Shown here: positions 1 to 64,000 of the stretch, piece after piece | How the letters are laid out: each line of letters starts with the position of its first letter | Position numbering within the stretch: the stretch's first letter is position 1 | Assembly (NCBI GenBank): GCA_037447655.1 | Contig: JBBHKE010002856.1 | Location: 193,584-257,583, forward strand | Reading direction: 5' to 3' | Length of the DNA: 64,000 nucleotides | DNA from: Zygnema cylindricum | Taxonomy: Eukaryota > Streptophyta > Zygnematophyceae > Zygnematales > Zygnemataceae | Translations under genes and position numbers: made by a program | The notes under the pieces: generated by a model | What the model saw: the letters and a program-made list of their open reading frames with translations, nothing else | Told to the model about the DNA's origin: nothing | Databases searched by the model: none

Positions 1-179
1 TTATATTTAAATTGCATGTGATCACCGAAAACATTTTGAACTTTATTCTTAGTACATTTCTCAAAATAATTTTTATGTATTCTCCGACACTCGTGAGTTT
101 AACCTAAATTTGGAAAGCGTTCATGAAACAAAAGAGTGCATGAATGCATTAGGTTAGTGATAGCCACCAAATTCTTCAT

Positions 180-460
180 TTTCGACACTCTAAGTGCATC
201 ACGGTCTTTATCCAAAAGTTTATCCAGTCCAATCACCACCTTCCACAGATGGCGCAACACCAGCTGTGTCTTAATATATTTCTTCCAAATAGCATAGTTA
301 CTCCCATGAATAAGGCAAATTTATCGAGCATAGAGTACATATCCTCTTGCGGGTCTTCCTCATCCAAGTCTGAGGCATCTTCAACAACAAATTCCCCCTT
401 CTTCAATTTCTCCTTTCACGCCTCATTATCATCCCCTCAATCGAGACTATCGCCATTTAG
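180..460 (-). pseudogene. copia Gag (UBN2-like) fragment, frameshifted
   Basis: Minus-strand translation in shifting frames resembles the Gag piece at 44326-44589: an acidic stretch, then a segment like KTQLVLRHLWKVVIG, then DKLLDKDRDALRVSK. In the copia family this is the N-terminal Gag region (DUF4219/UBN2 type). Frame changes show it is not functional. The plus-strand 94-residue ORF over it is a shadow. Confidence 0.7.
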
Positions 461-594
461 ATTTAGATCCAAATTGCCTCCAGATTGTTTCAAGGCCCTC
501 CAGTCAAAGTCCGAGAATTGCTTAACCAAATAACAAATTTTTTTATCAAAAAATGGATCCTAGCCGCTCCTCAGTTATTTCGGTCCTTCCATTT

Positions 595-903
595 TTATCT
601 TGGTTGAAAGGATTGAGAGGAGGAAGTTCTTCAAAACCACCAAAGCTAACTTCGTTTTTTTTCTAGGAGGATCTTTAGGAGGTGGATCTTCCCAAGAATA
701 CATAGGAAGGGCGTTCTATAAGGAAGGAGTAAAATCAAAAGACTTTATCATATCTTAGTTGAAAGGATTGAGAGGAAGTTCTTCAAAACCACCAAAGCTA
801 ACTTCGTATTTTTTCTAGGAGGATCTTTAGGAGGTGGATCTTCCCAAGAATCTATAGGAAGGGCGTTCTATAGGGAAGGAGTAAAATCAAAAGACTTTAT
901 ATG
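595..903. repeat. two-copy tandem duplication, period about 156 bp
   Basis: The block starting near 604 (TTGAAAGGATTGAGAGGA) recurs near 760. Both copies continue through TCTTCAAAACCACCAAAGC and GGAGTAAAATCAAAAGACTT with few differences. On the minus strand it encodes part of the copia Gag N-terminus, which occurs only once in the gene B element (about 43963-44170). The duplication is therefore specific to this copy. Confidence 0.9.
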
Positions 904-977
904 ATTTTCCCCCCATTACTGCTTCACTCTCCACCACTACACAACACTTTGAGCACTAATCTTGCTCCAATAAAAAT

Positions 978-1427
978 TGATAGGATCTATAAAGAAAAGG
1001 TAGCAACAGCAGAAGCAAAAACATTTCAAAGGATACAGAAATCTGGCCAAAGTCCTATATTTAGAAAGATTTTTTTCAATTTCAAAATAGAGGATGTATT
1101 TCCCTCCTCACTTATTCCATATTTCCCACTAAGCCCAATAAAGGAATAATCTCGTGCAAAACAAAACAAAAAGCAACAAAAACCTAAACATGCCACAAAA
1201 GATAAAATGCATATATAAGTGCATCGGCCATAGATTAACCCATCTAAGTTTCCTTCTAAGCTACGGCTTCTGAGTGAACTGATAAGCTGAAAAAATAAGC
1301 TGAAACAGCAAAGTACCAAATGAAACGTATCACCATGTCGACATAGAAGTTGAAATCGAATCTTATTTGAAGAGCTAAAATATCGTCAAAATGCGTGGAC
1401 GCTCGATTCTTAACAATACACGTAACA
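978..1427 (-). mobile_element. 5' LTR of the copia element in gene A intron 4
   Basis: On the minus strand it begins TGTTACGTGTATTG at 1427 and ends CCTATCA at 978, a TG...CA layout. It aligns along its whole length with the LTRs at 43475-43914 and 47980-48418. Shared blocks include the segments around GATGCACTTAT and GGAGGGAAATA and the terminal ATCCTATC. The flank outside the LTR (AAAGATATGCACAC on the minus strand) also matches the flank of the gene B copy, so both derive from one insertion. Confidence 0.85.
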
Positions 1428-1583
1428 TTGTATTCTCGCTTTTGGATACTGCAAGTGTGCATATCTTTGTTTTTATTTATATTAATTTTATCATTAGATG
1501 TAGAAACAAAAAAATAAAGAGAGACAAAAAGTGAAGGAAAGAAAAAAGAACCAGAGTGAGAAAAAAAAAAAAAAAGGACTTAC

Positions 1584-4500
1584 AACAATCTGAGTCTTTG
1601 CAAATTACAGATGGAATCTGGAAGAGGTCCCGTCAATTCATTACCAGACAACCATCTACAAGAAGAAAAAAAGAAATAAAAGAAATCTAAATAGTTAACT
1701 TTCTCAATGATTTTACCTTTGAAAAATAAAAATATGATAGAACCTTTTTTTTTTAATTTTGTATTGGAGTAGACATGTATCTCAAATGAAACAACGCAGT
1801 CAAATTCATTTCATGTTCTTGTTGATATAACAACAATACCAAAAAAACATTATATGAAACAAATTAGAATGTTACTCTGAAAATCCATTCGATAATCTAT
1901 TTTATTAGGAGAATTAGATCACAAAAAAACTAAAATAAAACAATCGGCAATTTATTTGAATTCTCGTTTAATATCAATATTAATCCCCAAATACATATTT
2001 AATTGCAAAAAAATATGACTCATATATATATGCATTCAGAAATTTATCAAATAGAACTTATTTACTACAGCAAACAGAAACAGAAATTAATCTAAAAGAA
2101 CCAAGGCAAAAACTAATAAAAATATCCAAACCTTCACAAAATTTTATCGTACTAGATTTGTAAAGGAATCGCGAAAAACTAAACCTTACACTTGCTACAC
2201 CATAAAACAAAAAAACAGTAAAGGTACAGAAAAGGATACCAAAAATATAAAAAGAGAGTGTGCGAAAATAATGAAAATAACACGGCATCAAATAACCAAG
2301 AGGAAGGCATATTACATAGATTTCTAAAGGTAACATACATAAATCTCTTTCACTTTCTTCAAAACTTCACTCACAACTCTTCCAGTCCTGTGAGGTAGCC
2401 AATCTCCGGAGCGATTTCGCCACTCAATCCAGCAGCGTCAAGGTAACTGTTCCCACATCCCGTGAACCATTGATATACCTCCCTCTATCCCTCTTCCTCC
2501 CTCTAACTCTCACTCCCCCCCTTCCTCTTCCTTCCCCTCTACGTTCCTCTCTTGTACTCAATCTCTGTACATCTCCCTCTCCCTCTTCGATCTCTCTCTC
2601 CCTCTTTACTTCCCTCTCCCTCTCTACCTCTCCCTCTCTCTCCCTCCGCCTTTCCCCCTCCCTCGCCCTCCGCCTTTCCCCCTCCCTCGCCCTCCACCTC
2701 CCCTTTACCTCTCCCTTCCCATCTTCCTCCCCCACCCCCTTTACCTCTCCCTCCCATTTTCCCACTGCCTTTCCCTCTCCCACTGTCTGTCTCTCTCCAT
2801 CTCCCACTCTCCCCCCCCCTCTCTCCATCTCTTCCTCTCCCACTCTCTCTCCCACTACATCTACCATCCTCGCCACTCTCCCTTTCCCTCACTCACATGT
2901 AAGTCGATCTCCCTCTCCCTCTCCCTCTCCCTCCCTTTCCTTCACTCATATGCAGGTCACTCTACCTCTCCCTCTCCCTCTGCCTCACCCTCCCTTCCCC
3001 TCAAACAGATGTAGGTCACTCTCCCTCGCCCTCGACCTCTCCCTCTTCCTCTCCCTCTCCATCTCGCTCGCCCTCTCATTTTCCGCTCTCGGTCCCTTTC
3101 CTCTCCCTTACCATCTCCCTCTTCCTCTCCTCTCCTTCTCCCTCTCCCTTTCCATCTCCCTCCCTTTCCCTCAATCACATATCGGTCACTCTCTTTCTCC
3201 CTCTTCCTCTCCCTCCCTTTCCATCACTCACATGTAGATCACTTTCCCTCTCCCTCTCCCTCTCCCTCTCCCTCTCCCTTCCGTTCCCACATCCCATGGA
3301 CTGTTGAATCTCTTCTGCTCCCTCGCTCATTGCTCTCGATCTTTCTTTCTCCCACTCTCCATCCCTCTCCCTCTATCTTCCCTTTCATTAGCCCCTCTTC
3401 CTCTAGCTCGCCTTCATCGTCACTCCCACTACTCCTACCACTCTGGCATTCTCTCAACGTCAATCTATCATCCCTCCTCACTATTTCTCCCTCCCCCCCT
3501 CTCCCTCCCCCTCTCCCACCCACTCTCCCTCTCCCTCTCCCTCTCCCTCCCCCTCCCCCTCCCCCTCCCCCTCCCTCTCCCCCTCCCCCTCTCCCTCCTT
3601 TCCCTCTCCCACCCCCTTACACTCCCTCTCCCTCCCCCTACCCCTCCCCCTATATATCTCGCCCTCCCTCTCATCTCTCCCTCTTCATCTCCCTCTCCAT
3701 CTGCCTCTCCCTCTCCAATCTTCTTCTTCCTCTCCCTCTCTATCACCCTCTCCCTCTCCCGATGTCTGTCCCTTTCCATCTCCCCATTACTTCCCTCTCT
3801 CCCTCTCCCGTTCCCGCTAACTTTCTCCTAGTCGCACTATCTATCTCCTTGCCGCTATTCCTCTCCCTCTTCCTCTCCCTTTTCCTCTCCCTCTTCCTCT
3901 CCCTCTCTCCCTCGCCCTCTCTCTCGACCTTACTTCGCCTCCCTTTCCATCTCCCTTGACCTATCGCTCTCCCTCTCCCACTCTTCCTCTCCCTCTCCCA
4001 CTTTTCCTCTCCCCCTTTGCCACTCCCTCTCTCTCTCCCCCTATCATTCTCCCTCTCACTCTCCTCTCCCTCAAAACTCTTTAACCCTCTTCCACTCCGG
4101 CTCTATCTCCTACTCCCTCTCCCTTTCCCCTTGCCGCTCTCCCTCTCCGTCTCCCACTCCTGGCTCCTTCCGCTCCCTCTCTTTTTCCTCTTCCAGCTCT
4201 CCCTCTCCCTCTCCCACTCCTTCCTTTTCCTCTCCGTCTACTCCTTCCTCTCCCTCTCCTCCCCGCTTTATATCCCTCTCTCTCACTGTTCTCTGTATCA
4301 CATTCTCAATCTCCCTCTCTTTCACCCTCCCTCTCTCTCCCTCTCCCTCCCCCTCCCCCTCCCCTTCCCCCTCTCCCTCCTCTCCCTCTTCCTCTCCCTC
4401 CCACTCTTCCTCTCCCTTTCACTCCCATTCTCCCTCTTCCTCTCGCTCTCCTACTCCACCTCCCTCTCCCTCCCCCTCTCCCTCTCCCTCTCCCTCTCCT

Positions 4501-6281
4501 TTTCCCTCTCCCTCTCACTCTCCCCATCCCTCTCCCTCCCCTTCTCCATCTTCACACTCTCTCCTTTTTCCTCACCCTCTCCCTCTCCTCTCCCTCCCCG
4601 CACTCTGTCGTTCTTCTCTCCCTCCCTCTCCCACTCCTTCACTCACAGGTTGATCACTCTCGTTGTATGGCAGAAGCATAAAATGGGCGATTCCCTCTCC
4701 CTCTTGCTCTACCTCTCTTTTCCCTTCTCCCTCTCCCACTACCTCTTTCTTTCCCTCTTCTTATCCCTCTCCGTCTCCCACTCCCTCTCCCACCCCCTCC
4801 TCCCTTTTCCCCCATCTCCCTCCCTCTCCCTCTTTCGCAATTATAGGTTGGTCATTCTCGCTGTCTAGTAGGAGCAATGGATGGGAAATTTGCACGCTAT
4901 GGGAATCCCTCCCTCTTCCTCTCTCCCTTTGCCTCTCCCACTCCTCCCCCTCCTAGCTATCTTTCCATCTCCCTCTCTCCATCTCCTTCCCCATCTCCCT
5001 CTCTCTAGACCCCTCTCCCTCTCTCCCTCTCTCTGTCCACTACCACCCCTCTCTTTGTCCCTCTTCCTTTCCATTTCCCTCTCCTCTCCCTCTCGTTTTC
5101 CCTCCCGTTCCCTCACTCGCATTTAGGTCACTGTCTTTCTCCCTCTTCCTCTCCCTCTCCCTATCCCTCTCCCTCTCCCTCCCTTTCCCTTACTCACATG
5201 CAGGTCACTCTTCCTCCCTCTGTCCCTCTCCCTCTCCCTTTCCCTATCCCTCTCGCTTCCTTTCCCTCACTCACATGGAGGTCACTCTCCCTGTTTCGTA
5301 GGAGCAGTAAATATCCGGGAATTGGTAGCATTCGATAGGGATGGGAGGGAAGCCCTGCATGCGGGAGCTTATGGCTTCGAGAGCCGTTCCTGGAGGGAGG
5401 GGAGAGGAGAGGAGAGGTGGGGGGAGATGAGGTAGGGGAGTGGGGGTGGGGGAGTGGGGGAAGTGGGGAAGAGGTGGGGGTGTGAGGGGAGAGGAGAGGA
5501 GTTGGGTGGAGGGAGGTGAGGTGGGGTGAGAGGAGAAAGAGGTGGGGGAGAGGGGGGAGAGGGGGGAGAGGGGGGAGAGGAGGTGGGTGGAGGGGAGAGA
5601 AACACAGGATTAGATTAGGGAGTCATGGGATTGAGAGAGTAGAGGGGAAGGTGAAGAGGGTTGGAAGGAGAGTGGTGGAATATATTAGCAGATAGTAGCG
5701 TTTGAAGGGGTGGAGGGAGGGGAGATTTAATAAGGTGGAGGGAGAGGAGAGGAAGACAATTGCAGAAGAGAGGGAGTTAGGTGGTGGAGGAAGCGGAGAG
5801 GAAGAAATGGGCTCCAAGGGTGAAATGGGTTGGTGAGAGTGAGGGGAGGTGTAGGAGAGGAGGAAAGGAGGGAGGGGGGAAGAGGGATGGATGGGAGGGA
5901 TAATGATGTAGAGGGAGTGAGGAAGGAAGTGGCGGAGGGTCCGGTAGAGGGAGAGGAAGAGGAGGTAGAGATGGAAAGGGGTGGCGGGATAGGAGAGGCG
6001 AAAGAGCTTCAAGCGTTTAGAGGGTGGGAGGGAAAAGAAGGGAAGCACCATGAGGGAGAGGGAGGCCGAGTTAGTGAGGGAGAGAAGAGAAGGGAGAGAA
6101 AGAGCGAGTGATGTGGAGGGGGGTAACTAGTGGACTGGAGGAAGAGGATGTTACGTGTGAATAAAATGGAGAGAGAGAGAGAGAGAGCGATTTATGGATA
6201 AATTCGTATTTATGAGAGTGTCAGCGGTGAAGTATGCTAAGGAGGGAGCAATAGGGGGCGGGAATGAGAAAGAAGAAGGAA

Positions 6282-6327
<46 letters not shown>

Positions 6328-6553
6328 TTGAGAGAGAGAGTAGAGAAGTGGAGAGGGTCGACAGAGAGAGAGAGAAGAGAACCGGTTTGACGGAGAGAGA
6401 GAGAGTGTGAGGGTAAAGAGAGAGAGAGAGAGAGAGAGGATGATACTTACGGTCTCCGATATTCATGTACGGAAATGTCGAATAATAACTATAATATGCC
6501 CTTGTGGGAGAGATGGCCGCCATGGCCATCAATAGCGTCAGTACGGCCGCCAT
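1584..6553 (-). CDS. LRR gene A: secreted/receptor-type leucine-rich repeat protein, 5' four exons
   Basis: Four exons are seen on the minus strand: 6553-6451, 5389-5275, 2446-2375 and 1655-1584. Each is bounded by AG and GT and all join in one open frame. Exon 1 starts at the ATG of MAAVLTLLMAMAAISPTRA, a good signal peptide, and ends in phase 1. Exon 2 encodes the N-terminal cap with cysteines (ALEAISSRMQGFPPI, later YCSYETGRVTS). Exons 3 and 4 are exactly 72 bp, phase 2, and encode one LRR each (LSGEIAPEIGYLTGLEEL; LTGPLPDSICNLQRLRLL), matching the plant-type LxGxIP consensus. Such LRRs bind ligands or partner proteins outside the cell. The following intron holds a copia element and the gene continues beyond position 1, so kinase, anchor or other C-terminal parts cannot be judged. 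Gene B (34428-59541) is a close paralogue in opposite orientation. Whether it is expressed is unknown. Confidence 0.8.
2447..5274 (-). repeat. intron 2 of gene A: GGGAGA polypurine tract with amplified exon-2 tails
   Basis: The coding strand is almost pure (GGGAGA)n and variants; the plus strand shows CCCTCT. Embedded in it are repeated short modules resembling the 3' end of exon 2 plus its donor (GAGAGTGACCT, then about GTGAGTGAGG). They lie near 2890, 2942, 3001, 3172, 3222, 4640, 4840, 5110 and 5190. The larger modules near 4640-4690 and 4840-4900 also keep the CTCCTAC-like part of exon 2. A copy of the segment just upstream of exon 3 (CATGGGATGTGGGAAC) lies near 3288-3305. All long ORFs here are low-complexity artefacts. 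Confidence 0.85.
5390..6450 (-). repeat. intron 1 of gene A: polypyrimidine on the coding strand, with CT microsatellites
   Basis: The coding strand is rich in C and T (CTCTCC and CTCTCT runs), including a (CT)n stretch at about 6280-6440 next to the GTAAGT donor of exon 1. It ends in the tract preceding the CCCTCCAG acceptor of exon 2. The plus strand correspondingly reads GGAGAGG and GAGAGA. Gene B intron 1 has the same character. A TRIM-like insertion found there is absent here: the stretch near 5590-5625 is uninterrupted. Confidence 0.85.
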
Positions 6554-7130
6554 AGATTTCCACCTGTCACGTCACCTGCTCAGGTATATGGCGGAGGACG
6601 AAAGATAGGTAAGCGAAAAGAGTTAAAAGAGAGGAAAGAAAGAAAGGAGATAAGAAGGTTGGGCGACTCAGGGACGAGGTTCACCTGACGACGGTTTTTT
6701 TTATTTTCTTTCCTTTTTTTTTTGTTTTAGTTCGTACTTTTACTTCTCTTTTCTGTACGTTTCTTTCCTATTTTTTTTTTCGTTTGTCTCTTCTTTTTTT
6801 TTTTACTTTTTATACACAGCACACGTTTTCTTTGTTTTGTCTCTTTCTATTTTGTACTCGTGTTTTTTCTTTATCTGACACGTGCAGGTTCCGTGAGGTC
6901 CGAGAACGGTTATTCCAAGGTCTTTTCGATTGGTTGGCCGAGTTATGGCCGTACGATTTGAATCTGAACCGTCGTTATCTGTCCAATCATTTGTAACTCT
7001 TTTGAAATGACGGCTGTCGGCCTCTGATTGGTCGCAAGAAGTAAACGTTTTTCTTTTCCTTTCTTTCATTTTCTTCGTCGCGTCGCCACGTTCAGTTCGC
7101 AATCGGAAGGTACGGTACCGGTGTACTATC
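6554..7130 (-). promoter_or_regulatory. 5' UTR and putative promoter of gene A
   Basis: The first 150 bp upstream of the ATG are nearly identical to the sequence upstream of gene B. They share CAGGTGAACCTCGTCCCTGA and CAGGTGACGTGAC, the latter with a TGACGTG bZIP-type core. Further upstream (6880-7060) are several CCAAT boxes in both orientations (CCAATCA, ATTGGT) and, on the minus strand, a possible TATA-like TATAAAAAGT near 6811-6821. Conservation between the two genes supports a regulatory role. No transcription start can be fixed from sequence alone. Confidence 0.55.
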
Positions 7131-7199
7131 TCACTGTACGGTATATGGTTTCAAAACGACAAACTCGATTCTTTCGACAGAGAAACCTACATTTTATGA

Positions 7200-7460
7200 C
7201 GTCATGGAACCCTAGTTGTACACGTCACATGAATCCATCCGTATATCAAAGTCAATTATTAACGAATATTGTAGAAATTCCAGGCTGTACCGACAACTAT
7301 CCGTACACTTTGACAAGTCAAGGTAAGTACGGTCTTTATGAAAATTGTTGGCTGACGTACATCTGTATCTTACATATTTGTCGTTTCTAGTACTCGGTCC
7401 AAAGGTCAAAACCCGAGCGTTGGTCAGAAAAGACAAAAAGATACGTCCTTGCAAGCCCAG
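7200..7460 (+). repeat. dispersed repeat fragment (family R)
   Basis: It contains TGACGTCATG, TACACGTCACATGA, TTGTAGAAATTCCAGG, GTTGGCTGACGTACAT and the end TCAAAACCCGAGCGTTGGTC. The same ordered landmarks occur at 10360-10640, 12060-12330 and, inverted, at 27230-27500. No coding potential is recognisable. Confidence 0.7.
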
Positions 7461-7469
7461 CTCCAGTGC

Positions 7470-7650
7470 GCCGTACGATTATAATCTGACGCGTCCAATC
7501 GTAAACTGCCCAGTCGTTTGTCAACTTTTAAATGACGGCTGTCGGGCTCTGATTGGTCGCAAGAAGTAAACGTTTTTCTTTCCCTTTCTTTCATTTTCAT
7601 CGTCACGTCGCCACGTTCAGTGCACTGTCGGAATGTACGGTACCAGTGTA
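7470..7650 (+). repeat. copy of the CCAAT-rich promoter-like module
   Basis: It matches 6880-7130: TCCAATCGTAAACTG, AAATGACGGCTGTCGG, CTCTGATTGGTCGCAAGAAG and GTAAACGTTTTTCTTT, then CGTCGCCACGTTCAG. No LRR start exon follows it. Confidence 0.7.
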
Positions 7651-8039
7651 CAATCTCGCTGTACGGTCTACGGTATGTACGGTATGTTTGGTACTGCCAT
7701 TAAAGTCGAAATCCCTCTCACGCTTTTCGACTCGCGGGCTCGTGATGCCAGCTCATCGCGGAACCAGAATCACGTCGACAGCTGATTTTAGTTAAAGTAC
7801 TGTACCTTTCTGTCGGCTAGTGATAAAACGTTTATTGACGTGTCACACAAATGTGAATCTTTTCGCACGAGGGGAAAGTACGCGCTATAACCGTGATTTT
7901 GATGTGTTTTTTTTTAATCATGTTTTTGCAAGGCTTTGGTATTATTATTATTATTATTGTTATCGTTAATATTATTTTGCTTATTTTTTGTTTTTTTGCC
8001 ACTTCGTCTTTGTCTTTTTCTTATTCTTCACTTCTGTTT

Positions 8040-8170
8040 CGTAACTGACAAGTTCAGGACCGCCTGGTCTAAAAACGGTTATTCATCCGATGGACGATTT
8101 TTGGCCGTACGATTTTCATCTGAAGCGTCGTAAACTGTCCAATCATTTGTACGGCTTGGAAATGGGGGGT
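8040..8170 (+). repeat. diverged copy of the CCAAT-rich module
   Basis: It shares the landmarks ACTGACAAGTTCAGGACC, AAAAACGGTTATTC, GCCGTACGATTTTCATCTG and GTCCAATCATTTGTACGG with the segment upstream of gene A. It runs directly into the GTAC-rich repeat that follows. Confidence 0.6.
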
Positions 8171-8490
8171 TTGAGGAATTTTAGGGTACATTCTCGTGCA
8201 TTCTCATATATTTATGTTAAACAGCCAACTTTTATTCGTACATTTACGTACGGTGTCCGTATTTTTTGTATTTTTTACGGTTATTATTTTGAGTTTTTTA
8301 GGGTACATATTTCAGTTATACGGACTTACATCTGTTGTACATCTACGTATAGCGTCCGTATATTTCAATACTTTTAGGGTTACTGAAGGGGGGGGTTTTA
8401 GGGTGTTTAGAGTACTTCCCGTGCATTTCGTACATTCCAGTAAATAACAGTACAACTGCCTTACATTATCCGTACCCTGAGGTTTTCTTG
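8160..8490 (+). repeat. GTAC-rich dispersed repeat, inverted copy at 11390-11720
   Basis: It carries recurring GTACATT, CGTACA and TTAGGGTACAT motifs. Blocks such as TTTATGTTAAACAGCCAAC and TTTTAGGGTACATTC reappear in reverse complement at 11590-11660. The small ORFs in it show no family resemblance. Confidence 0.75.
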
Positions 8491-8751
8491 GGTGCATCTT
8501 TTGTACAATGTCGTACATTTCCGTATGTTTCGCGTACCATCTAGGAATTTTTAAGGATTTTTTAGGGTTAAGGGGACGGTTTCCGTACGTTTTTTTACAT
8601 TCTACAGCGAAAACTAACGAGCGGTATGAAAGTAACGAATACTAATTAAAAATTGCAAAAAAATCGAAATCCGTACAAATTGGACAACTAGGATACAATC
8701 TGAATGAATCACCGTACTTTCTCATTGTACTATTTGTACGTTGATGCTTTA

Positions 8752-8945
8752 AAGTGTTGTATATCGAAAGCGCTTTGCCTATATTCGATATGTACCTCAT
8801 TTTAGGTACCCGATAATCGATTTATAGTGTCGATATGCAGAGCAGCTCAATATGGCGATATTTTTTGCAATATATCGGATCGATGTGTCTATAAAATCAA
8901 ACCGCGATTTCCTGAAACATAAAAAAACCGCGATATAACTGTAAA
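8752..8945. mobile_element. degenerate end of an hAT-like element
   Basis: It starts AGTGTTGTATATCG, one change from the terminus of the intact copies. Subterminal CGATAT and CCCGATAATCGAT motifs follow, and it ends with CGCGATATAACTG. No target duplication could be recognised. Confidence 0.45.
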
Positions 8946-8976
8946 TCAAGAAGCGAAATTAGCGTCATTTTCATTA

Positions 8977-9649
8977 CACCTTGAATCGCTATTAGCGTTA
9001 ATAACGCTAATTCAGAGCACCGAAATTTGACCCTCCAACCTAAAATAGAATTAATAACTTTTTCTTTTTTTTTACGTTAACATAGGTACTGTCGAATTAA
9101 CGTTAACAACTCTAATTTGGACAGATATTAAATATTGTGCACCACGTGTTGAGGAAAATTAATCGTTGTTGATGTTACTTAAGAATTTGAAAATTTTGAA
9201 AAAAAAGGTGTATTATAATTTTGGCGTTAATGCTAATTTGGGAGTTGCAATAAAAGGAATAATTGCAGTACAATTGTAAACATTAACATATGTATCCATA
9301 CAAAATATTAGAAATCGTACGCCGTCGCGAAACTTAAAAATCCGTACATCTCAGGCTAATTTAATTGTCATGCAAATCCCGTTTTTTGAGCTTGTTCCTA
9401 TGCGTGCGCGTCTGATTTAATTCATTTTTTGTAAAGTTTCACTTGAAAAGGTATATTTATGTACGGTCTAACATCGACCGTACATCACAGTATTTAGATC
9501 TTATTGTACATTCGTTCTTTATGCTATTTTTGTACTGTACCTTAATTAAAGTAAAGGAAAAATTAAAATCATGCATCCTATTAAAGAAAAGAAATCCAAA
9601 TTTCAGGAACCCAAATGAGAGTTATATACTCTAATAACGATTCACGGTG
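8977..9649. mobile_element. TA-flanked MITE, 673 bp (Tc1/mariner-like ends)
   Basis: The left end CACCTTGAATCGCTATTAG and the right end CTAATAACGATTCACGGTG form an imperfect terminal inverted repeat. TA lies immediately outside each end (8975-8976, 9650-9651). The interior holds several TTAACG and GCTAAT motifs and no transposase. Related copies are at 13205, 20789, 24720 and 30767. Confidence 0.75.
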
Positions 9650-9849
9650 TACTGTACGAAATGAGTCTGTCCTTACTAAAATTGCTCGTTATTTAGAACA
9701 ATCCTACAAAACGTGTGTCATATAACAGCAATGACAAGTGAAAAACGATAAACTTTATTACAAAAAGTGAAATAGGAAAACCATCAAAGTATAAAGGGGG
9801 AAAAAAAAAGAAATAGAAAGCGAAAATGGGTGCGTTGTCACAAGTGAGC

Positions 9850-10050
9850 ATGGCGTCAAAATGTCACCAAACCCTAAACGTCTACAATGTCACAAAATTA
9901 CAAAATCTAGACGTCTACAACCGTCCCTGCTTTTGTCGGCGTCACCGATTGTCAAAAGTTTCGTAGACGACTTCATCTGTCACAAAGTTGTACCTACATC
10001 TACAACCGTCACATGTCAAAGTTCCGATTTCATTTTCGCACATTGAGACG
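9850..10050 (+). repeat. dispersed repeat rich in GTCACAA and GTCTACAA
   Basis: The phrases ATGTCACCAAACC, CGTCTACAA, GGCGTCACCGATTGTC and AACCGTCACATGTCAAAG recur at 19250-19440. They also occur in reverse complement at 29215-29420 and 30298-30450. This is a non-coding repeat family. Confidence 0.65.
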
Positions 10051-10690
10051 TTTTGCGTAGTAGGGAGAATCTTACTACAGTCCAAAATACTTTATCAAAG
10101 TACCGATTACATGGGACATACCCTTAGTAAAATAAAAGTACGCTTCGAAGTTTCGATTAAATGCGCACATCCCATAAGACGCCAAAAACTAAAAAACATT
10201 TCAAAGGTGAAAGATGACGCCCATTTATCGTACGGTTATATATTTTCTCGTTGTAAATTCAAAACCTTTCTACTTTGACACATGGACACACCTCCTTGCC
10301 GTCGCTCATTTCCGCCACAAACGACAAACTCAATTCTTTCGACAAAGAATCCAACAGGTTGTGACGTCATGAAAATTTAGTTGTACACGTCACATGATCC
10401 ATTTTTATAACAAAGTCAACTATTGTCAAATATTCGAAATATAATGGAATATTCCAGGTTATATCGCCAACTGTTCGGACTACTCGACAAGTCCATGACC
10501 GTACGATCTCTCGTCGACCTATTTTGAAAATTGTTGGCTGACGTACATTTACAGCTTGCGTATTTGTTGTTTCATGAAGACAGTGCAATGGTCAAAACCC
10601 AAACGTTTGTCCGAAAAGACAAAAAATTACATCTGACGCAAGCCCGAGTATTAATTCTGTACTTTGCCCGGTTAGGTTTATTGCATAGAT
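9970..10690 (+). repeat. family R repeat, about 700 bp; inverted copy at 27185-27870
   Basis: The order of landmarks is kept between the two copies: AAGTACCGATTACATG, AAGATGACGCCCATTTA, TTGACACATGGACACACCT, CGTCACATGATCCATTTTTA, ATGACCGTACGATCTCTCGT and CTGACGCAAGCCCG. The copies are in opposite orientation and flank the centre of the spacer between the two LRR genes. No protein is recognised. Confidence 0.75.
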
Positions 10691-10794
10691 GTCTCATTCG
10701 TACGGATCTTGAGAATTCAACAGTTTGTGACATCCTTGTTGTTTGTCTCATCGTTTTCTTTTTGTCTTTTCTATAAACTACCTCATGTTCTTCA

Positions 10795-10838
10795 TTGACA
10801 CGCCAGGTTCTGTCAGGTCCGAGAACGATTATTCCAAG
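10795..10838 (+). repeat. CCAAT-module fragment cut by an hAT-like insertion
   Basis: CGCCAGGTTCTGTCAGGTCC and GAGAACGATTATTCCAAG match 6884-6920. The match stops exactly where the hAT-like terminus TAGTGTTGGG starts at 10839. Confidence 0.7.
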
Positions 10839-11324
10839 TAGTGTTGGGTATCGGGTAAATTCATATCGCGATAATCTCGATATTCGATATATCGAATATC
10901 GATCGAGGAGAATCCTCGATATATCGTACCGCGACCAACATAAATCATCGCGATATATATCGCGATATATAGTATTTTTTAAATTTAATATTTTTATTTT
11001 TTTATATAATATGTTATTTTTGCGAAAAAGTCAAATTGTCTAATACGCCACGTACGCCGTGATTTTCGTTCCGTGACTTAAAGGTAGACGCCGCAAAATG
11101 TAACCGACAAAAAAGTACTAATTCTGTAATTCTAATGATTGCTTTTTTGGGGTATGGTTACACGAGGAGGTCTCTGTAATAGTACGGACAGCAAAATTTA
11201 TGTATTACAGAGGCATCGGGTACATCGCGTATCGTTTTTAAATAAGTTTTACGTACGTGTTCTGATATGAATGGCTCCACGTAAGCTGACTATCAAATCT
11301 CAAAAATCATCAAACATCTAGAAA
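10839..11324. mobile_element. hAT-like non-autonomous element, truncated at the assembly gap
   Basis: It begins TAGTGTTGGGTATCGGGTA and has subterminal CGATAT palindromes. It is then collinear with the reverse complement of 23960-24454, through TACGCCACGTACGCCGTGAT and GGTATGGTTACACG up to the run of N. The other end is missing beyond the gap. Confidence 0.8.
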
Positions 11325-11334
11325 NNNNNNNNNN
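11325..11334. other. assembly gap (10 N)
   Basis: Ten Ns fall inside the hAT-like element. Sequence after the gap is unrelated to the expected continuation, so the true missing length or the join is uncertain. Confidence 1.
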
Positions 11335-11389
11335 CCTGAATGTAAAAAGCATGTATATGCATGCCGGAGGCATATAAAGTCATGAAAAT

Positions 11390-11720
11390 CCCAATCACTA
11401 AGTACACTAAACACCCTAAAATTCCCCCATCACTAACCCTAAAAGTACTGAAATATACGGAGGCCGTACGTATATGTACGAAAAATGTAAGTCCGTACAA
11501 TTGAAATATTCGGAAAAGTACGAAAATGTACCCTAAAAATCTCAAAATAATAACCGTCAAAAGTACGATAAAATACGGACACTGTATGTAAATGTACGAA
11601 TTTTAGTTGGCTGTTTAACATAAATATTTGAGAACGCACGAGAATGTACCCTAAAATTCCCCAAACCCCCTAAAAGTACTGAAATGTACGAAAATAGTAC
11701 GCAAATGTACGGAAATGTAC
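11390..11720 (-). repeat. GTAC-rich repeat, inverted copy of 8160-8490
   Basis: The reverse complement matches 8160-8490 (TTTATGTTAAACAGCCAAC, AGGGTACATTCTCGTGC). Many CGTAC and GTACG sites are present. The overlapping short minus-strand ORFs arise from the repeat. Confidence 0.75.
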
Positions 11721-11819
11721 TGGTACATCGGTAGGTACGCATTTTATAACATTTTTTCATCGTTAAATGCGTATCGTGCGTAGTATTCGCTCCTTCGTTT
11801 CGTGCGTATTATGCGCACG

Positions 11820-12480
11820 GGACAACTATGCTTCAAAGTTTCGGTTACATGCGCACATCCAATAAGACGCCAAAAAAAGCGTACATTCAAAGGTAAAAGA
11901 TGACGCCCGTTTTCTACGGCAATATATTTTCTCGTTGGAGTTTTAATTTCTTGGCAAAACGACAAAAAAAGGTTTGACTTTGGCACATGGGCACACCTCA
12001 TTACCGTCGCTCATTACCGCCACAAACGACAAAATCAATTCTCTCGATAGAGAATCCTACAGTTTGTGACGTCATAAAAACAAAGTTGTATACGTCACAT
12101 GATCCATACAACAAAGTCAATTATTATCGAATATTGTAGAAAACTCCAGGTTATACGGCCAACTGTCCGTACATACCGACAAGTCCATGACCGTACGGTC
12201 TCTCGTCGACCTATTTTAAAAATTGTTAGCTTGAGGTACATCTGTAACTTACAAATTTGTCGTTTTGTTTCCACAGTCCAGTATTCAAAACCCGAGCGTT
12301 GGTCAGAAAGGACAAAACGTACGTCTGACGCAAGCCCGGCTCCAGTGCTTCTGTACTTGGTCCGGTTGGGCTCATTGGGAGACCAGCCAAACGGTTCGGA
12401 TGGAAACCGAAAACGATACTTGCGATGCAATCGTAGCCGCTGGATTCTGCCAGTTAAACTTTGACGTTTAAACTTTGTGG
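11820..12480 (+). repeat. family R repeat, third copy
   Basis: It shares GCGCACATCCAATAAGACGC, AAAGATGACGCCCG, CACATGGGCACACCTC, AGTCAATTATTATCG, ATGACCGTACGGTCTCTCG and CTGACGCAAGCCCGGC with 9970-10690. The orientation is the same. Confidence 0.7.
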
Positions 12481-12829
12481 GTGAAATAAATACGTTTAAA
12501 CAGCTGGCTAAACCACACTAGATTAATGACAGGGGCCGTTTAAACGTCTAGTTAAACCGTCACCCGATCTTCCCTGGTGAACTTGGGCGCGGTACCAAAA
12601 AATTTCTTTTAGGAGGAGCCTTGCGGTATTTTAGTGGATTTCGTACGTTTGGGTAGAAATTCGTACACTAATTTTGAATTGTTTTTTTTAACCGTTATTT
12701 TGATTTTTAATTATGTTTTTGCTGGGCTTTTGGTATTAACATTATTATTATCGTTATTACCATTTTCCTTTTTATTTTTTTGTTCTTTTGTCACTTCGTC
12801 TTTTTTTTTTCTTCACTTTCATTATCTAG

Positions 12830-13000
12830 CTTACAAGTTTAGGATAGTCAGGTCTAAAAACGGTTATGATTGGCTATAAGAGATAGGGCCGTACGATATT
12901 CATCTGAAGCGTCATATTCTATCCAATCATTGTAAAAATTTGAAATGACGGCCCTATCGGGGCCTGATTGGCCCGGAGAATTAATATTTTTTTTCTCATT
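12830..13000 (+). repeat. diverged copy of the CCAAT-rich module
   Basis: It contains AAAAACGGTTATGATTGGC, GCCGTACGATATTCATCTG, ATCCAATCATTG, AAATGACGGCC and CTGATTGG in the same order as 6900-7040. No gene follows. Confidence 0.6.
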
Positions 13001-13204
13001 TTATTCGTCAAGTCTATCCTTAAATTGCACCAGTGGGTCATCTTCCGTCGGGTTAGTTGTACGGATCCATTTACGGGCAGCAATTTTTGGCGGTCAAATG
13101 TCTTGTGTCATAAAGTGATAATTTTCAAAGACATTCCGGACTGCCACGTAAAGCGTACGATCTGAATTCTCCCACCGTACATTATAATTCTGTTATCTGT
13201 ACGC

Positions 13205-13425
13205 TACACCGCCAATCGCTATTAGGGTATTGAACGCTTATTCGGTCCCGCATTTTTTTTCTCGAATTCTCAAATAGAATTATCCATACTATTTAAAAAA
13301 AGCCCTAATTCCTAATTAGAGTAAACGATTTCTTTCAAATTTTTCAAATTCTTAATTAGCGTAAATCACTGTATTTATTCCTATACGCTAGAGAAACCTG
13401 TACGCTAATAGCGATTGGCGGTGTA
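13205..13425. mobile_element. compact TA-flanked MITE, 221 bp
   Basis: The ends TACACCGCCAATCGCTATTA and TAATAGCGATTGGCGGTGTA are perfect inverted repeats, with TA as the likely target duplication. It is the shortest member of the family seen here and the best for defining the termini. Confidence 0.85.
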
Positions 13426-13553
13426 ATGCTCTCAAGGTATGTCTCCATGTGCCAAATTAAGGGTTTTTTCTGCCGTTTTCTTTTAAAACTAAGCGCCGTA
13501 CCACCGAAGTTACAACCGTCAAAAAAAACCAAAAAATGGCATCGTCGAACTTA

Positions 13554-14356
13554 GGGTATGGCCCCATGTGATTGCAACTTAGCGAAGTTACTTTATATTT
13601 TAGCGCGGATCCGGCAGACCCGGATTTCACGTGTCTCTATGTGTATACTCGAAATTGTTACTTAAGTTTGTGACGATTGTATACGTCAACAACCCCCGTG
13701 ACGGCTGTCAACAAGTACAATCTGTCTTGCCGCACCGTATTTTTCGAAACTTTTTAAAGCATCGCAAGAAACGTCGTAATTTTTGAAACGATATGGCATG
13801 TCGCATGTCATTGCGGGACATCGTAGACGTATAGCCTTGCAGCCGTGGCTGTACAACATGCCTTTGTGTAAACCTCGCTTGTCCGTCCGCCGTCTCCATG
13901 ACTTCGCAGGGACGGTCGCCATGACTTCGCAGATTTTTCACCATCGCATATTTTTCACTTTCACGTGAAGTGACACTGTACCATCAAGACCTCTTCAAAA
14001 ACAAACTGTACAAGGTGCATGCAGACAAAAACAAACAGCCGTGTACTTTTTTCATTCGTCAAAAATATTTGAAAACTTTTCACAAGTGGGAATATGTTTT
14101 TCTATTTGTGTAAACAGTTTTACTTAGCTTAAAACACATTGCCGATGTGGTTTATGATAAGTTTGAAGATGATGTGACAGTGGGTCAAAAAAACACAAGA
14201 CGACAAATTTTCTTACATCCTAAGTTCGAGAATGACGCAAATAATACTAAACAAATTTGCAATTTCTTCGTACAGTCGCAACATAGGCAGTACGACGCTA
14301 AGTTATAAATGAAAACGACAAAAAAAATCCCGAATTAGCCACATGGGGCCATACCC
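13554..14356. mobile_element. PIF/Harbinger-like element nested inside another, 803 bp
   Basis: The ends GGGTATGGCCCCATGTG and CACATGGGGCCATACCC are perfect inverted repeats. They are flanked by TTA at 13551-13553 and 14357-14359, the trinucleotide duplication typical of PIF/Harbinger. Its interior matches the reverse complement of 28197-28976. Short ORFs on both strands at 13686-13968 show no known domain. Confidence 0.85.
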
Positions 14357-15179
14357 TTAAAATGTACTACATGTTGTCATCTTGTGTTTTTTGACCAACG
14401 GCCACGTCAAGAAACGTCATCTTCAAACATTATTTTAAACACATCGGCGATATGTTTTAAAATAGAAAGACATATATTCGCACATGTTGAAATTTTAAAA
14501 ACTAGTAAATCAACGCCTGTTACACGGCCATTGACCGTGTCCTATTTTATCATGAACATTTATCATGCCCCTTTATCATGCGCATGGACCCTGTCCTGTT
14601 TATCAAATTGTCTTAGTAGTATTCAAGTCTTATGTACGGATATTTGTAAACGCAACACAACGATTGACGAAAAATTGAGCTAATAATTAACGACACAAAA
14701 TCATACTTGTTGAAAATAACCTCTAGCTTTTGAACTACCAGCATGCTATAATCACAAGGTCACGAACGAAGGATTGACGGATGAAACCTCTTTGTGCATG
14801 TGGTGGCTTTATCTTTATTCAATGACAAGATCTAACAACCAAGGTCTGACAGTCAAGAGCGATTGCCGATGGAGTACTTTGAAAGTTACCCGTCTCATGA
14901 CGTAAGTAGGGAGACAAAGCTGCCCGTTTTTCGACCTAGGCCGAGTTACAAAGTTACACGTTCCGTGACGTCGGCCGCAGGACACGCCATTTACCGGTAC
15001 AGACAAACAAAGAGTCGACTTGTTTAAAAAAATTCAAAAGGACCACCAAAGGTCTATAATTTGTATAAAAAATTTCAATCAATTTCAAGCAACAAGTAAA
15101 AGTACTCGATTCGCAATGTTTACCGTTTGTGTTCTTTACCAAGAACACAATTTGTGTTGTTTTGTTTGTTTGCGTCTCA

Positions 15180-15320
15180 TGCATAACTTTTTTTGCAAGA
15201 GTCTCAAGATTTTGATGTCATTTCACGTCAAGCGCACAGGAGACGCAAAGGCAACGTGCGTCATTTTTAACCTCGGAACAAAGCATACTCGAGGGGGATA
15301 TGTCAACAATGTCACATGAA
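15180..15320 (+). pseudogene. coding-like segment carried by the Harbinger-like element
   Basis: Plus-strand translation gives SLKILMSFHVKRTGDAK and, after about 20 residues, GGYVNNVT. The relative at 28630-28760 gives GLQIPMPFHVERTGDAK and RRYVYNVT. Conservation at the amino-acid level in two copies suggests a captured or ancestral exon. I do not recognise the protein. Confidence 0.35.
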
Positions 15321-15539
15321 GACATACGCCGTAATGGGCACTTACAAAAAATAATGTGCGTCGTCAGAAATTGTATGTTGACAATCGTCACGTGAATTGT
15401 CGACGTATACAATCGTCACAACCTTAAATAAAAGTGTTGTTGTAACACATTCGGACACTTGAAAACCATGTACAGAGAATGTCTGCTAAAATTCAAGTAA
15501 GTGCGCTAAGTTAAAAGTACATAGAGACATACCCTAAGT

Positions 15540-16366
15540 ATCGAAATTATTGATTTGAGGCAGTAGGAGTCCCAAAATAAAAAGAAGGAGCACCATCAAT
15601 TGCCATAATAAAGATAAAACCCTCGCGGAAACCCAACTAAATGACTGATTTCAGAATGAAGCCCCAAGCATACTATACACCCTAGGTTTGCAAATTTGCC
15701 ACAATAAAGATAAAAATCCCAAAGAAACCACATGCAAATTTTCATAAGGTTGAGCCAAAAGATCATAATGAGCTTAATAAGCTTACAATTCAAAAACTCC
15801 CAAAAAATGCTTCACAGTTTTTCATACAACGAATTAATAACTCCAAAAATTTTCGAAGTTCTACACACACAAGTGAGCCTACACCTGGTTTACATTTTAC
15901 CACAATAACCGTGGTCGACCGGTACACTAAACCTTATCAAAACAAACCCACCGTCTGTCGTACAAAATATTTACATCAATCTAAATAATTGACTACCGCT
16001 AAAAACGAAATAGTACGCGGTCAAAGTTCGTCCATTGTAACGATGGCGCAATCAATATTTATCTTCCAAAAATAACGGTAGACAAAGTCCGCCATCTGCG
16101 CATTCATTCATCACCAAAGATGAATCTCCACATGTGAATCCGATCCCCGAATGAATCTGAACTTCATCGTTCGGATCAAACAACCTTGACTCCCTCACGG
16201 ACCGACACGTGTCCTATGAGTGTACTGAACTTGTGTACTCCCTTCAAAGTTACATACCACGCTTAATCTTGTCTACACATAATCTGTTTGTACATAAAAA
16301 TGACTAAGTCTGGAATCTCTTTCTCACACATGAGATATAGAGAGGTCTAACAGTTTTAAGAACAAC
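15540..16366 (-). mobile_element. probable LTR/flank of the copia element at 16.4-19.0 kb
   Basis: Immediately below the RNase H region the minus strand reads AGGGGAG (polypurine tract) then TGTTGTTCTTAAAACTG, the usual start of a 3' LTR at about 16367. The far LTR end could not be fixed because no second LTR copy is present. The sequence between 15540 and 15900 holds two short repeats of a CCACAATAAAG-type motif and nothing gene-like. Confidence 0.45.
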
Positions 16367-16377
16367 ACTCCCCTAAA

Positions 16378-19030
16378 CATTTAGACTCTCTCAGCCACTA
16401 TGCCACATACCTCTTTACAAAACAGCAATTTAGATGCAGGTAAAGGCTTAGTCATCATATCTGGTACCATTTTCTCACCGACAGAAAACTGGGTTTTAAA
16501 ATTCAGCTCGTCGCCTACTCTTTTATAAAATGCAGTTTGATATCAATATTCTTGCTTTTGAAGTGATGATTTGGCTTAGATGCAATCGCAATAGCTGCTT
16601 GGTTGTCACACCACATTATTTGAGGTCCAAATTGCATGAAATGAAGTTTTTGAATGAGAGGCTTTACCCAAAGTAACTCGTTGATAGCTTAGCTTGCTGC
16701 CATGTATTGAGCCTCCATTATGGACTAAGCTATGACTTTCTAAATCTTGTTGCTCGAGCAGTATGTTCCACTTCCAATCTTCAGAATGAATCGGGTGGTG
16801 GAGCGACGGCTTGGCATGTCTCCGTGGCTCGCATCGCTCCAAGTCTGAATTTTGACTTCATCTCCTTAGAGAGCAAGTCGCACATTCTGTGTCCTTGCAA
16901 GATACCGAAGAACTCTCTTTGCTGCCTCCCAATCCGATCTCCTTGGATTTTGTAAACTCCTGCTTAAAGCACCAATTGCTACCGCAATGTGCGGCCTTGT
17001 GTAGTTCATGAAGTAGATTAGGATGCTGACAATATGACGGTATGGAATGGAAGACATATAATCTACCTCCGTTGATTCGAAGGTGTCATCAAAAATGACT
17101 CCTCCATCGATCTCCATGCCTTCCATTTTTTGCCTAAAATCCATGGGAGTGGCACTTCCCTTTGCCTCTGCCATGCGGAACTTTTGAAACATATTCCTTA
17201 TCGCTTCGCACTATGTTAGCTAGATTATTCTCCTCTCTATTCATTTGTACTTCAATTCCAAGAATATACTTTGCCTCCCTCAATCTTTCATCTCAAATTT
17301 GGAATTCAATGCTGCCTTTATTTTATTAATCTCATTTAAAGACTTACTTAAAAGAAACAAATCCTCTACACAAACCGCAATGAAAATAATCCCATTTTCT
17401 CCTTCCATAACATAGATTGAGTGATCTTAACTTATCCTCACAAAATCGAGACCAGTTAGAAACTCATCTAGTTTCAGAATTCATTGACGTGGAGCTTGTT
17501 TCAAACAGTATAAGGATTTCAACATTGACGTGGAGCCTGCTTCAGACAGTACAAGGATTTCAACAACTTAAAGACCAAATTTTCTTTTTGGTCTTTGCAT
17601 ACATTTCAAGTTGCTTCATATAAATCACTTCCTCTAAATGTCCATGCGTTGAAAGTTGTCTTAACATCCATTTTATGTAATTCCATAACCTCAATGGTTG
17701 CTAAGGATAATAAAATTCTAAAAGTTGGAAACCAGACAACCGAAGAGAAAGTGTGTTCATAGTTAATTCCCTCCTTATGACTATAGCCTTTTGCATCAAG
17801 CCTAGCTTTATACCTTTCAATGGAATTATCCAGATTAAACTTAACTTTAAAGACCCACTTAGAGCCGATAGCCTTTCGATCCTGCGGAAGCACCACAAGG
17901 TCCCAAGTTTGAGCCTCCACTATCGATCCCATTTTGTCGTTCACTACAAAGATCCATTGATCCTTTTTTGGAGCTCGAAAAGTCTCCTGTATGTTGACCG
18001 GTTCCACCGGTTCCATCATGCTGGCAGAAAATAGAGCATCCTCCACCTGTTCACCTTATAGCTTCCCGCTTTGCCTTCTTTCCCCTCGGAAAATCAGAGG
18101 CTAGAACTGTTGGAGCCGTACGTGTCCGCCAAGTAGGAGGAGGAGGAGTAGGTGGATGAGGAGATTGAGTAGGCTGTACAAGTTGAAAACATGGAGGGTT
18201 CGGAGTAGGAATAGGAGATGATCCTCCACCAACAGAGGAGGAAGAATCGATGGAAGAGGAAAAAAGAACATTTTTAAAGATTACATATTCTTGAATTTTG
18301 GCATTTTTCTCAAAATTTGTCATTCCAAAGACATCAACTGATTCACTCTCTTCCTTAACATGAATATTCCTACCAGCTTGAAGAGTTTTTCTATCCATAT
18401 TGTATACTTTATAGCCTACGGACTCATCATCATATCCCATAAAAATCACGGGTACAAATTTTGGACTAAGCTTAGAAATAGGGAGTTTATCCAAAATAAA
18501 ACATTTACTGCCAAAAACCCAGAAGTGACTAACATTAGGTTTTCTTCCGGTCCACACTTCATAAGGTGTTGTCCCTTTTACGGCTCTAGTTTCTATTCTA
18601 TTCCTAATATACGAAGCACAAGAGAAAGCCTCGCCCCAAAATTTAAAATCTATTCCTTTATCTAACATCATAGATTTTGTACTTTCCGTTAAAGTCCGAT
18701 TTAGTCTTTCCGATACTCTGTTTTGCTATAGAGAATAGGGAATTGTAAATTGACGAGAGATTTCTTTTTCTTTTAAGTAATATGAAAATGCATTAGAAAT
18801 ATATTCACCTCCGTTGTTGAACCGAAGTGAGAGAATCGGCTTCCCGTGAAGCTTTTCCGCCCACACCGTAAACACTTCACTTTTCTCCTTCATAAAGTAA
18901 ACTTTGTTGTTTCATGAGAAATCATCGGTAAAAGTGACGAAAAATCGGCTGCCACTGAGGGAAGGGACTTTTGACGGTCGCCGCACATCCGAATGAATTG
19001 TTTGCAATAAATTTGTGGCCTTGTTATTCC
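16378..19030 (-). pseudogene. Ty1/copia pol remnant (integrase, reverse transcriptase, RNase H)
   Basis: Read leftward the order is integrase, reverse transcriptase, RNase H, the copia order. Integrase (about 19000-18051) shows motifs like SGSRFFVTFTDDFS, LRFNNGGEYIS and NRVSERLNRTLTES, then the KGIDFKFWGEAFSCASYIRN segment, the VFGSKCF and PVIFMGYDDESVGYKVY steps, and a proline-rich linker. Reverse transcriptase (18046-17606) shows SKWVFKVKF, ERYKARLDAKGYSHKEGINY and HKMDVKTTFN. The stretch with the YVDD box is damaged (17200-17600). RNase H (17192-16500) shows RPHIAVAIGALSRSLQNPR, then EAQYMAASQAINELLWVKPL and WCDNQAAIAIASKPNHHFKS. Stops and frameshifts mean it is dead. Gag and the N-terminal zinc finger are absent at the 19030 end. 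Confidence 0.9.
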
Positions 19031-19189
19031 CGAAAGGTTTACGTCGTCATCGCCTCCCCCTCTCCTCTCACACTCCTACTCTTATCTCACACTAGTTTGA
19101 ATGAGAAATGGTGACTATTGTATTTAAACAATTTTCGAAAAAGAGCTTTTTGACTACCTTTGAATGTATTTTGATGGCAAGTCGAGTGA

Positions 19190-19520
19190 AAAAAGATGAA
19201 AAAACAGAATTGGGAAATCATGGCAATTTTTTTTGGAATTAGTGACGTCGATATCGTTACAAGTGAGCATGATGTCACAATGTCACAATGTCACAAAAAC
19301 CTACATCTACATTTTCACAAAAAACCAAAACGTCTACAACTATCACTTTTATTAAAGACGTCACCAGTTGTCGTAAGTTTCATTATTGTCCTTAACCATC
19401 ACAAATTCCACCTACGTCTCACAGTAACATTCGAAGTTCCATTTTTTTTTTGGAAATTGGAACGGTCTAAAATGTAGTACAGATAAACTTCTGTAAACTC
19501 AAAAGTACCACTTCAAAGTA
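19190..19520 (+). repeat. GTCACAATGTCACAA dispersed repeat
   Basis: It is related to 9850-10050 and, inverted, to 29215-29420: GTGACGTCGATATCGTTAC, ATGTCACAATGTCACAA, CGTCTACAACTATCAC and GACGTCACCAGTTGTCG. No coding capacity is recognisable. Confidence 0.65.
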
Positions 19521-19529
19521 CCAATTACA

Positions 19530-20780
19530 TAAGCACGTATCTTAAGGGCTTCAATATTATAAGGTTTGTGGAGGTGATCGAGCTGGTTGTCTTGGCCATA
19601 CAAATAACATACTTTTATTTGATTCGATTAGTTCTAGTTATAAAAAAGGTCGTATAAATAACACAATTTTCATATTATACGTTTTGGTCTATTTTCGAAC
19701 CATTTTTGAGAGAAAAGTCAAAAATTTGTATCTCTCGTGTCCCTTCTCTGTTTTCTGCCGTCTATACATCGTTGTATAGGTAACAAGGTGTAAATTACAA
19801 ATAAAATATAATACCAGCCGGTCACCGCACAAAAAACAACGGATAATGATGGTGTAGAATCAGTATTTTGGTCCCTTTCGGACCATTTTTGGGACAGAAT
19901 TCAAAAAAATGTGTCTTTCATGTCCCTTCTCCGTTTTTGCATCCCATGGGTCATTAGATAGGCTATAATGTGTGGATCATGGTAAAAATATAAAACCGCA
20001 TGGGTACTATACAAAAAACCACAACTTAACAACGGCTTAAGCAGGGTACTCAACAAAATTTTGGCTAAGTACCTAAGTTCGTGTACGCAGAGTTCGAGAA
20101 CTACCAAAATCGGCGAAGTAACTAAAAGTACAAAGTAATGAAACACTCCCTAGGAGAATAATTTCGAAATTCTTGTGAGGGGGGCCTTTTGGGACTTAGC
20201 GTCAAAAAGATTTAAGAGGGAGTTTACGACTTAGACTTTTTTGAGGCATCTCTCTCTTTGAGAGACCTTTAGTATTTTTAGGCTATCTTTAGTCAGCCAT
20301 ATCTTAATGCTCAAAGGAGCAAATTCTGTCATCTTTTTGCGTCCGTCACAAGGGAGTCTCACCTTCACTGGATTGAGGGTGTTCAAAATATTTGCTTGCC
20401 AAGGTGGCACTTATATAGTGGGAAAGTCAGACTGGCAAATGTTATCCTAGAGGCTTCATATAAGTCGGATATTCTGTGGGCCAATGGAGGTCACAGAATT
20501 ACAAGTTTTACAAGTTTTAGGGCCCACCCTCTAGGGTGCCCATTTTCAATGGAACGGGGATATACTCGGAAACCATGATGAGGTGTGCACTTTTTGAAAA
20601 AAAACTAAGGGGATTTTTTAGTGGTTGTGTGCGGCGGCCACCTCCAAAGTTGGGTGTTCCAGCTTGGTTTGGAGGAGCTCTATTCACATGAGGATCTGTA
20701 GAGGAAGAGGAGGTAGATAATGATGGAGAAAGCATCGTGTTGGAAAATGGGAAAGAGAAGGGGAAAGAGAAACTCACACC
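19530..20780. other. no recognisable gene; unclassified spacer
   Basis: A weak internal duplication occurs at 19680-19930: TTTGGTCTATTTTCGAACCATTTTTGAG versus TTTGGTCCCTTTCGGACC, both followed by TCTTTCATGTCCCTTCTC-like text. A 100-residue minus-strand ORF at 20517-20819 is serine- and proline-rich (SLSTSSSSTDPHVNRAPPN) and could be a retroelement Gag remnant. I cannot assign it. Confidence 0.4.
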
Positions 20781-20788
20781 AATAGCTA

Positions 20789-21329
20789 CACTGTCGATCT
20801 TATTTAGCGCGTTGAACACTAATTCGGCGCCCCTAAATTTTGAGTGTTTAACCTAAAATAGGGTAAATGATATTAATTCTTCCAGTACGCTAATTACGAG
20901 AAGAACAATTAGTGTACACCATTGTTATTTATGCATAATTTTTTTAGTGTGGAGTACGGAACGTGTCGGTGCATTTAAAAATGTTCTTTTTAATTGTACA
21001 AGTACGGATAAATTGGATACAACCAGGATTCGGTGTACGATTTAAAACATTTCATACTTGTACCTTTTTTAGTGTACATATATTTGTCGCGTAACCAAAA
21101 TTAGAGTTAGGAATTAATTAGAGTGAAAGTATGCGACAGTGTACAAATTGTCAGAATTTGTACTTTAACCTATATTACTGTGAATATCCCCTCGACAAAT
21201 CAGCTGTACCCATATTGGCGTTCCTTGAAAAATTAGTGTATAACTTTTTTTTAAGTCAAAATTACTGTACATGACACAAAATCATTCTACACACTAATAA
21301 TTTCTACACGCTAAATAGGATCGACGGTA
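20789..21329. mobile_element. TA-flanked MITE variant, 541 bp
   Basis: The left end CACTGTCGATCTTATTTAGC and the right end GCTAAATAGGATCGACGGTA are imperfect inverted repeats, with TA at 20787-20788 and 21330-21331. It is similar in layout to the CACCG...CGGTG family but with diverged ends. It is filled with GTAC, AATTAG and TGTACA motifs and has no transposase. Confidence 0.65.
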
Positions 21330-21389
21330 TACTCGATCGGTGCCAGTAGTGGCTGTTTAGAAAACCGAGATAAATGATGTTGAAATCTG

Positions 21390-22060
21390 TGACTGCAATA
21401 ATACAATGGCAACTCATTTTATTCTCCGACGTCTCACTCAAGCAGTTGCTTTACTTCACCTTCATGTGGACAAGGCGACCGATCTATTGGAGGCTCTTTT
21501 AAATATTTACAACAGTGGTACGATTTAGCAGTAGAAGCTGGGTGATCAGAAGGTGAAAGCATGTGTTTACAAAAGAGGGAAAATGCTTGATTTTTGCAAT
21601 GACTTGTCTGGATTGTTTATAGAGTTGGAGAGTGTAGGAAAAGAGGACACACAGAAAGAAAATGTGAATACTTTGCTAATAAAACTGCCAAATGAATATG
21701 AGAACCTTGTTAACAGAGTTATAGATTTGCCAAATCATCAATGGATCTGGAACTCCGTTGTAAAGATGATTTTTGGTTTGGGAAATCACAATTGAGATTT
21801 GGAGAGGAGGAAAGAGTGGTCAAGCCTTCGCAGGTGGAACCGACTGGGGGAATCAAGATACCATGACATCTTATGGGAACTTTGGAGGAGGAGGGAGTAG
21901 AAATTAATCGGATGGATCCGGATCTAGGTCCATCAAAAGACAGATCCAAAACCAAGATGGCAATAGAGTCAAAACAAACAAAGATTCTCTAAAAGAAGGT
22001 TTGTTGGAATTTTTGAGGGTTTTCACAGAAGACAGCTGTCTCCTTCGGCCCCAAGTGCCT
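21390..22060 (+). pseudogene. Ty1/copia Gag fragment
   Basis: The 80-codon frame at 21553-21795 reads like the middle of copia Gag: LSGLFIELESVGKEDTQKEN then LLIKLPNEYENLVNRVIDL, which fits the UBN2 pattern of an L...LP.xY..LV core. In another frame, glycine-rich text follows (GQAFAGGTDWGNQ, SYGNFGGGG), as in Gag C-termini. There are stops, no pol and no LTRs beside it, so it is a relic. Confidence 0.6.
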
Positions 22061-22268
22061 TATACATCAAAAGTTTGTCCAATCTTAGGCCCAAAAGTTA
22101 AAGCTATGCTATTAACCAATCAGCGGCAAGCAAGTGTAATTTAACTGACATATGACAAATTAATCCGTACTACACTTAGGGCAAATAGTTATGCTTCTGA
22201 CTGCGGCTAGATCCGTAGGTGGAAGGTATTATTTAGTCCACTATTATAAGACAAAGTACTGAAAATAA

Positions 22269-22868
22269 CACAGACGGTCAATTCGTCGAACAACTTTGAC
22301 TGGCGGAATATTGTACCGGCGGTTAAAAAAGTGTGGCGCTTGCAAACGTCGACCGTCATAAAAAAAATAAAATTTCACACGACCGGCGCAGGTTTACTAT
22401 AACCAAACTGCGGCAGCCACATATAAATAAAATGGCTACGCGCTGGTAGTTTATCACTTCACGTTAATTGCAAAAATGAAATATCTCGTTATCAAGTCCA
22501 CCGTGGACGTGACGACGTGTCATTTTAGTTTCATCGATATTTATACGCGGGTAGTTAGGTACGCATTTTTATTTTGTACGAAGTTTATTTAGTTTCGTGC
22601 GAGTTAACACATGCTGTACGTCGTCCTTTAATATGTGTCTAAGTTCAATGTAACAGTTCGCGAGTTGATTTCAATTTTGCAGTAAACTACCTTCACGCAA
22701 CCATTTTATTTATATGTGGCTGCCGCAGTTTGGTTACTGTAAACCTGCGCCGACCTTGTGAAATATTGTTTTTTTTATGACGGTCGACGTTTGCAAGCGC
22801 GACACTTTTTTAACCGCCGGTACAATATTCCGCCAGTCAAAGTTGTTCAACGGATTGACCGTCAGATC
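22269..22868. mobile_element. 600-bp element with inverted repeats of about 170 bp (possible MULE-type)
   Basis: The left arm (GACGGTCAATTCGTCGAACA, ... CGGCAGCCACATATAAATAA) and the right arm (TTATTTATATGTGGCTGCCG, ... TGACCGTC) are inverted over about 170 bp. A unique core of about 250 bp lies between them. Outside are TGAAAATAA (22260-22268) and TGAAATTAA (22869-22877), an 8/9 match to a 9-bp duplication as made by Mutator-like transposases. No transposase is encoded. Confidence 0.7.
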
Positions 22869-22878
22869 TGAAATTAAA

Positions 22879-22935
22879 GGTACGTAGCCTGTACGAAATT
22901 GTACTTCAAATGTACAATTTCCAACAACTACCTGC
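22879..22935 (+). repeat. 57-bp direct repeat, second copy at 24667-24720
   Basis: AGGTACGTAGCCTGTACGAA, then ATTGTACTTCAAATGTACAA, occurs in both places. At 24720 the copy is cut by the TA-flanked MITE, so the unit predates that insertion. Confidence 0.8.
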
Positions 22936-22989
22936 GCGCAGCAAAAATCGTCTCTGCAATTAGCAATTCCCTCTTTTTATTGTCTTTTT

Positions 22990-23639
22990 AGACACTGTAC
23001 TCATGTTCTTAGTTGACATGTCAGGTTGGAAAAATGATTGGTCGGTCTTTTCGAAAGGTTAGCCGATCTGTGGCCGTATGGTTGAAATCTAAACGGTCGT
23101 TATCTGTTTAATCATTTGAACAACTTTGAAATGACTTCTGTCGGGCTCTGATTGGTCGTAAGGAGTAAACATTTTTCTTTTCTTTTCTTTCATTTTCTTC
23201 GTCACGTTTGCTTCGTTGTGTACAATCGGAATGTACCATTGTACTATCTCGATATACTATATATAATCATTGTACTATATGTACTTAAGTACTATATATC
23301 TTGAAATCTCTATTCGTCTTTACAATCCGCGGGCACGTGATTCCAACTCATCTCATCGTCGAGTATTTGAGTACTAAAGTACACATAGTACTGAAAATAT
23401 ATCGTATGGTGAACATATCGTACGCAAGATAGTACATCGGTACATATACTACGAACAGGTCATCTTTTCGTTGAACTTTAACCATAATGACGTCGCGAGC
23501 TGATTTTATTCAACAGTGGGAAGACGAATAACAAGACGTCACGCAGGTGCCAAACGAAAGTGAATCTTTTCGGACAAGGGAAAGTACACGATATTTTTTT
23601 CCATTTCCATCACGTCACGCTCATCGTTATACAAATAAT
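22990..23639 (+). repeat. CCAAT-module plus flank, unexpanded relative of the minisatellite locus
   Basis: It matches the reverse complement of 34120-31680 in order: GTTAGCCGATCTGTGGCCGT, CTCTGATTGGTCGTAAG, the TACTATATGTACTTAAGTAC segment (23260-23300), CCGCGGGCACGTGATTCC and GACGTCGCGAGCTGATTTTA. At the position of the 16-bp minisatellite of 32-34 kb it has only a short TACTATAT-rich stretch. Confidence 0.75.
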
Positions 23640-23773
23640 TAGTGTTGGGTATCGAGGGTTGTTTGCCGATATTCGATATATATCGAATTTGAGGTACCCG
23701 ATAATCGATATATCGCTTCGATATATCAAATTTCAAACTATCGCGATATATCGTATCGTCAATATATTGAAGC

Positions 23774-23806
<33 letters not shown>

Positions 23807-24454
23807 TTCAAAGTCTCTTGACTTTGGACAAAGTGACTGTAAACTCTTTGCCGGAAAGAAATACAGTTTTTCCTGAAAGTCAGCAACGTGAAAGAGATCT
23901 CTTAGTTACATTGACGAGGTACACTTGTGAAGCACACGTACGTCATACGCAAGTACAATTTTCCAGACGAAAAAGGTTGGTTTCCAGATATTCGATGATT
24001 TTTGAGATTTGGTTGTCAGCTTACGTGGAACCACCCATATTAGAACACGTATGTAAAAATAATTTACAAAAGATACGCGATGTACCCGAGGCCTCTGTAA
24101 TACATAAATTTTGCTGTCCGTACTATTACAGCGACCTCCTGTGTAACCATACCCCAAATAATTAATCATTAGAATTTCAAAATTAGTACTGTTTTGTCGA
24201 TTTCATTTTGCGGCGTCTACCTTTAAGTCATGGAACGAAAATCACGGCATACGTGGCGTATTAGACAATTAGACTTTTTCGCTAAAATAACATATTTTAT
24301 AAATAAATACAAATATTAAATTTAAAAAAATACTAAATATCGCGATAATTTATGTTGGTCTCGGTACGATATATTGAGGATCCTGCTCGATAGATATTTG
24401 ATATATCGAATATCGAGATTATCGCGATATGAATATACCCGATACCCAACACTA
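23640..24454. mobile_element. hAT-like non-autonomous element, 815 bp
   Basis: The ends TAGTGTTGGGTATCG and CGATACCCAACACTA are perfect inverted repeats. CAAATAAT (23632-23639) and CAAATTAT (24455-24462) flank it, a 7/8 match to the 8-bp duplication of hAT elements. Both ends carry clustered CGATATATCG palindromes, candidate transposase-binding sites. A run of A lies at about 23776-23803. The 201-codon ORF across it has no recognised domain and crosses the element edge. Confidence 0.85.
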
Positions 24455-24719
24455 CAAATTATAGACCTTTGGTCGTCAGTATGAAAACCTTTAAACGGCG
24501 TGTCCTTCGATCAGCGTTGGCAAACGAGTAGCGTTGCCCCTCGGCCCACGTCAGCAAACGGGTACTGTGTCAAGCTCGTGTGCTTTTCAGGCACACCTTT
24601 ATATCCTTAAGGATTTCCGGGCCCTTTCTCCCTTGTACGGTCCCAAGAGTACGGAGGAGTGAGTAAAGGTACGTAGCCTGTACGAAATTGTACTTCAAAT
24701 GTACAATTTCTGACAACTA

Positions 24720-25938
24720 CACCGTGAATCGCTATTAGCGTACATGACGCTAATTGGGGTACCCCTTTTTTTGGGGCAAATTCTCAAATAGAATAAAGTA
24801 CGCTAAATGTTTTTGTACGTTATTTGAGGTACCCCGCTCAATAAGGTTCATAACTGTAATTTAGTGCCCTTTTAAATAGTGTGGTGTACGAACTGCCAGA
24901 TCTGTACTATTTTGTACATTTTAAAATTTAAAAGTACAGAAAATATAATAATATATAATTGCGTAAATATTTTCCGGCATATGCAGATGTCAAATTACTA
25001 GTGTTGTGTATCGGTAGAAAACTTATCGCGATAACACCGATACCGATAGTTATCGGTAATCGAACGGTCAGAGGTTCCGATATATCGGTTTGGGACCAAC
25101 AAATTCCATATCGGCGATAACTTAAAAATATATATAGTATGCATACAATAGTACTTTATAACATACTGTATTATTTTATTTATTTTATATAGCGTGGCAT
25201 GCCACGTATGAAAATATGTTCCATTACAGTTTAACTAGAATTTATTACGGTAAACTCCGCACATAAACGTTGGCCGGTTAACTGAACAAAAATTTTACGG
25301 CAACGTAAAAAATTTACTAAAAAACTGGTAAATATGGAAATAGAAAAGGACGGCGGACACAAAAGTACAACGGACGCAAAATAACATTCTGCGCGCCGCC
25401 GGAATCGAATAGACGATTTGGAATGAGAAAATAACGGACGGGCAAGCGTGAGCGCCGGCATCCCAGAATGGTTCTTTTGGCAGCTTTTGCCAAAAAAGCC
25501 GACAGATTGACACGTGGCAGGTCCCCAGTGGATCTCAAGGAATTAAGGAACAAAGCCATGGCGTCGGATGTGAAAGGTACATCGTTTTTACTAGATCCGT
25601 ATCAAAATCGTACAGATTTCATGGCGGCTACGGTAATTATTGCCGATAATTAACGTTATCGGCACTATCGCCGATAAGTACCCGATATTATCAACTACTT
25701 ATTGGCGATAAGACCGATGTCGATATATCGTACCAATATATCGATTATCGGATACCCGAAAAAAGGCCCATATTGGTTATCGGCAAATCCTTACCGATAC
25801 ACAACACTACAAATTACCATAACCAAACAATTATAATGTATGATTTTTTCAAAAAAAATCAAATTCTTAAATAGCGTACACCACGGTAATTATTTTTATA
25901 CGCTAAAAAAACTTACACGCTAATAACGATTGGCGGTG
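24720..25938. mobile_element. TA-flanked MITE hosting an hAT-like insertion
   Basis: The left end CACCGTGAATCGCTATTAG and the right end CTAATAACGATTGGCGGTG are inverted repeats, with TA at 24718-24719 and 25939-25940. Removing the inner element (24999-25809) and one 8-bp duplication leaves a MITE of about 400 bp, within the range of its relatives. Confidence 0.85.
24999..25809. mobile_element. hAT-like element, second subfamily, 811 bp, exact 8-bp duplication
   Basis: It starts TAGTGTTGTGTATCGGTA and ends ACCGATACACAACACTA. CAAATTAC flanks it exactly on both sides (24991-24998, 25810-25817). Its ends differ from the 23640 copy (TGTGTATCGG versus TGGGTATCG), and its subterminal repeats are CCGATA-based. 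The short ORFs at 25231-25653 overlap on both strands and match nothing I know. It inserted into a TA-flanked MITE. Confidence 0.9.
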
Positions 25939-26102
25939 TACTGTAGGCTCCATAGGACAAGTTTCGGCTCAGGTAAAGTATCGGGTCGTATATAGCTCGA
26001 TGACCCGCTTCTGGGCCACATGACATGATCCTAGGCTTGGTTTACCATTGACAACTGGCCGCGTCGCGAGTACAAGAAAAAGAGGCGAAAATTTGGGCAG
26101 GA

Positions 26103-26382
26103 CAAAGTAGGCGTTTTTATGGTAGGCCTTTGGTCGGCGCCTTTATCGTAAGTTGTGTTATGGGCTTTTCATCTGATCTTCTTAGATCGCTACTCTGATC
26201 AAAGACCGTCCGATAGTCCGAATCTGACGGTGTAAAAACAAATTGGTCCGAATGTTTTAATTGGTCCAATTTTTGGTCCGAATGTTTTAATTGGTCCGAA
26301 TAGGTCCGAACACAATATGGGTCTTAAGGTCATATTGTATGTTTTGCATACAATAGGTATATTGTATGGGCCTATTTTCAAA
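26103..26382. repeat. 280-bp repeat, copy 1
   Basis: It runs from AAAGTAGGCGTTTTTATGG to GTATGGGCCTATTTTCA. The second copy is at 26889-27170. The outermost AAAGTAGGC and GCCTACTTTC (copy 2) form a short inverted repeat, suggesting a small transposon. The interior has an array of TTGGTCCGAATGTTTTAA motifs and an AT-rich hairpin around CAATATGACC. Confidence 0.75.
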
Positions 26383-26888
26383 AACTTTTTAACTATGGTT
26401 TGAATTGTTTTATTTTTACGATCGCTCTACTGTACGTAGTCTTTAGTGCTCTACTCGTCTCAAAGGTTTTTCAGGATCGGCTCCCGAATTTGGACCAGTC
26501 AAGTTCATTTATTGAGGAAAAGCTTTTAAAAAAAACCCTTGGGTAAATTTCGTAAACCCGGACCTTTTCTCTTTTCGTAAATTAGACCACCGGTTTATGT
26601 GGTGTTTTTCTGCCAATTGGTACGGAGATCAGGAGATGTATCTTTCGGAGAAATTGGCTATATGACGAAAAGTTTGCGGATCATAAATGAGAGCAAATCG
26701 TTTTTACATACGTGGCGAGGTTGCAGGCTGAGGGTATGTGCCCATGCGCTCACAGGGTAATTAACTAATTACATTATCGAAGATTCACCCTCCTCTTGAG
26801 GGCATATCGTGCAATTCGTACAGGTAATTGGGCAAGTTTACGAACGGTTTGCCGAAAAACTGTCTTAATACCGGAATACCATAGTTCA

Positions 26889-27170
26889 AAAGTAGGCGTT
26901 TTTATGGTAGGCCTTTGGTCGGCGCCTTTATCGTAAGTTGTGTTATGGGCTTTTCATGTGATCTTTTTAGATCGCTACTTTGATCAGCGACCGTCCGATC
27001 GTCCGAATCTGACAGTGTAAAAAAAAAATTTTGGTCCGAATGTTTTAATTGGTTCAAATTTTGGTCCGAATGTTTAATTGGTCCGAATAGGTCCGAATAC
27101 AGTATGGGTCTTAAGGTCATATTGTATTTCTTGCATACAATAGGCATATTGTATGGGCCTACTTTCACCT
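26889..27170. repeat. 280-bp repeat, copy 2
   Basis: It is nearly identical to 26103-26382 and in the same orientation, separated by about 500 bp of unrelated sequence. The flanks differ, which argues for two insertions or a segmental copy rather than a simple tandem. Confidence 0.75.
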
Positions 27171-27184
27171 ACGTTTGAGCTATG

Positions 27185-27870
27185 AATAAACCTAACCGGG
27201 CAAAGTGCAGAATTAATACACGGGCTTGCGTCAGATGTACCTTTTTGTCTTTTCTGACGAACGGTCGGGTTTTGACCATTGGACCGTCTACACTAAACAA
27301 CAAATTTGACTGCAAATGTACGTCAGCTAGCAGTTTTCAAAATAGGTCGACGAGATAGCGTACTGTCATGGACTTGCCCAGTTGTCTGAACAGTTGGCAT
27401 TATGGCCTGGAATATTCCATATATTTCAAATATTCGATAATAGTTGACTTTGTTATAAAAATGGATCATGTGACGTGTACAACTAGATTTTCATGACGTG
27501 GACTTTCTGTTGAAAGAATTGAGATTGTCGTTTGTGGCGGTGATGAGCGACGGCAAAGAGGTGTGCCCATGTGTCAAAGTAGAAAGGTTTTTGTCGTTTT
27601 GGCACGAAAAGGAATTTAAAACGAGAAAATGTATTGTTATACGGAAAATTGGCGTCATCTTTCACCTTTGAATGTACTTTAGTATTTGGCGTCTTTTTGG
27701 ATGTGCGCATGTAACCGAAGCTTTGAAGCGTACTTTTGTTTTACCAATGGTACGTCACCATGTAATCAGTACTTTGATAAAGTATTTTGGACTGTAGTAA
27801 GATTCTCCTCCGTACTATTTGCAGAGCGTCCCAATGTGCGAAAATGAAATCGGGACTTTGACATGTGACG
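27185..27870 (-). repeat. family R repeat, inverted copy of 9970-10690
   Basis: Its reverse complement follows 9970-10690 landmark by landmark: CTGACGCAAGCCCG, CATGACAGTACGCTATCTCG, CACGTCACATGATCCATTTT, TTGACACATGGGCACACCTC and AAGTACTGATTACATGGTG. It is non-coding. Confidence 0.75.
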
Positions 27871-27968
27871 GTTGTAGACGTAGGCATTTTCGGAAATTTG
27901 ACATGTGACGGTTTTAGACGTAGGCATTTTCGGAACTTTGACATGTGACGGTTGTAGACGTAGGCGGT
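27857..27968. repeat. 40-bp tandem repeat, about 2.8 copies
   Basis: The unit starts TTTGACATGTGACGGTTGTA and continues GACGTAGGCATTTTCGGAAA. Copies begin at 27857, 27897 and 27937, with a single T/G difference in copy 2. The third copy breaks off at GTAGGCGGTCG. Confidence 0.95.
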
Positions 27969-28196
27969 CGACGAGAGACCGTACGGTCATGGACTTGTCG
28001 GGTAGTACGTAGAGTTGGCGGAATAGCCTGGAGCGTACAAGAAAAAACAAAGAGGACAGTAATAATAACTGACTTTGTTTTAAAATTGGATCATGTGACG
28101 TGTAACACAGCATTTCCGTGACGTCACAAACTGTTGGATTCTCTGTCGAAAGAATTGTGTTTGTCGTTTGTGGCATTAAATGAGCGACGGGTATAA

Positions 28197-28976
28197 GGGT
28201 GTGTCCCCATGTGCATAAGTAAGGGTTTTTTCCTGTCGTTTTGCTGTAAAACTTAGCGCCGTACTGCCTAAGTTGCAACCGTACGAAGGAATCGCAAATT
28301 TGTAGAGTACAATTTGCGTCATCCCTGAACTTAGGATGTACGAAAAGTTGTCGTCTTGTGCTTTTCGACCCACTTCGACGACAAAAAACGTCATCTTCAA
28401 CCTTATCTTTAAAACACATGCGCGATGTGATTTAAAATTAGGTTTTTTCGATTGACAAATAGGAACATACTTTCGCACGTGCCGTAAATTTCGACAAAAA
28501 TCCTACGATTTCCAAGGACAAAGAAAAGTACATAGTTCGCTATGTTTTGTCCGTTTGCGTTCTAATACGACAAAGACAAGTACACAATTTGTTTGGATTT
28601 GTCCGTTTTCGTCTAGTACGGATTTCTTTTTTTGCAGGGGTCTTCAAATTCCGATGCCATTTCACGTCGAGCGGACAGGCGACGCGAAGACAAAGCGCAT
28701 CTTCTTCGACCGTGAAATTGCACAGGCTGGAAGGCGCTACGTCTACAATGTCACGGTAAGACATGCAACGTCACACGCAGGTACAAAAAACAACGTGCGA
28801 CCACAGATTGTAGACGTTGACAACCGTCACAGGTACTGTTGACGTATACAATCGTCACAAGCGTAAGTTACGATTTCGTCCTTACAGACATAGGGACACT
28901 TGAACACCGGGTCCGGCGGATCCGCGCTAAAATACAAAGTAATTTCGCTAAGTTACAAGTACATGGGGACACACCC
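28197..28976. mobile_element. PIF/Harbinger-like element, 780 bp, TAA duplication
   Basis: The ends GGGTGTGTCCCCATGT and ACATGGGGACACACCC are perfect inverted repeats flanked by TAA (28194-28196, 28977-28979). It is a relative of 13554-14356 and 13436-15535. It contains the coding-like segment at 28630-28760 (FHVERTGDAK, RRYVYNVT). No transposase was recognised, so it is probably non-autonomous. Confidence 0.85.
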
Positions 28977-28980
28977 TAAG

Positions 28981-29611
28981 GGTGTGCCCATGTGTGAAAA
29001 TTGAAAGGTTTTTTGTCGTTTTAACCCGAAACTCAAATTGTAACGAGGAAATCATAACCGTACGATAAATGGACGTCATCTTTTGCCTTTAATGTACTTT
29101 TTTCTTTTTTGGCGTCATCTGGGATGTGCGCATGTAACCAAGTCTTTTACGTGTTACTGTTATGTTAGTGAAGATTTTCCGTACGACTAATTTGCAGATC
29201 GTTCCAATTTGTCAAATGAAATCGTTCCTTTGATCTGTGACAATTGAAGACGCGGGTAAAACTTGTGACGGTTGTAGACGATTACAAATCTTGAGACGAT
29301 TGGTGACGTCGACGGAAATTGCGATGGATGAAAGACTTTTGTGTAGTCTCTTTGTGACATTGTAGATGTTTTGATTTGAGATCGTTTTGTGACATTGTGA
29401 CGTCATCCTTGTGACAACGCCGACGTCATTAACATCAAAAAATTTCGTAATTGCTTCTCTGTTTTTTATTTTTATTTCCTATCACTCGACCTGTTGTCAA
29501 ACTAAGCGTAAAAGTCATTGAAAAAATAATATTTTTAAGAGCTCTTTCATTGGATAGTAAATTTGTCGTTTTTCATTCGAGGAAGAGAGAGAGAAGAGCT
29601 CTAGTGTGATA
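28981..29611. repeat. direct repeat, left copy (partner 30115-30620)
   Basis: It abuts the TAA of the preceding element and starts GGTGTGCCCATGTGTG. It shares CGAGGAAATCAT, GGTTGTAGACGATTACAAAT, TTTTGATTTGAGATCGTTTT, TCACTCGACCTGTT and AAGAGCTCTTTCATTG with the right copy. These direct repeats with about 500 bp between them could be the ends of a larger element. Confidence 0.65.
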
Positions 29612-30114
29612 GCCTATTCCCACCGGAAAAAAATTCACTTCCACAACAGACGAACGTTCTAATAATGTACGGCTTTCCGAGCACCGACTTTGTGAATTTT
29701 GGAAGTTCTTGGCAAACCGTACAAACGAACTTCCTCAAAATATTGTCGGATATAGAAGTAGGGTTATAGTTGGGTCTTTCTGTGAAACAGGCCAACGGTA
29801 ACCTGAAAAGTTGACGTAGGAAAAAAACATCCGAATGGCTACGTCAATGTACTCGCGCGAAAAAGCTGCAGGACTTTTGAACCACCGTCGTTTGTTTTTG
29901 CGCCTTTGTTTCATGACGTCAAAGCATGCGAAGTGTCACAGATACCTTCAATCGGAGTTACGTGCCAAAATTTTGGTGTGAACAAGACCCGTTTTCCGAT
30001 GAGTTTTCGGAAAATCATCGGAATGGGCAAAAAGTTACATATGCTCTGGTGGGCATAGGCTATCATGCCGAAAAAAATTGAGTTTGTCGTTTGTGGCGTT
30101 AAATGAGTGACGGG
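29612..30114. other. unique segment between direct repeats, no assigned gene
   Basis: The plus-strand frame from about 29640 is open for some 50 codons (including SEHRLCEFWKFLANRTNELP) and then stops. I recognise no family. It may be captured host sequence or chance. Confidence 0.3.
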
Positions 30115-30620
30115 TAAAGGGGAGTTCCCATGTGTCATAGTCGAAATTGTTTTTGTTGTTTTAACATGAAACTTAAATTGTAACGAGAAAATCATTTTCT
30201 TACGAAAAATCGACGCAATTTTTAACCTTCTAATGTACTTTTTTTTGGCGTCTTATTGCATGTGCCCATGTAACCAAATCTTTTAAGTGTTGCATTCGGT
30301 TGTAGACGATTACAAATCTTGCGACAATTGGTGACGTTGACAGAAATTGCGACGGGTGAAAGACCTTTTTGTAGTATCTTGTGACACCGTAGATGTTTTG
30401 ATTTGAGATCGTTTTGTGACATAGTGACGTCATGCTTGTTTGTGACAACGTCGACGTCATTAAAATTTCGTAATTGCTTCTCTGTTTTTTATCACTCGAC
30501 CTGTTATCAAACTAAGCGTAAAGGTCATAGAAAAAAAATATTTTTTAAGAGCTCTTTCATTGAATAATAAAATTGTCGTGTTTCATTTGTGGTAGAGAGA
30601 AGTGCTCCAGAGTGAGAGGG
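30115..30620. repeat. direct repeat, right copy
   Basis: It is the same series of landmarks as 28981-29611, from TTCCCATGTGTCATAG to AAGAGCTCTTTCATTG. It is shortened by about 100 bp in the middle and ends beside a purine-rich GGGAGAGG tail (30610-30650). Confidence 0.65.
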
Positions 30621-30766
30621 AGAAGGAGAGGGCGAGGGAGAGGGAGAGGTGACGACGGCGTAAACTTTTGCAAAGGGCACATGAATGAAAGTGGAGGTCT
30701 GAGACCCTTGCAATTTTTTTAGGTACATGAGCGTGACGTGATGGGCAAGGAATAGAATATCGTGTA

Positions 30767-31675
30767 CACCGCGAATCGTTATTAGTAGTGTTGGGTATCG
30801 AGGACCTATTGCCGATATTCGATATATATCGAATTTTAGGTACCCAATAATCGATATATCGAGACCATGTACGGAGAAGCTAAATATCCGGATTTTTCTT
30901 TTTTCCGGATTTTTTTTTTTCAAAGTTCCCCTCGGTGGGGGGGGGGGAGGGGGGGTCCATACGATTTTTTGTACGGTATACTGTACTTCCTTGTACGGTA
31001 CATGTACGGACAACTTTTTTTTGCGATATATATCGCGATAATTTATGTTGGTCGCGGTACGATATATCGAGGACTTTGCTCGACAATATTTAATATATCG
31101 AATATCGAAATTATCGCGATATGAAACAACCCGATACCCAACACTAGTTATTAGTGTCAACAACTCTAATTTGGGTTCTTAAAATTTTGATTTTTTTCCC
31201 CAAATAGGATACTTGATTTTAATTTTTCCTTGACGTTAATTAAGGTACCGTACAAAATAGCGTAAAGAACGAAAGTTCAATAATATCTAAATAGTGAAGT
31301 GTACGGTCGATGTCAGACCGTACAGAAATGTACCTTTTCAAGTGTAAATTTTACAAAAAATGAATTAAATCATACGCGCACGCATAGGAACGTGCGCTCA
31401 AAAAACGGGATTGCTCTGACACGTAAATTAGTCTGACATGTATGGATATTTAAATTTCACGACGGAGTACGATTTTTAATATTTTGTACGGATACATATA
31501 ATAATGTGTATAATCGTGCATAATTTTTTTCCATTTTTGCTGTTCCAAATTAGCATTAACGCCGAAATTAGAATACACCTTTTTTTTTTAAAATGTCAAA
31601 TTCTTAATTAGCATCAATTACAGTAAATTTACTTCTACACTATTTAAACCTTGAAACTAATAACGATGCGCGGTG
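30767..31675. mobile_element. TA-flanked MITE with a nested hAT-like element
   Basis: The left end CACCGCGAATCGTTATTAG and the right end CTAATAACGATGCGCGGTG are inverted repeats, with TA at 30765-30766 and 31676-31677. An hAT-like element (30786-31146) landed within the left terminal repeat. This is the second MITE of this family in the window to host an hAT insertion. Confidence 0.85.
30786..31146. mobile_element. short hAT-like element, 361 bp, exact 8-bp duplication
   Basis: The ends TAGTGTTGGGTATCG and CGATACCCAACACTA are flanked on both sides by GTTATTAG (30778-30785, 31147-31154). It keeps the CGATAT-rich subterminal blocks of the 815-bp copy. The core is replaced by about 130 bp with a G-run near 30935-30955. 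It is a deletion derivative or a separate MITE of the same family. Confidence 0.9.
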
Positions 31676-31679
31676 TACT

Positions 31680-31989
31680 TTCCCTGGTGCAAAAAGATTC
31701 ACTTTCGTTTGGCGTGACGTCTTGTTAGTTGTCTTCCCACGGTTCAAAAGATACTTGACCTAAAATCAGCTCGCGACGTCATTCTGGTTAATAAAGTTCG
31801 ACGATAAGATGAGTGGTACATACTATATGTACCGATGTACTATCGTGCGTACGATATGTTCACCATACCATATGTTCGCTGTACTATATGTACTTTAGAA
31901 CTTTAATAATCGACGATAAGATGAGCTGGAATCACGTGCCCGCGGATTGAAAAGACGAATAAAGATTTCGAGTAATAATGTACTAAAGT
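31680..31989 (-). repeat. flank homologous (inverted) to 23300-23580
   Basis: The reverse complement matches the 23.3-23.6 kb segment (GACGTCGCGAGCTGATTTTA, CGTCACGCCAAACGAAAGTG, CACGTGCCCGCGGATTG). It leads into the minisatellite at the point where the other copy has only a short TACTATAT stretch. Confidence 0.7.
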
Positions 31990-32732
31990 ACTTACAGTAC
32001 AGCGAACACATAGTACAGCGAACATATAGTACAGCGAACATATAGTACAGCGAACATATAGTACAGCGAACATATAGTACAGAGAGCATATAGTACAGCG
32101 AACATATAGTACAGCGAACATATAGTACAGCGAACATATAGTACAGCGAACATATAGTACAGCGAACATATAGCACAACCAACATATAGTACAGCGAACA
32201 TATAGTACAGCGAACATATAGTATAGAGAACATATAGTACAGCGAACATATAGTACAACGAACATATAGTACAGCGAGCATATAGTACAGCGAACATATA
32301 GTACAGCGAACATATAGCACAACCAACATATAGTACAGCGAACATATAGTACAGAGAGCATATAGTACAGCGAGCATATGGTACAGCGAGCATATAGTAC
32401 AGCGAACATATAGTCGACTGAACATATAGTACAGCGAGCATATAGTCACGTGACATAGTCCAACAAGCATATATCAGCGAACATATAGTCAGCGAACATA
32501 TAGTACATCTAATACGTAGTACAACGAACATATAGTACAGGAGCATATAGTACAGCGAACATATAATGCAGCGAACATATGTACAGCGAGCATATAGTAC
32601 AATGAGCATATAGTACAGCGAACATATAGTACAGCGAACATATAGTACATCGAGCATATAGTACAGCGAGCATATAGTACAGCGAACATATAGTACAGCG
32701 AACATATAGTACAGCTAACACATAGTACAGCG
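31990..32732. repeat. 16-bp minisatellite, left block
   Basis: The unit is CGAACATATAGTACAG, repeated dozens of times with point variants (GAGCATATAG, CAACCAACATATAG) and a few indels around 32405-32560. Because 16 is not divisible by 3, three units give a 16-residue translated repeat. This produces false ORFs on the minus strand up to 237 codons. No spacers vary as in CRISPR. Confidence 0.97.
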
Positions 32733-33316
32733 TGTAGGATCTTTGAAATAAATAATCACAAAATTAAATCACAGAGAATTCACAAAGATACACTGATTTC
32801 ATACACAGCAAAAGCTCATAGATAAAAAGAAAATTCAGCCAAAAAGGTTTATATGTGTTTTGGCCAAAGCCTTTATACATCATCTCATATTTCTCTCTTT
32901 CAATCTCTTACTCAAAAGATTAATTTGCAGTAGTAATCTGCAGACTATACCTTCTCTAACTAGCTTACAAGGTAACAACCAAAGCTAGCATTGCGGTAAT
33001 CTTCCATCTCCTTCCTGGCAAAGAGCGAGAAGAAATTTCCACAAACGAAGGCGTACACCTTCTCCTTCTAAAGCGAAACTCCAAAGAAGTTTCGTGCGTA
33101 CCGAAATGAGCACCTGCCCGAAATAACTCACCTGCCGTAAAACAAAGTGACGCGGCGACGCGTAAACAAAAGTGACAGCGAATGGTATGTTTGTTGCGAA
33201 TATCTCAAATAATACGTGGCGTCATCGTACATTTGTACGATGACGTGGTACTTCACGTCAACAATAAATTATTGGTGTGGCGCTTCGCGAAATGTCGGAA
33301 ACGACAATATTCAACA
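32733..33316. mobile_element. solo LTR-like insertion splitting the minisatellite
   Basis: A 584-bp unique block starting TGTAGGATCTTTGAAATAAA and ending ATTCAACA lies between minisatellite blocks. The left flank is CAGCG and the right flank CGGCA, so the target duplication is not clean. Related text occurs at 59746-60080 and 61457-61850 (TTTGGCCAAAGCC-like, ACAAACGAAGGCG-like, AGTTTCGTGCGTAC), so it is a dispersed element. Confidence 0.6.
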
Positions 33317-33870
33317 CGGCAACATATAGTACCGGGCATATAGTACAGCGAACATATAATACGAACATGTACAGCGAGCATATAATCAGCGAGCATATAG
33401 TCCAGCGAGCATATGTCACCAACATATGTCAGCGAACATATAGTACAGCTAACATAGTCAGCGAACATATAGTACAGCGAGCATATAGTACAGCGAACAT
33501 ATAGTACAACGAACATATAGTACAGCGGCATATAGTACAGCGAACATATAGTACAGCGAACATATAGTACAGCTTACATATAGTACAGCGAACATATAGT
33601 ACAGCGAACATATAGTACAGCAAACATATAGTACAGCGAACATATAGTACAGCGAACATATAGTACAGCGAACATATAGTACAGCGAACATATAGTACAG
33701 CGAACATATAGTACAGCGAGCATATAGTACAGCGAACATATAGTACAGCGAGCATATAGTACAGCGAGCATATAGTACAGCGAGCATATAGTACAGCGAA
33801 CATATAGTACAGCGAACATATAGTACAGCTAACACATAGTACAGCGAACATATAGTACATCGAGATAGTA
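33317..33870. repeat. 16-bp minisatellite, right block
   Basis: It has the same CGAACATATAGTACAG unit. The first 150 bp are degraded; after about 33450 the units are highly uniform. It ends ACATCGAGATAGTACAATGG, where single-copy sequence homologous to 23230-23260 (inverted) resumes. Confidence 0.97.
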
Positions 33871-33894
33871 CAATGGTACATTCAGATTAAACAC

Positions 33895-34427
33895 AACGAA
33901 ACAAACGTGACGAAGAAAATGAAAGAAAGGAAAAGAAAAACGCTTACTTCTTGCGACCAATCAGAGCTCGACAGCCGTCATTCAAAAGTTGTACGGATGA
34001 TTGGACCGTTGATGGTTGGACGCTTCAGATATCTATCGTACGGCCATAATTCGGCTAACCAATCAAAAAGACCTTGGAATAACCGTTCGCGGACCTGACG
34101 GAGCCTGCACGTGTCAAACAAAAAACGTGAATACAGAATAGAAAAAGACAACAAAAAGAAAACGAAAACGTGTTCAGTATAGAAAAAGTTATAAGTAAAA
34201 CAAATCGAAGGGACAAAAGAACAAAAAAAAACGAAAAGAAACAAAGTTAAAGTACAAACTAAAAAATTAAAAAAAAAAGGGAAAAGAACTCAGGTGAACC
34301 TCGTCCCTGAGTCGCCCAACCTTCTTATCTCCTTTCTTTCTTCCTCTTTTTTAACGTTTTTCGCTTAACTATCTTTCATATTCTCGAGCAGGTGACGTGA
34401 CTAGCGTGACGTGACATCTGTAAATCC
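33895..34427 (+). promoter_or_regulatory. 5' UTR and putative promoter of gene B
   Basis: It is conserved with 7130-6554 upstream of gene A. CCAAT boxes lie at about 33958, 34010 and 34060 in both orientations, and GACCTTGGAATAACCGTTC is shared. Closer in are CAGGTGAACCTCGTCCCTGA (34291 on) and GCAGGTGACGTGAC (34389 on), with the TGACGTG bZIP-type core just upstream of the ATG. The spacing to the start codon is about the same in both genes. Confidence 0.55.
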
Positions 34428-34643
34428 ATGGCGGCCATACTGACACTCTTGATGGCCATGGCGGCCGTCTCTCCCACAAGGGGATATTATTATCCGGAAC
34501 CAGTGATTGTCATGGATAGCAGAGACCGTAAGTACCCTCCTCTCTCTCTCTCTCTCTCTTTTTCCCTCTCTCTCTTTCTCTCACTCAACCCTTTCCTCTC
34601 TCTCTCACTCTCAACCTCTCCTCTCCTCTTCTCTCTCTCTCTC

Positions 34644-34678
<35 letters not shown>

Positions 34679-37600
34679 ATCTTTCTCTCTCTTCCTTCTT
34701 CTTTCTCATTCCCGCCCCCTATTGCTCCCTCCTTGGCGAAGGTGACACCCTCAAAAGAACTTTTCCATGACTATCTCCCTCTCTCTCTCTCTCTCTCTTT
34801 TTCCTTCACACGTGTGAAGTTTTTCTGTCACATCTCTCTCTCCACCCCCATAACTCCTTCCCATCCTCTAAGTTCCTCCTCCTCCAGTCCACTAGTTATC
34901 TCCCTCCACATCACTCCCTCTTTCTCTCCCTTCTCTTCTCTCCTTTACTTTCTCCCCGCCTCTCGCCCCCTCACGGTGCTTCCCTCCTTTCTCCCTCTCC
35001 ATTGAAACCCATTGAATCTTTTTTGCCTCTCCTATCCCTCCACCCTCCATCTCTACGTGCTCTCCCTATCCCTCTCCTTGACCCTCCACCACTTCCTCTC
35101 TCCCCCTACATCACCATCCCTACCCTCCCTCCCCCTTTCCCAACTTCCTCCTACCCTCTCTCTCCATCCCTGCCTCCTTTCCACCTCTCCTCCCCCTCCC
35201 CTCACTCTCACCAACCCACTTCACCCCTTGACTCCCTTTCTTCCTCTCCGCTCCCTCCACCCCCTAACTCCTCTTCTGCACTTGTCTTCCTCTCCTCTAC
35301 CTCCACCTTATTACATCTCCCCTCCCTCCACCCCTTGAAACGCTACCATCCGCTATTATATTCCTCTCTTCTCCTTCCAACTCCCTCTTCGTCTTCCCCT
35401 CTCCTCTCTAAATCCCATGACTCCCTATCTAATCCTGTGTTCCCCTCTGTTGGATTGGCACGTGAAGCCGGTCCAATACGGGGTAGAATATGGAAATATC
35501 CATACTCGAGCCGCCCGTAATAAATGGGTACGGACCCGCCAGTCTCAACATCGAGCTGGTGGCACAGTGGTAGTGCGTTCGCAGCTGAAGTGAAAGGTCC
35601 CAGGTTCTAACCTCCTGGCTCCAATTTTCCCAAGTGGGACATGCTGAATCCCAGATTTCAGAAACCTAACATGGCATCGGAGCCAGCGGGATTGCGGTTG
35701 GTTTGACCGGCTTTCCTGTAAAAGGATGGCACGTGAAGCTGGTCCAATACGGGGGCGTGGAAATATCCATACTCGGCCTCCCGTAATAAATGCAGTACGG
35801 ACCCGCCAGTCTCAACATCGAGCTGGTGGCACAGTGTAGTGCGTTCGCAGCCGAAGTGAAAGGTCCCAGGTTCGAACCCTGCCGCTCACTTTTCCCAAAT
35901 GTGGGACATGCCGATCTGTGATTTCTAGGAAATCCAACACCTCCCTCTCTCCACCTCCTCTCCCCATCTCCTTAAACCTTCTCCTCTCACCTCACTCACC
36001 TCCTCTCCCCACATTCTTCCTCCACCTCCTCCACCCACCTTCTCTCCTCCCCATCATCCTCTCTTCTTCCTCCCTCTCCCCTTCCTCTCCTCCTTTCTCC
36101 TCTCCACTCCTATCCTATTCTCCTCTCCTCTCCTCTCCTCTCCTCTCCTCTCCTCTCCCTCCAGGAGCGGCTCTCGAAGTCATAAGCTCCCGCATGCAAG
36201 GCTTCCCTCCCATCGAATGCGATTCATCCATTTCCTGCTCCTACCAGACATCGAGAGTGACCTACATGTGAGTGAGGGAAAAGGAGGGAGAGGGAGAGGG
36301 AGAGGGAGTAGAAGCACGCGAAGGAGGTGGAGAGGGAGAGGAAGAGGGAGTGAGGAGAGGGAGTGGGAAAGGGAGTGGCAGTGCGAGAGGGAATTTCCCA
36401 TCTTTTTCTCCACCAGGTAGCGAGAGTGACCAACCTGAGAGTAAGGGAGAGGGAAAGGGAGAGGAAGCGGGAGAGAGAGAGGGGGAGGGAGAGAGAGCAG
36501 GAGAGGGAGAGAAAGAAGGAGAGGGAGAGAGGGAGAGGGAGAGCAAGAGGGAGAAAGGGAGAGAGAGAGAGAGAGAAAGGGAGAGGGAGAGGAGGGGAGA
36601 GAGAAAGGGAGAGGGGGAGCGAGAGGGGGAGGCAGAGGGAGAGGGAGAGAGACCACGAAGGGAGAAGCAGAGGGACAGAGAGCAGTGAGTGAGAGGAGAG
36701 GGAGAGGAAGAGGGAGAGGGAAAAAGATAGAGAGAGAGAGAGGGAAACGGAGAGGGAGAGCGAGAGGGAGATGGAGATTGTGCGGGGGAGGGAGAGGAGA
36801 GGGAGGGGGAGAGGAGAAAAAGAGAGGAGCGAGAGAGAGTGAGAGGGAGTGGGAAAGAGAGCACGTAGCGAGAGAGCGGGAAGGAAGAGGGAGAGGGACA
36901 GGGAGGAGAGGGAGAGGGAGAGTTAGAGGATAGCGACAGAGAGAGAGAGAGAGAGGGAGATGAAGGAGAGGAATAGGGATAGGGATAGGGAGAGGGATAG
37001 GAATAGGGAGAGAGAGAGGGAGAGAGAGAGGGAGGGAGAGGGAGAGGGAGAGGGAGAGGGAGAGGAAGAGGAAGAGGGAGAGGGGAAAGCTAAAGAGATA
37101 GGTAAAGGGAAATGGAGAGGGAGAGGGATAGGGAAAAGGAGAGCTGCAAGGTGAAAGGGACAGGGAAAGGGAGATCCAGTGGTTAAGGAAAAAGGTTAGA
37201 GAGCGGAGAGGGAGAGGAGAGGGAGAGCATAGATCGGGGAGAGAGAAGAGAGGTAGTGAGAGGATTGAGAGAAAGAGGGAGAGGGGAGAGGGAGAGGGAG
37301 AGGGGGAGGGAAAGGGAGAGAGAGGAGGGGGAGAGTGAAAGATGGAGGGAGAGGGAGGGAGAGAGCAAGAGGGAAAGGGGGAGAGGGAGAAGGAGAGGGA
37401 GACAAAGAGGGAGAGGAGAGGGAGAGGGAGAGAGAGAGGACGAAGGAGAGAAGCAGAGTAAGAGAGGGAGAGAGAGAGGGGCAGGGGGGGAGAGATAGCG
37501 GGGGAGAGGGAGAGGGAGAGGGAAAGGGAGAGAGAGAAAGAGTGGGAGAGGTGACAAGGAGTGAGAGGGTGACAGCGAGGAAAAGGGAGAGGTATAGGGA

Positions 37601-40600
37601 GAGTGGCAAGGGGAAACGGGGAGGGAAAGGGAGATCGATCGGGAGAAGAAGAAGTACAGAGAGCTGGAAGGGAGAGGAGAGAGGATATGTTGCAACGAGG
37701 GAGAAGGTTAGAGAGTGGGAGAGGGAGAGAAGGAGCGGGACAGAGATCGTGGAGGGAGAGGTTAGTGAGAGGGAGAGGTTTAGGGAGAGGGAGAGAGGGA
37801 GAGGGAGAGGGAGAGGGAGTGGGAGGGAGACCGGGGAGGGAGAGAGAGAGGGAGGGACAGAGAGGGAGAGGGTGAGGGAGACGGAGAAGGAATGGATGAG
37901 CGAGAGGGAGAGGGAGAGGGAGTAGGAGAGTGGCAAGGGGAAAGAGAGACGGAAAGGGAGAGGGTGTGAGGGAGAAGGAGAGGAGATGGGAGACGGAGAG
38001 AGATAAGTTGAGAGGCAGAGGGATAGAGAGATGGGCGGGAGAGGAGAGGGAGATAGGCCGTGGGAGAGGGAGAGAGGGAGAGAGGGAATGGAGGAGGGAT
38101 AGGGAGAGGGAGAGGAAGGGTAAGAGGGAGAGGGAGAGGAAGATGGTGGGAGAGAGGGTGATAGGGAGGCGGAGAGTGAGAGGGAAAGGGAGAGGGAGTG
38201 GGGCAGAGAGGGGTTGGAGAGAGAGAGGGACAGAAATCGGGGAGTGAGAGAAGGGAAGTAATAGGAGAAAGGGAGGGAGAAAGAGAGGGAAAGGTAGAGG
38301 GAGATGGAGAGGGAGGTGGAGAGAAAGAGGGACAGGGAAACGGAGAGGGAGAGGGAAAGGGACAAAGAGCGGGGAGGGAAAGGACAAGAGAGATGGGGGA
38401 GAGGGAGCGGGAGAGGGAGAGGGAGAGGGGGAGGGGGAGGGGGAGAGAGAGAGGGAGAAGGAAAGCGAGAGGGAGAGGAGAGGAAGAGGGAGATTGAGCG
38501 GGGAGAGGAGGGAAAAGAAGAGGTTGACGGCTAGAGAAAGGAAGAGGGAGTTGGATCTGGAGAGGGAGAAGGAGACGGAGGAGAGGGAGAGGGAGATGGA
38601 GAGGAAGAGGGAGAATGAGTGGGAGAGGGAGTGGGAGTGGAAGTGGGGCAGTGCGAGAGAGGGAGCGGGAGACGGAGAGTGAGAGTGAGAGAGAGCGGGG
38701 GAGGGGAAGAGGGTGTGGTTGCCGAGAGATAGAGGGATTGAAAGCGGGGAGGGAGAGAAAGGAAGAAAGAGAAAGAGAAATGGAGGAAGACGGAGAGGGA
38801 AAGGTTGATGGAGAGGAAGAGGGAGGTGGAGTGGGAGAGAGAGAGGGAGAAGGAAAGGGAGAGGGAGAGGGAGAGGGAGAGGAGAAAAGAAGGAGAGACA
38901 GTGGGGAGTAGAGGGATAGGTATAGAGGGAATAGAAGAAGTTAACAAAGAGGGAAAGGAAGAGGGATTGGGAAATTGAAAGGGAGAGTAAGACGGAGGAG
39001 TGGGAGAGGGACAGTTAGAGGGAGAGCAAGGGGGTGAGGAAGAGGGAGAGGGAAGTGAGAGGGAGAGAGAGAGGTAGTGGGGGGGGGGATGGAGATGGAG
39101 AGAGAGAGAAAGAGGGGAAAGGGAGAGTGATAGGAAAAGGGAGATGGGGAGGGATAAGGAGCAAGAGAGCGCCAAGAGGAAAACGAGAGGGAGGGGGAGA
39201 GGGCGTGGGAGAGGAAGAGGGACAAAGAGCGGGATGGGAAAATGGGGGGTTAGGGAGGGAGAGGGAGGAGGACAGAGGTGAAATAGAAACAGAGAGCGGT
39301 GTGGGTGAGGAAAGTGAAAGGGAGACGGAGATGGAGCAGAAGATGAATATGGACCGACAGCCGGGAGGAAGAAGACGTGGGAGAGGAAGCGGGACCGAGA
39401 GCGGGGAGGGAGAGGACAGGGAGAGGGAGTGGGACAAGGAGATCGAGATGGAGAGGGAGATAGAGAGGTAAAGGGAGAGTGAGAGGGAGAGAGAGAGGGA
39501 AAGGGAGAGTGAGATGGCCAGGGCGAGGGAGAGGGAGAGGGAAAAGGATATGAAGAGGGAGATTAGAGAGAAGAGAGCGAAATAGGGCGTGGAGGGAGAG
39601 GAAGAAGGACAGAGAGTGAAAAGAATAGAGTTACGGAGCGGGAAATGAAGAGGGAGAGGTGGGAGTGGGAGAGAGATAGGGAGAGCGGAAAGAGAGGTGA
39701 CAGGGAGAAGAAGAGTGTGAAGGAGAGGGAGAAGTAGAGCGTCAAGAGGAAAAGGAGAGGGAGAGATAAAGGGAATGGGAGAGTAGTGGGACAAAGAGGG
39801 GGGAGGGAAAGGAGAGGGATAGGGAGAGGTGGAGGGAGAGGGTGAGGGAGATGTTGAGGCGAAGGGGGAGGGGCAGGGGGAGGAGGCTGAGAGGGAGGGA
39901 GAGGGAGAGGGAGAGGGAGAGTTAGAGAGGAAGATGGAGAGGGGGGAGCGATGGGAGAGGGAGAGGGAGGGGGAGATGGAGATGTGGAGGGAGAGGAAGA
40001 GACAGAGCTAGAAGGAGAATAAAACGGAGAGAGGGGAGAGAGGGGAGGGGAGGGAGAGGTATAGGTAGAGGGAGAGGTAGAGGGAGAGGGAGAGTGAGAG
40101 GTAGATGGTGAGGGAGAGGGAGAGGGAGTGGTAGAGAGAGTGGTAGAGGGTGAGGGGGAGAAATAGGGGGGGGAAAGAATGAGGGAGATGGAGACGAGGG
40201 GGGGGAGAGGTTGAGGAAGAGAGATTGAGAGGGAGAGCTAGAATTTGAGGAAGAAATGAAGAACGTGACGTAGCGGGAAAGGAAGTTGGAAAGAGAGAGA
40301 GAGGAGAGGGAGAGGGAGAGGGTGAGGGAGAGGGTGAGGGAAGGGAGAGGGAGAGGGATAAGGAGAGGTAGTGGGAGAGGGATTGCGAGAGGGGGATGGA
40401 TAGGGATAGGGGAGGGATATGGGGAGGAAGAGGGAAAGTGAGAGGGAATGGGAGAGTGATAAGGATAGGGACAGGGGGAAGGGAAGAGGTTGAGGGAGAG
40501 GGAAAGGAAGAGGGAGAGAAAGTTATAGAGAAGGGGATGGAGAGGGAGAGGGAGAGGGTTAGGGTGAGGGAGAGAGGGAGAGGGAGAAAGAGAGGGGGAG

Positions 40601-43600
40601 AGGGATAGGTAGCGGGAGTGGGAGCGAGAGGAAGTGGAGGGAGAGGGGGAGGGAGGGAGAGGAAGGGGGGGAGGCACAGGGTGAGGGACAGGGAGAGGGA
40701 GATGGAGAGGGAGAGGGAGAGGGGAAGATGGATGGTGATGGGGTGAGGGAGAGAGAGGGAGAGGCAGAGGATGAGGGATAGGAAGAGGGAGACGGAGAAT
40801 GAGAGGGAGAGGGAAAGGGAGAGGAGGAGAGAGCGGGGTTGGAGATGGAGACGGACAAAGCGGAGTAGGACAGGTAGATGGACAGAGAGGAAGAAAGAGA
40901 GGTAAACGGAGAGGGAAAGCGAAAGGGAGTCGGAGAGGGAGAGTGAGAGGGAGGTGTAGAAGGATAGGTATATGGAAAGGTAGAGGAAAAGGGAGAGGGA
41001 GTGGGAGAGGGACATAGAACGGGAAGGGAGAGGGGAGGGAGAGAGTGAGAGAGAGGGGGAGAGGGAGCGGGAGAGGGGAGGGAGAGGGAGAGGGAGAGTG
41101 AGGAGGGGAGGGAGAGGGAGAGGCAGAGGGTGAAGGATAGGGTGACGGAGAGGGAGAGGGGGAGGGGGAGAGGGAGAGGGAGGGGGGGAGGGAGAAAAAG
41201 AGGGAGAGGCAGAGGATGAGAGATAGGGAGAGGGAGACGGAGAGTGAATGGGAGAGGAAGAGGGAGAGGAGGGAATAGCGGGGTTGGAGATGGAGATTGA
41301 CAATTCGGAGCAGGAGAGGTAGAGGGGCAGAGAGGCAAAAAGAGAGGGAGACAGAGAGGGAAAGGGAAAGGGAAAGGGAAAGGGAGAGGGAGTTAGAGTA
41401 GGAGAGGGATAGGGAAAGGTAGAGGAAAAGGGAGAGGGTGAGGTAGAGGGACATAGAACGGGTAGGAAGAGGAGAGGGGGAGGGTGAGAGTGAAAGGGAG
41501 AGGGATCGGGAGGTGGGAGAGGGGGAGGTGGAGTGGGAGAGGGAGCGGGAGAGGGAAAGGGAGGGGGAGAAGGAGAGGGAGAGGGAGGGATAGGGGGAGA
41601 TTGAGGGTGGTTGAGAGGGAGAGGAAGAGGGGGAGGGAGAGGGAGTGGGAGAGGTGGAGGAAGAGGGAGAGGGGGAAAGGGGGGGGGGGGTAGTGGGAGA
41701 GGGGGAGGGAGAGGGCGAGGGAGAGGTAGAGGGGTCGGCGGAGAGTGAGAGGGAGAGAGAGGGAGATTGCGAGGGAGGTATATAGAGGCTAAGATAGTGG
41801 GAGAGAGATAGGAGGAGAATAGGAGAGATAGTAGGCGGGAAAAGAAAGAGAGAGAGAGGGAAAGAGGCAACGGGATAAGGAAGATTGAGAAAGTGGGCTA
41901 GGTAGAGAGATATTGAGATGGTGAGGGAGAGAGAGAGGGAGAGGTAGAGGGGGAGGGAGCTGGAGAGAGAGGGGTAGAGCGTCAAGGGGAAAGGGAGAGT
42001 CAGTGGGCGATCGAGGGAGGAAAGAAATATGCTAGAGAGAGGGAGATGGCTTGTGGGAGTGGGACTGAGAACGGGGAGGGAGAGGAGATAGAGCAGGAGA
42101 GGGAGAGGACAAGGGAGGGGGGGATGGAGATTGGCAAGTGGAAAGGGAGAGTGAGAGGGAGAGGGATTGGGACTGGGAGAGGGAGAGGGAGAGGGAGAGG
42201 GACAGGGAGAGGGAGAGAGAGAGGGACAAAGAGCTGGGTGGGCGAGGAATGGAAAGGGGAGAGGGACATTGGGATGGAGAGATAGAGGGAGGTGTATAGG
42301 GATGGGAGAGATCGAGGCTGATAGTGTGGGAGATAGATAGGAGTAGAGGGAAATGCGAGAGAGATGGAGAGGGGTGAGTGAGAGGGAAAGACAGATGGAG
42401 ATTGTGAGGGAAATAGAAGAGACATGGGGAGAGAAAGAGAGAGAGAGAATAGTGAAAGGGTGAGAGCAAGATTGAGAGACATACAGCTGATAAAGGTGGA
42501 GAAAACTGTTATTCAACGGTTCATGGGATATGGGAACAGTTACCTTGACACTTATGGATTGAGTGGTGATATCGCTCCAGAAATCGGCAACCTCACTGAA
42601 TTGACTGATTTGTGAGTGAATTCTGAAAGAAAGAGAGAGAGATAGAGATCTTTTCAATGTACCTTTCTTTTGTCTATGTAACTAGGTGTTATTTTCATAA
42701 ATCTCGCTCTCTCTTTATGCATATTTGGTATCCTATTCTTTATCTTTACTATTTTTTTGTGTTATGGTTTAGAAAATGTAAGATTTAGTGTTTGCGATTC
42801 TTAAACAAATTTTGACGATAAAAAAATGTTAAGGTTCGGAGAATTTTATGAGTTTTTGTGTTGTTTCTATTAAGTTGTTCGCTATTTTTGTTTGTTGTAG
42901 TAAAGAAGTTACATCGATTGAATTTCATTTACATACATCCGTCATATTGTTTTGTAATCAAATATCGTAAAGAAATATGTATTTGGTAAATATTGATATC
43001 GAAACGGAAAAAAAAAAGGAATGACAATTGCTGATTTTTTTGAATCAATTTTATCGCTAAAATCGATTTTCAAAGGAATTTTCAAAGTAACATCTCAATT
43101 TCTTGGTATTGATGTCTTATCAACAAAAACATGAAATGAATTAGACCCAAAACAAAATCATAAAGAAAAAGGTTCTCACCTTCTTTCATTTTTTAATGAC
43201 AGAAACATCGAAAAAGTTAAATATTTAGGTTTTTCTTTTGTTTTTCTTCTCTTCTCTGTAGATGGTTGTCTCGCAATGAACTGACGGGGCCGCTTCCAGA
43301 TTCCATCTGTAGATTGGCAAGCCTCAGAATGTTGTAAGTCCTCTCCTTTTCTCTTTCTCTCCCACACTCTCTTTCTTTTTCTCTCAGTCATTTTTTTTTG
43401 TACATAACCGAAGGAATGAATAAAAACAAAACCAAAGATATGCACACAAATAGTACCCAAAATCGAGAATATAATGTTGGTTTCACTCTTAAGATCGAGC
43501 ATATTCTGATTTCGAGGATATTTCAGCTCTTGAAGTATGATTCGATTTCGGGTATGGATGTTGACATCGTGATACCTTTTGTTCGTTGATTTGTTTTTTC

Positions 43601-46600
43601 GGCTTGTCGGTTTACTTAGAAGCCGTAGCTTAAGAAGTTTACTTAGACAGGTTAATCTATGGCTGATGCACTTATTTGTGCATTTGGTTTTCTTTTTTGG
43701 CAGGTTTAGTTCTGTGTTGCTTTTTGTTGAGTTTTACACAAGATTAGTTCTTTATTGGCTTAGTGGGATAATGAAATGAGTGAGGAGGGAAATATATCCT
43801 CTTTTGTAATTGAAAAAACTTTGTCTAAGCATAAGACTTTGGCTAGATTTCTCTTATCCTTCGAAATGCTTTTGCTTCTGCTGTTTTAAACTTTCTTTTT
43901 ATAAATCCTATCGATTGGTACTGAGTGATCTAAGTGTTGTATAGTGGTGGCGATTGTGACGGTTGTTGGGGGAAAATCAAGAAAAGTCTTCCGCTTTTAC
44001 TCCCTCTCAATTGGCCGCCCTTCCTATGGATTCTTGGGGTGATCCACCTTCTCCTAGGAATCGTCTTAAAGAAAAAGCTGAAGTTAGCTTTGGCAATTTT
44101 GAGGAACCTCTTCCTCTCGATCCTTTCAACCAAGATGAAGGTGGACGGACCGGAATTTCTGAGGAGCGGCTGACCTCCCTTTTTTGACAATTTTTTTGTT
44201 ATGTGGATAAGCGATTCTCGGACTTTGATCGGAGGGCTCTGCAACAATTTTGAGGAGATTCGTATCCAGATCTGAATGGCGATGATCTCGATGGAGGGGA
44301 TGATGATAAGGCACGAAAGGAGAAATTGAGGTCTGGGAAATTTATTGTTTATGATGACTACGACTTGGATGAAGAAGACCCGCAAGAGAATATGTACTCT
44401 ATGCCCAATAAATGTGTCTTATACAACGGGAGTAACAATGCTACTTGGAGGAAATTTTTTAAGCCACAGTTGGTGTTGCGCCATCTATGGGAGGTGGTGA
44501 TCGGAGAGGAGAAACTTTTGGATAGAGACCGTGATGCATGGAGAGTCTCGAAAAGGAAGTATTTTGTGGCTATCACTAGCCTTATGTAATCATTCACTTC
44601 TTCCATTCATGAGCCCTTCCCAAGTCAAGGATAAAATCAAGAGTGTCGGAGAGCACTTCAAAATCATTTCACGAATGTTACTAAAATAAAGGTCAACGTG
44701 TATTCCGTGATTACATGCATTTTAAATTAAGTCTAATAAGTTTACACATGATGTTGTAGAAATTTATAACATTATTATGGAGCATTTAATTAACATTGGT
44801 AGAGTGATCATGGATGAAATAAGATGGTTTTGAAAAGATATAACATTATTATGGAGCATTCACTTATCAATGGTAGCGTGATGATGGATGAAAATAAGGT
44901 GACAAGAATGCCTAATTCATTACCGAATAAGTCATTTCACCTCAAAGAAGTCTTGTTTGTAAGAGGTGGTTGCACCTATAGTATGCCATCAATTACCTCA
45001 AATTTCCAAAAGTTAAGGCAGTTTCTCAAGAGGGTCTACTAGCATAAAAACATTGAAGACAACTTCCCTTGATGTCACTTATGTTAACTACCTCCACGAC
45101 GAAAGAGGCGATAGAGGTGAAGGTCGTAAAGGTACTGGAGGTTAATAACAAGGATTTAGGTGGTGGATGTAAAAATCAAAATCCGCAGCTTCACTATAAT
45201 GACCTGTTATTGGTGCCACAAGCGCAGCTATGTATCGATCACTTTCCCGGATAAGGAAAAATAATGTCACTGTTGGGCAAGTGGGGACACATCAGCCCAC
45301 ATTACCTCACCAAAAAGTATGGCGGCGGTTACGGTGGATGTGGCGATGGACAAAATGGTGGATGAGGAGGTGACCGTGGAGGTTGTTATGGAGGCCATGG
45401 CAACTGCATAGGTTGTGGGAATTTGGAAAAAAAAAAGGCGGCGGACAGACATTTTCAATTGTGAAAATGCCTTCTCCATCGGGTGACTCTAACAAATTTG
45501 AACAAAATGGGTTATCCACTCGGCCGCTTCAGACCACGTGTGCATTAATGACACTTTAGTCATTGACATGCGCAAATTGACAATGCTGAAGTGCAGAATG
45601 TTGACGAGCGGTCACGTCATTCAAGTTGGTAAACTAAGTCTTGTACGGTTGGATATGCCTTTTTAATACTTGAGCAAAACAAAACTAACTAAAGTGTTAC
45701 ATATCCAACAGTTCAATGAATTTGCTTGCCGTACTGCAAATTCAACGAATTGGCTGTAGCGTCATTCCTTATAGCTATGGATCAAACCGAGTCCTAAGGG
45801 AAGGTGGAGATAATTTTGAAAAAGGTATCGTGACCGACTCTATGCACAACAAATATTTTTGGGCGCTAACTAGCAGCTCAATTACCCAAATTTCAAACTT
45901 TATGGAATATCTAAGTCTTTGGCATCATTGGATGTGCTACATTTCCTAAAAAGTTCAACAAGGAATTTGTATTCCTAAAAAATGCACGTAATTGAGGAAA
46001 CTCAATCATTCATGAATCGTATTTAGACATTGAACTTGATCTTAATGTCAATTCCAAGTGGTCACAACGGTATAAAAAGACTGCCAGACGTTGAATTGAT
46101 GCTTGAAGCAATGTCTCTCACATTCTCGAACGTCGTCGGACACTTGGAATTTGCAGTGTTAAAATCAAGCCCACCAAGTGTAAATTAAAAAATAATTAAA
46201 AAAGAAATGGAATCTGCGATTCAAAGAAATCGAGATATCTTGGGGGAAAAACTGGTGACCCAAAAGAGGAGACATTGAAAAATCGCATTACTTTATGCAA
46301 TTCGAGTTTCATTCTACAGTAATCATTGTGTACCCTCAATTGCATTCCGAAGCAACAAAGTCTTGCAGTTGGGAGTCCAAATAGAAACTGACTTGGGAAA
46401 AAGAATCTAAAACAATTTTTGAAAACCGGACATTGGAAAAGTTGGAATTGACCAATGCGAAATAGACATTCGATACGAAATGGGTAGTTAAAACGATAAT
46501 TGGTGCTTTTGGCGAAGAAGTAAATTTAAGGCTCGACTCATTTGTAAGGAGTTCCAACATAAAGAGGGGGTAGGTTAAATAGAGAGTTATCCTCTAATAG

Positions 46601-49600
46601 TAAACTGTGATTCATTACATATGATTATTGCCATTGCGGAGGCGAGAATACATCATTTCCATCAAGTAGAACTTGAAACAACATTCTTGGATGGTGAATT
46701 GGAAAAAGAAGTCTACATGAAGGTATAGAGTGCGTGACGCCTTCAAAAATCCCTCTATAGATTAAAGCAGGCGCCACAAACGTGGTGCCTTCGTTTTTAT
46801 AAAGTGCCCACGAAGTTAAGTTTTGTACGAAAGGCTCTAGACTTTGGCGTCTATATGAAAGACAAAGGTGTGAACTAAATAATATTTTTGGTGCACATTG
46901 ATGACTTCATAATGACCTCTAAGGCTTTAACAGCTTAGGTAAGATATGCAAATTGAAGGATTATATGCGATTTCATTTTAAGGTAACCGCCCTTGAAGCA
47001 CTTTGTTACATTTTTGGGATTGAAACGATTCGTCAAAAGAACGGTGATACCAATCTAAGTTAAGCGCAATACTGTTGCGTAGTCTTATCCAGGTTCTCTA
47101 TGGTTAACAATAAATTAGTGTCGTCGCCTTTGAATTCAGAAGCTACCTATTTGGAAATTTGAAGTCGAACCGATTGTTGGAGTCCCATATCAAAAAGCGA
47201 TTCAGATTATTTTATACGAAAGTGTTAATACGCGGCCCGATGTGTTGACGGTTGTCTTTGCGGTGAGTAGATACTGTCGGTCGCTTGAAAAGGCACATGG
47301 CTTTTCTTTTTTGCCATGCTTGTAGTTTTTCAGTTTTGGCCATGCCTCCTCTTTTGTACCCTTGGACTCTGATGGTTTCCCATCGCGCTTTTTAATTCAA
47401 TCTGGATTATATTGAAGCGGATATTCCTCTATTTGGTAAATACGACCAATATCAACCTTGTTTACAATTATAGATTGGAATCTTTAAACTCACCTGATAT
47501 TGCTATTTGAATTGGGGCGGGGAATTTGATACAAGAAAATCAACGTCTAGATATACTTTTGTCTTTGGTAGGGCGGGAATTTCGTAGAGCTCGTTTTCCT
47601 AACCAATCATCGCTCTCAGTTCAATCAAAGCGGAATACATGGCATGGTTGTCATGCATCCAAGGCTTCTTTTTCGATTAAGGAAATTTTTGGTGAGTTAA
47701 ATTTTCCGTTAGTTGTTTTACTATTTTTATGGACAGAATGAGTTTTATGGTTCTTGTGGAAAATCCCGTTTTTCACAAGTGCACGAAACATATTCATGTC
47801 CAGTGGCTTTGCATACAAGATCTGGTGACTTCGAAAGAAATCGAGTTTTGTTATGTGACCATTTTGAAAGAGGCTGCCAATATGCTGATAAAGGCAGCTG
47901 TACACGATTTACTTTTGGAAAGGCGACCTAAATTCGGGTCGTTATGAGTCTTCAACGATTCTCACGTTGAGAGAGGAATTGTTGGGTTTACCGTTGAGAA
48001 TAAGGCGTTCGCTTATTTAGCCGATATTTCGATTCGAGGAGTACGATTCGGTTTTGAGTATGTATATGTTGACGTCGCAGTATCTTTTGTTTGATAATTG
48101 TTGTTTCCGCTTTACTGCCGATTCATATCGGTTTGCTTGGAAACTATGGTATCTTAAGAAGGTAGCTTAGCAAGCCAAGCTATGGTCGACCCACTTATTT
48201 GTGCATCTGGTCATCTTTTGTAGCAGGTTTAGTTTTGTGTCGCTTTTGTTTTGTTTTGCACAATACAGTTTTTTCTCGGGCTTTATGGGATAAATGGAGT
48301 CAGTGAGGGAAATAAATCTCCTTTTTCGAAAAGCTTTGGCTATATATAGGACTTTGTTTTGTCCTTTGAAATTCTTGTACTTCCCCTGTTGTGAACCGTC
48401 TTTTTATCTATCCTATCATAAAATAACTCAAAAAACACCCGAGAGCACATATAAGTTATTCCTATAATAGTCATGCTACAAAGGCACATCCATGGCATAT
48501 GTTTTTCTCCACAATTCACTAATATTTCCAAAAAAAAATCCAATCATTTTCTTTAACACATTCGGATGAAAATTTGAAGTGTGAATCTACCTACAAATTA
48601 ATAAACTCTAACACAAAAATAATACATGTTGCTAATGCCTGAAACAAACTAAAGTACAAAAGGACACCCACTAAGTACGAACAGGAAATGACATGCGGAC
48701 CGAATTATTGATTAACCGTACGACATAAACGAAACGAAATGTACAAACTGAAAGCCAAACGTGCTTCGCAGTTCTCGACTGATGAAACAACGCTAATAAT
48801 GAACAGATTCAACAGGTTGCAATTCCGTACATTAACTTTTGTAGGTTTTCTGTTGTAGTGATTTTTTGACAATATAAGTGTATTATTTTGCAAAATTAAA
48901 TATTAAGTTTTAATGACGAATTCCAATGCAACTTCGTTTCATAAATTCCGAGCACCATATTGTATATAGATTTTACCAAATAGGACTAGTGTTTTTGTTT
49001 AGTTGTTTATATTATATTGTTAGTTTATAACTTGTACGGGCTTTTTATGGGGACGGGGTGGGGAGAGAGAATTTTACAGAGTGTTAGCCGCTAACAAGCT
49101 GAGTGGGACTGTTCCGAACTGCATCGGGAAGATGACCAGTCTTGAACAAATGTAAGTTTTTTTCTGGTTTTTTCTTTTATCATTTAATATTATTATGTTG
49201 TCGGTTTGTTGTTGTTGTTGTTTTTGCCTTTGTCGCTATTCTTATTGTTATTATTTGGTATAAATAATCATTATTTTTAATGTTGTCTGTATAGATATTT
49301 CTTTGTAACTTTTTTTGTCATTTTAACACTAATAGCCTTATTGGAACTTTATCAAAGATAATTAACAAATGAACATCTCTTTATCTTTTAATTCCCAAAC
49401 GCTAATTTGGTGTTTTGTTCTCTTTTTCCTATAAAGTTTTTCTATCTCAATTGTCACAAGTATCCTTAACAAAGGTAAAATTTCAACGGCAAAACCCTCC
49501 ATTTTAGCTTCCTCGTTTGTTTCCCCATTTTACACGATCTTTGCTCCTTTTGACGGTCTCTTTTTGGCATTTTCTATTATGTGTTTTATTCTTGTTTCTA

Positions 49601-52600
49601 CCTCTCATGGTCTCTCCCGCCATAAGCCAGTTAAAACTCGGCGGGATCTAACAGTTCTTAAATAGCCCTGGTTATCTACCCCACCTAAAATCCATATTTC
49701 TTATCCAAATTATGCATATAAGAGTTTGTTGAAAATATAATTAAATTTCTATTTTTAATTGGAGGAAGAAAAAAAAAAGGTTTGAAACGCAAATGGGAAA
49801 AGAATACGAAAAAAATAAAAAATGTGATGAAAAAGTACAAATGGGCAATAATTTATATTAAATCAGAAACTTATATTTTTTCCTGTAATTTCTGTACACA
49901 TACTTAGTGGAACTTGTAAAAGTGCTACATTTGCACTTCACCAGATCTGGACCTGAAACCTCATGATACACTTCTTTTTGTGCAAAAGGACGTTGGATGT
50001 GATCCACGTCAGCCTTCACTTTGCACACGTCATTCTGCACGTATTACTAATGGTCAATTAGTGAGCGTAAAACGTCACTCGGTACTTGTTGTGACTCGGT
50101 TTGACATATCTTTAAATCGCTCAATGCTCCCAGTAGCTTTTTCTCTGAATGACCGTTCTCAACCAACAAAGTTAATGTTTTGTTTGACTATCCAAGAAGG
50201 TTTAAAAGAAAAATTGCAAGAGTCAATTTTGTTAAAACCAGAATACAATTAGCATAGTGTAATACATTCAATGCTGTAGAGGAAAAACGGAGGCATTAGC
50301 AAAGATAAAGTTTTGTAAGTGACATAAGTAGACGTTGACAAGCTTGTAATGTTCTCTTTCTTGTTGCATTGCTTTAAGCTCATTTCGTTTTTCCTTTGCT
50401 TCTATTTCTATTCCTGGTTACCTTCGTGACTTGTGATTTCTATGAGCAGTGGTTATGAGTTTAGGGTTCAGGTATGGTTGAGTTTTGTGTTGAAGAAATC
50501 TAATTAATAGGAGTGATCTAGAGTCTTAGTACTATTGTAAACTACATACACAGTTTCATTACAATCAAAAATTGCTCCTGGCTTGGGTTTTGTAAACTAT
50601 TGACATTATACTGTACTTAAAATCAGCTTTTTTTGTCAAAGCCTTTTAAGTTGCGATATTCACTATTACACAGAAAAATAATTAGCCAAAATAAGCTTCG
50701 AAAAAATGCATTTTGCTCATTTTTTATTGATTTATGCTCCTCTAGAGTTGACGATCTCTCGTGAGCCATACATTGGTGAGTAGATATTTAAGTAAAAATA
50801 TTATTTTCCCATTGTTTCCGTTTCTCCAAAACTACTTGATTAAAAATGTTGTGAGAAATTCAATTTTTTGTTTGTTTTTAACAATATCCTGATTTTTCAA
50901 AAATATAGAATGGAAAGATATCGAAGTAAAATATACGATGATAAATAAAACACCTATATTTACACTTGGAAAAAAGTAAAATTTCAATCGGATGAAGATT
51001 CATGGGTGAAACATGTGTTCAAAAAATGGTCAAAATGGTGCCATAACCAGGCTATCTAGTGTTAACCACACTTTTTTTTTAAATTTTTAATTCATTTTTA
51101 TGCTACCCGCAGTTGTTGATTACATCACCTCTTTTGTCTTTTTGTTGTCCGTTTGTTTTCTTCAGTTCCACGATTCGTACTAAATACCTTAAAAACCCTT
51201 AAAGCTGTAAAAAAATTGAGAAATAAAACAGGAAACCACGGAGAAAAACCCTAAAAGAATATTTTCCTATAATTCGTGATTATTAAGAGTTTATTTGAGA
51301 GAGCTTGTAAATGTCAAGATTGACTTTTTTTCCCTTTGAATTCGTAAAAAATCATTGAAAACCACAAAAAATTCTAAACCTTTAGAGTTTTAGGTGTTTT
51401 TTGGCATATTATTTTCGGTTTTCTGTTTTGAAATTGTAAAATGTCTAAAAAAATGAAAACAAAACCGAAACATCCCATAATCTGGTAGACCTAAGATTTT
51501 TTAGGGTGTGACAAATGTCACAGATGGTTGTCGGATAACCAGTTCACGGGAAGTATTCCGCCGTCCATCAACGAAATTGTGGGTCTTATAAAATTGTAAG
51601 TTTTTTTTTATGACTTTTTTAGGCACTTTTTTTTTTTGGAATTTTCTCTTCTCACATTCTTGATGGTTTTATTTTTGCAAATTTCTTGGATTTTAAGTTT
51701 TCTTTTCTAAGGCTGCTGGGCGTGTTTTAAACATTTCTTATAGGGTTATGTGCTAGGATTCAACATTTATTTAAAGGCTTTTCTAGGAACCTTTTAGGGT
51801 TTTCAAGGATTTTAAAGATACCGGGGTTTTTTTAAGATTTTTATGTGAGATATTTTTACCACAATTAATGCTGAAAGTTTTCAAATGGTATTTTCTGAAG
51901 ATTAATATCCAGTGTTGACATTTGAAATGTAAGAAAAAATTTACACTTCAACAATTTTAAACTAGATCGTGTATGATTATTACGATTACTATTATTTCAA
52001 GAGGATTCGAATCCATGCTTGAAAAAGAAAAATAAAAGAAACGAAGAAGAAAAACCTAAAATGAAAAATTGTGGATGGTGGGCATTTGGGGAATTGGGAG
52101 GGGAGAGAGGACAGGGGTATAAATAACAACCGCTTGTCTGGAAGTATTCCAGAATTCGATCGATTAGTGAACGTCCGAGAAGTGTAAGTAAAATCCAATT
52201 CTATGGATTGTTGTTGCTGTTATTGTTGTAATTTTGATTTTTTTCATGGTCAGTTTATCGTATTTGAGTAAGAATAATAGTCAAATGGAAAATCCCATTT
52301 GCTTACTAACATCATAGCGATTTTCAATTTTTTTCTTTGTGATCGAAATATATATAAAAATTATGTATGCACTATAGTTTTGGAGGGAGATATTGATTGT
52401 ATTCATCAACACCATAGCTAGAAGTAAATTAATTGGATCGGTTCACTAGGCTTACGTCTTGCGCCTTTGAATATCTGTGTCTTTTTCACAAAAAAAAACC
52501 AAATTTGTGTTTATGGCAAAAAAATGATATTTCCCTCGTAACAAGCCGCAAAGTTATAATTTTTCACAGTTACCAATAAAAAATGGACAATCTGCGTGTG

Positions 52601-55600
52601 GACGAACATCTAGCCTACTGAAAAATTTGAATTTGGGTAGGCATAAAGTATAAGGAAAAAGTGACTCAACGCAAAATAATAGAACACATTAGTAAGAAAG
52701 TTGTAAAGCTTTCAATTTCCAAACAATAAAGACGAAAGCGTTTCTAGCTTTTGTTAAGTTCTACGGATTTGTTGTTAGCAGACTTGCAATAATCTGGTCC
52801 AACATCAATGTCCGAAAATATTTAATCCGCATTCTGCGGACGCAAATCTTCATTTCCCGTAGGACCCGTTAGAGAGCCAATGAGAACACATCGTTTCGCC
52901 AACATTATTGTATACAAATTCGCACGTGTGAGGATCAAGATCCTGACCGTCCACGAAACTCAAAGTTGGACGGCCATGAGATGTTGAAGTCATAAGTTAT
53001 TCTCCGATGGCGTGATAGCAAACCATTGACGGCAAGAATCTAATTTTTGCGGCGTTGGAACGCGTGTGGGGAATCAAATATTGTATTTTTCTCGTATTAA
53101 AAACAAATTTAATCAAAAAGGCGCAATTGGGTCGATTTCCAACCGAATTCATCCGATTTTTTATCCGAATGTCATTTTTAGCTATAGTGTCAAGAGAATA
53201 AAGTCATGGAGAGGTTAAAAAATAAAAAAAATAGTTGCGTTTAGTGTGAAGAAAGTGTTCAAAAGTACGACTTTGTGCGCTACCTATTTTTGCCGAGATG
53301 TTCGATTCGAGGCGATTTACAATACCTATGCCATCAACGTTATATTGGCGTTTCGAGTGACCCAATATTTGTTTAGGGCGATATTGAAATCAGGAGTATA
53401 GTACCAACTCGTGACAGACTGTCACATGTGACGATTTCCGACAGGATTTTCTTGGGACACAGAATGCTACCGAGCATTCCGATTGGACACATGTAAAAAA
53501 AACATACACCAAATGTTATTTCCTTATTGGACCAAACTCAACCAATCATTCTAAGCGTTTCAGCACAAATGCATGCGAAGGGGGATAAATGGGCTTGTAA
53601 AGCAAGCATTTAATTAAGGCTCTCACAACGAGCTTTCAGAAGATAACACTTTGTAAAGCTCTTAGCACAGTGAGAAACAAGGGTGTAGACTTCATTGAGA
53701 ACATCACATAATTACAAACAGTGTACAGTTAGATTAGGAAGATAGTGAAAGTCACCTTTAGACAGCTTAGGTTAGAGATTAAATTGTCATTTCAATTGTC
53801 ATTACTTCCTCGGGTTCAAATAGGCTTTCGCCTTGTGGGCGCTTGACTATAAAGTAACTACAAAATTGAGCAACAATGCCGATGCGATTCTACCCTCTCT
53901 TTACCTCTCTCAATTTATATTTCTAAACTTGTGATCTATCTAGTGTCTACACTATGACTACCCGTGCTAAGTCCTATCTGTCTGTGGCTTCGGGGGATTT
54001 CTCCAATCGCTCAGATGGTCGACCAAAGTTTCAGAAAGGGATGTGAGATTCTGCAAAAAATAACTTAGTACACACTTACGGAAATATCCTTCGTTATGTT
54101 ACACTCTGTGACACTAACGTTCGATTGAACGATTGAACAGTAGTAATGTAGTAATAATAATACAGGAAAACGTTGTAACTGACATCTACTTTTGGCACCA
54201 TACAAAAATATTACGTAACGGATTCACTGTTACGTTATTTTGGTCCACAAAAAGACGAAACCTATTTATGAATTTTAATTTTAGGACATGCCTACAAAAA
54301 TAAACATCATTTCCACCATGATGAAATTTAATTAAAATAATTGTCTATCCTGTAAATGTTTGGATGTGTATATTTACGTTGTCATCAAGTAAGGAATAAT
54401 TTTTCTAAAAGCAAAAATTATTCTATAATCTCTACGTGTGACTGAAAACATGCCCTAAATTTTTAGATAATTATATTTTCAAATGTTAAATGTTTCCCAA
54501 AAACTCGAAGCAAACATTTATTCAATATTATCCAAATATTCGAATCCATTCCTGACTTTTTGACACAACGTTTTGTATTTTCTCTAAAAAAAAAATCATA
54601 TTTTATTATGAAATAGAAGGCTGATTCGACTGCTAGTAAATATTTATTCAATATTATCCAAATATTCGAATCCATTCCTGACTTTTTGACACAACGATTT
54701 TTATTTTCTCTCAAAAGAAATAATATTTTATTCTAAAATAGAAGGCTGATTCGACTGCTAGTAAAAAACAGAGATGGAAAATTAAAAAGTTTGAAGTTGT
54801 GAATAGTGAAAGAAAAACCAATCATTTTTTTTTAACATTGATTTACTGATTTTTTTTTCCAGATATGAATGGAAAAATTGTAGCATATATTTTTTCATTT
54901 TTTTTTCTTTGTTTATTTCCCATTTTGTGGTCTCAATCATATATAGTAATTTTCGAAAATCAACTCCTTTTTCACTTATTACATCAAATATCTATGCTTT
55001 GGTTTTTTTTCTTCCAGATATTTATCTCAAAATCAGTTGACTGGAAGCATTACATCGTCCATCGGTCAAATGTATTCCCTTGAAACTTTGTAAGTCTAAA
55101 TTCCAAATCCTAAAAACCTAAAAACTAAAAGGGCCAGAATTCTAAAACCATAAAACCCTAGTACTCTCTAAAATCTTAAGACCCTGGAAGCCCTAAACCC
55201 CAAACCTTAAAAGAAGAGATTTCATAGAAAAAATAAACGATTCCACCGTTTTATACTGAGAAAGAATGGAAAATCTATTTTGGACGATTGGATTTTTCCT
55301 TTTTTGCCAAATACGAGTCATGAACATTTAACTCTGAAAAATAATGAGTTCGATGACTCTGACGAAACCTAAAAGCTGCCAAAATCGGCTATTAACGAAT
55401 TTTTGCTTACGAATACATGAGGGTGTTGTCTAGTTCTTAAAAAGTGGAGCTCCAATATCATGGAAATAGATTAGGAAGAGGGAGAGGAGATGACGGGAGA
55501 GATAAAGAAAAATAATGGAGGGAGACAACCGAAGATGGGGGGAGGGAGGGAGAAAGAGGAAAAATTCACGAAGGTAGGAGCGACAACGGAGAGAGAAGAG

Positions 55601-58600
55601 TGAAGATGGAGGGAGGGAGGGAGGGAAGACGAGGAGTTGGCAGAAGGTGTGAAGGAGCGACGGAGGGAAACGGGAGAGGAGATGAACGATGATAGAAAGA
55701 GAGATGTTGGAGGAGACAGAGAGTTGAAAGGAGGGAGTTGTTGGAGTGAGGGAATTGGATTTGTCGGAGGGAGGGAGAAACATGATGGTCGGAAGGAGGA
55801 AGGGAAAGAGGGAGGGAAAGAGGGAGGGAAAAAGGGACGGTAAAAGGGAGGGAGGGAGGAAGAGGGAAGTGAGATTTGCACATTTTTGTCTTAATAAGAA
55901 ATAGTTCTTAAATTCTATTACGATAAATCTGGTAATCATGCATCATCTTTAACAGGCTATCTTAAGTTGTTTATAAATTTAAACAATTACATCGATAGAA
56001 ATTTAGTAAAACACAGGCGTGCGTAAAAACGTAATAATATGACATATAATATAACTATAAGAACATAACTAAAAAGACAATACAAAATAAAACTATCATA
56101 ACATCCATTTTATTATGGAAATGGATTTCGGTGGGGGATTCGCAGATGGCTATATGATAATTTTTTGACTGGAAGTATCCCGTCATCTATTGGTCAACTG
56201 CCAAATTTTAAAAGCTTGTAAGTTTTTTTTTTCCTGTTAGAGATTTTATATTTTTGGTTCTAACTTTAAAAGAATAAATATCAATTGAGATTTAATTTTA
56301 GATCTAGAATTTGATCTCGGTTTGATTTTGATTTTGATTTTGATTTTCATTGTTTTATTCTTGTTTATATTCTTATTTTCATTTCCACGTTCATTTGATT
56401 TTGATTTTGGTTTCAGTTTTTTTGTTTTGTTTTGATTTTATTTCAGTTTCAATTTTTTTTCGATTGTCATTTTTAAATTTGATTTCGACTTTGAATTTGT
56501 TTTTTTTTATTTTTTATTTTGACGTACAAGTTCAGGTATTAGTTTTGGATTGGGATTGGTTTTGGTTTTAGCTTTCGTTTCGACTTTTATTTTGTATTTA
56601 TTATCATATCATATTCAATTTTATCCTCATCTCAATTTTCTTCTTCCTTTCAGATTTCATCTTTCATTCATAAACGGATTTTGGTTTTGATCTAATTTTA
56701 GGGTTTTTAGGGTTTTTTAGATAGCAAACCTTATTGTTTTTGTTTCTTCCGATTTTGATGTTAATATTAGTTTTTTGTTTTGATTTGCAATTTTGATTTC
56801 CGTTTGATTTGTGTTTCGGATATATATATATATACATATATATAGACATACATGTATACTAGGTTATCATTTTGTTTATGTAGGTTCGTGTGTTCTATTA
56901 CAACATTGTATGGTTTAGCATTTGGAAAAACCTCCAAAGATTGACAAACTATTGAAAAATTGCTAAATCCTATGATTTGGAAGGTAGGAGAGAACGCTCA
57001 TAATTAAAATGAAAACGTACTTTATTTACATATTTGCAACTGCAATTTCGAATGAACCATTTAAAAAAAAAAAATTGCAAAATCTGATAAATAAACATGT
57101 TCTATTGGTGATTCTAGTATAAAAAGCAAAATAGAGTAAGAGGATTGAATAGCTTTAGAAAAGTGAAAAACTATTGGAAATCTGAAAATACATGACAAAT
57201 CTTTGTATTATAACATATAATTTTATAAAATTGTACTTCATAAAACCCCGAAGAATTTGACGCACATAACAATTGAAAAAAAATAAAAATAGAGTAAAGA
57301 CTTTGACTGTTGATATTTATTTTGTGATCGTCAAAATCCACCTTTACTAATTTAAAAGGGGTTTGTATGGGGGGGAGGGAGCTGGTTTGGTGAATTCAAT
57401 AGATCTCTATTTCATAACTCATTAAGCGGAAAAATTCCAGCTTCCTTCGGTGATTTGGAGAACCTTCAACTCTGGTACAAATACATCTTTTGTTTTTTAG
57501 TTTTATGATGCAAAAACTAAATTTTTTCCTATACGATAACAATCATGTCCTGGAGTTTCGTTAATGTAAAAGGTAAAAAATGGTGTGTTAAAAAGTAACA
57601 TTTGTCTTTTTTTTTGTTTTCCTATTTTTTCCTTCATGATGTTACTTATTTTTGTATACTATTTCCTTTACACTGTAATAGCCCCTAGGGCTGTCGGGGG
57701 ATCGCACACCAGTTTGGGCGCATAAATATCCCTATATCCGCCCACCTATAAACCATTATCCCTAATTTAAACATTTTGTATTTTATGTCTTGGGAAAGCT
57801 CTTCTATGTACTAGTGTTGCAAGTGTCGCAAGAATAATTGGTTTTGTCGATATTCACTAAGTACTATCTGTAGGGGTCTATAAAATCGACATATCGATGC
57901 AATGTAACAACAACCGGTAATCGTGATATAACAACATGGATATTGGGATATCGACCATATCAACGTACAAATGGTACAATTATTATTTTCCGTATATGAA
58001 CAACATCCTATAAATTTTGGATCTAAAAACTTTGTGCATTCCATGCATCTAAAATATTGTAACTCAAAAAAAACGGCAGGTGACAATCGTTGATTATTGC
58101 TATATCAATGTCTACCTATTTAGCCACTAAATAACGTTTTTCCGACTTCTTGGTATTATGATAAATACCAAAATCTTAACACATCGACTTCGATTTTGAT
58201 CAGGACGCAAAAATACTATTTACCATGATAAATAGGTTGAACAAAAGGCTACTATTTAAACAAGAATTTAAAAATGATACAAAGGCCAAAACAAATGCAC
58301 TAAATGATTTTTATAAATTATAAATTACTTCTAAAAACAATAATCGGTACAGCTACGCAATTTTTTCCTTTATATTACAGGAAAATTTTAAATAAAATGT
58401 ATGTAGTATGATTTCTAAGTTTTTTATTAGTTTTGCATGACGAATATTGCAATTTCTTAGGCACGTGGATGATGGTTAAATATGCGGTAGAGTATGGTAA
58501 TACCATGCTCGAAGCCGCCCGAAATAAATGGGTACGGACCAGCCAGGCTCTACATCGAGTTTGTGGCACAATAGTTAGTGCGCTGACGCCTTAAGTCAAA

Positions 58601-59541
58601 GGTCCCACCTTCGAGTCCTGGCCGGCTCAATTTTCCCTAGTATGGGACATGCTAAATCCCGAAATTCACAGAAATCTAACACTTTTTACCGAAACAAGAC
58701 TTCCAATAGTGCCAAACACATGTCAAGTGCCACCGAGTATTGTCATTTATGAAAGACATAGAAATTCACGTTTGTGGCGTCGCATATAATATTTGGGGAT
58801 GTTTATTCTCAAAATATCTTCATCAAAATGTTGTATAAGAATCATAAATTTGTTGCTTTTTGAATGTTGTCTAATTAATAGTTAACGTATCAAAGCTCAA
58901 AAGCCTTGTTGTTTTTAACCATAGTAAATAAGGTTTCTCGATTATTATCAACTTGTATACCTTACAATTTTCATATTGCTAATGGAGAATAAATTGATAA
59001 TAAACTGATTTTAATTTTATAAAATAGACCATCTGTACAAATTGAAGGTGAGCATCTATTTTATGAATAACTTTAGTCTTAATATCAACTTAAAAATCGT
59101 TGCTGCTGCAAAACCAATGTTTGTACCTTGCTTAGATCAAATTCGTCAGGTTTCGATGTGTGACATAATTTTCTTGTGTTGCTTAACTTCTTACTGATCT
59201 TTTTGGTCTTTTTATCGTCATGATCTTGTGATTTCTCATCAAACTATCTCACACGGTCAGTAACTACATCAAATGGACAACCTCAATGTGAATTATTGGT
59301 AAAGAATTGTTTCAAATCCATAGATATACCATCCGGATGTCCTATTGAAAATCAACAAATTGGAAACGAATGTGAACAATTTTGCAATGCAATTGAAGAA
59401 AGAGGATCTTGTGGGGGAAATAAAACGTGTAAAACTTGTGTTAACAGGATGACATATACATGCAAATGTTATTACGGGTATCTCAATGACAAAGACGAGT
59501 ACACTTGTATCCGTACATCTATCTCACCTTTTTTTGCTTAA
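34428..59541 (+). CDS. LRR gene B: secreted/receptor-type leucine-rich repeat protein, up to 12 exons
   Basis: Exons are 34428-34527, 36165-36267, 42540-42611, 43262-43333, 49080-49151, 51524-51595, 52115-52183, 55018-55089, 56146-56217 and 57403-57474. All have AG/GT borders and join in one open frame. Exon 1 gives the signal peptide (MAAILTLLMAMAAVSPTRG). Exon 2 gives a cap with cysteines (ALEVISSRMQGFPPI, SISCSYQTSRVTY). Exons 3-10 give eight LRRs, for example LTGPLPDSICRLASLRML, FTGSIPPSINEIVGLIKL and LSGKIPASFGDLENLQL. All are 72 bp and phase 2 except exon 7, which is 69 bp. The 24-residue plant-type LRR forms a curved extracellular binding surface. Candidate exons 59028-59047 and 59261-59541 add an EGF-like end, but joining exon 10 (ending TG) to an exon starting with A gives TGA. 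There is no membrane segment or kinase. It may be a secreted decoy, a receptor fragment or a recent pseudogene. Confidence 0.8.
34528..36164 (+). repeat. intron 1 of gene B: polypyrimidine, with a TRIM-like insertion
   Basis: It runs from the GTAAGT donor to the TCCCTCCAG acceptor. It is a CT-rich low-complexity tract with (CT)n microsatellites (34540-34700) and CTCTCCTCTC runs (36055-36160). It is interrupted at 35448-35939 by an LTR-type element absent from gene A. The ORFs in it, rich in S, L and P, are artefacts. Confidence 0.85.
35448..35939 (+). mobile_element. TRIM-like miniature LTR retrotransposon, 492 bp, with tRNA-like promoter boxes in its LTRs
   Basis: Two direct repeats (35448-35671 and 35717-35939, 224 and 223 bp) begin TGT. 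They end CTAACA and CCAACA. Directly after the first comes TGGCATCGGAGCCAG, close to the plant primer-binding site complementary to initiator tRNA-Met. The core is only 45 bp. Each LTR contains TGGCACAGTGGTAGTGCG, like a Pol III A box; the second has an intact B box, GGTTCGAACCC, and the first a changed one (GGTTCTAACCT). CCTC abuts both ends, but in low-complexity sequence. An alternative reading is a pair of tRNA-derived SINEs. A single related unit lies at 58448-58681. Confidence 0.7.
36268..42539 (+). repeat. intron 2 of gene B: GGGAGA polypurine tract, 6.3 kb
   Basis: After the GTGAGT donor of exon 2 the coding strand is nearly all purine, (GGGAGA)n and variants, with short breaks only. 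One extra exon-2-tail module lies at 36385-36450 (TAGCGAGAGTGACCAACCT), homologous to the modules in gene A near 4640 and 4840. Tandem sub-repeats of 0.5-0.8 kb recur at 40300-41700. The opposite-strand ORFs of up to 911 codons are low-complexity S/L/P text without codon structure. The tract ends at GGGAACAG before exon 3. Confidence 0.9.
43475..43914 (+). mobile_element. 5' LTR of the gene B copia element
   Basis: It starts TGTTGGTTTCACTC and ends ATCCTATCGA where the 3' copy has CCTATCA. It aligns with 47980-48418 throughout, including CACTTATTTGTGCAT and GGCAGGTTTAG versus AGCAGGTTTAG. The many differences between the LTRs indicate an old insertion. Confidence 0.85.
43963..44589 (+). pseudogene. 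copia Gag N-terminal region
   Basis: Frames at 43963-44187 (ALPMDSWGDPPSPRNRLKEK, VSFGNFEEPLPLDPFNQD) and 44326-44589 (YDDYDLDEEDP, LYNGSNNATWRKFFKPQLVL, LRHLWEVVIGEEKLLDRD, WRVSKRKYFVAITSLM) form the start of a copia Gag. They are separated by a stop and frameshift. Gag would package the element RNA in virus-like particles. The gene A copy duplicates the first part. Confidence 0.75.
44590..46420 (+). pseudogene. copia middle region: degenerate Gag end, protease/integrase remnants
   Basis: Only weak traces are seen: LPNKSFHLKEVL (44920 on), text like YWCHKRSYVSITFPDKEK that could be a damaged zinc knuckle (45200-45260), and a glycine-rich stretch (GGGYGGCGDG). No catalytic protease or DDE motifs are readable. 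Confidence 0.45.
46430..47310 (+). pseudogene. copia reverse transcriptase remnant
   Basis: In order and across frames: DTKWVVKTIIGAFGE, VELETTFLDGELEKEVYMKV, LYRLKQAPQTW, IIFLVHIDDFIMTS (the YVDD box changed to HIDD), LEALCYIFGIETIRQKNG, VGVPYQKAIQIILYESVNTR and PDVLTVVFAVSRYCRSLEKA. These follow the copia RT pattern, but stops interrupt them and the catalytic box is altered, so the enzyme is dead. Confidence 0.85.
47980..48418 (+). mobile_element. 3' LTR of the gene B copia element
   Basis: It starts TGTTGGGTTTACCG after the purine tract GAGAGAGGAAT and ends TATCCTATCA. It pairs with the 5' LTR at 43475. Confidence 0.85.
48419..49079 (+). other. rest of intron 4 of gene B, AT-rich, no gene
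   Basis: Plain AT-rich intron sequence ending at the TTTTACAG acceptor before exon 5 (49080-49151). No repeat or ORF of note. Confidence 0.6.
49152..51523 (+). other. intron 5 of gene B, no assigned gene
   Basis: AT-rich, GTAAGT donor and GTCACAG acceptor. A 90-codon ORF at 49980-50252 (VVTRFDISLNRSMLPVAFSL, EGLKEKLQESILLKPEYN) is not recognised and may be chance or a transposon scrap. Confidence 0.55.
51596..52114 (+). other. intron 6 of gene B
   Basis: T-rich intron between the TTGTAAG donor and the GGACAG acceptor that precedes the only 69-bp LRR exon (52115-52183). Nothing else noted. Confidence 0.7.
52184..55017 (+). other. intron 7 of gene B, with a possible inserted block at 52600-54100
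   Basis: Most is AT-rich. The stretch 52600-54100 is less AT-rich and lacks introns or coding signals. It includes CTGTCACATGTGACG near 53418 and may be an unclassified insertion. The tandem duplication at 54516-54764 lies near the 3' end. Confidence 0.5.
54516..54764. repeat. 126-bp tandem duplication in intron 7
   Basis: Copies start at 54516 and 54642 (ATTTATTCAATATTATCC) and end with GATTCGACTGCTAGTAAA. They are nearly identical, so the duplication is recent compared with neighbouring repeats. The minus-strand ORF over it merely reads the repeat twice. Confidence 0.95.
55440..55870 (+). repeat. polypurine GGGAGGGA tract in intron 8
   Basis: This is a third purine-rich tract on the coding strand of the gene (GGGAGGGAGG, AAAGAGGGAGGG). 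It is shorter and less pure than intron 2 and lies between exons 8 and 9. Confidence 0.85.
56290..56850 (+). repeat. TTTGAT-rich and TA microsatellite stretch in intron 9
   Basis: Runs of TTTTGATTTTGATTTTGATT at 56320-56350 and related TTTGATTTT text extend to 56800, then TATATATATATA at 56820-56840. It is low complexity; its short ORFs are not genes. Confidence 0.8.
57812..58110. mobile_element. degenerate hAT-like element in intron 10
   Basis: It starts CTAGTGTTGCAAGTGTCGC and carries CGATATTCACTAAG, AAAATCGACATATCGATGC and GGGATATCGACC motifs like the subterminal blocks of the hAT family. Its right end is unclear. Confidence 0.4.
58448..58681 (+). mobile_element. solo LTR of the TRIM-like family, intron 10
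   Basis: It matches either LTR at 35448-35939: AAATAAATGGGTACGGACC, ACATCGAGTTTGTGGCAC, an A-box-like TGGCACAATAGTTAGTGCG, a B-box-like CTTCGAGTCC, TGGGACATGCTAAATCCC and the end AATCTAACA. It is more diverged than those two and no primer-binding site follows, so it is an old solo LTR (or a single SINE under the alternative reading). Confidence 0.7.
59028..59541 (+). CDS. candidate 3' exons of gene B: EGF-like cysteine-rich C-terminus
   Basis: Exon 59028-59047 (after AAAATAG, before GTGAGC) joins in phase 1 to exon 59261-59541 (after ACGGTCAG). Together they encode PSVQIEVTTSNGQPQCELL, then a segment with about ten cysteines ending TYTCKCYYGYLNDKDEYTC and a stop at 59541. The spacing C.C..GY.......C is that of the last part of an EGF-like domain. 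No transmembrane helix follows. It is placed at the end of gene B by position, strand and phase. The junction with exon 10 is faulty, so a missing exon or a separate gene is possible. Confidence 0.55.
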
Positions 59542-59745
59542 ATGTCATAATACAACATATTTTTCTTTAGAATGAGCATTAACTCCAATAAGAGATGTCT
59601 ACAACATTAAATCTACTTTCTTTGCATATGATTTATATATATGACGATACATTTATACCCTGAATATATTTTATCCATGATTGGAAACGTCTTTTGTATT
59701 GATTGTCATGTTTTGGGATACAATCTCTAATTTTATTTTATTTTA

Positions 59746-60080
59746 TGTTAGATCTTAATATAAAATTGTCACTAAAAAGAAATGCTCAAAAAACAAAAAA
59801 CACACACAACACAATCTCATCAAGAATAAGAGGATAATCGGCCAAAAAATTTACAAGTGTTTTGGTTGAAGCCCCTTTACATTATCGCTCTTCTCCTCTT
59901 TTCTCTCTTTTAAACGTAATCCCTACACAAAAGGAATTTAAACACTGCACCTGAAAAACTGTTCTTTTTGAAGATTTAGTTTCGTGCGTACTCGTCATTT
60001 CCTGCATACTCGTCATTTCGTGCGTTTGCGATATTTAGTGTGTACGCGGTTTTTAGTGCGTACATGTTCACCAAGTATAG
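59746..60080 (+). mobile_element. LTR-like fragment related to 32733-33316
   Basis: It begins TGTTAGATCTTAATATAAAA (compare TGTAGGATCTTTGAAATAAA). It continues with GTTTTGGTTGAAGCCCCTTT, a TCTCTTTTAAACG stretch and TTTCGTGCGTACTCG. A short direct repeat (TGCRTACTCGTCATTTC) is present at 59990-60020. The right end is undefined. Confidence 0.5.
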
Positions 60081-60129
60081 CGTTGAGGTTCGCATAGTTT
60101 CATTGATTGGTTGAGACGTACAAAAGTAC

Positions 60130-61140
60130 TAATTGAGTGACGCGAACAAACATATGTAAAAGTACGGTTCGCGTAAGTGAAATGGACGGCGGATCACGAA
60201 GCGATCCGATGTATGAAATTCGAAGTGTATATAATTGTACGTCGCACGGACGAAACAAAATGCGACAGGCGACATTTATTAAAAAGGACGCCGCCGGTAC
60301 GGAACGTCTTCTTTTGCAAGTGGACGTTAGATTTGACATGCGTCATTTACGACGAAGTACGTAATTCAGGTACGGACAAATTTGGATGGTTTGACGTCGT
60401 TTCGTCAAGTGGACTTTGGGACCACGTGGCGCGACATCGAGGGTGCCGAATAATAGCTACGAACGGCGGACAAAGGCAGCCGTAATTTTTCAAGTAGTGG
60501 GAATGCGAAATCGCGTCAAATCACAAGATGTATGTTTTGGACGTCCCAGATTCTTTGACGAAAATCAAGGAGTTACGTTGAGTGACTCATCATGACTCAG
60601 CATACGATTCTATGCAAATGTGTGTACTTGTAAATGTTTGGAACAACATTGATTTGTCTTATTTGTATTAATAAATTAGTGTTTATTATGACAATTTTTA
60701 TTAACGTAATCATTTAGGGTTTGGATACTCTAAATTGTGTGTGTTTATGTGTCGTACTTATAGACAAGTGTACGCTTATGATTGCTTGACTCTTAGGTGT
60801 ACGCTTACGATTAGCTTATTCTTAGTAGCAGTTTATTATGGTTAAATAGGACTGAATGACAGTTACGTAATTTACGTTGGTTATTTTGATACTTAGTGAT
60901 TCGTTGACAGCTCACAAGTGTATATATAGGAATGAGCTTTGTTAGTAATTAATCATCAATGCTGGTTAGAAAACTAGGGACCGAAGATGTAGACTTTTAG
61001 GGTTGTCGATTAGGTCATGCACTTTGAATGATATAATAATTATTTGATTATACTTTGATTATACTTTTGTTTATGTGTGATGCATTCATTTATTATTATT
61101 TATATGTGTTATTTATATGCTTGTTTGTTATGCATTGTTA
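60130..61140. other. no assigned gene; two short ORFs
   Basis: Overlapping frames at 60137-60364 and 60177-60485 contain no known domain. The region 60600-61140 is AT-rich with ATTTATTATTATTTATATG runs. Nothing else is recognised. Confidence 0.4.
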
Positions 61141-61148
61141 ATGCATTT

Positions 61149-61244
61149 ATCCTAGGGTTTGTTTATGTTGATTATTCCATCAAACCTTAGATGTTATCCT
61201 AAGGTTTGTTTATGTTGATTACTCCATCAATCCTTAGTTGTGTT
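61149..61244. repeat. 47-bp tandem repeat, two copies
   Basis: ATCCTAGGGTTTGTTTATG, then TTGATTATTCCATCAAACC, recurs at 61196 with two or three changes. A third partial GTCTTAGGGTTTGTTATG is at 61261. Confidence 0.85.
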
Positions 61245-61456
61245 TGTTATGTTATGCATTGTCTTAGGGTTTGTTATGATGATGGAGATATATTAAGCTT
61301 CTATTCCATGAAACCCTAGATGATTTCATGCGTCTGTGTATGCATGCTTGCTCCGTCTGTGTGCGGATGAATGATTGCATCTGTGTATGCATTTATGTTA
61401 AATAGAGGATGCATTTCAAATGATTGTTCATTGGCCTAGCTTTGCTTAGCTTCTTG

Positions 61457-61850
61457 CATGATAGTTTGGGTTGCTTCTGCGGTCTATTTTAAACCAAAGA
61501 ACAACAAAAACTGCTACCTTTACCCACTCTCCAACGAGATTACAAGGCAAAACAATGAAACTAGCATGGCGACACTTTGTCACTTGCTAGGTGGCGCACA
61601 CTGCAACGAAACTTCCACAAAACAATGCGCACACGCCTTCTTCTTTTGAAACGCGATACTTCAAACAAGAAGTTTCAAATGTGTCGTGTGTCTATAAGAA
61701 ATAGAATACCTGCACACGAAATCAAAACACGTGTGAACAAAAACAAAAGTGACGAAAAACAAAATATTACATTGTGTTCGCACAATCCTCAAATAGGGCC
61801 AAAAAAAAACATCGCACGTTTTGTATGATGTGGGGACACATAACTCAAAC
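61457..61850. mobile_element. LTR-like fragment related to 32733-33316
   Basis: It shares GAGATTACAAGG-like, ACTTCCACAAAACAATGCG, AAGAAGTTTCAAATGTG and AACAAAAGTGACG text with 32960-33180. It lies just beyond the 3' end of the minus-strand copia element and could be its 3' LTR. The boundary is not fixed. Confidence 0.45.
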
Positions 61851-62099
61851 AAATAATTGTGGGTATCCAAATTTGGGATATATTGGCGATTCATCAATAT
61901 CCCAACAATCCCTCTCTTATTGGCGTAATCGTCAAACTCTTCAAAATAAACCTAGTTTCCGTCGACCCCTCTCAAATACATCATGCATGGCAGCTTACGT
62001 TAGCAAACTTACCGCCTCTTTATTCGTTGGTACATACGAAGAAAAAATTTCGTTTGCAGTTACCTAATATTTGATATAATGCCATTATGTGTTTCGTGA

Positions 62100-64000
62100 A
62101 ATCCTTATGTGTTTTGTCCTTTTGTGAAACATTGGATTTTTTGCCAACACCATCAAACTCAACGCTCAACGCTCAGATGAAAGCAACGCAATTGTGGGTT
62201 GTAACCTATAACTCCATGAAACCGTCGCTCCTCCAAATATAAAAGTGTAATCTGATGTTGATTTACCATAATCAAAATTTCCGCCCCAATCCTTGTCGCA
62301 ATATTCAGTACACTACTTAGAATCTTTGTTTGAAGTGAGCATAAGTCTAAGATGTATCTTTCCAACTACGTACCGAAAGGTACGTCGTACGGTCTCTCAA
62401 TGTGCCTTCTTTGGCTTGAGACAATAATGGCTGACGATAGAAACAACGATCAAATATATAGACAAGTACCAACGTTAAGGTACATAAGAGAATCTACAAC
62501 ATTGTGGTACATAATAGAATGTACAACTTCTCGATATGGTACGCCAACAAAATTCTCCTCTTCAAACTTACGCAGGTGTAGATTTGCATCCAACGGCGTA
62601 AAAAGTGTTTTGGCGTCAGGTATACCGAATCTCCTAACAACGTTGAGCTTGACTCAATTTAATTTTCCCCTCCTTGTCGCGTATCACTTCAATTCCCAAA
62701 ATATAACGTACCTATCCAAGATCCATTACTTTGAAATGCAATTTGAAGTAACTTTTAAACCCATTAATGCACCCCAAATTTTGCATGGCATTAAGAAATC
62801 ATCCACATAAACCGAAAAGACAATTTGGTCCATGCCTTCACTGTTGATGTAAATCCAAAATTGGACGTAGTTCGTACAAAACCAAAATTCAGTAATACTT
62901 TGTGAAGGGTGAAGTACCACGTGCGGGGCGCCTTTCTCAAACAGTACAAATACCTTTTAAAGAGTATATAGACCGTATACTGACTTTCGCAAGCAACATA
63001 AATTCCTTTTTGCGAAGGAGGCACACTCTGTGGTACCTTCATACATACCGTTTCCTCCAATTTGCTATTCAAAAACTCTGTTTCAACGTCTATTTGATGG
63101 ACGTGCGTCTTCTTTGTCGTTGCAAATGCAATAATAATCCGTAGTAAGTCGAAATTTACCACGGGAGCATAAGTCTCCTTAAAATCGATACCCTCGCATT
63201 GTTGAAATCTTTTGCAAACAAGCCAAGCCTCGTACTAAATAATTTCACCCAAAGCTCTAGTCTTCGTCATAATGACCCACTTTTCATCTATCACATTATT
63301 CCCTCCTATAGTTTACCTCCTTGAAAGTTCGATTATCAACCACCAATTTAAACTCTTTCTCCCACGCCGATTTCCACTTACGCTCCCAATCGGCCGATCT
63401 TTTTGTCTCGCTATAAGATTGAGGGTCGCTGGGCATATTCTCTGTAAGTAATTGTTATAAAAGACACTCGGTCTCCTTGGCATCGGATCAGAAATAATGC
63501 AAATTTGATTCATTTTCCCCTTTTCGATCATAAAAGAGTTTCTCCGGTTTCTTCCCCTTTGTAATCCGAGAGCTCCTTCTAAGAATTTGCTTATCCTATT
63601 TCTCCTCATTCTCTTCTTTGGATATAATTTACTTCACACTCGGGTTAGAGCTTTGTTGATTTCCGAATATCTAAAGGCTTTCAGGAATTCAAAGATCTAT
63701 TACTCTTCTTTTCAATTTGAGTGTCAACGGATTTCTCCTAATTTTTTTTCCAAGAATTCACATTCGGTTCCTCATCGGATTCTTAATCCCCAATGTCCCG
63801 AAAACTCTTGATTCCACTCTTCTCGTAAAAATCCAAATTCTTTTTGAATTTCACCGCAAAATTCATGGCGGATTTGAGATCTTCATAAAAATCCACATTC
63901 CGTGATTCTTCCACGGAGTGACGAGCCAAATCATACATACGGTAGAGATTCCCGTTCGCACTATAACAAATAAAAAATCCTGGCCAACTCCTCGGCGCTA
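62100..64000 (-). pseudogene. Ty1/copia pol remnant (integrase end, reverse transcriptase), runs to the right edge
   Basis: Reading leftward from 64000 it begins with an integrase C-terminal segment (NGNLYRMYDLARHSVEESRN, DFYEDLKSAMNFAVKFKKN). Reverse transcriptase follows (63360-62560): QQCEGIDFKETYAPVVNFDL, LRIIIAFATTKKTHVHQIDV, ETEFLNSKLEETVCMKVPQS, YLYCLRKAPRTWYFTLHKVL, the changed box FSVYVDDFLMPC, then TLFTPLDANLHLRKFEEENF and VGVPYREVVHSIMY. Stops and frameshifts interrupt it. It is in the copia order and dead. Antisense ORFs at 62352-62810 and 63587-63905 are shadows. Confidence 0.88.

Follow-up and report, generated by a model that had tools for sequence, protein, structure and literature searches.

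In the LRR-ROCO family of brown algae, each leucine-rich repeat (LRR) is encoded by an exon of its own, 72 bp long and described as phase 2, and the family is proposed to vary its LRR exons, with variable residues within the repeat (PMC11378527, also for Zambounis et al. 2012). According to the same source, a 17-residue segment of the form LxxLxxLxxLxLxxNxL lies inside one exon (PMC11378527). The locus analysed here lies in a window, meaning the whole stretch of DNA under analysis, of 64 kb (G000:C2141:193584-257583, where G000 is the genome label) from a genome of 353 Mb. Compared with the brown-algal genes as described there, it likewise has one LRR per 72-bp phase-2 exon and variable repeat residues, but here the intron splits the LxxLxxLxLxxN segment between two exons, and unlike in the ROCO proteins the LRRs are followed by extracellular-type modules, with no ROC-COR found by Pfam in our model of a related copy (copy D, see below). 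Because ROC-COR was not found and the intron takes a different position in the repeat, we regard the similarity as a resemblance to brown-algal ROCO genes and not as membership of that family.

The repeats are of the plant type, with 24 residues and an xIPxx motif, as in the LRR receptor-like proteins of land plants (PMC10834447). Unlike in plant LRR receptor-like kinases and lectin receptor kinases, the regions that we scanned, including those downstream of the EGF exon, contained no set of kinase motifs (none of HRDxK, GxGxxG or APE, and one lone DFG), Pfam recognised no kinase domain in the copy D model, and LRR, EGF, PAN, F5/8C and lectin modules would follow one another in a single chain. 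The legume lectin domain as such also occurs in the L-type lectin receptor kinases of land plants. An LRR-EGF-PAN-F5/8C-lectin architecture was not described in the literature covered by a limited search, which included the accessible parts of PMC11378527, PMC6362431, PMC6307271 and PMC10834447. We consider it likely that the two genes of the window, A and B, are paralogues in a smaller branch of a large LRR-EGF family, probably that of a zygnematophyte alga, that this branch comprises mosaic, apparently extracellular recognition proteins with exons in single-phase classes and diversity of germline origin, and that gene A is a recombinant and gene B a truncated copy.

Single-exon repeats in a divergent gene pair

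LRR exons were sought by an acceptor-anchored frame scan of the window in which frames were scored and a strict threshold (a score of at least 10) as well as a looser one were used; the splice sites of all copies discussed here are predicted from DNA. The scan yielded ten LRR exons in two divergent genes, eight on the plus strand (gene B) and two on the minus strand (gene A) (Table 1). Nine of the ten measure 72 bp and one measures 69 bp, all are phase 2 and lie between AG and GT, and at each of them the intron follows the second base of a codon. An earlier note on this DNA had reported two 72-bp LRR exons in gene A, and in gene B seven more plus one of 69 bp, all of identical phase, and our scan confirmed this. 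Eight acceptor-anchored LRR frames in the window scored at least 10, while both first exons scored 8. Donor-like tetramers were found at 72 nt in seven of these eight frames and at 69 nt in one, with further single donor-like tetramers at 73 and 90 nt, and none of 20 simulated first-order Markov windows produced a 72-bp AG..GT frame with a score of at least 10. One non-LRR frame (13437, score 9) also cleared the looser threshold. Scans of the window for tRNAs and Rfam families gave no match.

Table 1. Features of genes A and B, given as positions within the 64-kb window
Feature	Position	Strand	Source
Gene A LRR exon 2, 72 bp, phase 2, WLSGNELTGPLPDSICNLQRLRL	1584..1655	-	exon scan
Gene A LRR exon 1 (N-terminal repeat), 72 bp	2375..2446	-	exon scan, alignment
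(TCTCCC)n counterpart tract upstream of gene A	2572..4637		
Polypurine (AGGGAG)n tract, kilobase scale, just upstream of gene B	36444..42226	+	
Gene B LRR exon 1, 72 bp, exon start uncertain	42540..42611	+	exon scan, alignment
Gene B LRR exon 2, 72 bp, phase 2	43262..43333	+	exon scan
Gene B LRR exon 3, 72 bp, phase 2	49080..49151	+	exon scan
Gene B LRR exon 4, 72 bp, phase 2	51524..51595	+	exon scan
Gene B LRR exon 5, 69 bp, phase 2	52115..52183	+	exon scan
Gene B LRR exon 6, 72 bp, phase 2	55018..55089	+	exon scan
Gene B LRR exon 7, 72 bp, phase 2	56146..56217	+	exon scan
Gene B LRR exon 8, 72 bp, phase 2; counterpart not found in copy D	57403..57474	+	exon scan
Gene B position of EGF-exon splice acceptor, TG (AG in copies A, C and D)	59227..59228	+	
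Gene B EGF-like exon, read as it stands to TAA	59229..59541	+	

The first exons of the two genes and the DNA upstream of them match in inverted orientation (inverted repeats I1, I15 and I20, and alignment), as the same note had claimed. The putative acceptor of exon 1 (gggaacag) is preceded by purine-rich DNA, and the 14 bp directly upstream of the exon are the same in all eight aligned copies except for one base. This near-identity, together with the purine-rich flank, suggests that exon 1 may be longer.

A candidate mosaic protein and its relatives

Gene A is cut by the edge of the window and extends about 24 kb further left, to about C2141:170024. In this stretch we found LRR exons at C2141:188452, 185962, 182813, 181117 and 180402, as well as a 59-bp remnant of exon 5 at C2141:185000; in copies B, C, D and E this exon is 69 bp long. 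The LRRs are followed by EGF-like, proline-rich plus PAN, F5/8C and legume-lectin exons, the last of which ends at 170024, and PAN_1, PAN_4, F5_F8_type_C_2 and Lectin_legB pass the Pfam cut-off in these pieces. Related copies were found elsewhere in the genome: copies C and D lie tail-to-tail on contig C1607, copy E is cut by the end of contig C437, and further early exons are located on C656, C1340 and C2161.

Copies A, C and D, which are the fuller ones, seem to code for a single mosaic protein, with seven to eight single-exon LRRs, an EGF-like exon, a proline-rich plus PAN module, F5/8C and a legume lectin. Exon phases chain from LRR through EGF, PAN and F5/8C to lectin in all three. Each LRR exon is in phase 2 at both of its ends. 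The EGF exon, preceded by tgttccag, starts in phase 2 and finishes in phase 1, with GTACG following it; the PAN and F5/8C exons are phase 1-1, and the lectin exon starts in phase 1 and runs to a stop. GT-AG, phase-matched junctions are present at EGF-PAN, PAN-F5/8C and F5/8C-lectin in each of the three copies. When copy D was joined in silico at GT-AG junctions, the model read 826 residues and then a stop, N-terminus not included; neither the N-terminus nor a signal peptide of the mosaic proteins was found. In this model LRR_1, PAN_1 and Lectin_legB (93.5 bits, cut-off 26.3) lie above the Pfam cut-off and F5_F8_type_C_2 and PAN_4 just below it, and the scan lists LRR, PAN, F5/8C, lectin, cEGF and nothing else. 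We use the term EGF-like on the cysteine pattern only, no EGF profile being above the cut-off (in copy A, cEGF reached 16.2 bits against 26.6, E 0.0097, and EGF_2 10.6 bits against 22.1, E 0.75).

We propose that the exons from LRR to lectin are joined in one transcript, in which the EGF-like exon would switch the phase from 2 to 1 between the LRRs and the C-terminal modules. The LRR arc, each repeat of which is one symmetric phase-2 exon, may bind a protein or peptide, and the PAN/F5-8C/lectin part may bind cell-wall or foreign carbohydrate, so that the product would be a receptor or an adhesin that is either secreted or bound to the wall.

When the segment from PAN to lectin was compared with 5.8 billion proteins (E <= 0.01), five matches were obtained, namely three lectin-bearing proteins that are unnamed or hypothetical, one F5/8C protein from the catfish Silurus meridionalis and, as the weakest (E 6e-3), P0126 of Closterium sp. 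NIES-64 (Zygnematophyceae, Desmidiales). In a pairwise comparison with copy D, whose PAN, F5/8C and linkers were left out of the query, P0126 matched with E 3e-38 and 135 identical columns among 518 aligned (26%). It is the one named match with the order LRR-Cys-lectin, and resembles the mosaic model in carrying LRRs, an N-x-x-S-N-Y cap, a Cys module and a legume lectin in the same order. P0126 differs from the mosaic model in that its precomputed Pfam list includes neither PAN nor F5/8C, in that no complete EGF was seen by eye, and in having a further C-terminal stretch. The lectin exon alone gave one match, 55% identical and unnamed, in a search to which length limits apply. The LRR part was also tried as a query and set aside, as it matched 2943 LRR proteins and was not diagnostic. 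The genome also contains 27 matches to the GRAS family, against none in 14 control genomes; with GRAS genes generally regarded as confined to zygnematophytes and land plants, this and the similarity to P0126 fit an origin in one of these two groups.

Duplication, recombination and decay among the close copies

From exon 1 onward, gene B aligns with copies A, C, D and E in segments that are about 67-89% alike. Introns can be aligned between the copies as well, intron 3 being 81-92.5% alike over all ten pairs of A-E. In a comparison of the LRR exons of A-E that left out exon 5 of A and exon 8 of D, the nearest exon in another copy was at the same position for 35 of 35 exons, and mean identity was 0.87 at the same position versus 0.46 otherwise. 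Since exon identity and order are kept throughout and the introns align, we conclude that A-E arose by whole-gene duplication; neither gain nor reordering of LRR exons was found among these five close copies.

Exchange between copies is visible in gene A. Its similarity to D is 92-100% and to C 73-80% between the 5' end and about C2141:192501, whereas beyond about 192000 the figures are 89-95% for C and 76-90% for D (500-bp windows, blank where the alignment is sparse). At sites where C and D differ, gene A agrees with D at 663 and with C at 67 in the 5' block, and in the 3' block with D at 314 and with C at 1147. Judged from these alignments, gene A is a recombinant of a D-like block with exons 1-2 and a C-like block from exon 3 to the end, with the breakpoint in intron 2.

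Loss and gain of exons were seen in copies D and C. LRR exon 8 is absent from copy D both by tblastn and by exon score, and its loss corresponds to a deletion, some 1.5 kb in size when D is compared with C, that keeps the reading frame. The suggestion in the earlier note that LRR exons can be separated without a frame change thus holds, as the exons are symmetric and the D model lacking exon 8 is still in frame to its stop. Copy C carries two PAN-F5/8C units, the first F5/8C having an in-frame TAG (C1607:442519), and the clearest gain among the copies is that of a PAN-F5/8C pair and not of an LRR exon.

Gene B is damaged, a truncated and probably non-functional copy. At the acceptor site of the EGF exon it has TG where copies A, C and D have AG. 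We considered the AG at 59262-59263 as the ancestral acceptor, as no other AG separates the conserved portion of the exon from the stop upstream of it, and rejected it because it is out of frame by one, which leaves the last exon of gene B without an in-frame acceptor. Within this exon, EGF consensus residues are altered or lost and there is one extra Cys compared with A, C and D; FXa_inhibition is its sole match in Pfam (12.5 bits, cut-off 33.4). No PAN, F5/8C or lectin modules of gene B were found, all matches listed on the 783-kb contig C2141 belonging to gene A. In the LRR frame, a codon TGT, which would be translated as Cys, stands just before exon 1 in seven of the eight aligned copies, with TAT in gene B. 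Relative to sites common to A and C, gene B differs at 388 of 7321 up to intron 7 and at 263 of 1610 beyond it, so that its 3' part probably came from another source. With the 59-bp exon 5 in A, the acceptor and missing modules in B, the F5/8C stop in C and the lost exon 8 in D, each of the four copies that were read through carries a lesion, and together with in-match stops on contigs C1934 (PAN and lectin) and C1879 (EGF and lectin) these lesions suggest that decay could dominate.

Between close copies, in pairs that are not independent of one another, dN/dS was 0.15-0.81 for LRR, 0.13-0.24 for lectin, 0.17-0.44 for EGF, 0.16-0.73 for PAN and 0.23-0.70 for F5/8C, at an intron 3 distance of 0.08-0.22. 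When LRR exons 2-4 and 6-8 were divided by residue class, values of 0.14 for framework residues, 0.43 for five residues taken as exposed and 1.02 for the others were obtained; repeat positions 3, 16, 18 and 19 differ in 28, 20, 20 and 25 of 45 comparisons, respectively. These values show past constraint together with a fast LRR part and do not prove positive selection, also at the solvent-exposed positions for which the earlier note had proposed the comparison.

LRR regions outside the close group were read for a few members. Five LRR exons, all of 72 bp, were found on C2011 between the first exon and the EGF exon, and C237 has seven of 72 bp plus one with a donor at 74, so that the number of LRR exons differs among members. 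A head-to-head pair at C1498:24788-41296 has five LRR exons found on one strand and one on the other, with identical last LRR peptide, EGF and lectin on both strands. On C1032, in 3.8 kb read, exon 8 has the 72-bp spacing, and within about 9 kb of two EGF loci in C2422 and of one in C2506 we found no LRR exon that has its two splice sites. Across 47 LRR exons, a comparison that excluded exon 5 of A (59 bp) and the C237 exon with a donor at 74, 42 are 72 bp and five are 69 bp long (exon 5 of B, C, D and E, and exon 1 of C). In C237 each of the seven exons compared, the eighth being left out, is most similar to one elsewhere in its own gene, which suggests exon duplication; in C1498 the within-gene lead is 0.02 or less over five exons, a near tie.

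The strongest rival to our reading is that the locus has an ordinary history only, in which old tandem exon duplication was followed by whole-gene duplication and decay and the symmetry of the exons is irrelevant to present diversity. The conserved exon order and identity, the alignable introns and the lesions in each copy read through all fit this history, and we judge it to fall just short of probable. It accounts less well for the in-frame loss of exon 8 in D, for recombination within an intron of A, and for the differing numbers of LRR exons in C2011 and C237 and of PAN-F5/8C units, which range from none to two. Our preferred reading, in which diversity would build up from one generation to the next through duplication of genes, through conversion or unequal crossing-over in introns, and through decay, includes these events: as there is one phase common to the LRR exons and a different one common to the C-terminal modules, accidents of crossing-over or loss would leave the frame intact.

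A large LRR-EGF family

A query with the EGF exon gave 150 scored matches from 448 first-look candidates, all those listed having E below 1e-16, so that the genome holds at least 150 related EGF exons; 12 of those listed are 72-100% alike. Listed matches to the other modules comprise 105 for lectin (some of them pieces of one exon), 60 for F5/8C and 39 for PAN. We paired all listed matches by strand, counting a module that lies within 13 kb downstream of an EGF exon. By this census 16 of the 150 listed EGF exons have a downstream PAN, F5/8C or lectin. The order EGF-PAN-F5/8C-lectin is kept at six loci, with the PAN-F5/8C pair present once in A, D, C1340 and C1032 and twice in copy C and C1934. 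Lectin alone follows EGF at seven loci (C2146, C1879, two in C1498, C771, C1311 and C1002), at C1002 6.2 kb away and with a lectin 37% alike, and among the listed matches C656, C1086 and C283 have PAN, alone or together with F5/8C, but lack lectin. The other 134 of 150 have no such module within 13 kb, which makes the mosaic a minority form and suggests that the majority of members may consist of LRRs and EGF alone or include different modules. The 7 kb downstream of the C237 EGF exon contain open frames in which no domain was recognised by eye. A 1952-residue open frame in C2586 proved to be an assembly gap of N and was rejected.

These 134 exons, and gene B with its LRRs and EGF and none of the rest, would also fit two adjacent genes, an LRR-EGF gene and a PAN-F5/8C-lectin gene. 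So would the tandem alternating PAN/F5/8C exons at C2131:277213-285936, C884:13192-18215 and C490:305539-308371, contigs on which no EGF match is listed. We consider such a pair unlikely, given the phase-matched junctions from EGF to lectin in three copies, the Closterium protein P0126 that joins LRR, Cys module and lectin, and the six other loci at which lectin follows EGF at a distance of 388-1510 bp. More improbable still is that the locus is organised to generate receptor variety by gain, loss and exchange of exons in the brown-algal manner, perhaps with alternative splicing or somatic change, an idea that has the symmetric exons, the large family, the exon exchange and loss seen and the variable repeat residues in its favour, and against it the lack of any gain or reordering of LRR exons among the five close copies, the broken gene B and dN/dS below 1 at residues taken as exposed and at framework residues.

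The earlier note had linked the locus to a repertoire that varies by exon gain and loss. The part of this idea that stands draws on the missing exon 8 of D, the intronic recombination in A, the variable number of PAN-F5/8C units and the other LRR counts; the part that does not is gain or reordering of LRR exons in A-E. Its phrase 'built for repertoire variation' implies a purpose that we do not retain; what the DNA shows is ordinary germline recombination and decay, nothing seen pointing to somatic or programmed variation. Its main exhibit, gene B, is damaged.

Returning to paralogues in a mosaic branch of an LRR-EGF family, a wider version is possible, which we offer tentatively and with more doubt than confidence: an alga belonging to the group that is sister to land plants might possess a hundred to several hundred LRR-EGF genes in which each repeat is one symmetric exon and recombination runs through the introns. 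These genes would parallel, independently, the exon-shuffling receptors of brown algae, and some of them would at their other end also shuffle phase-1 exons for carbohydrate-binding modules. If working members are expressed, they would form a large pool of candidate proteins for recognition at the cell surface, apart from the receptor-kinase scheme of plants and in a lineage close to where land plants arose. With two phase classes in a single family, and with losses, exchanges and duplications visible against alignable introns, the genes allow a natural test of the idea that receptors diversify faster when exons are symmetric, and they provide a second, apparently independent case beside the brown-algal proposal.

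Several observations concern the surroundings of the two genes. The (AGGGAG)n/(TCTCCC)n tracts are purine-rich on the sense strand of each gene, and purine-rich DNA lies just upstream in other aligned copies too; speculatively, such polypurine tracts upstream of both genes could favour triplex DNA and recombination. Between A and B there are inverted repeats at 10838-11324 and 23981-24455 (I3, I5 and I17), with arms 90-93% alike and about 12.7 kb apart, and an open frame at 18051-18671 on the minus strand, which by eye resembles a fragment of a Copia-type polyprotein. Also between the genes, at 31996-32732 and 33321-33863, lie two arrays of a 16-bp satellite unit, AGTACAGCGAACATAT.
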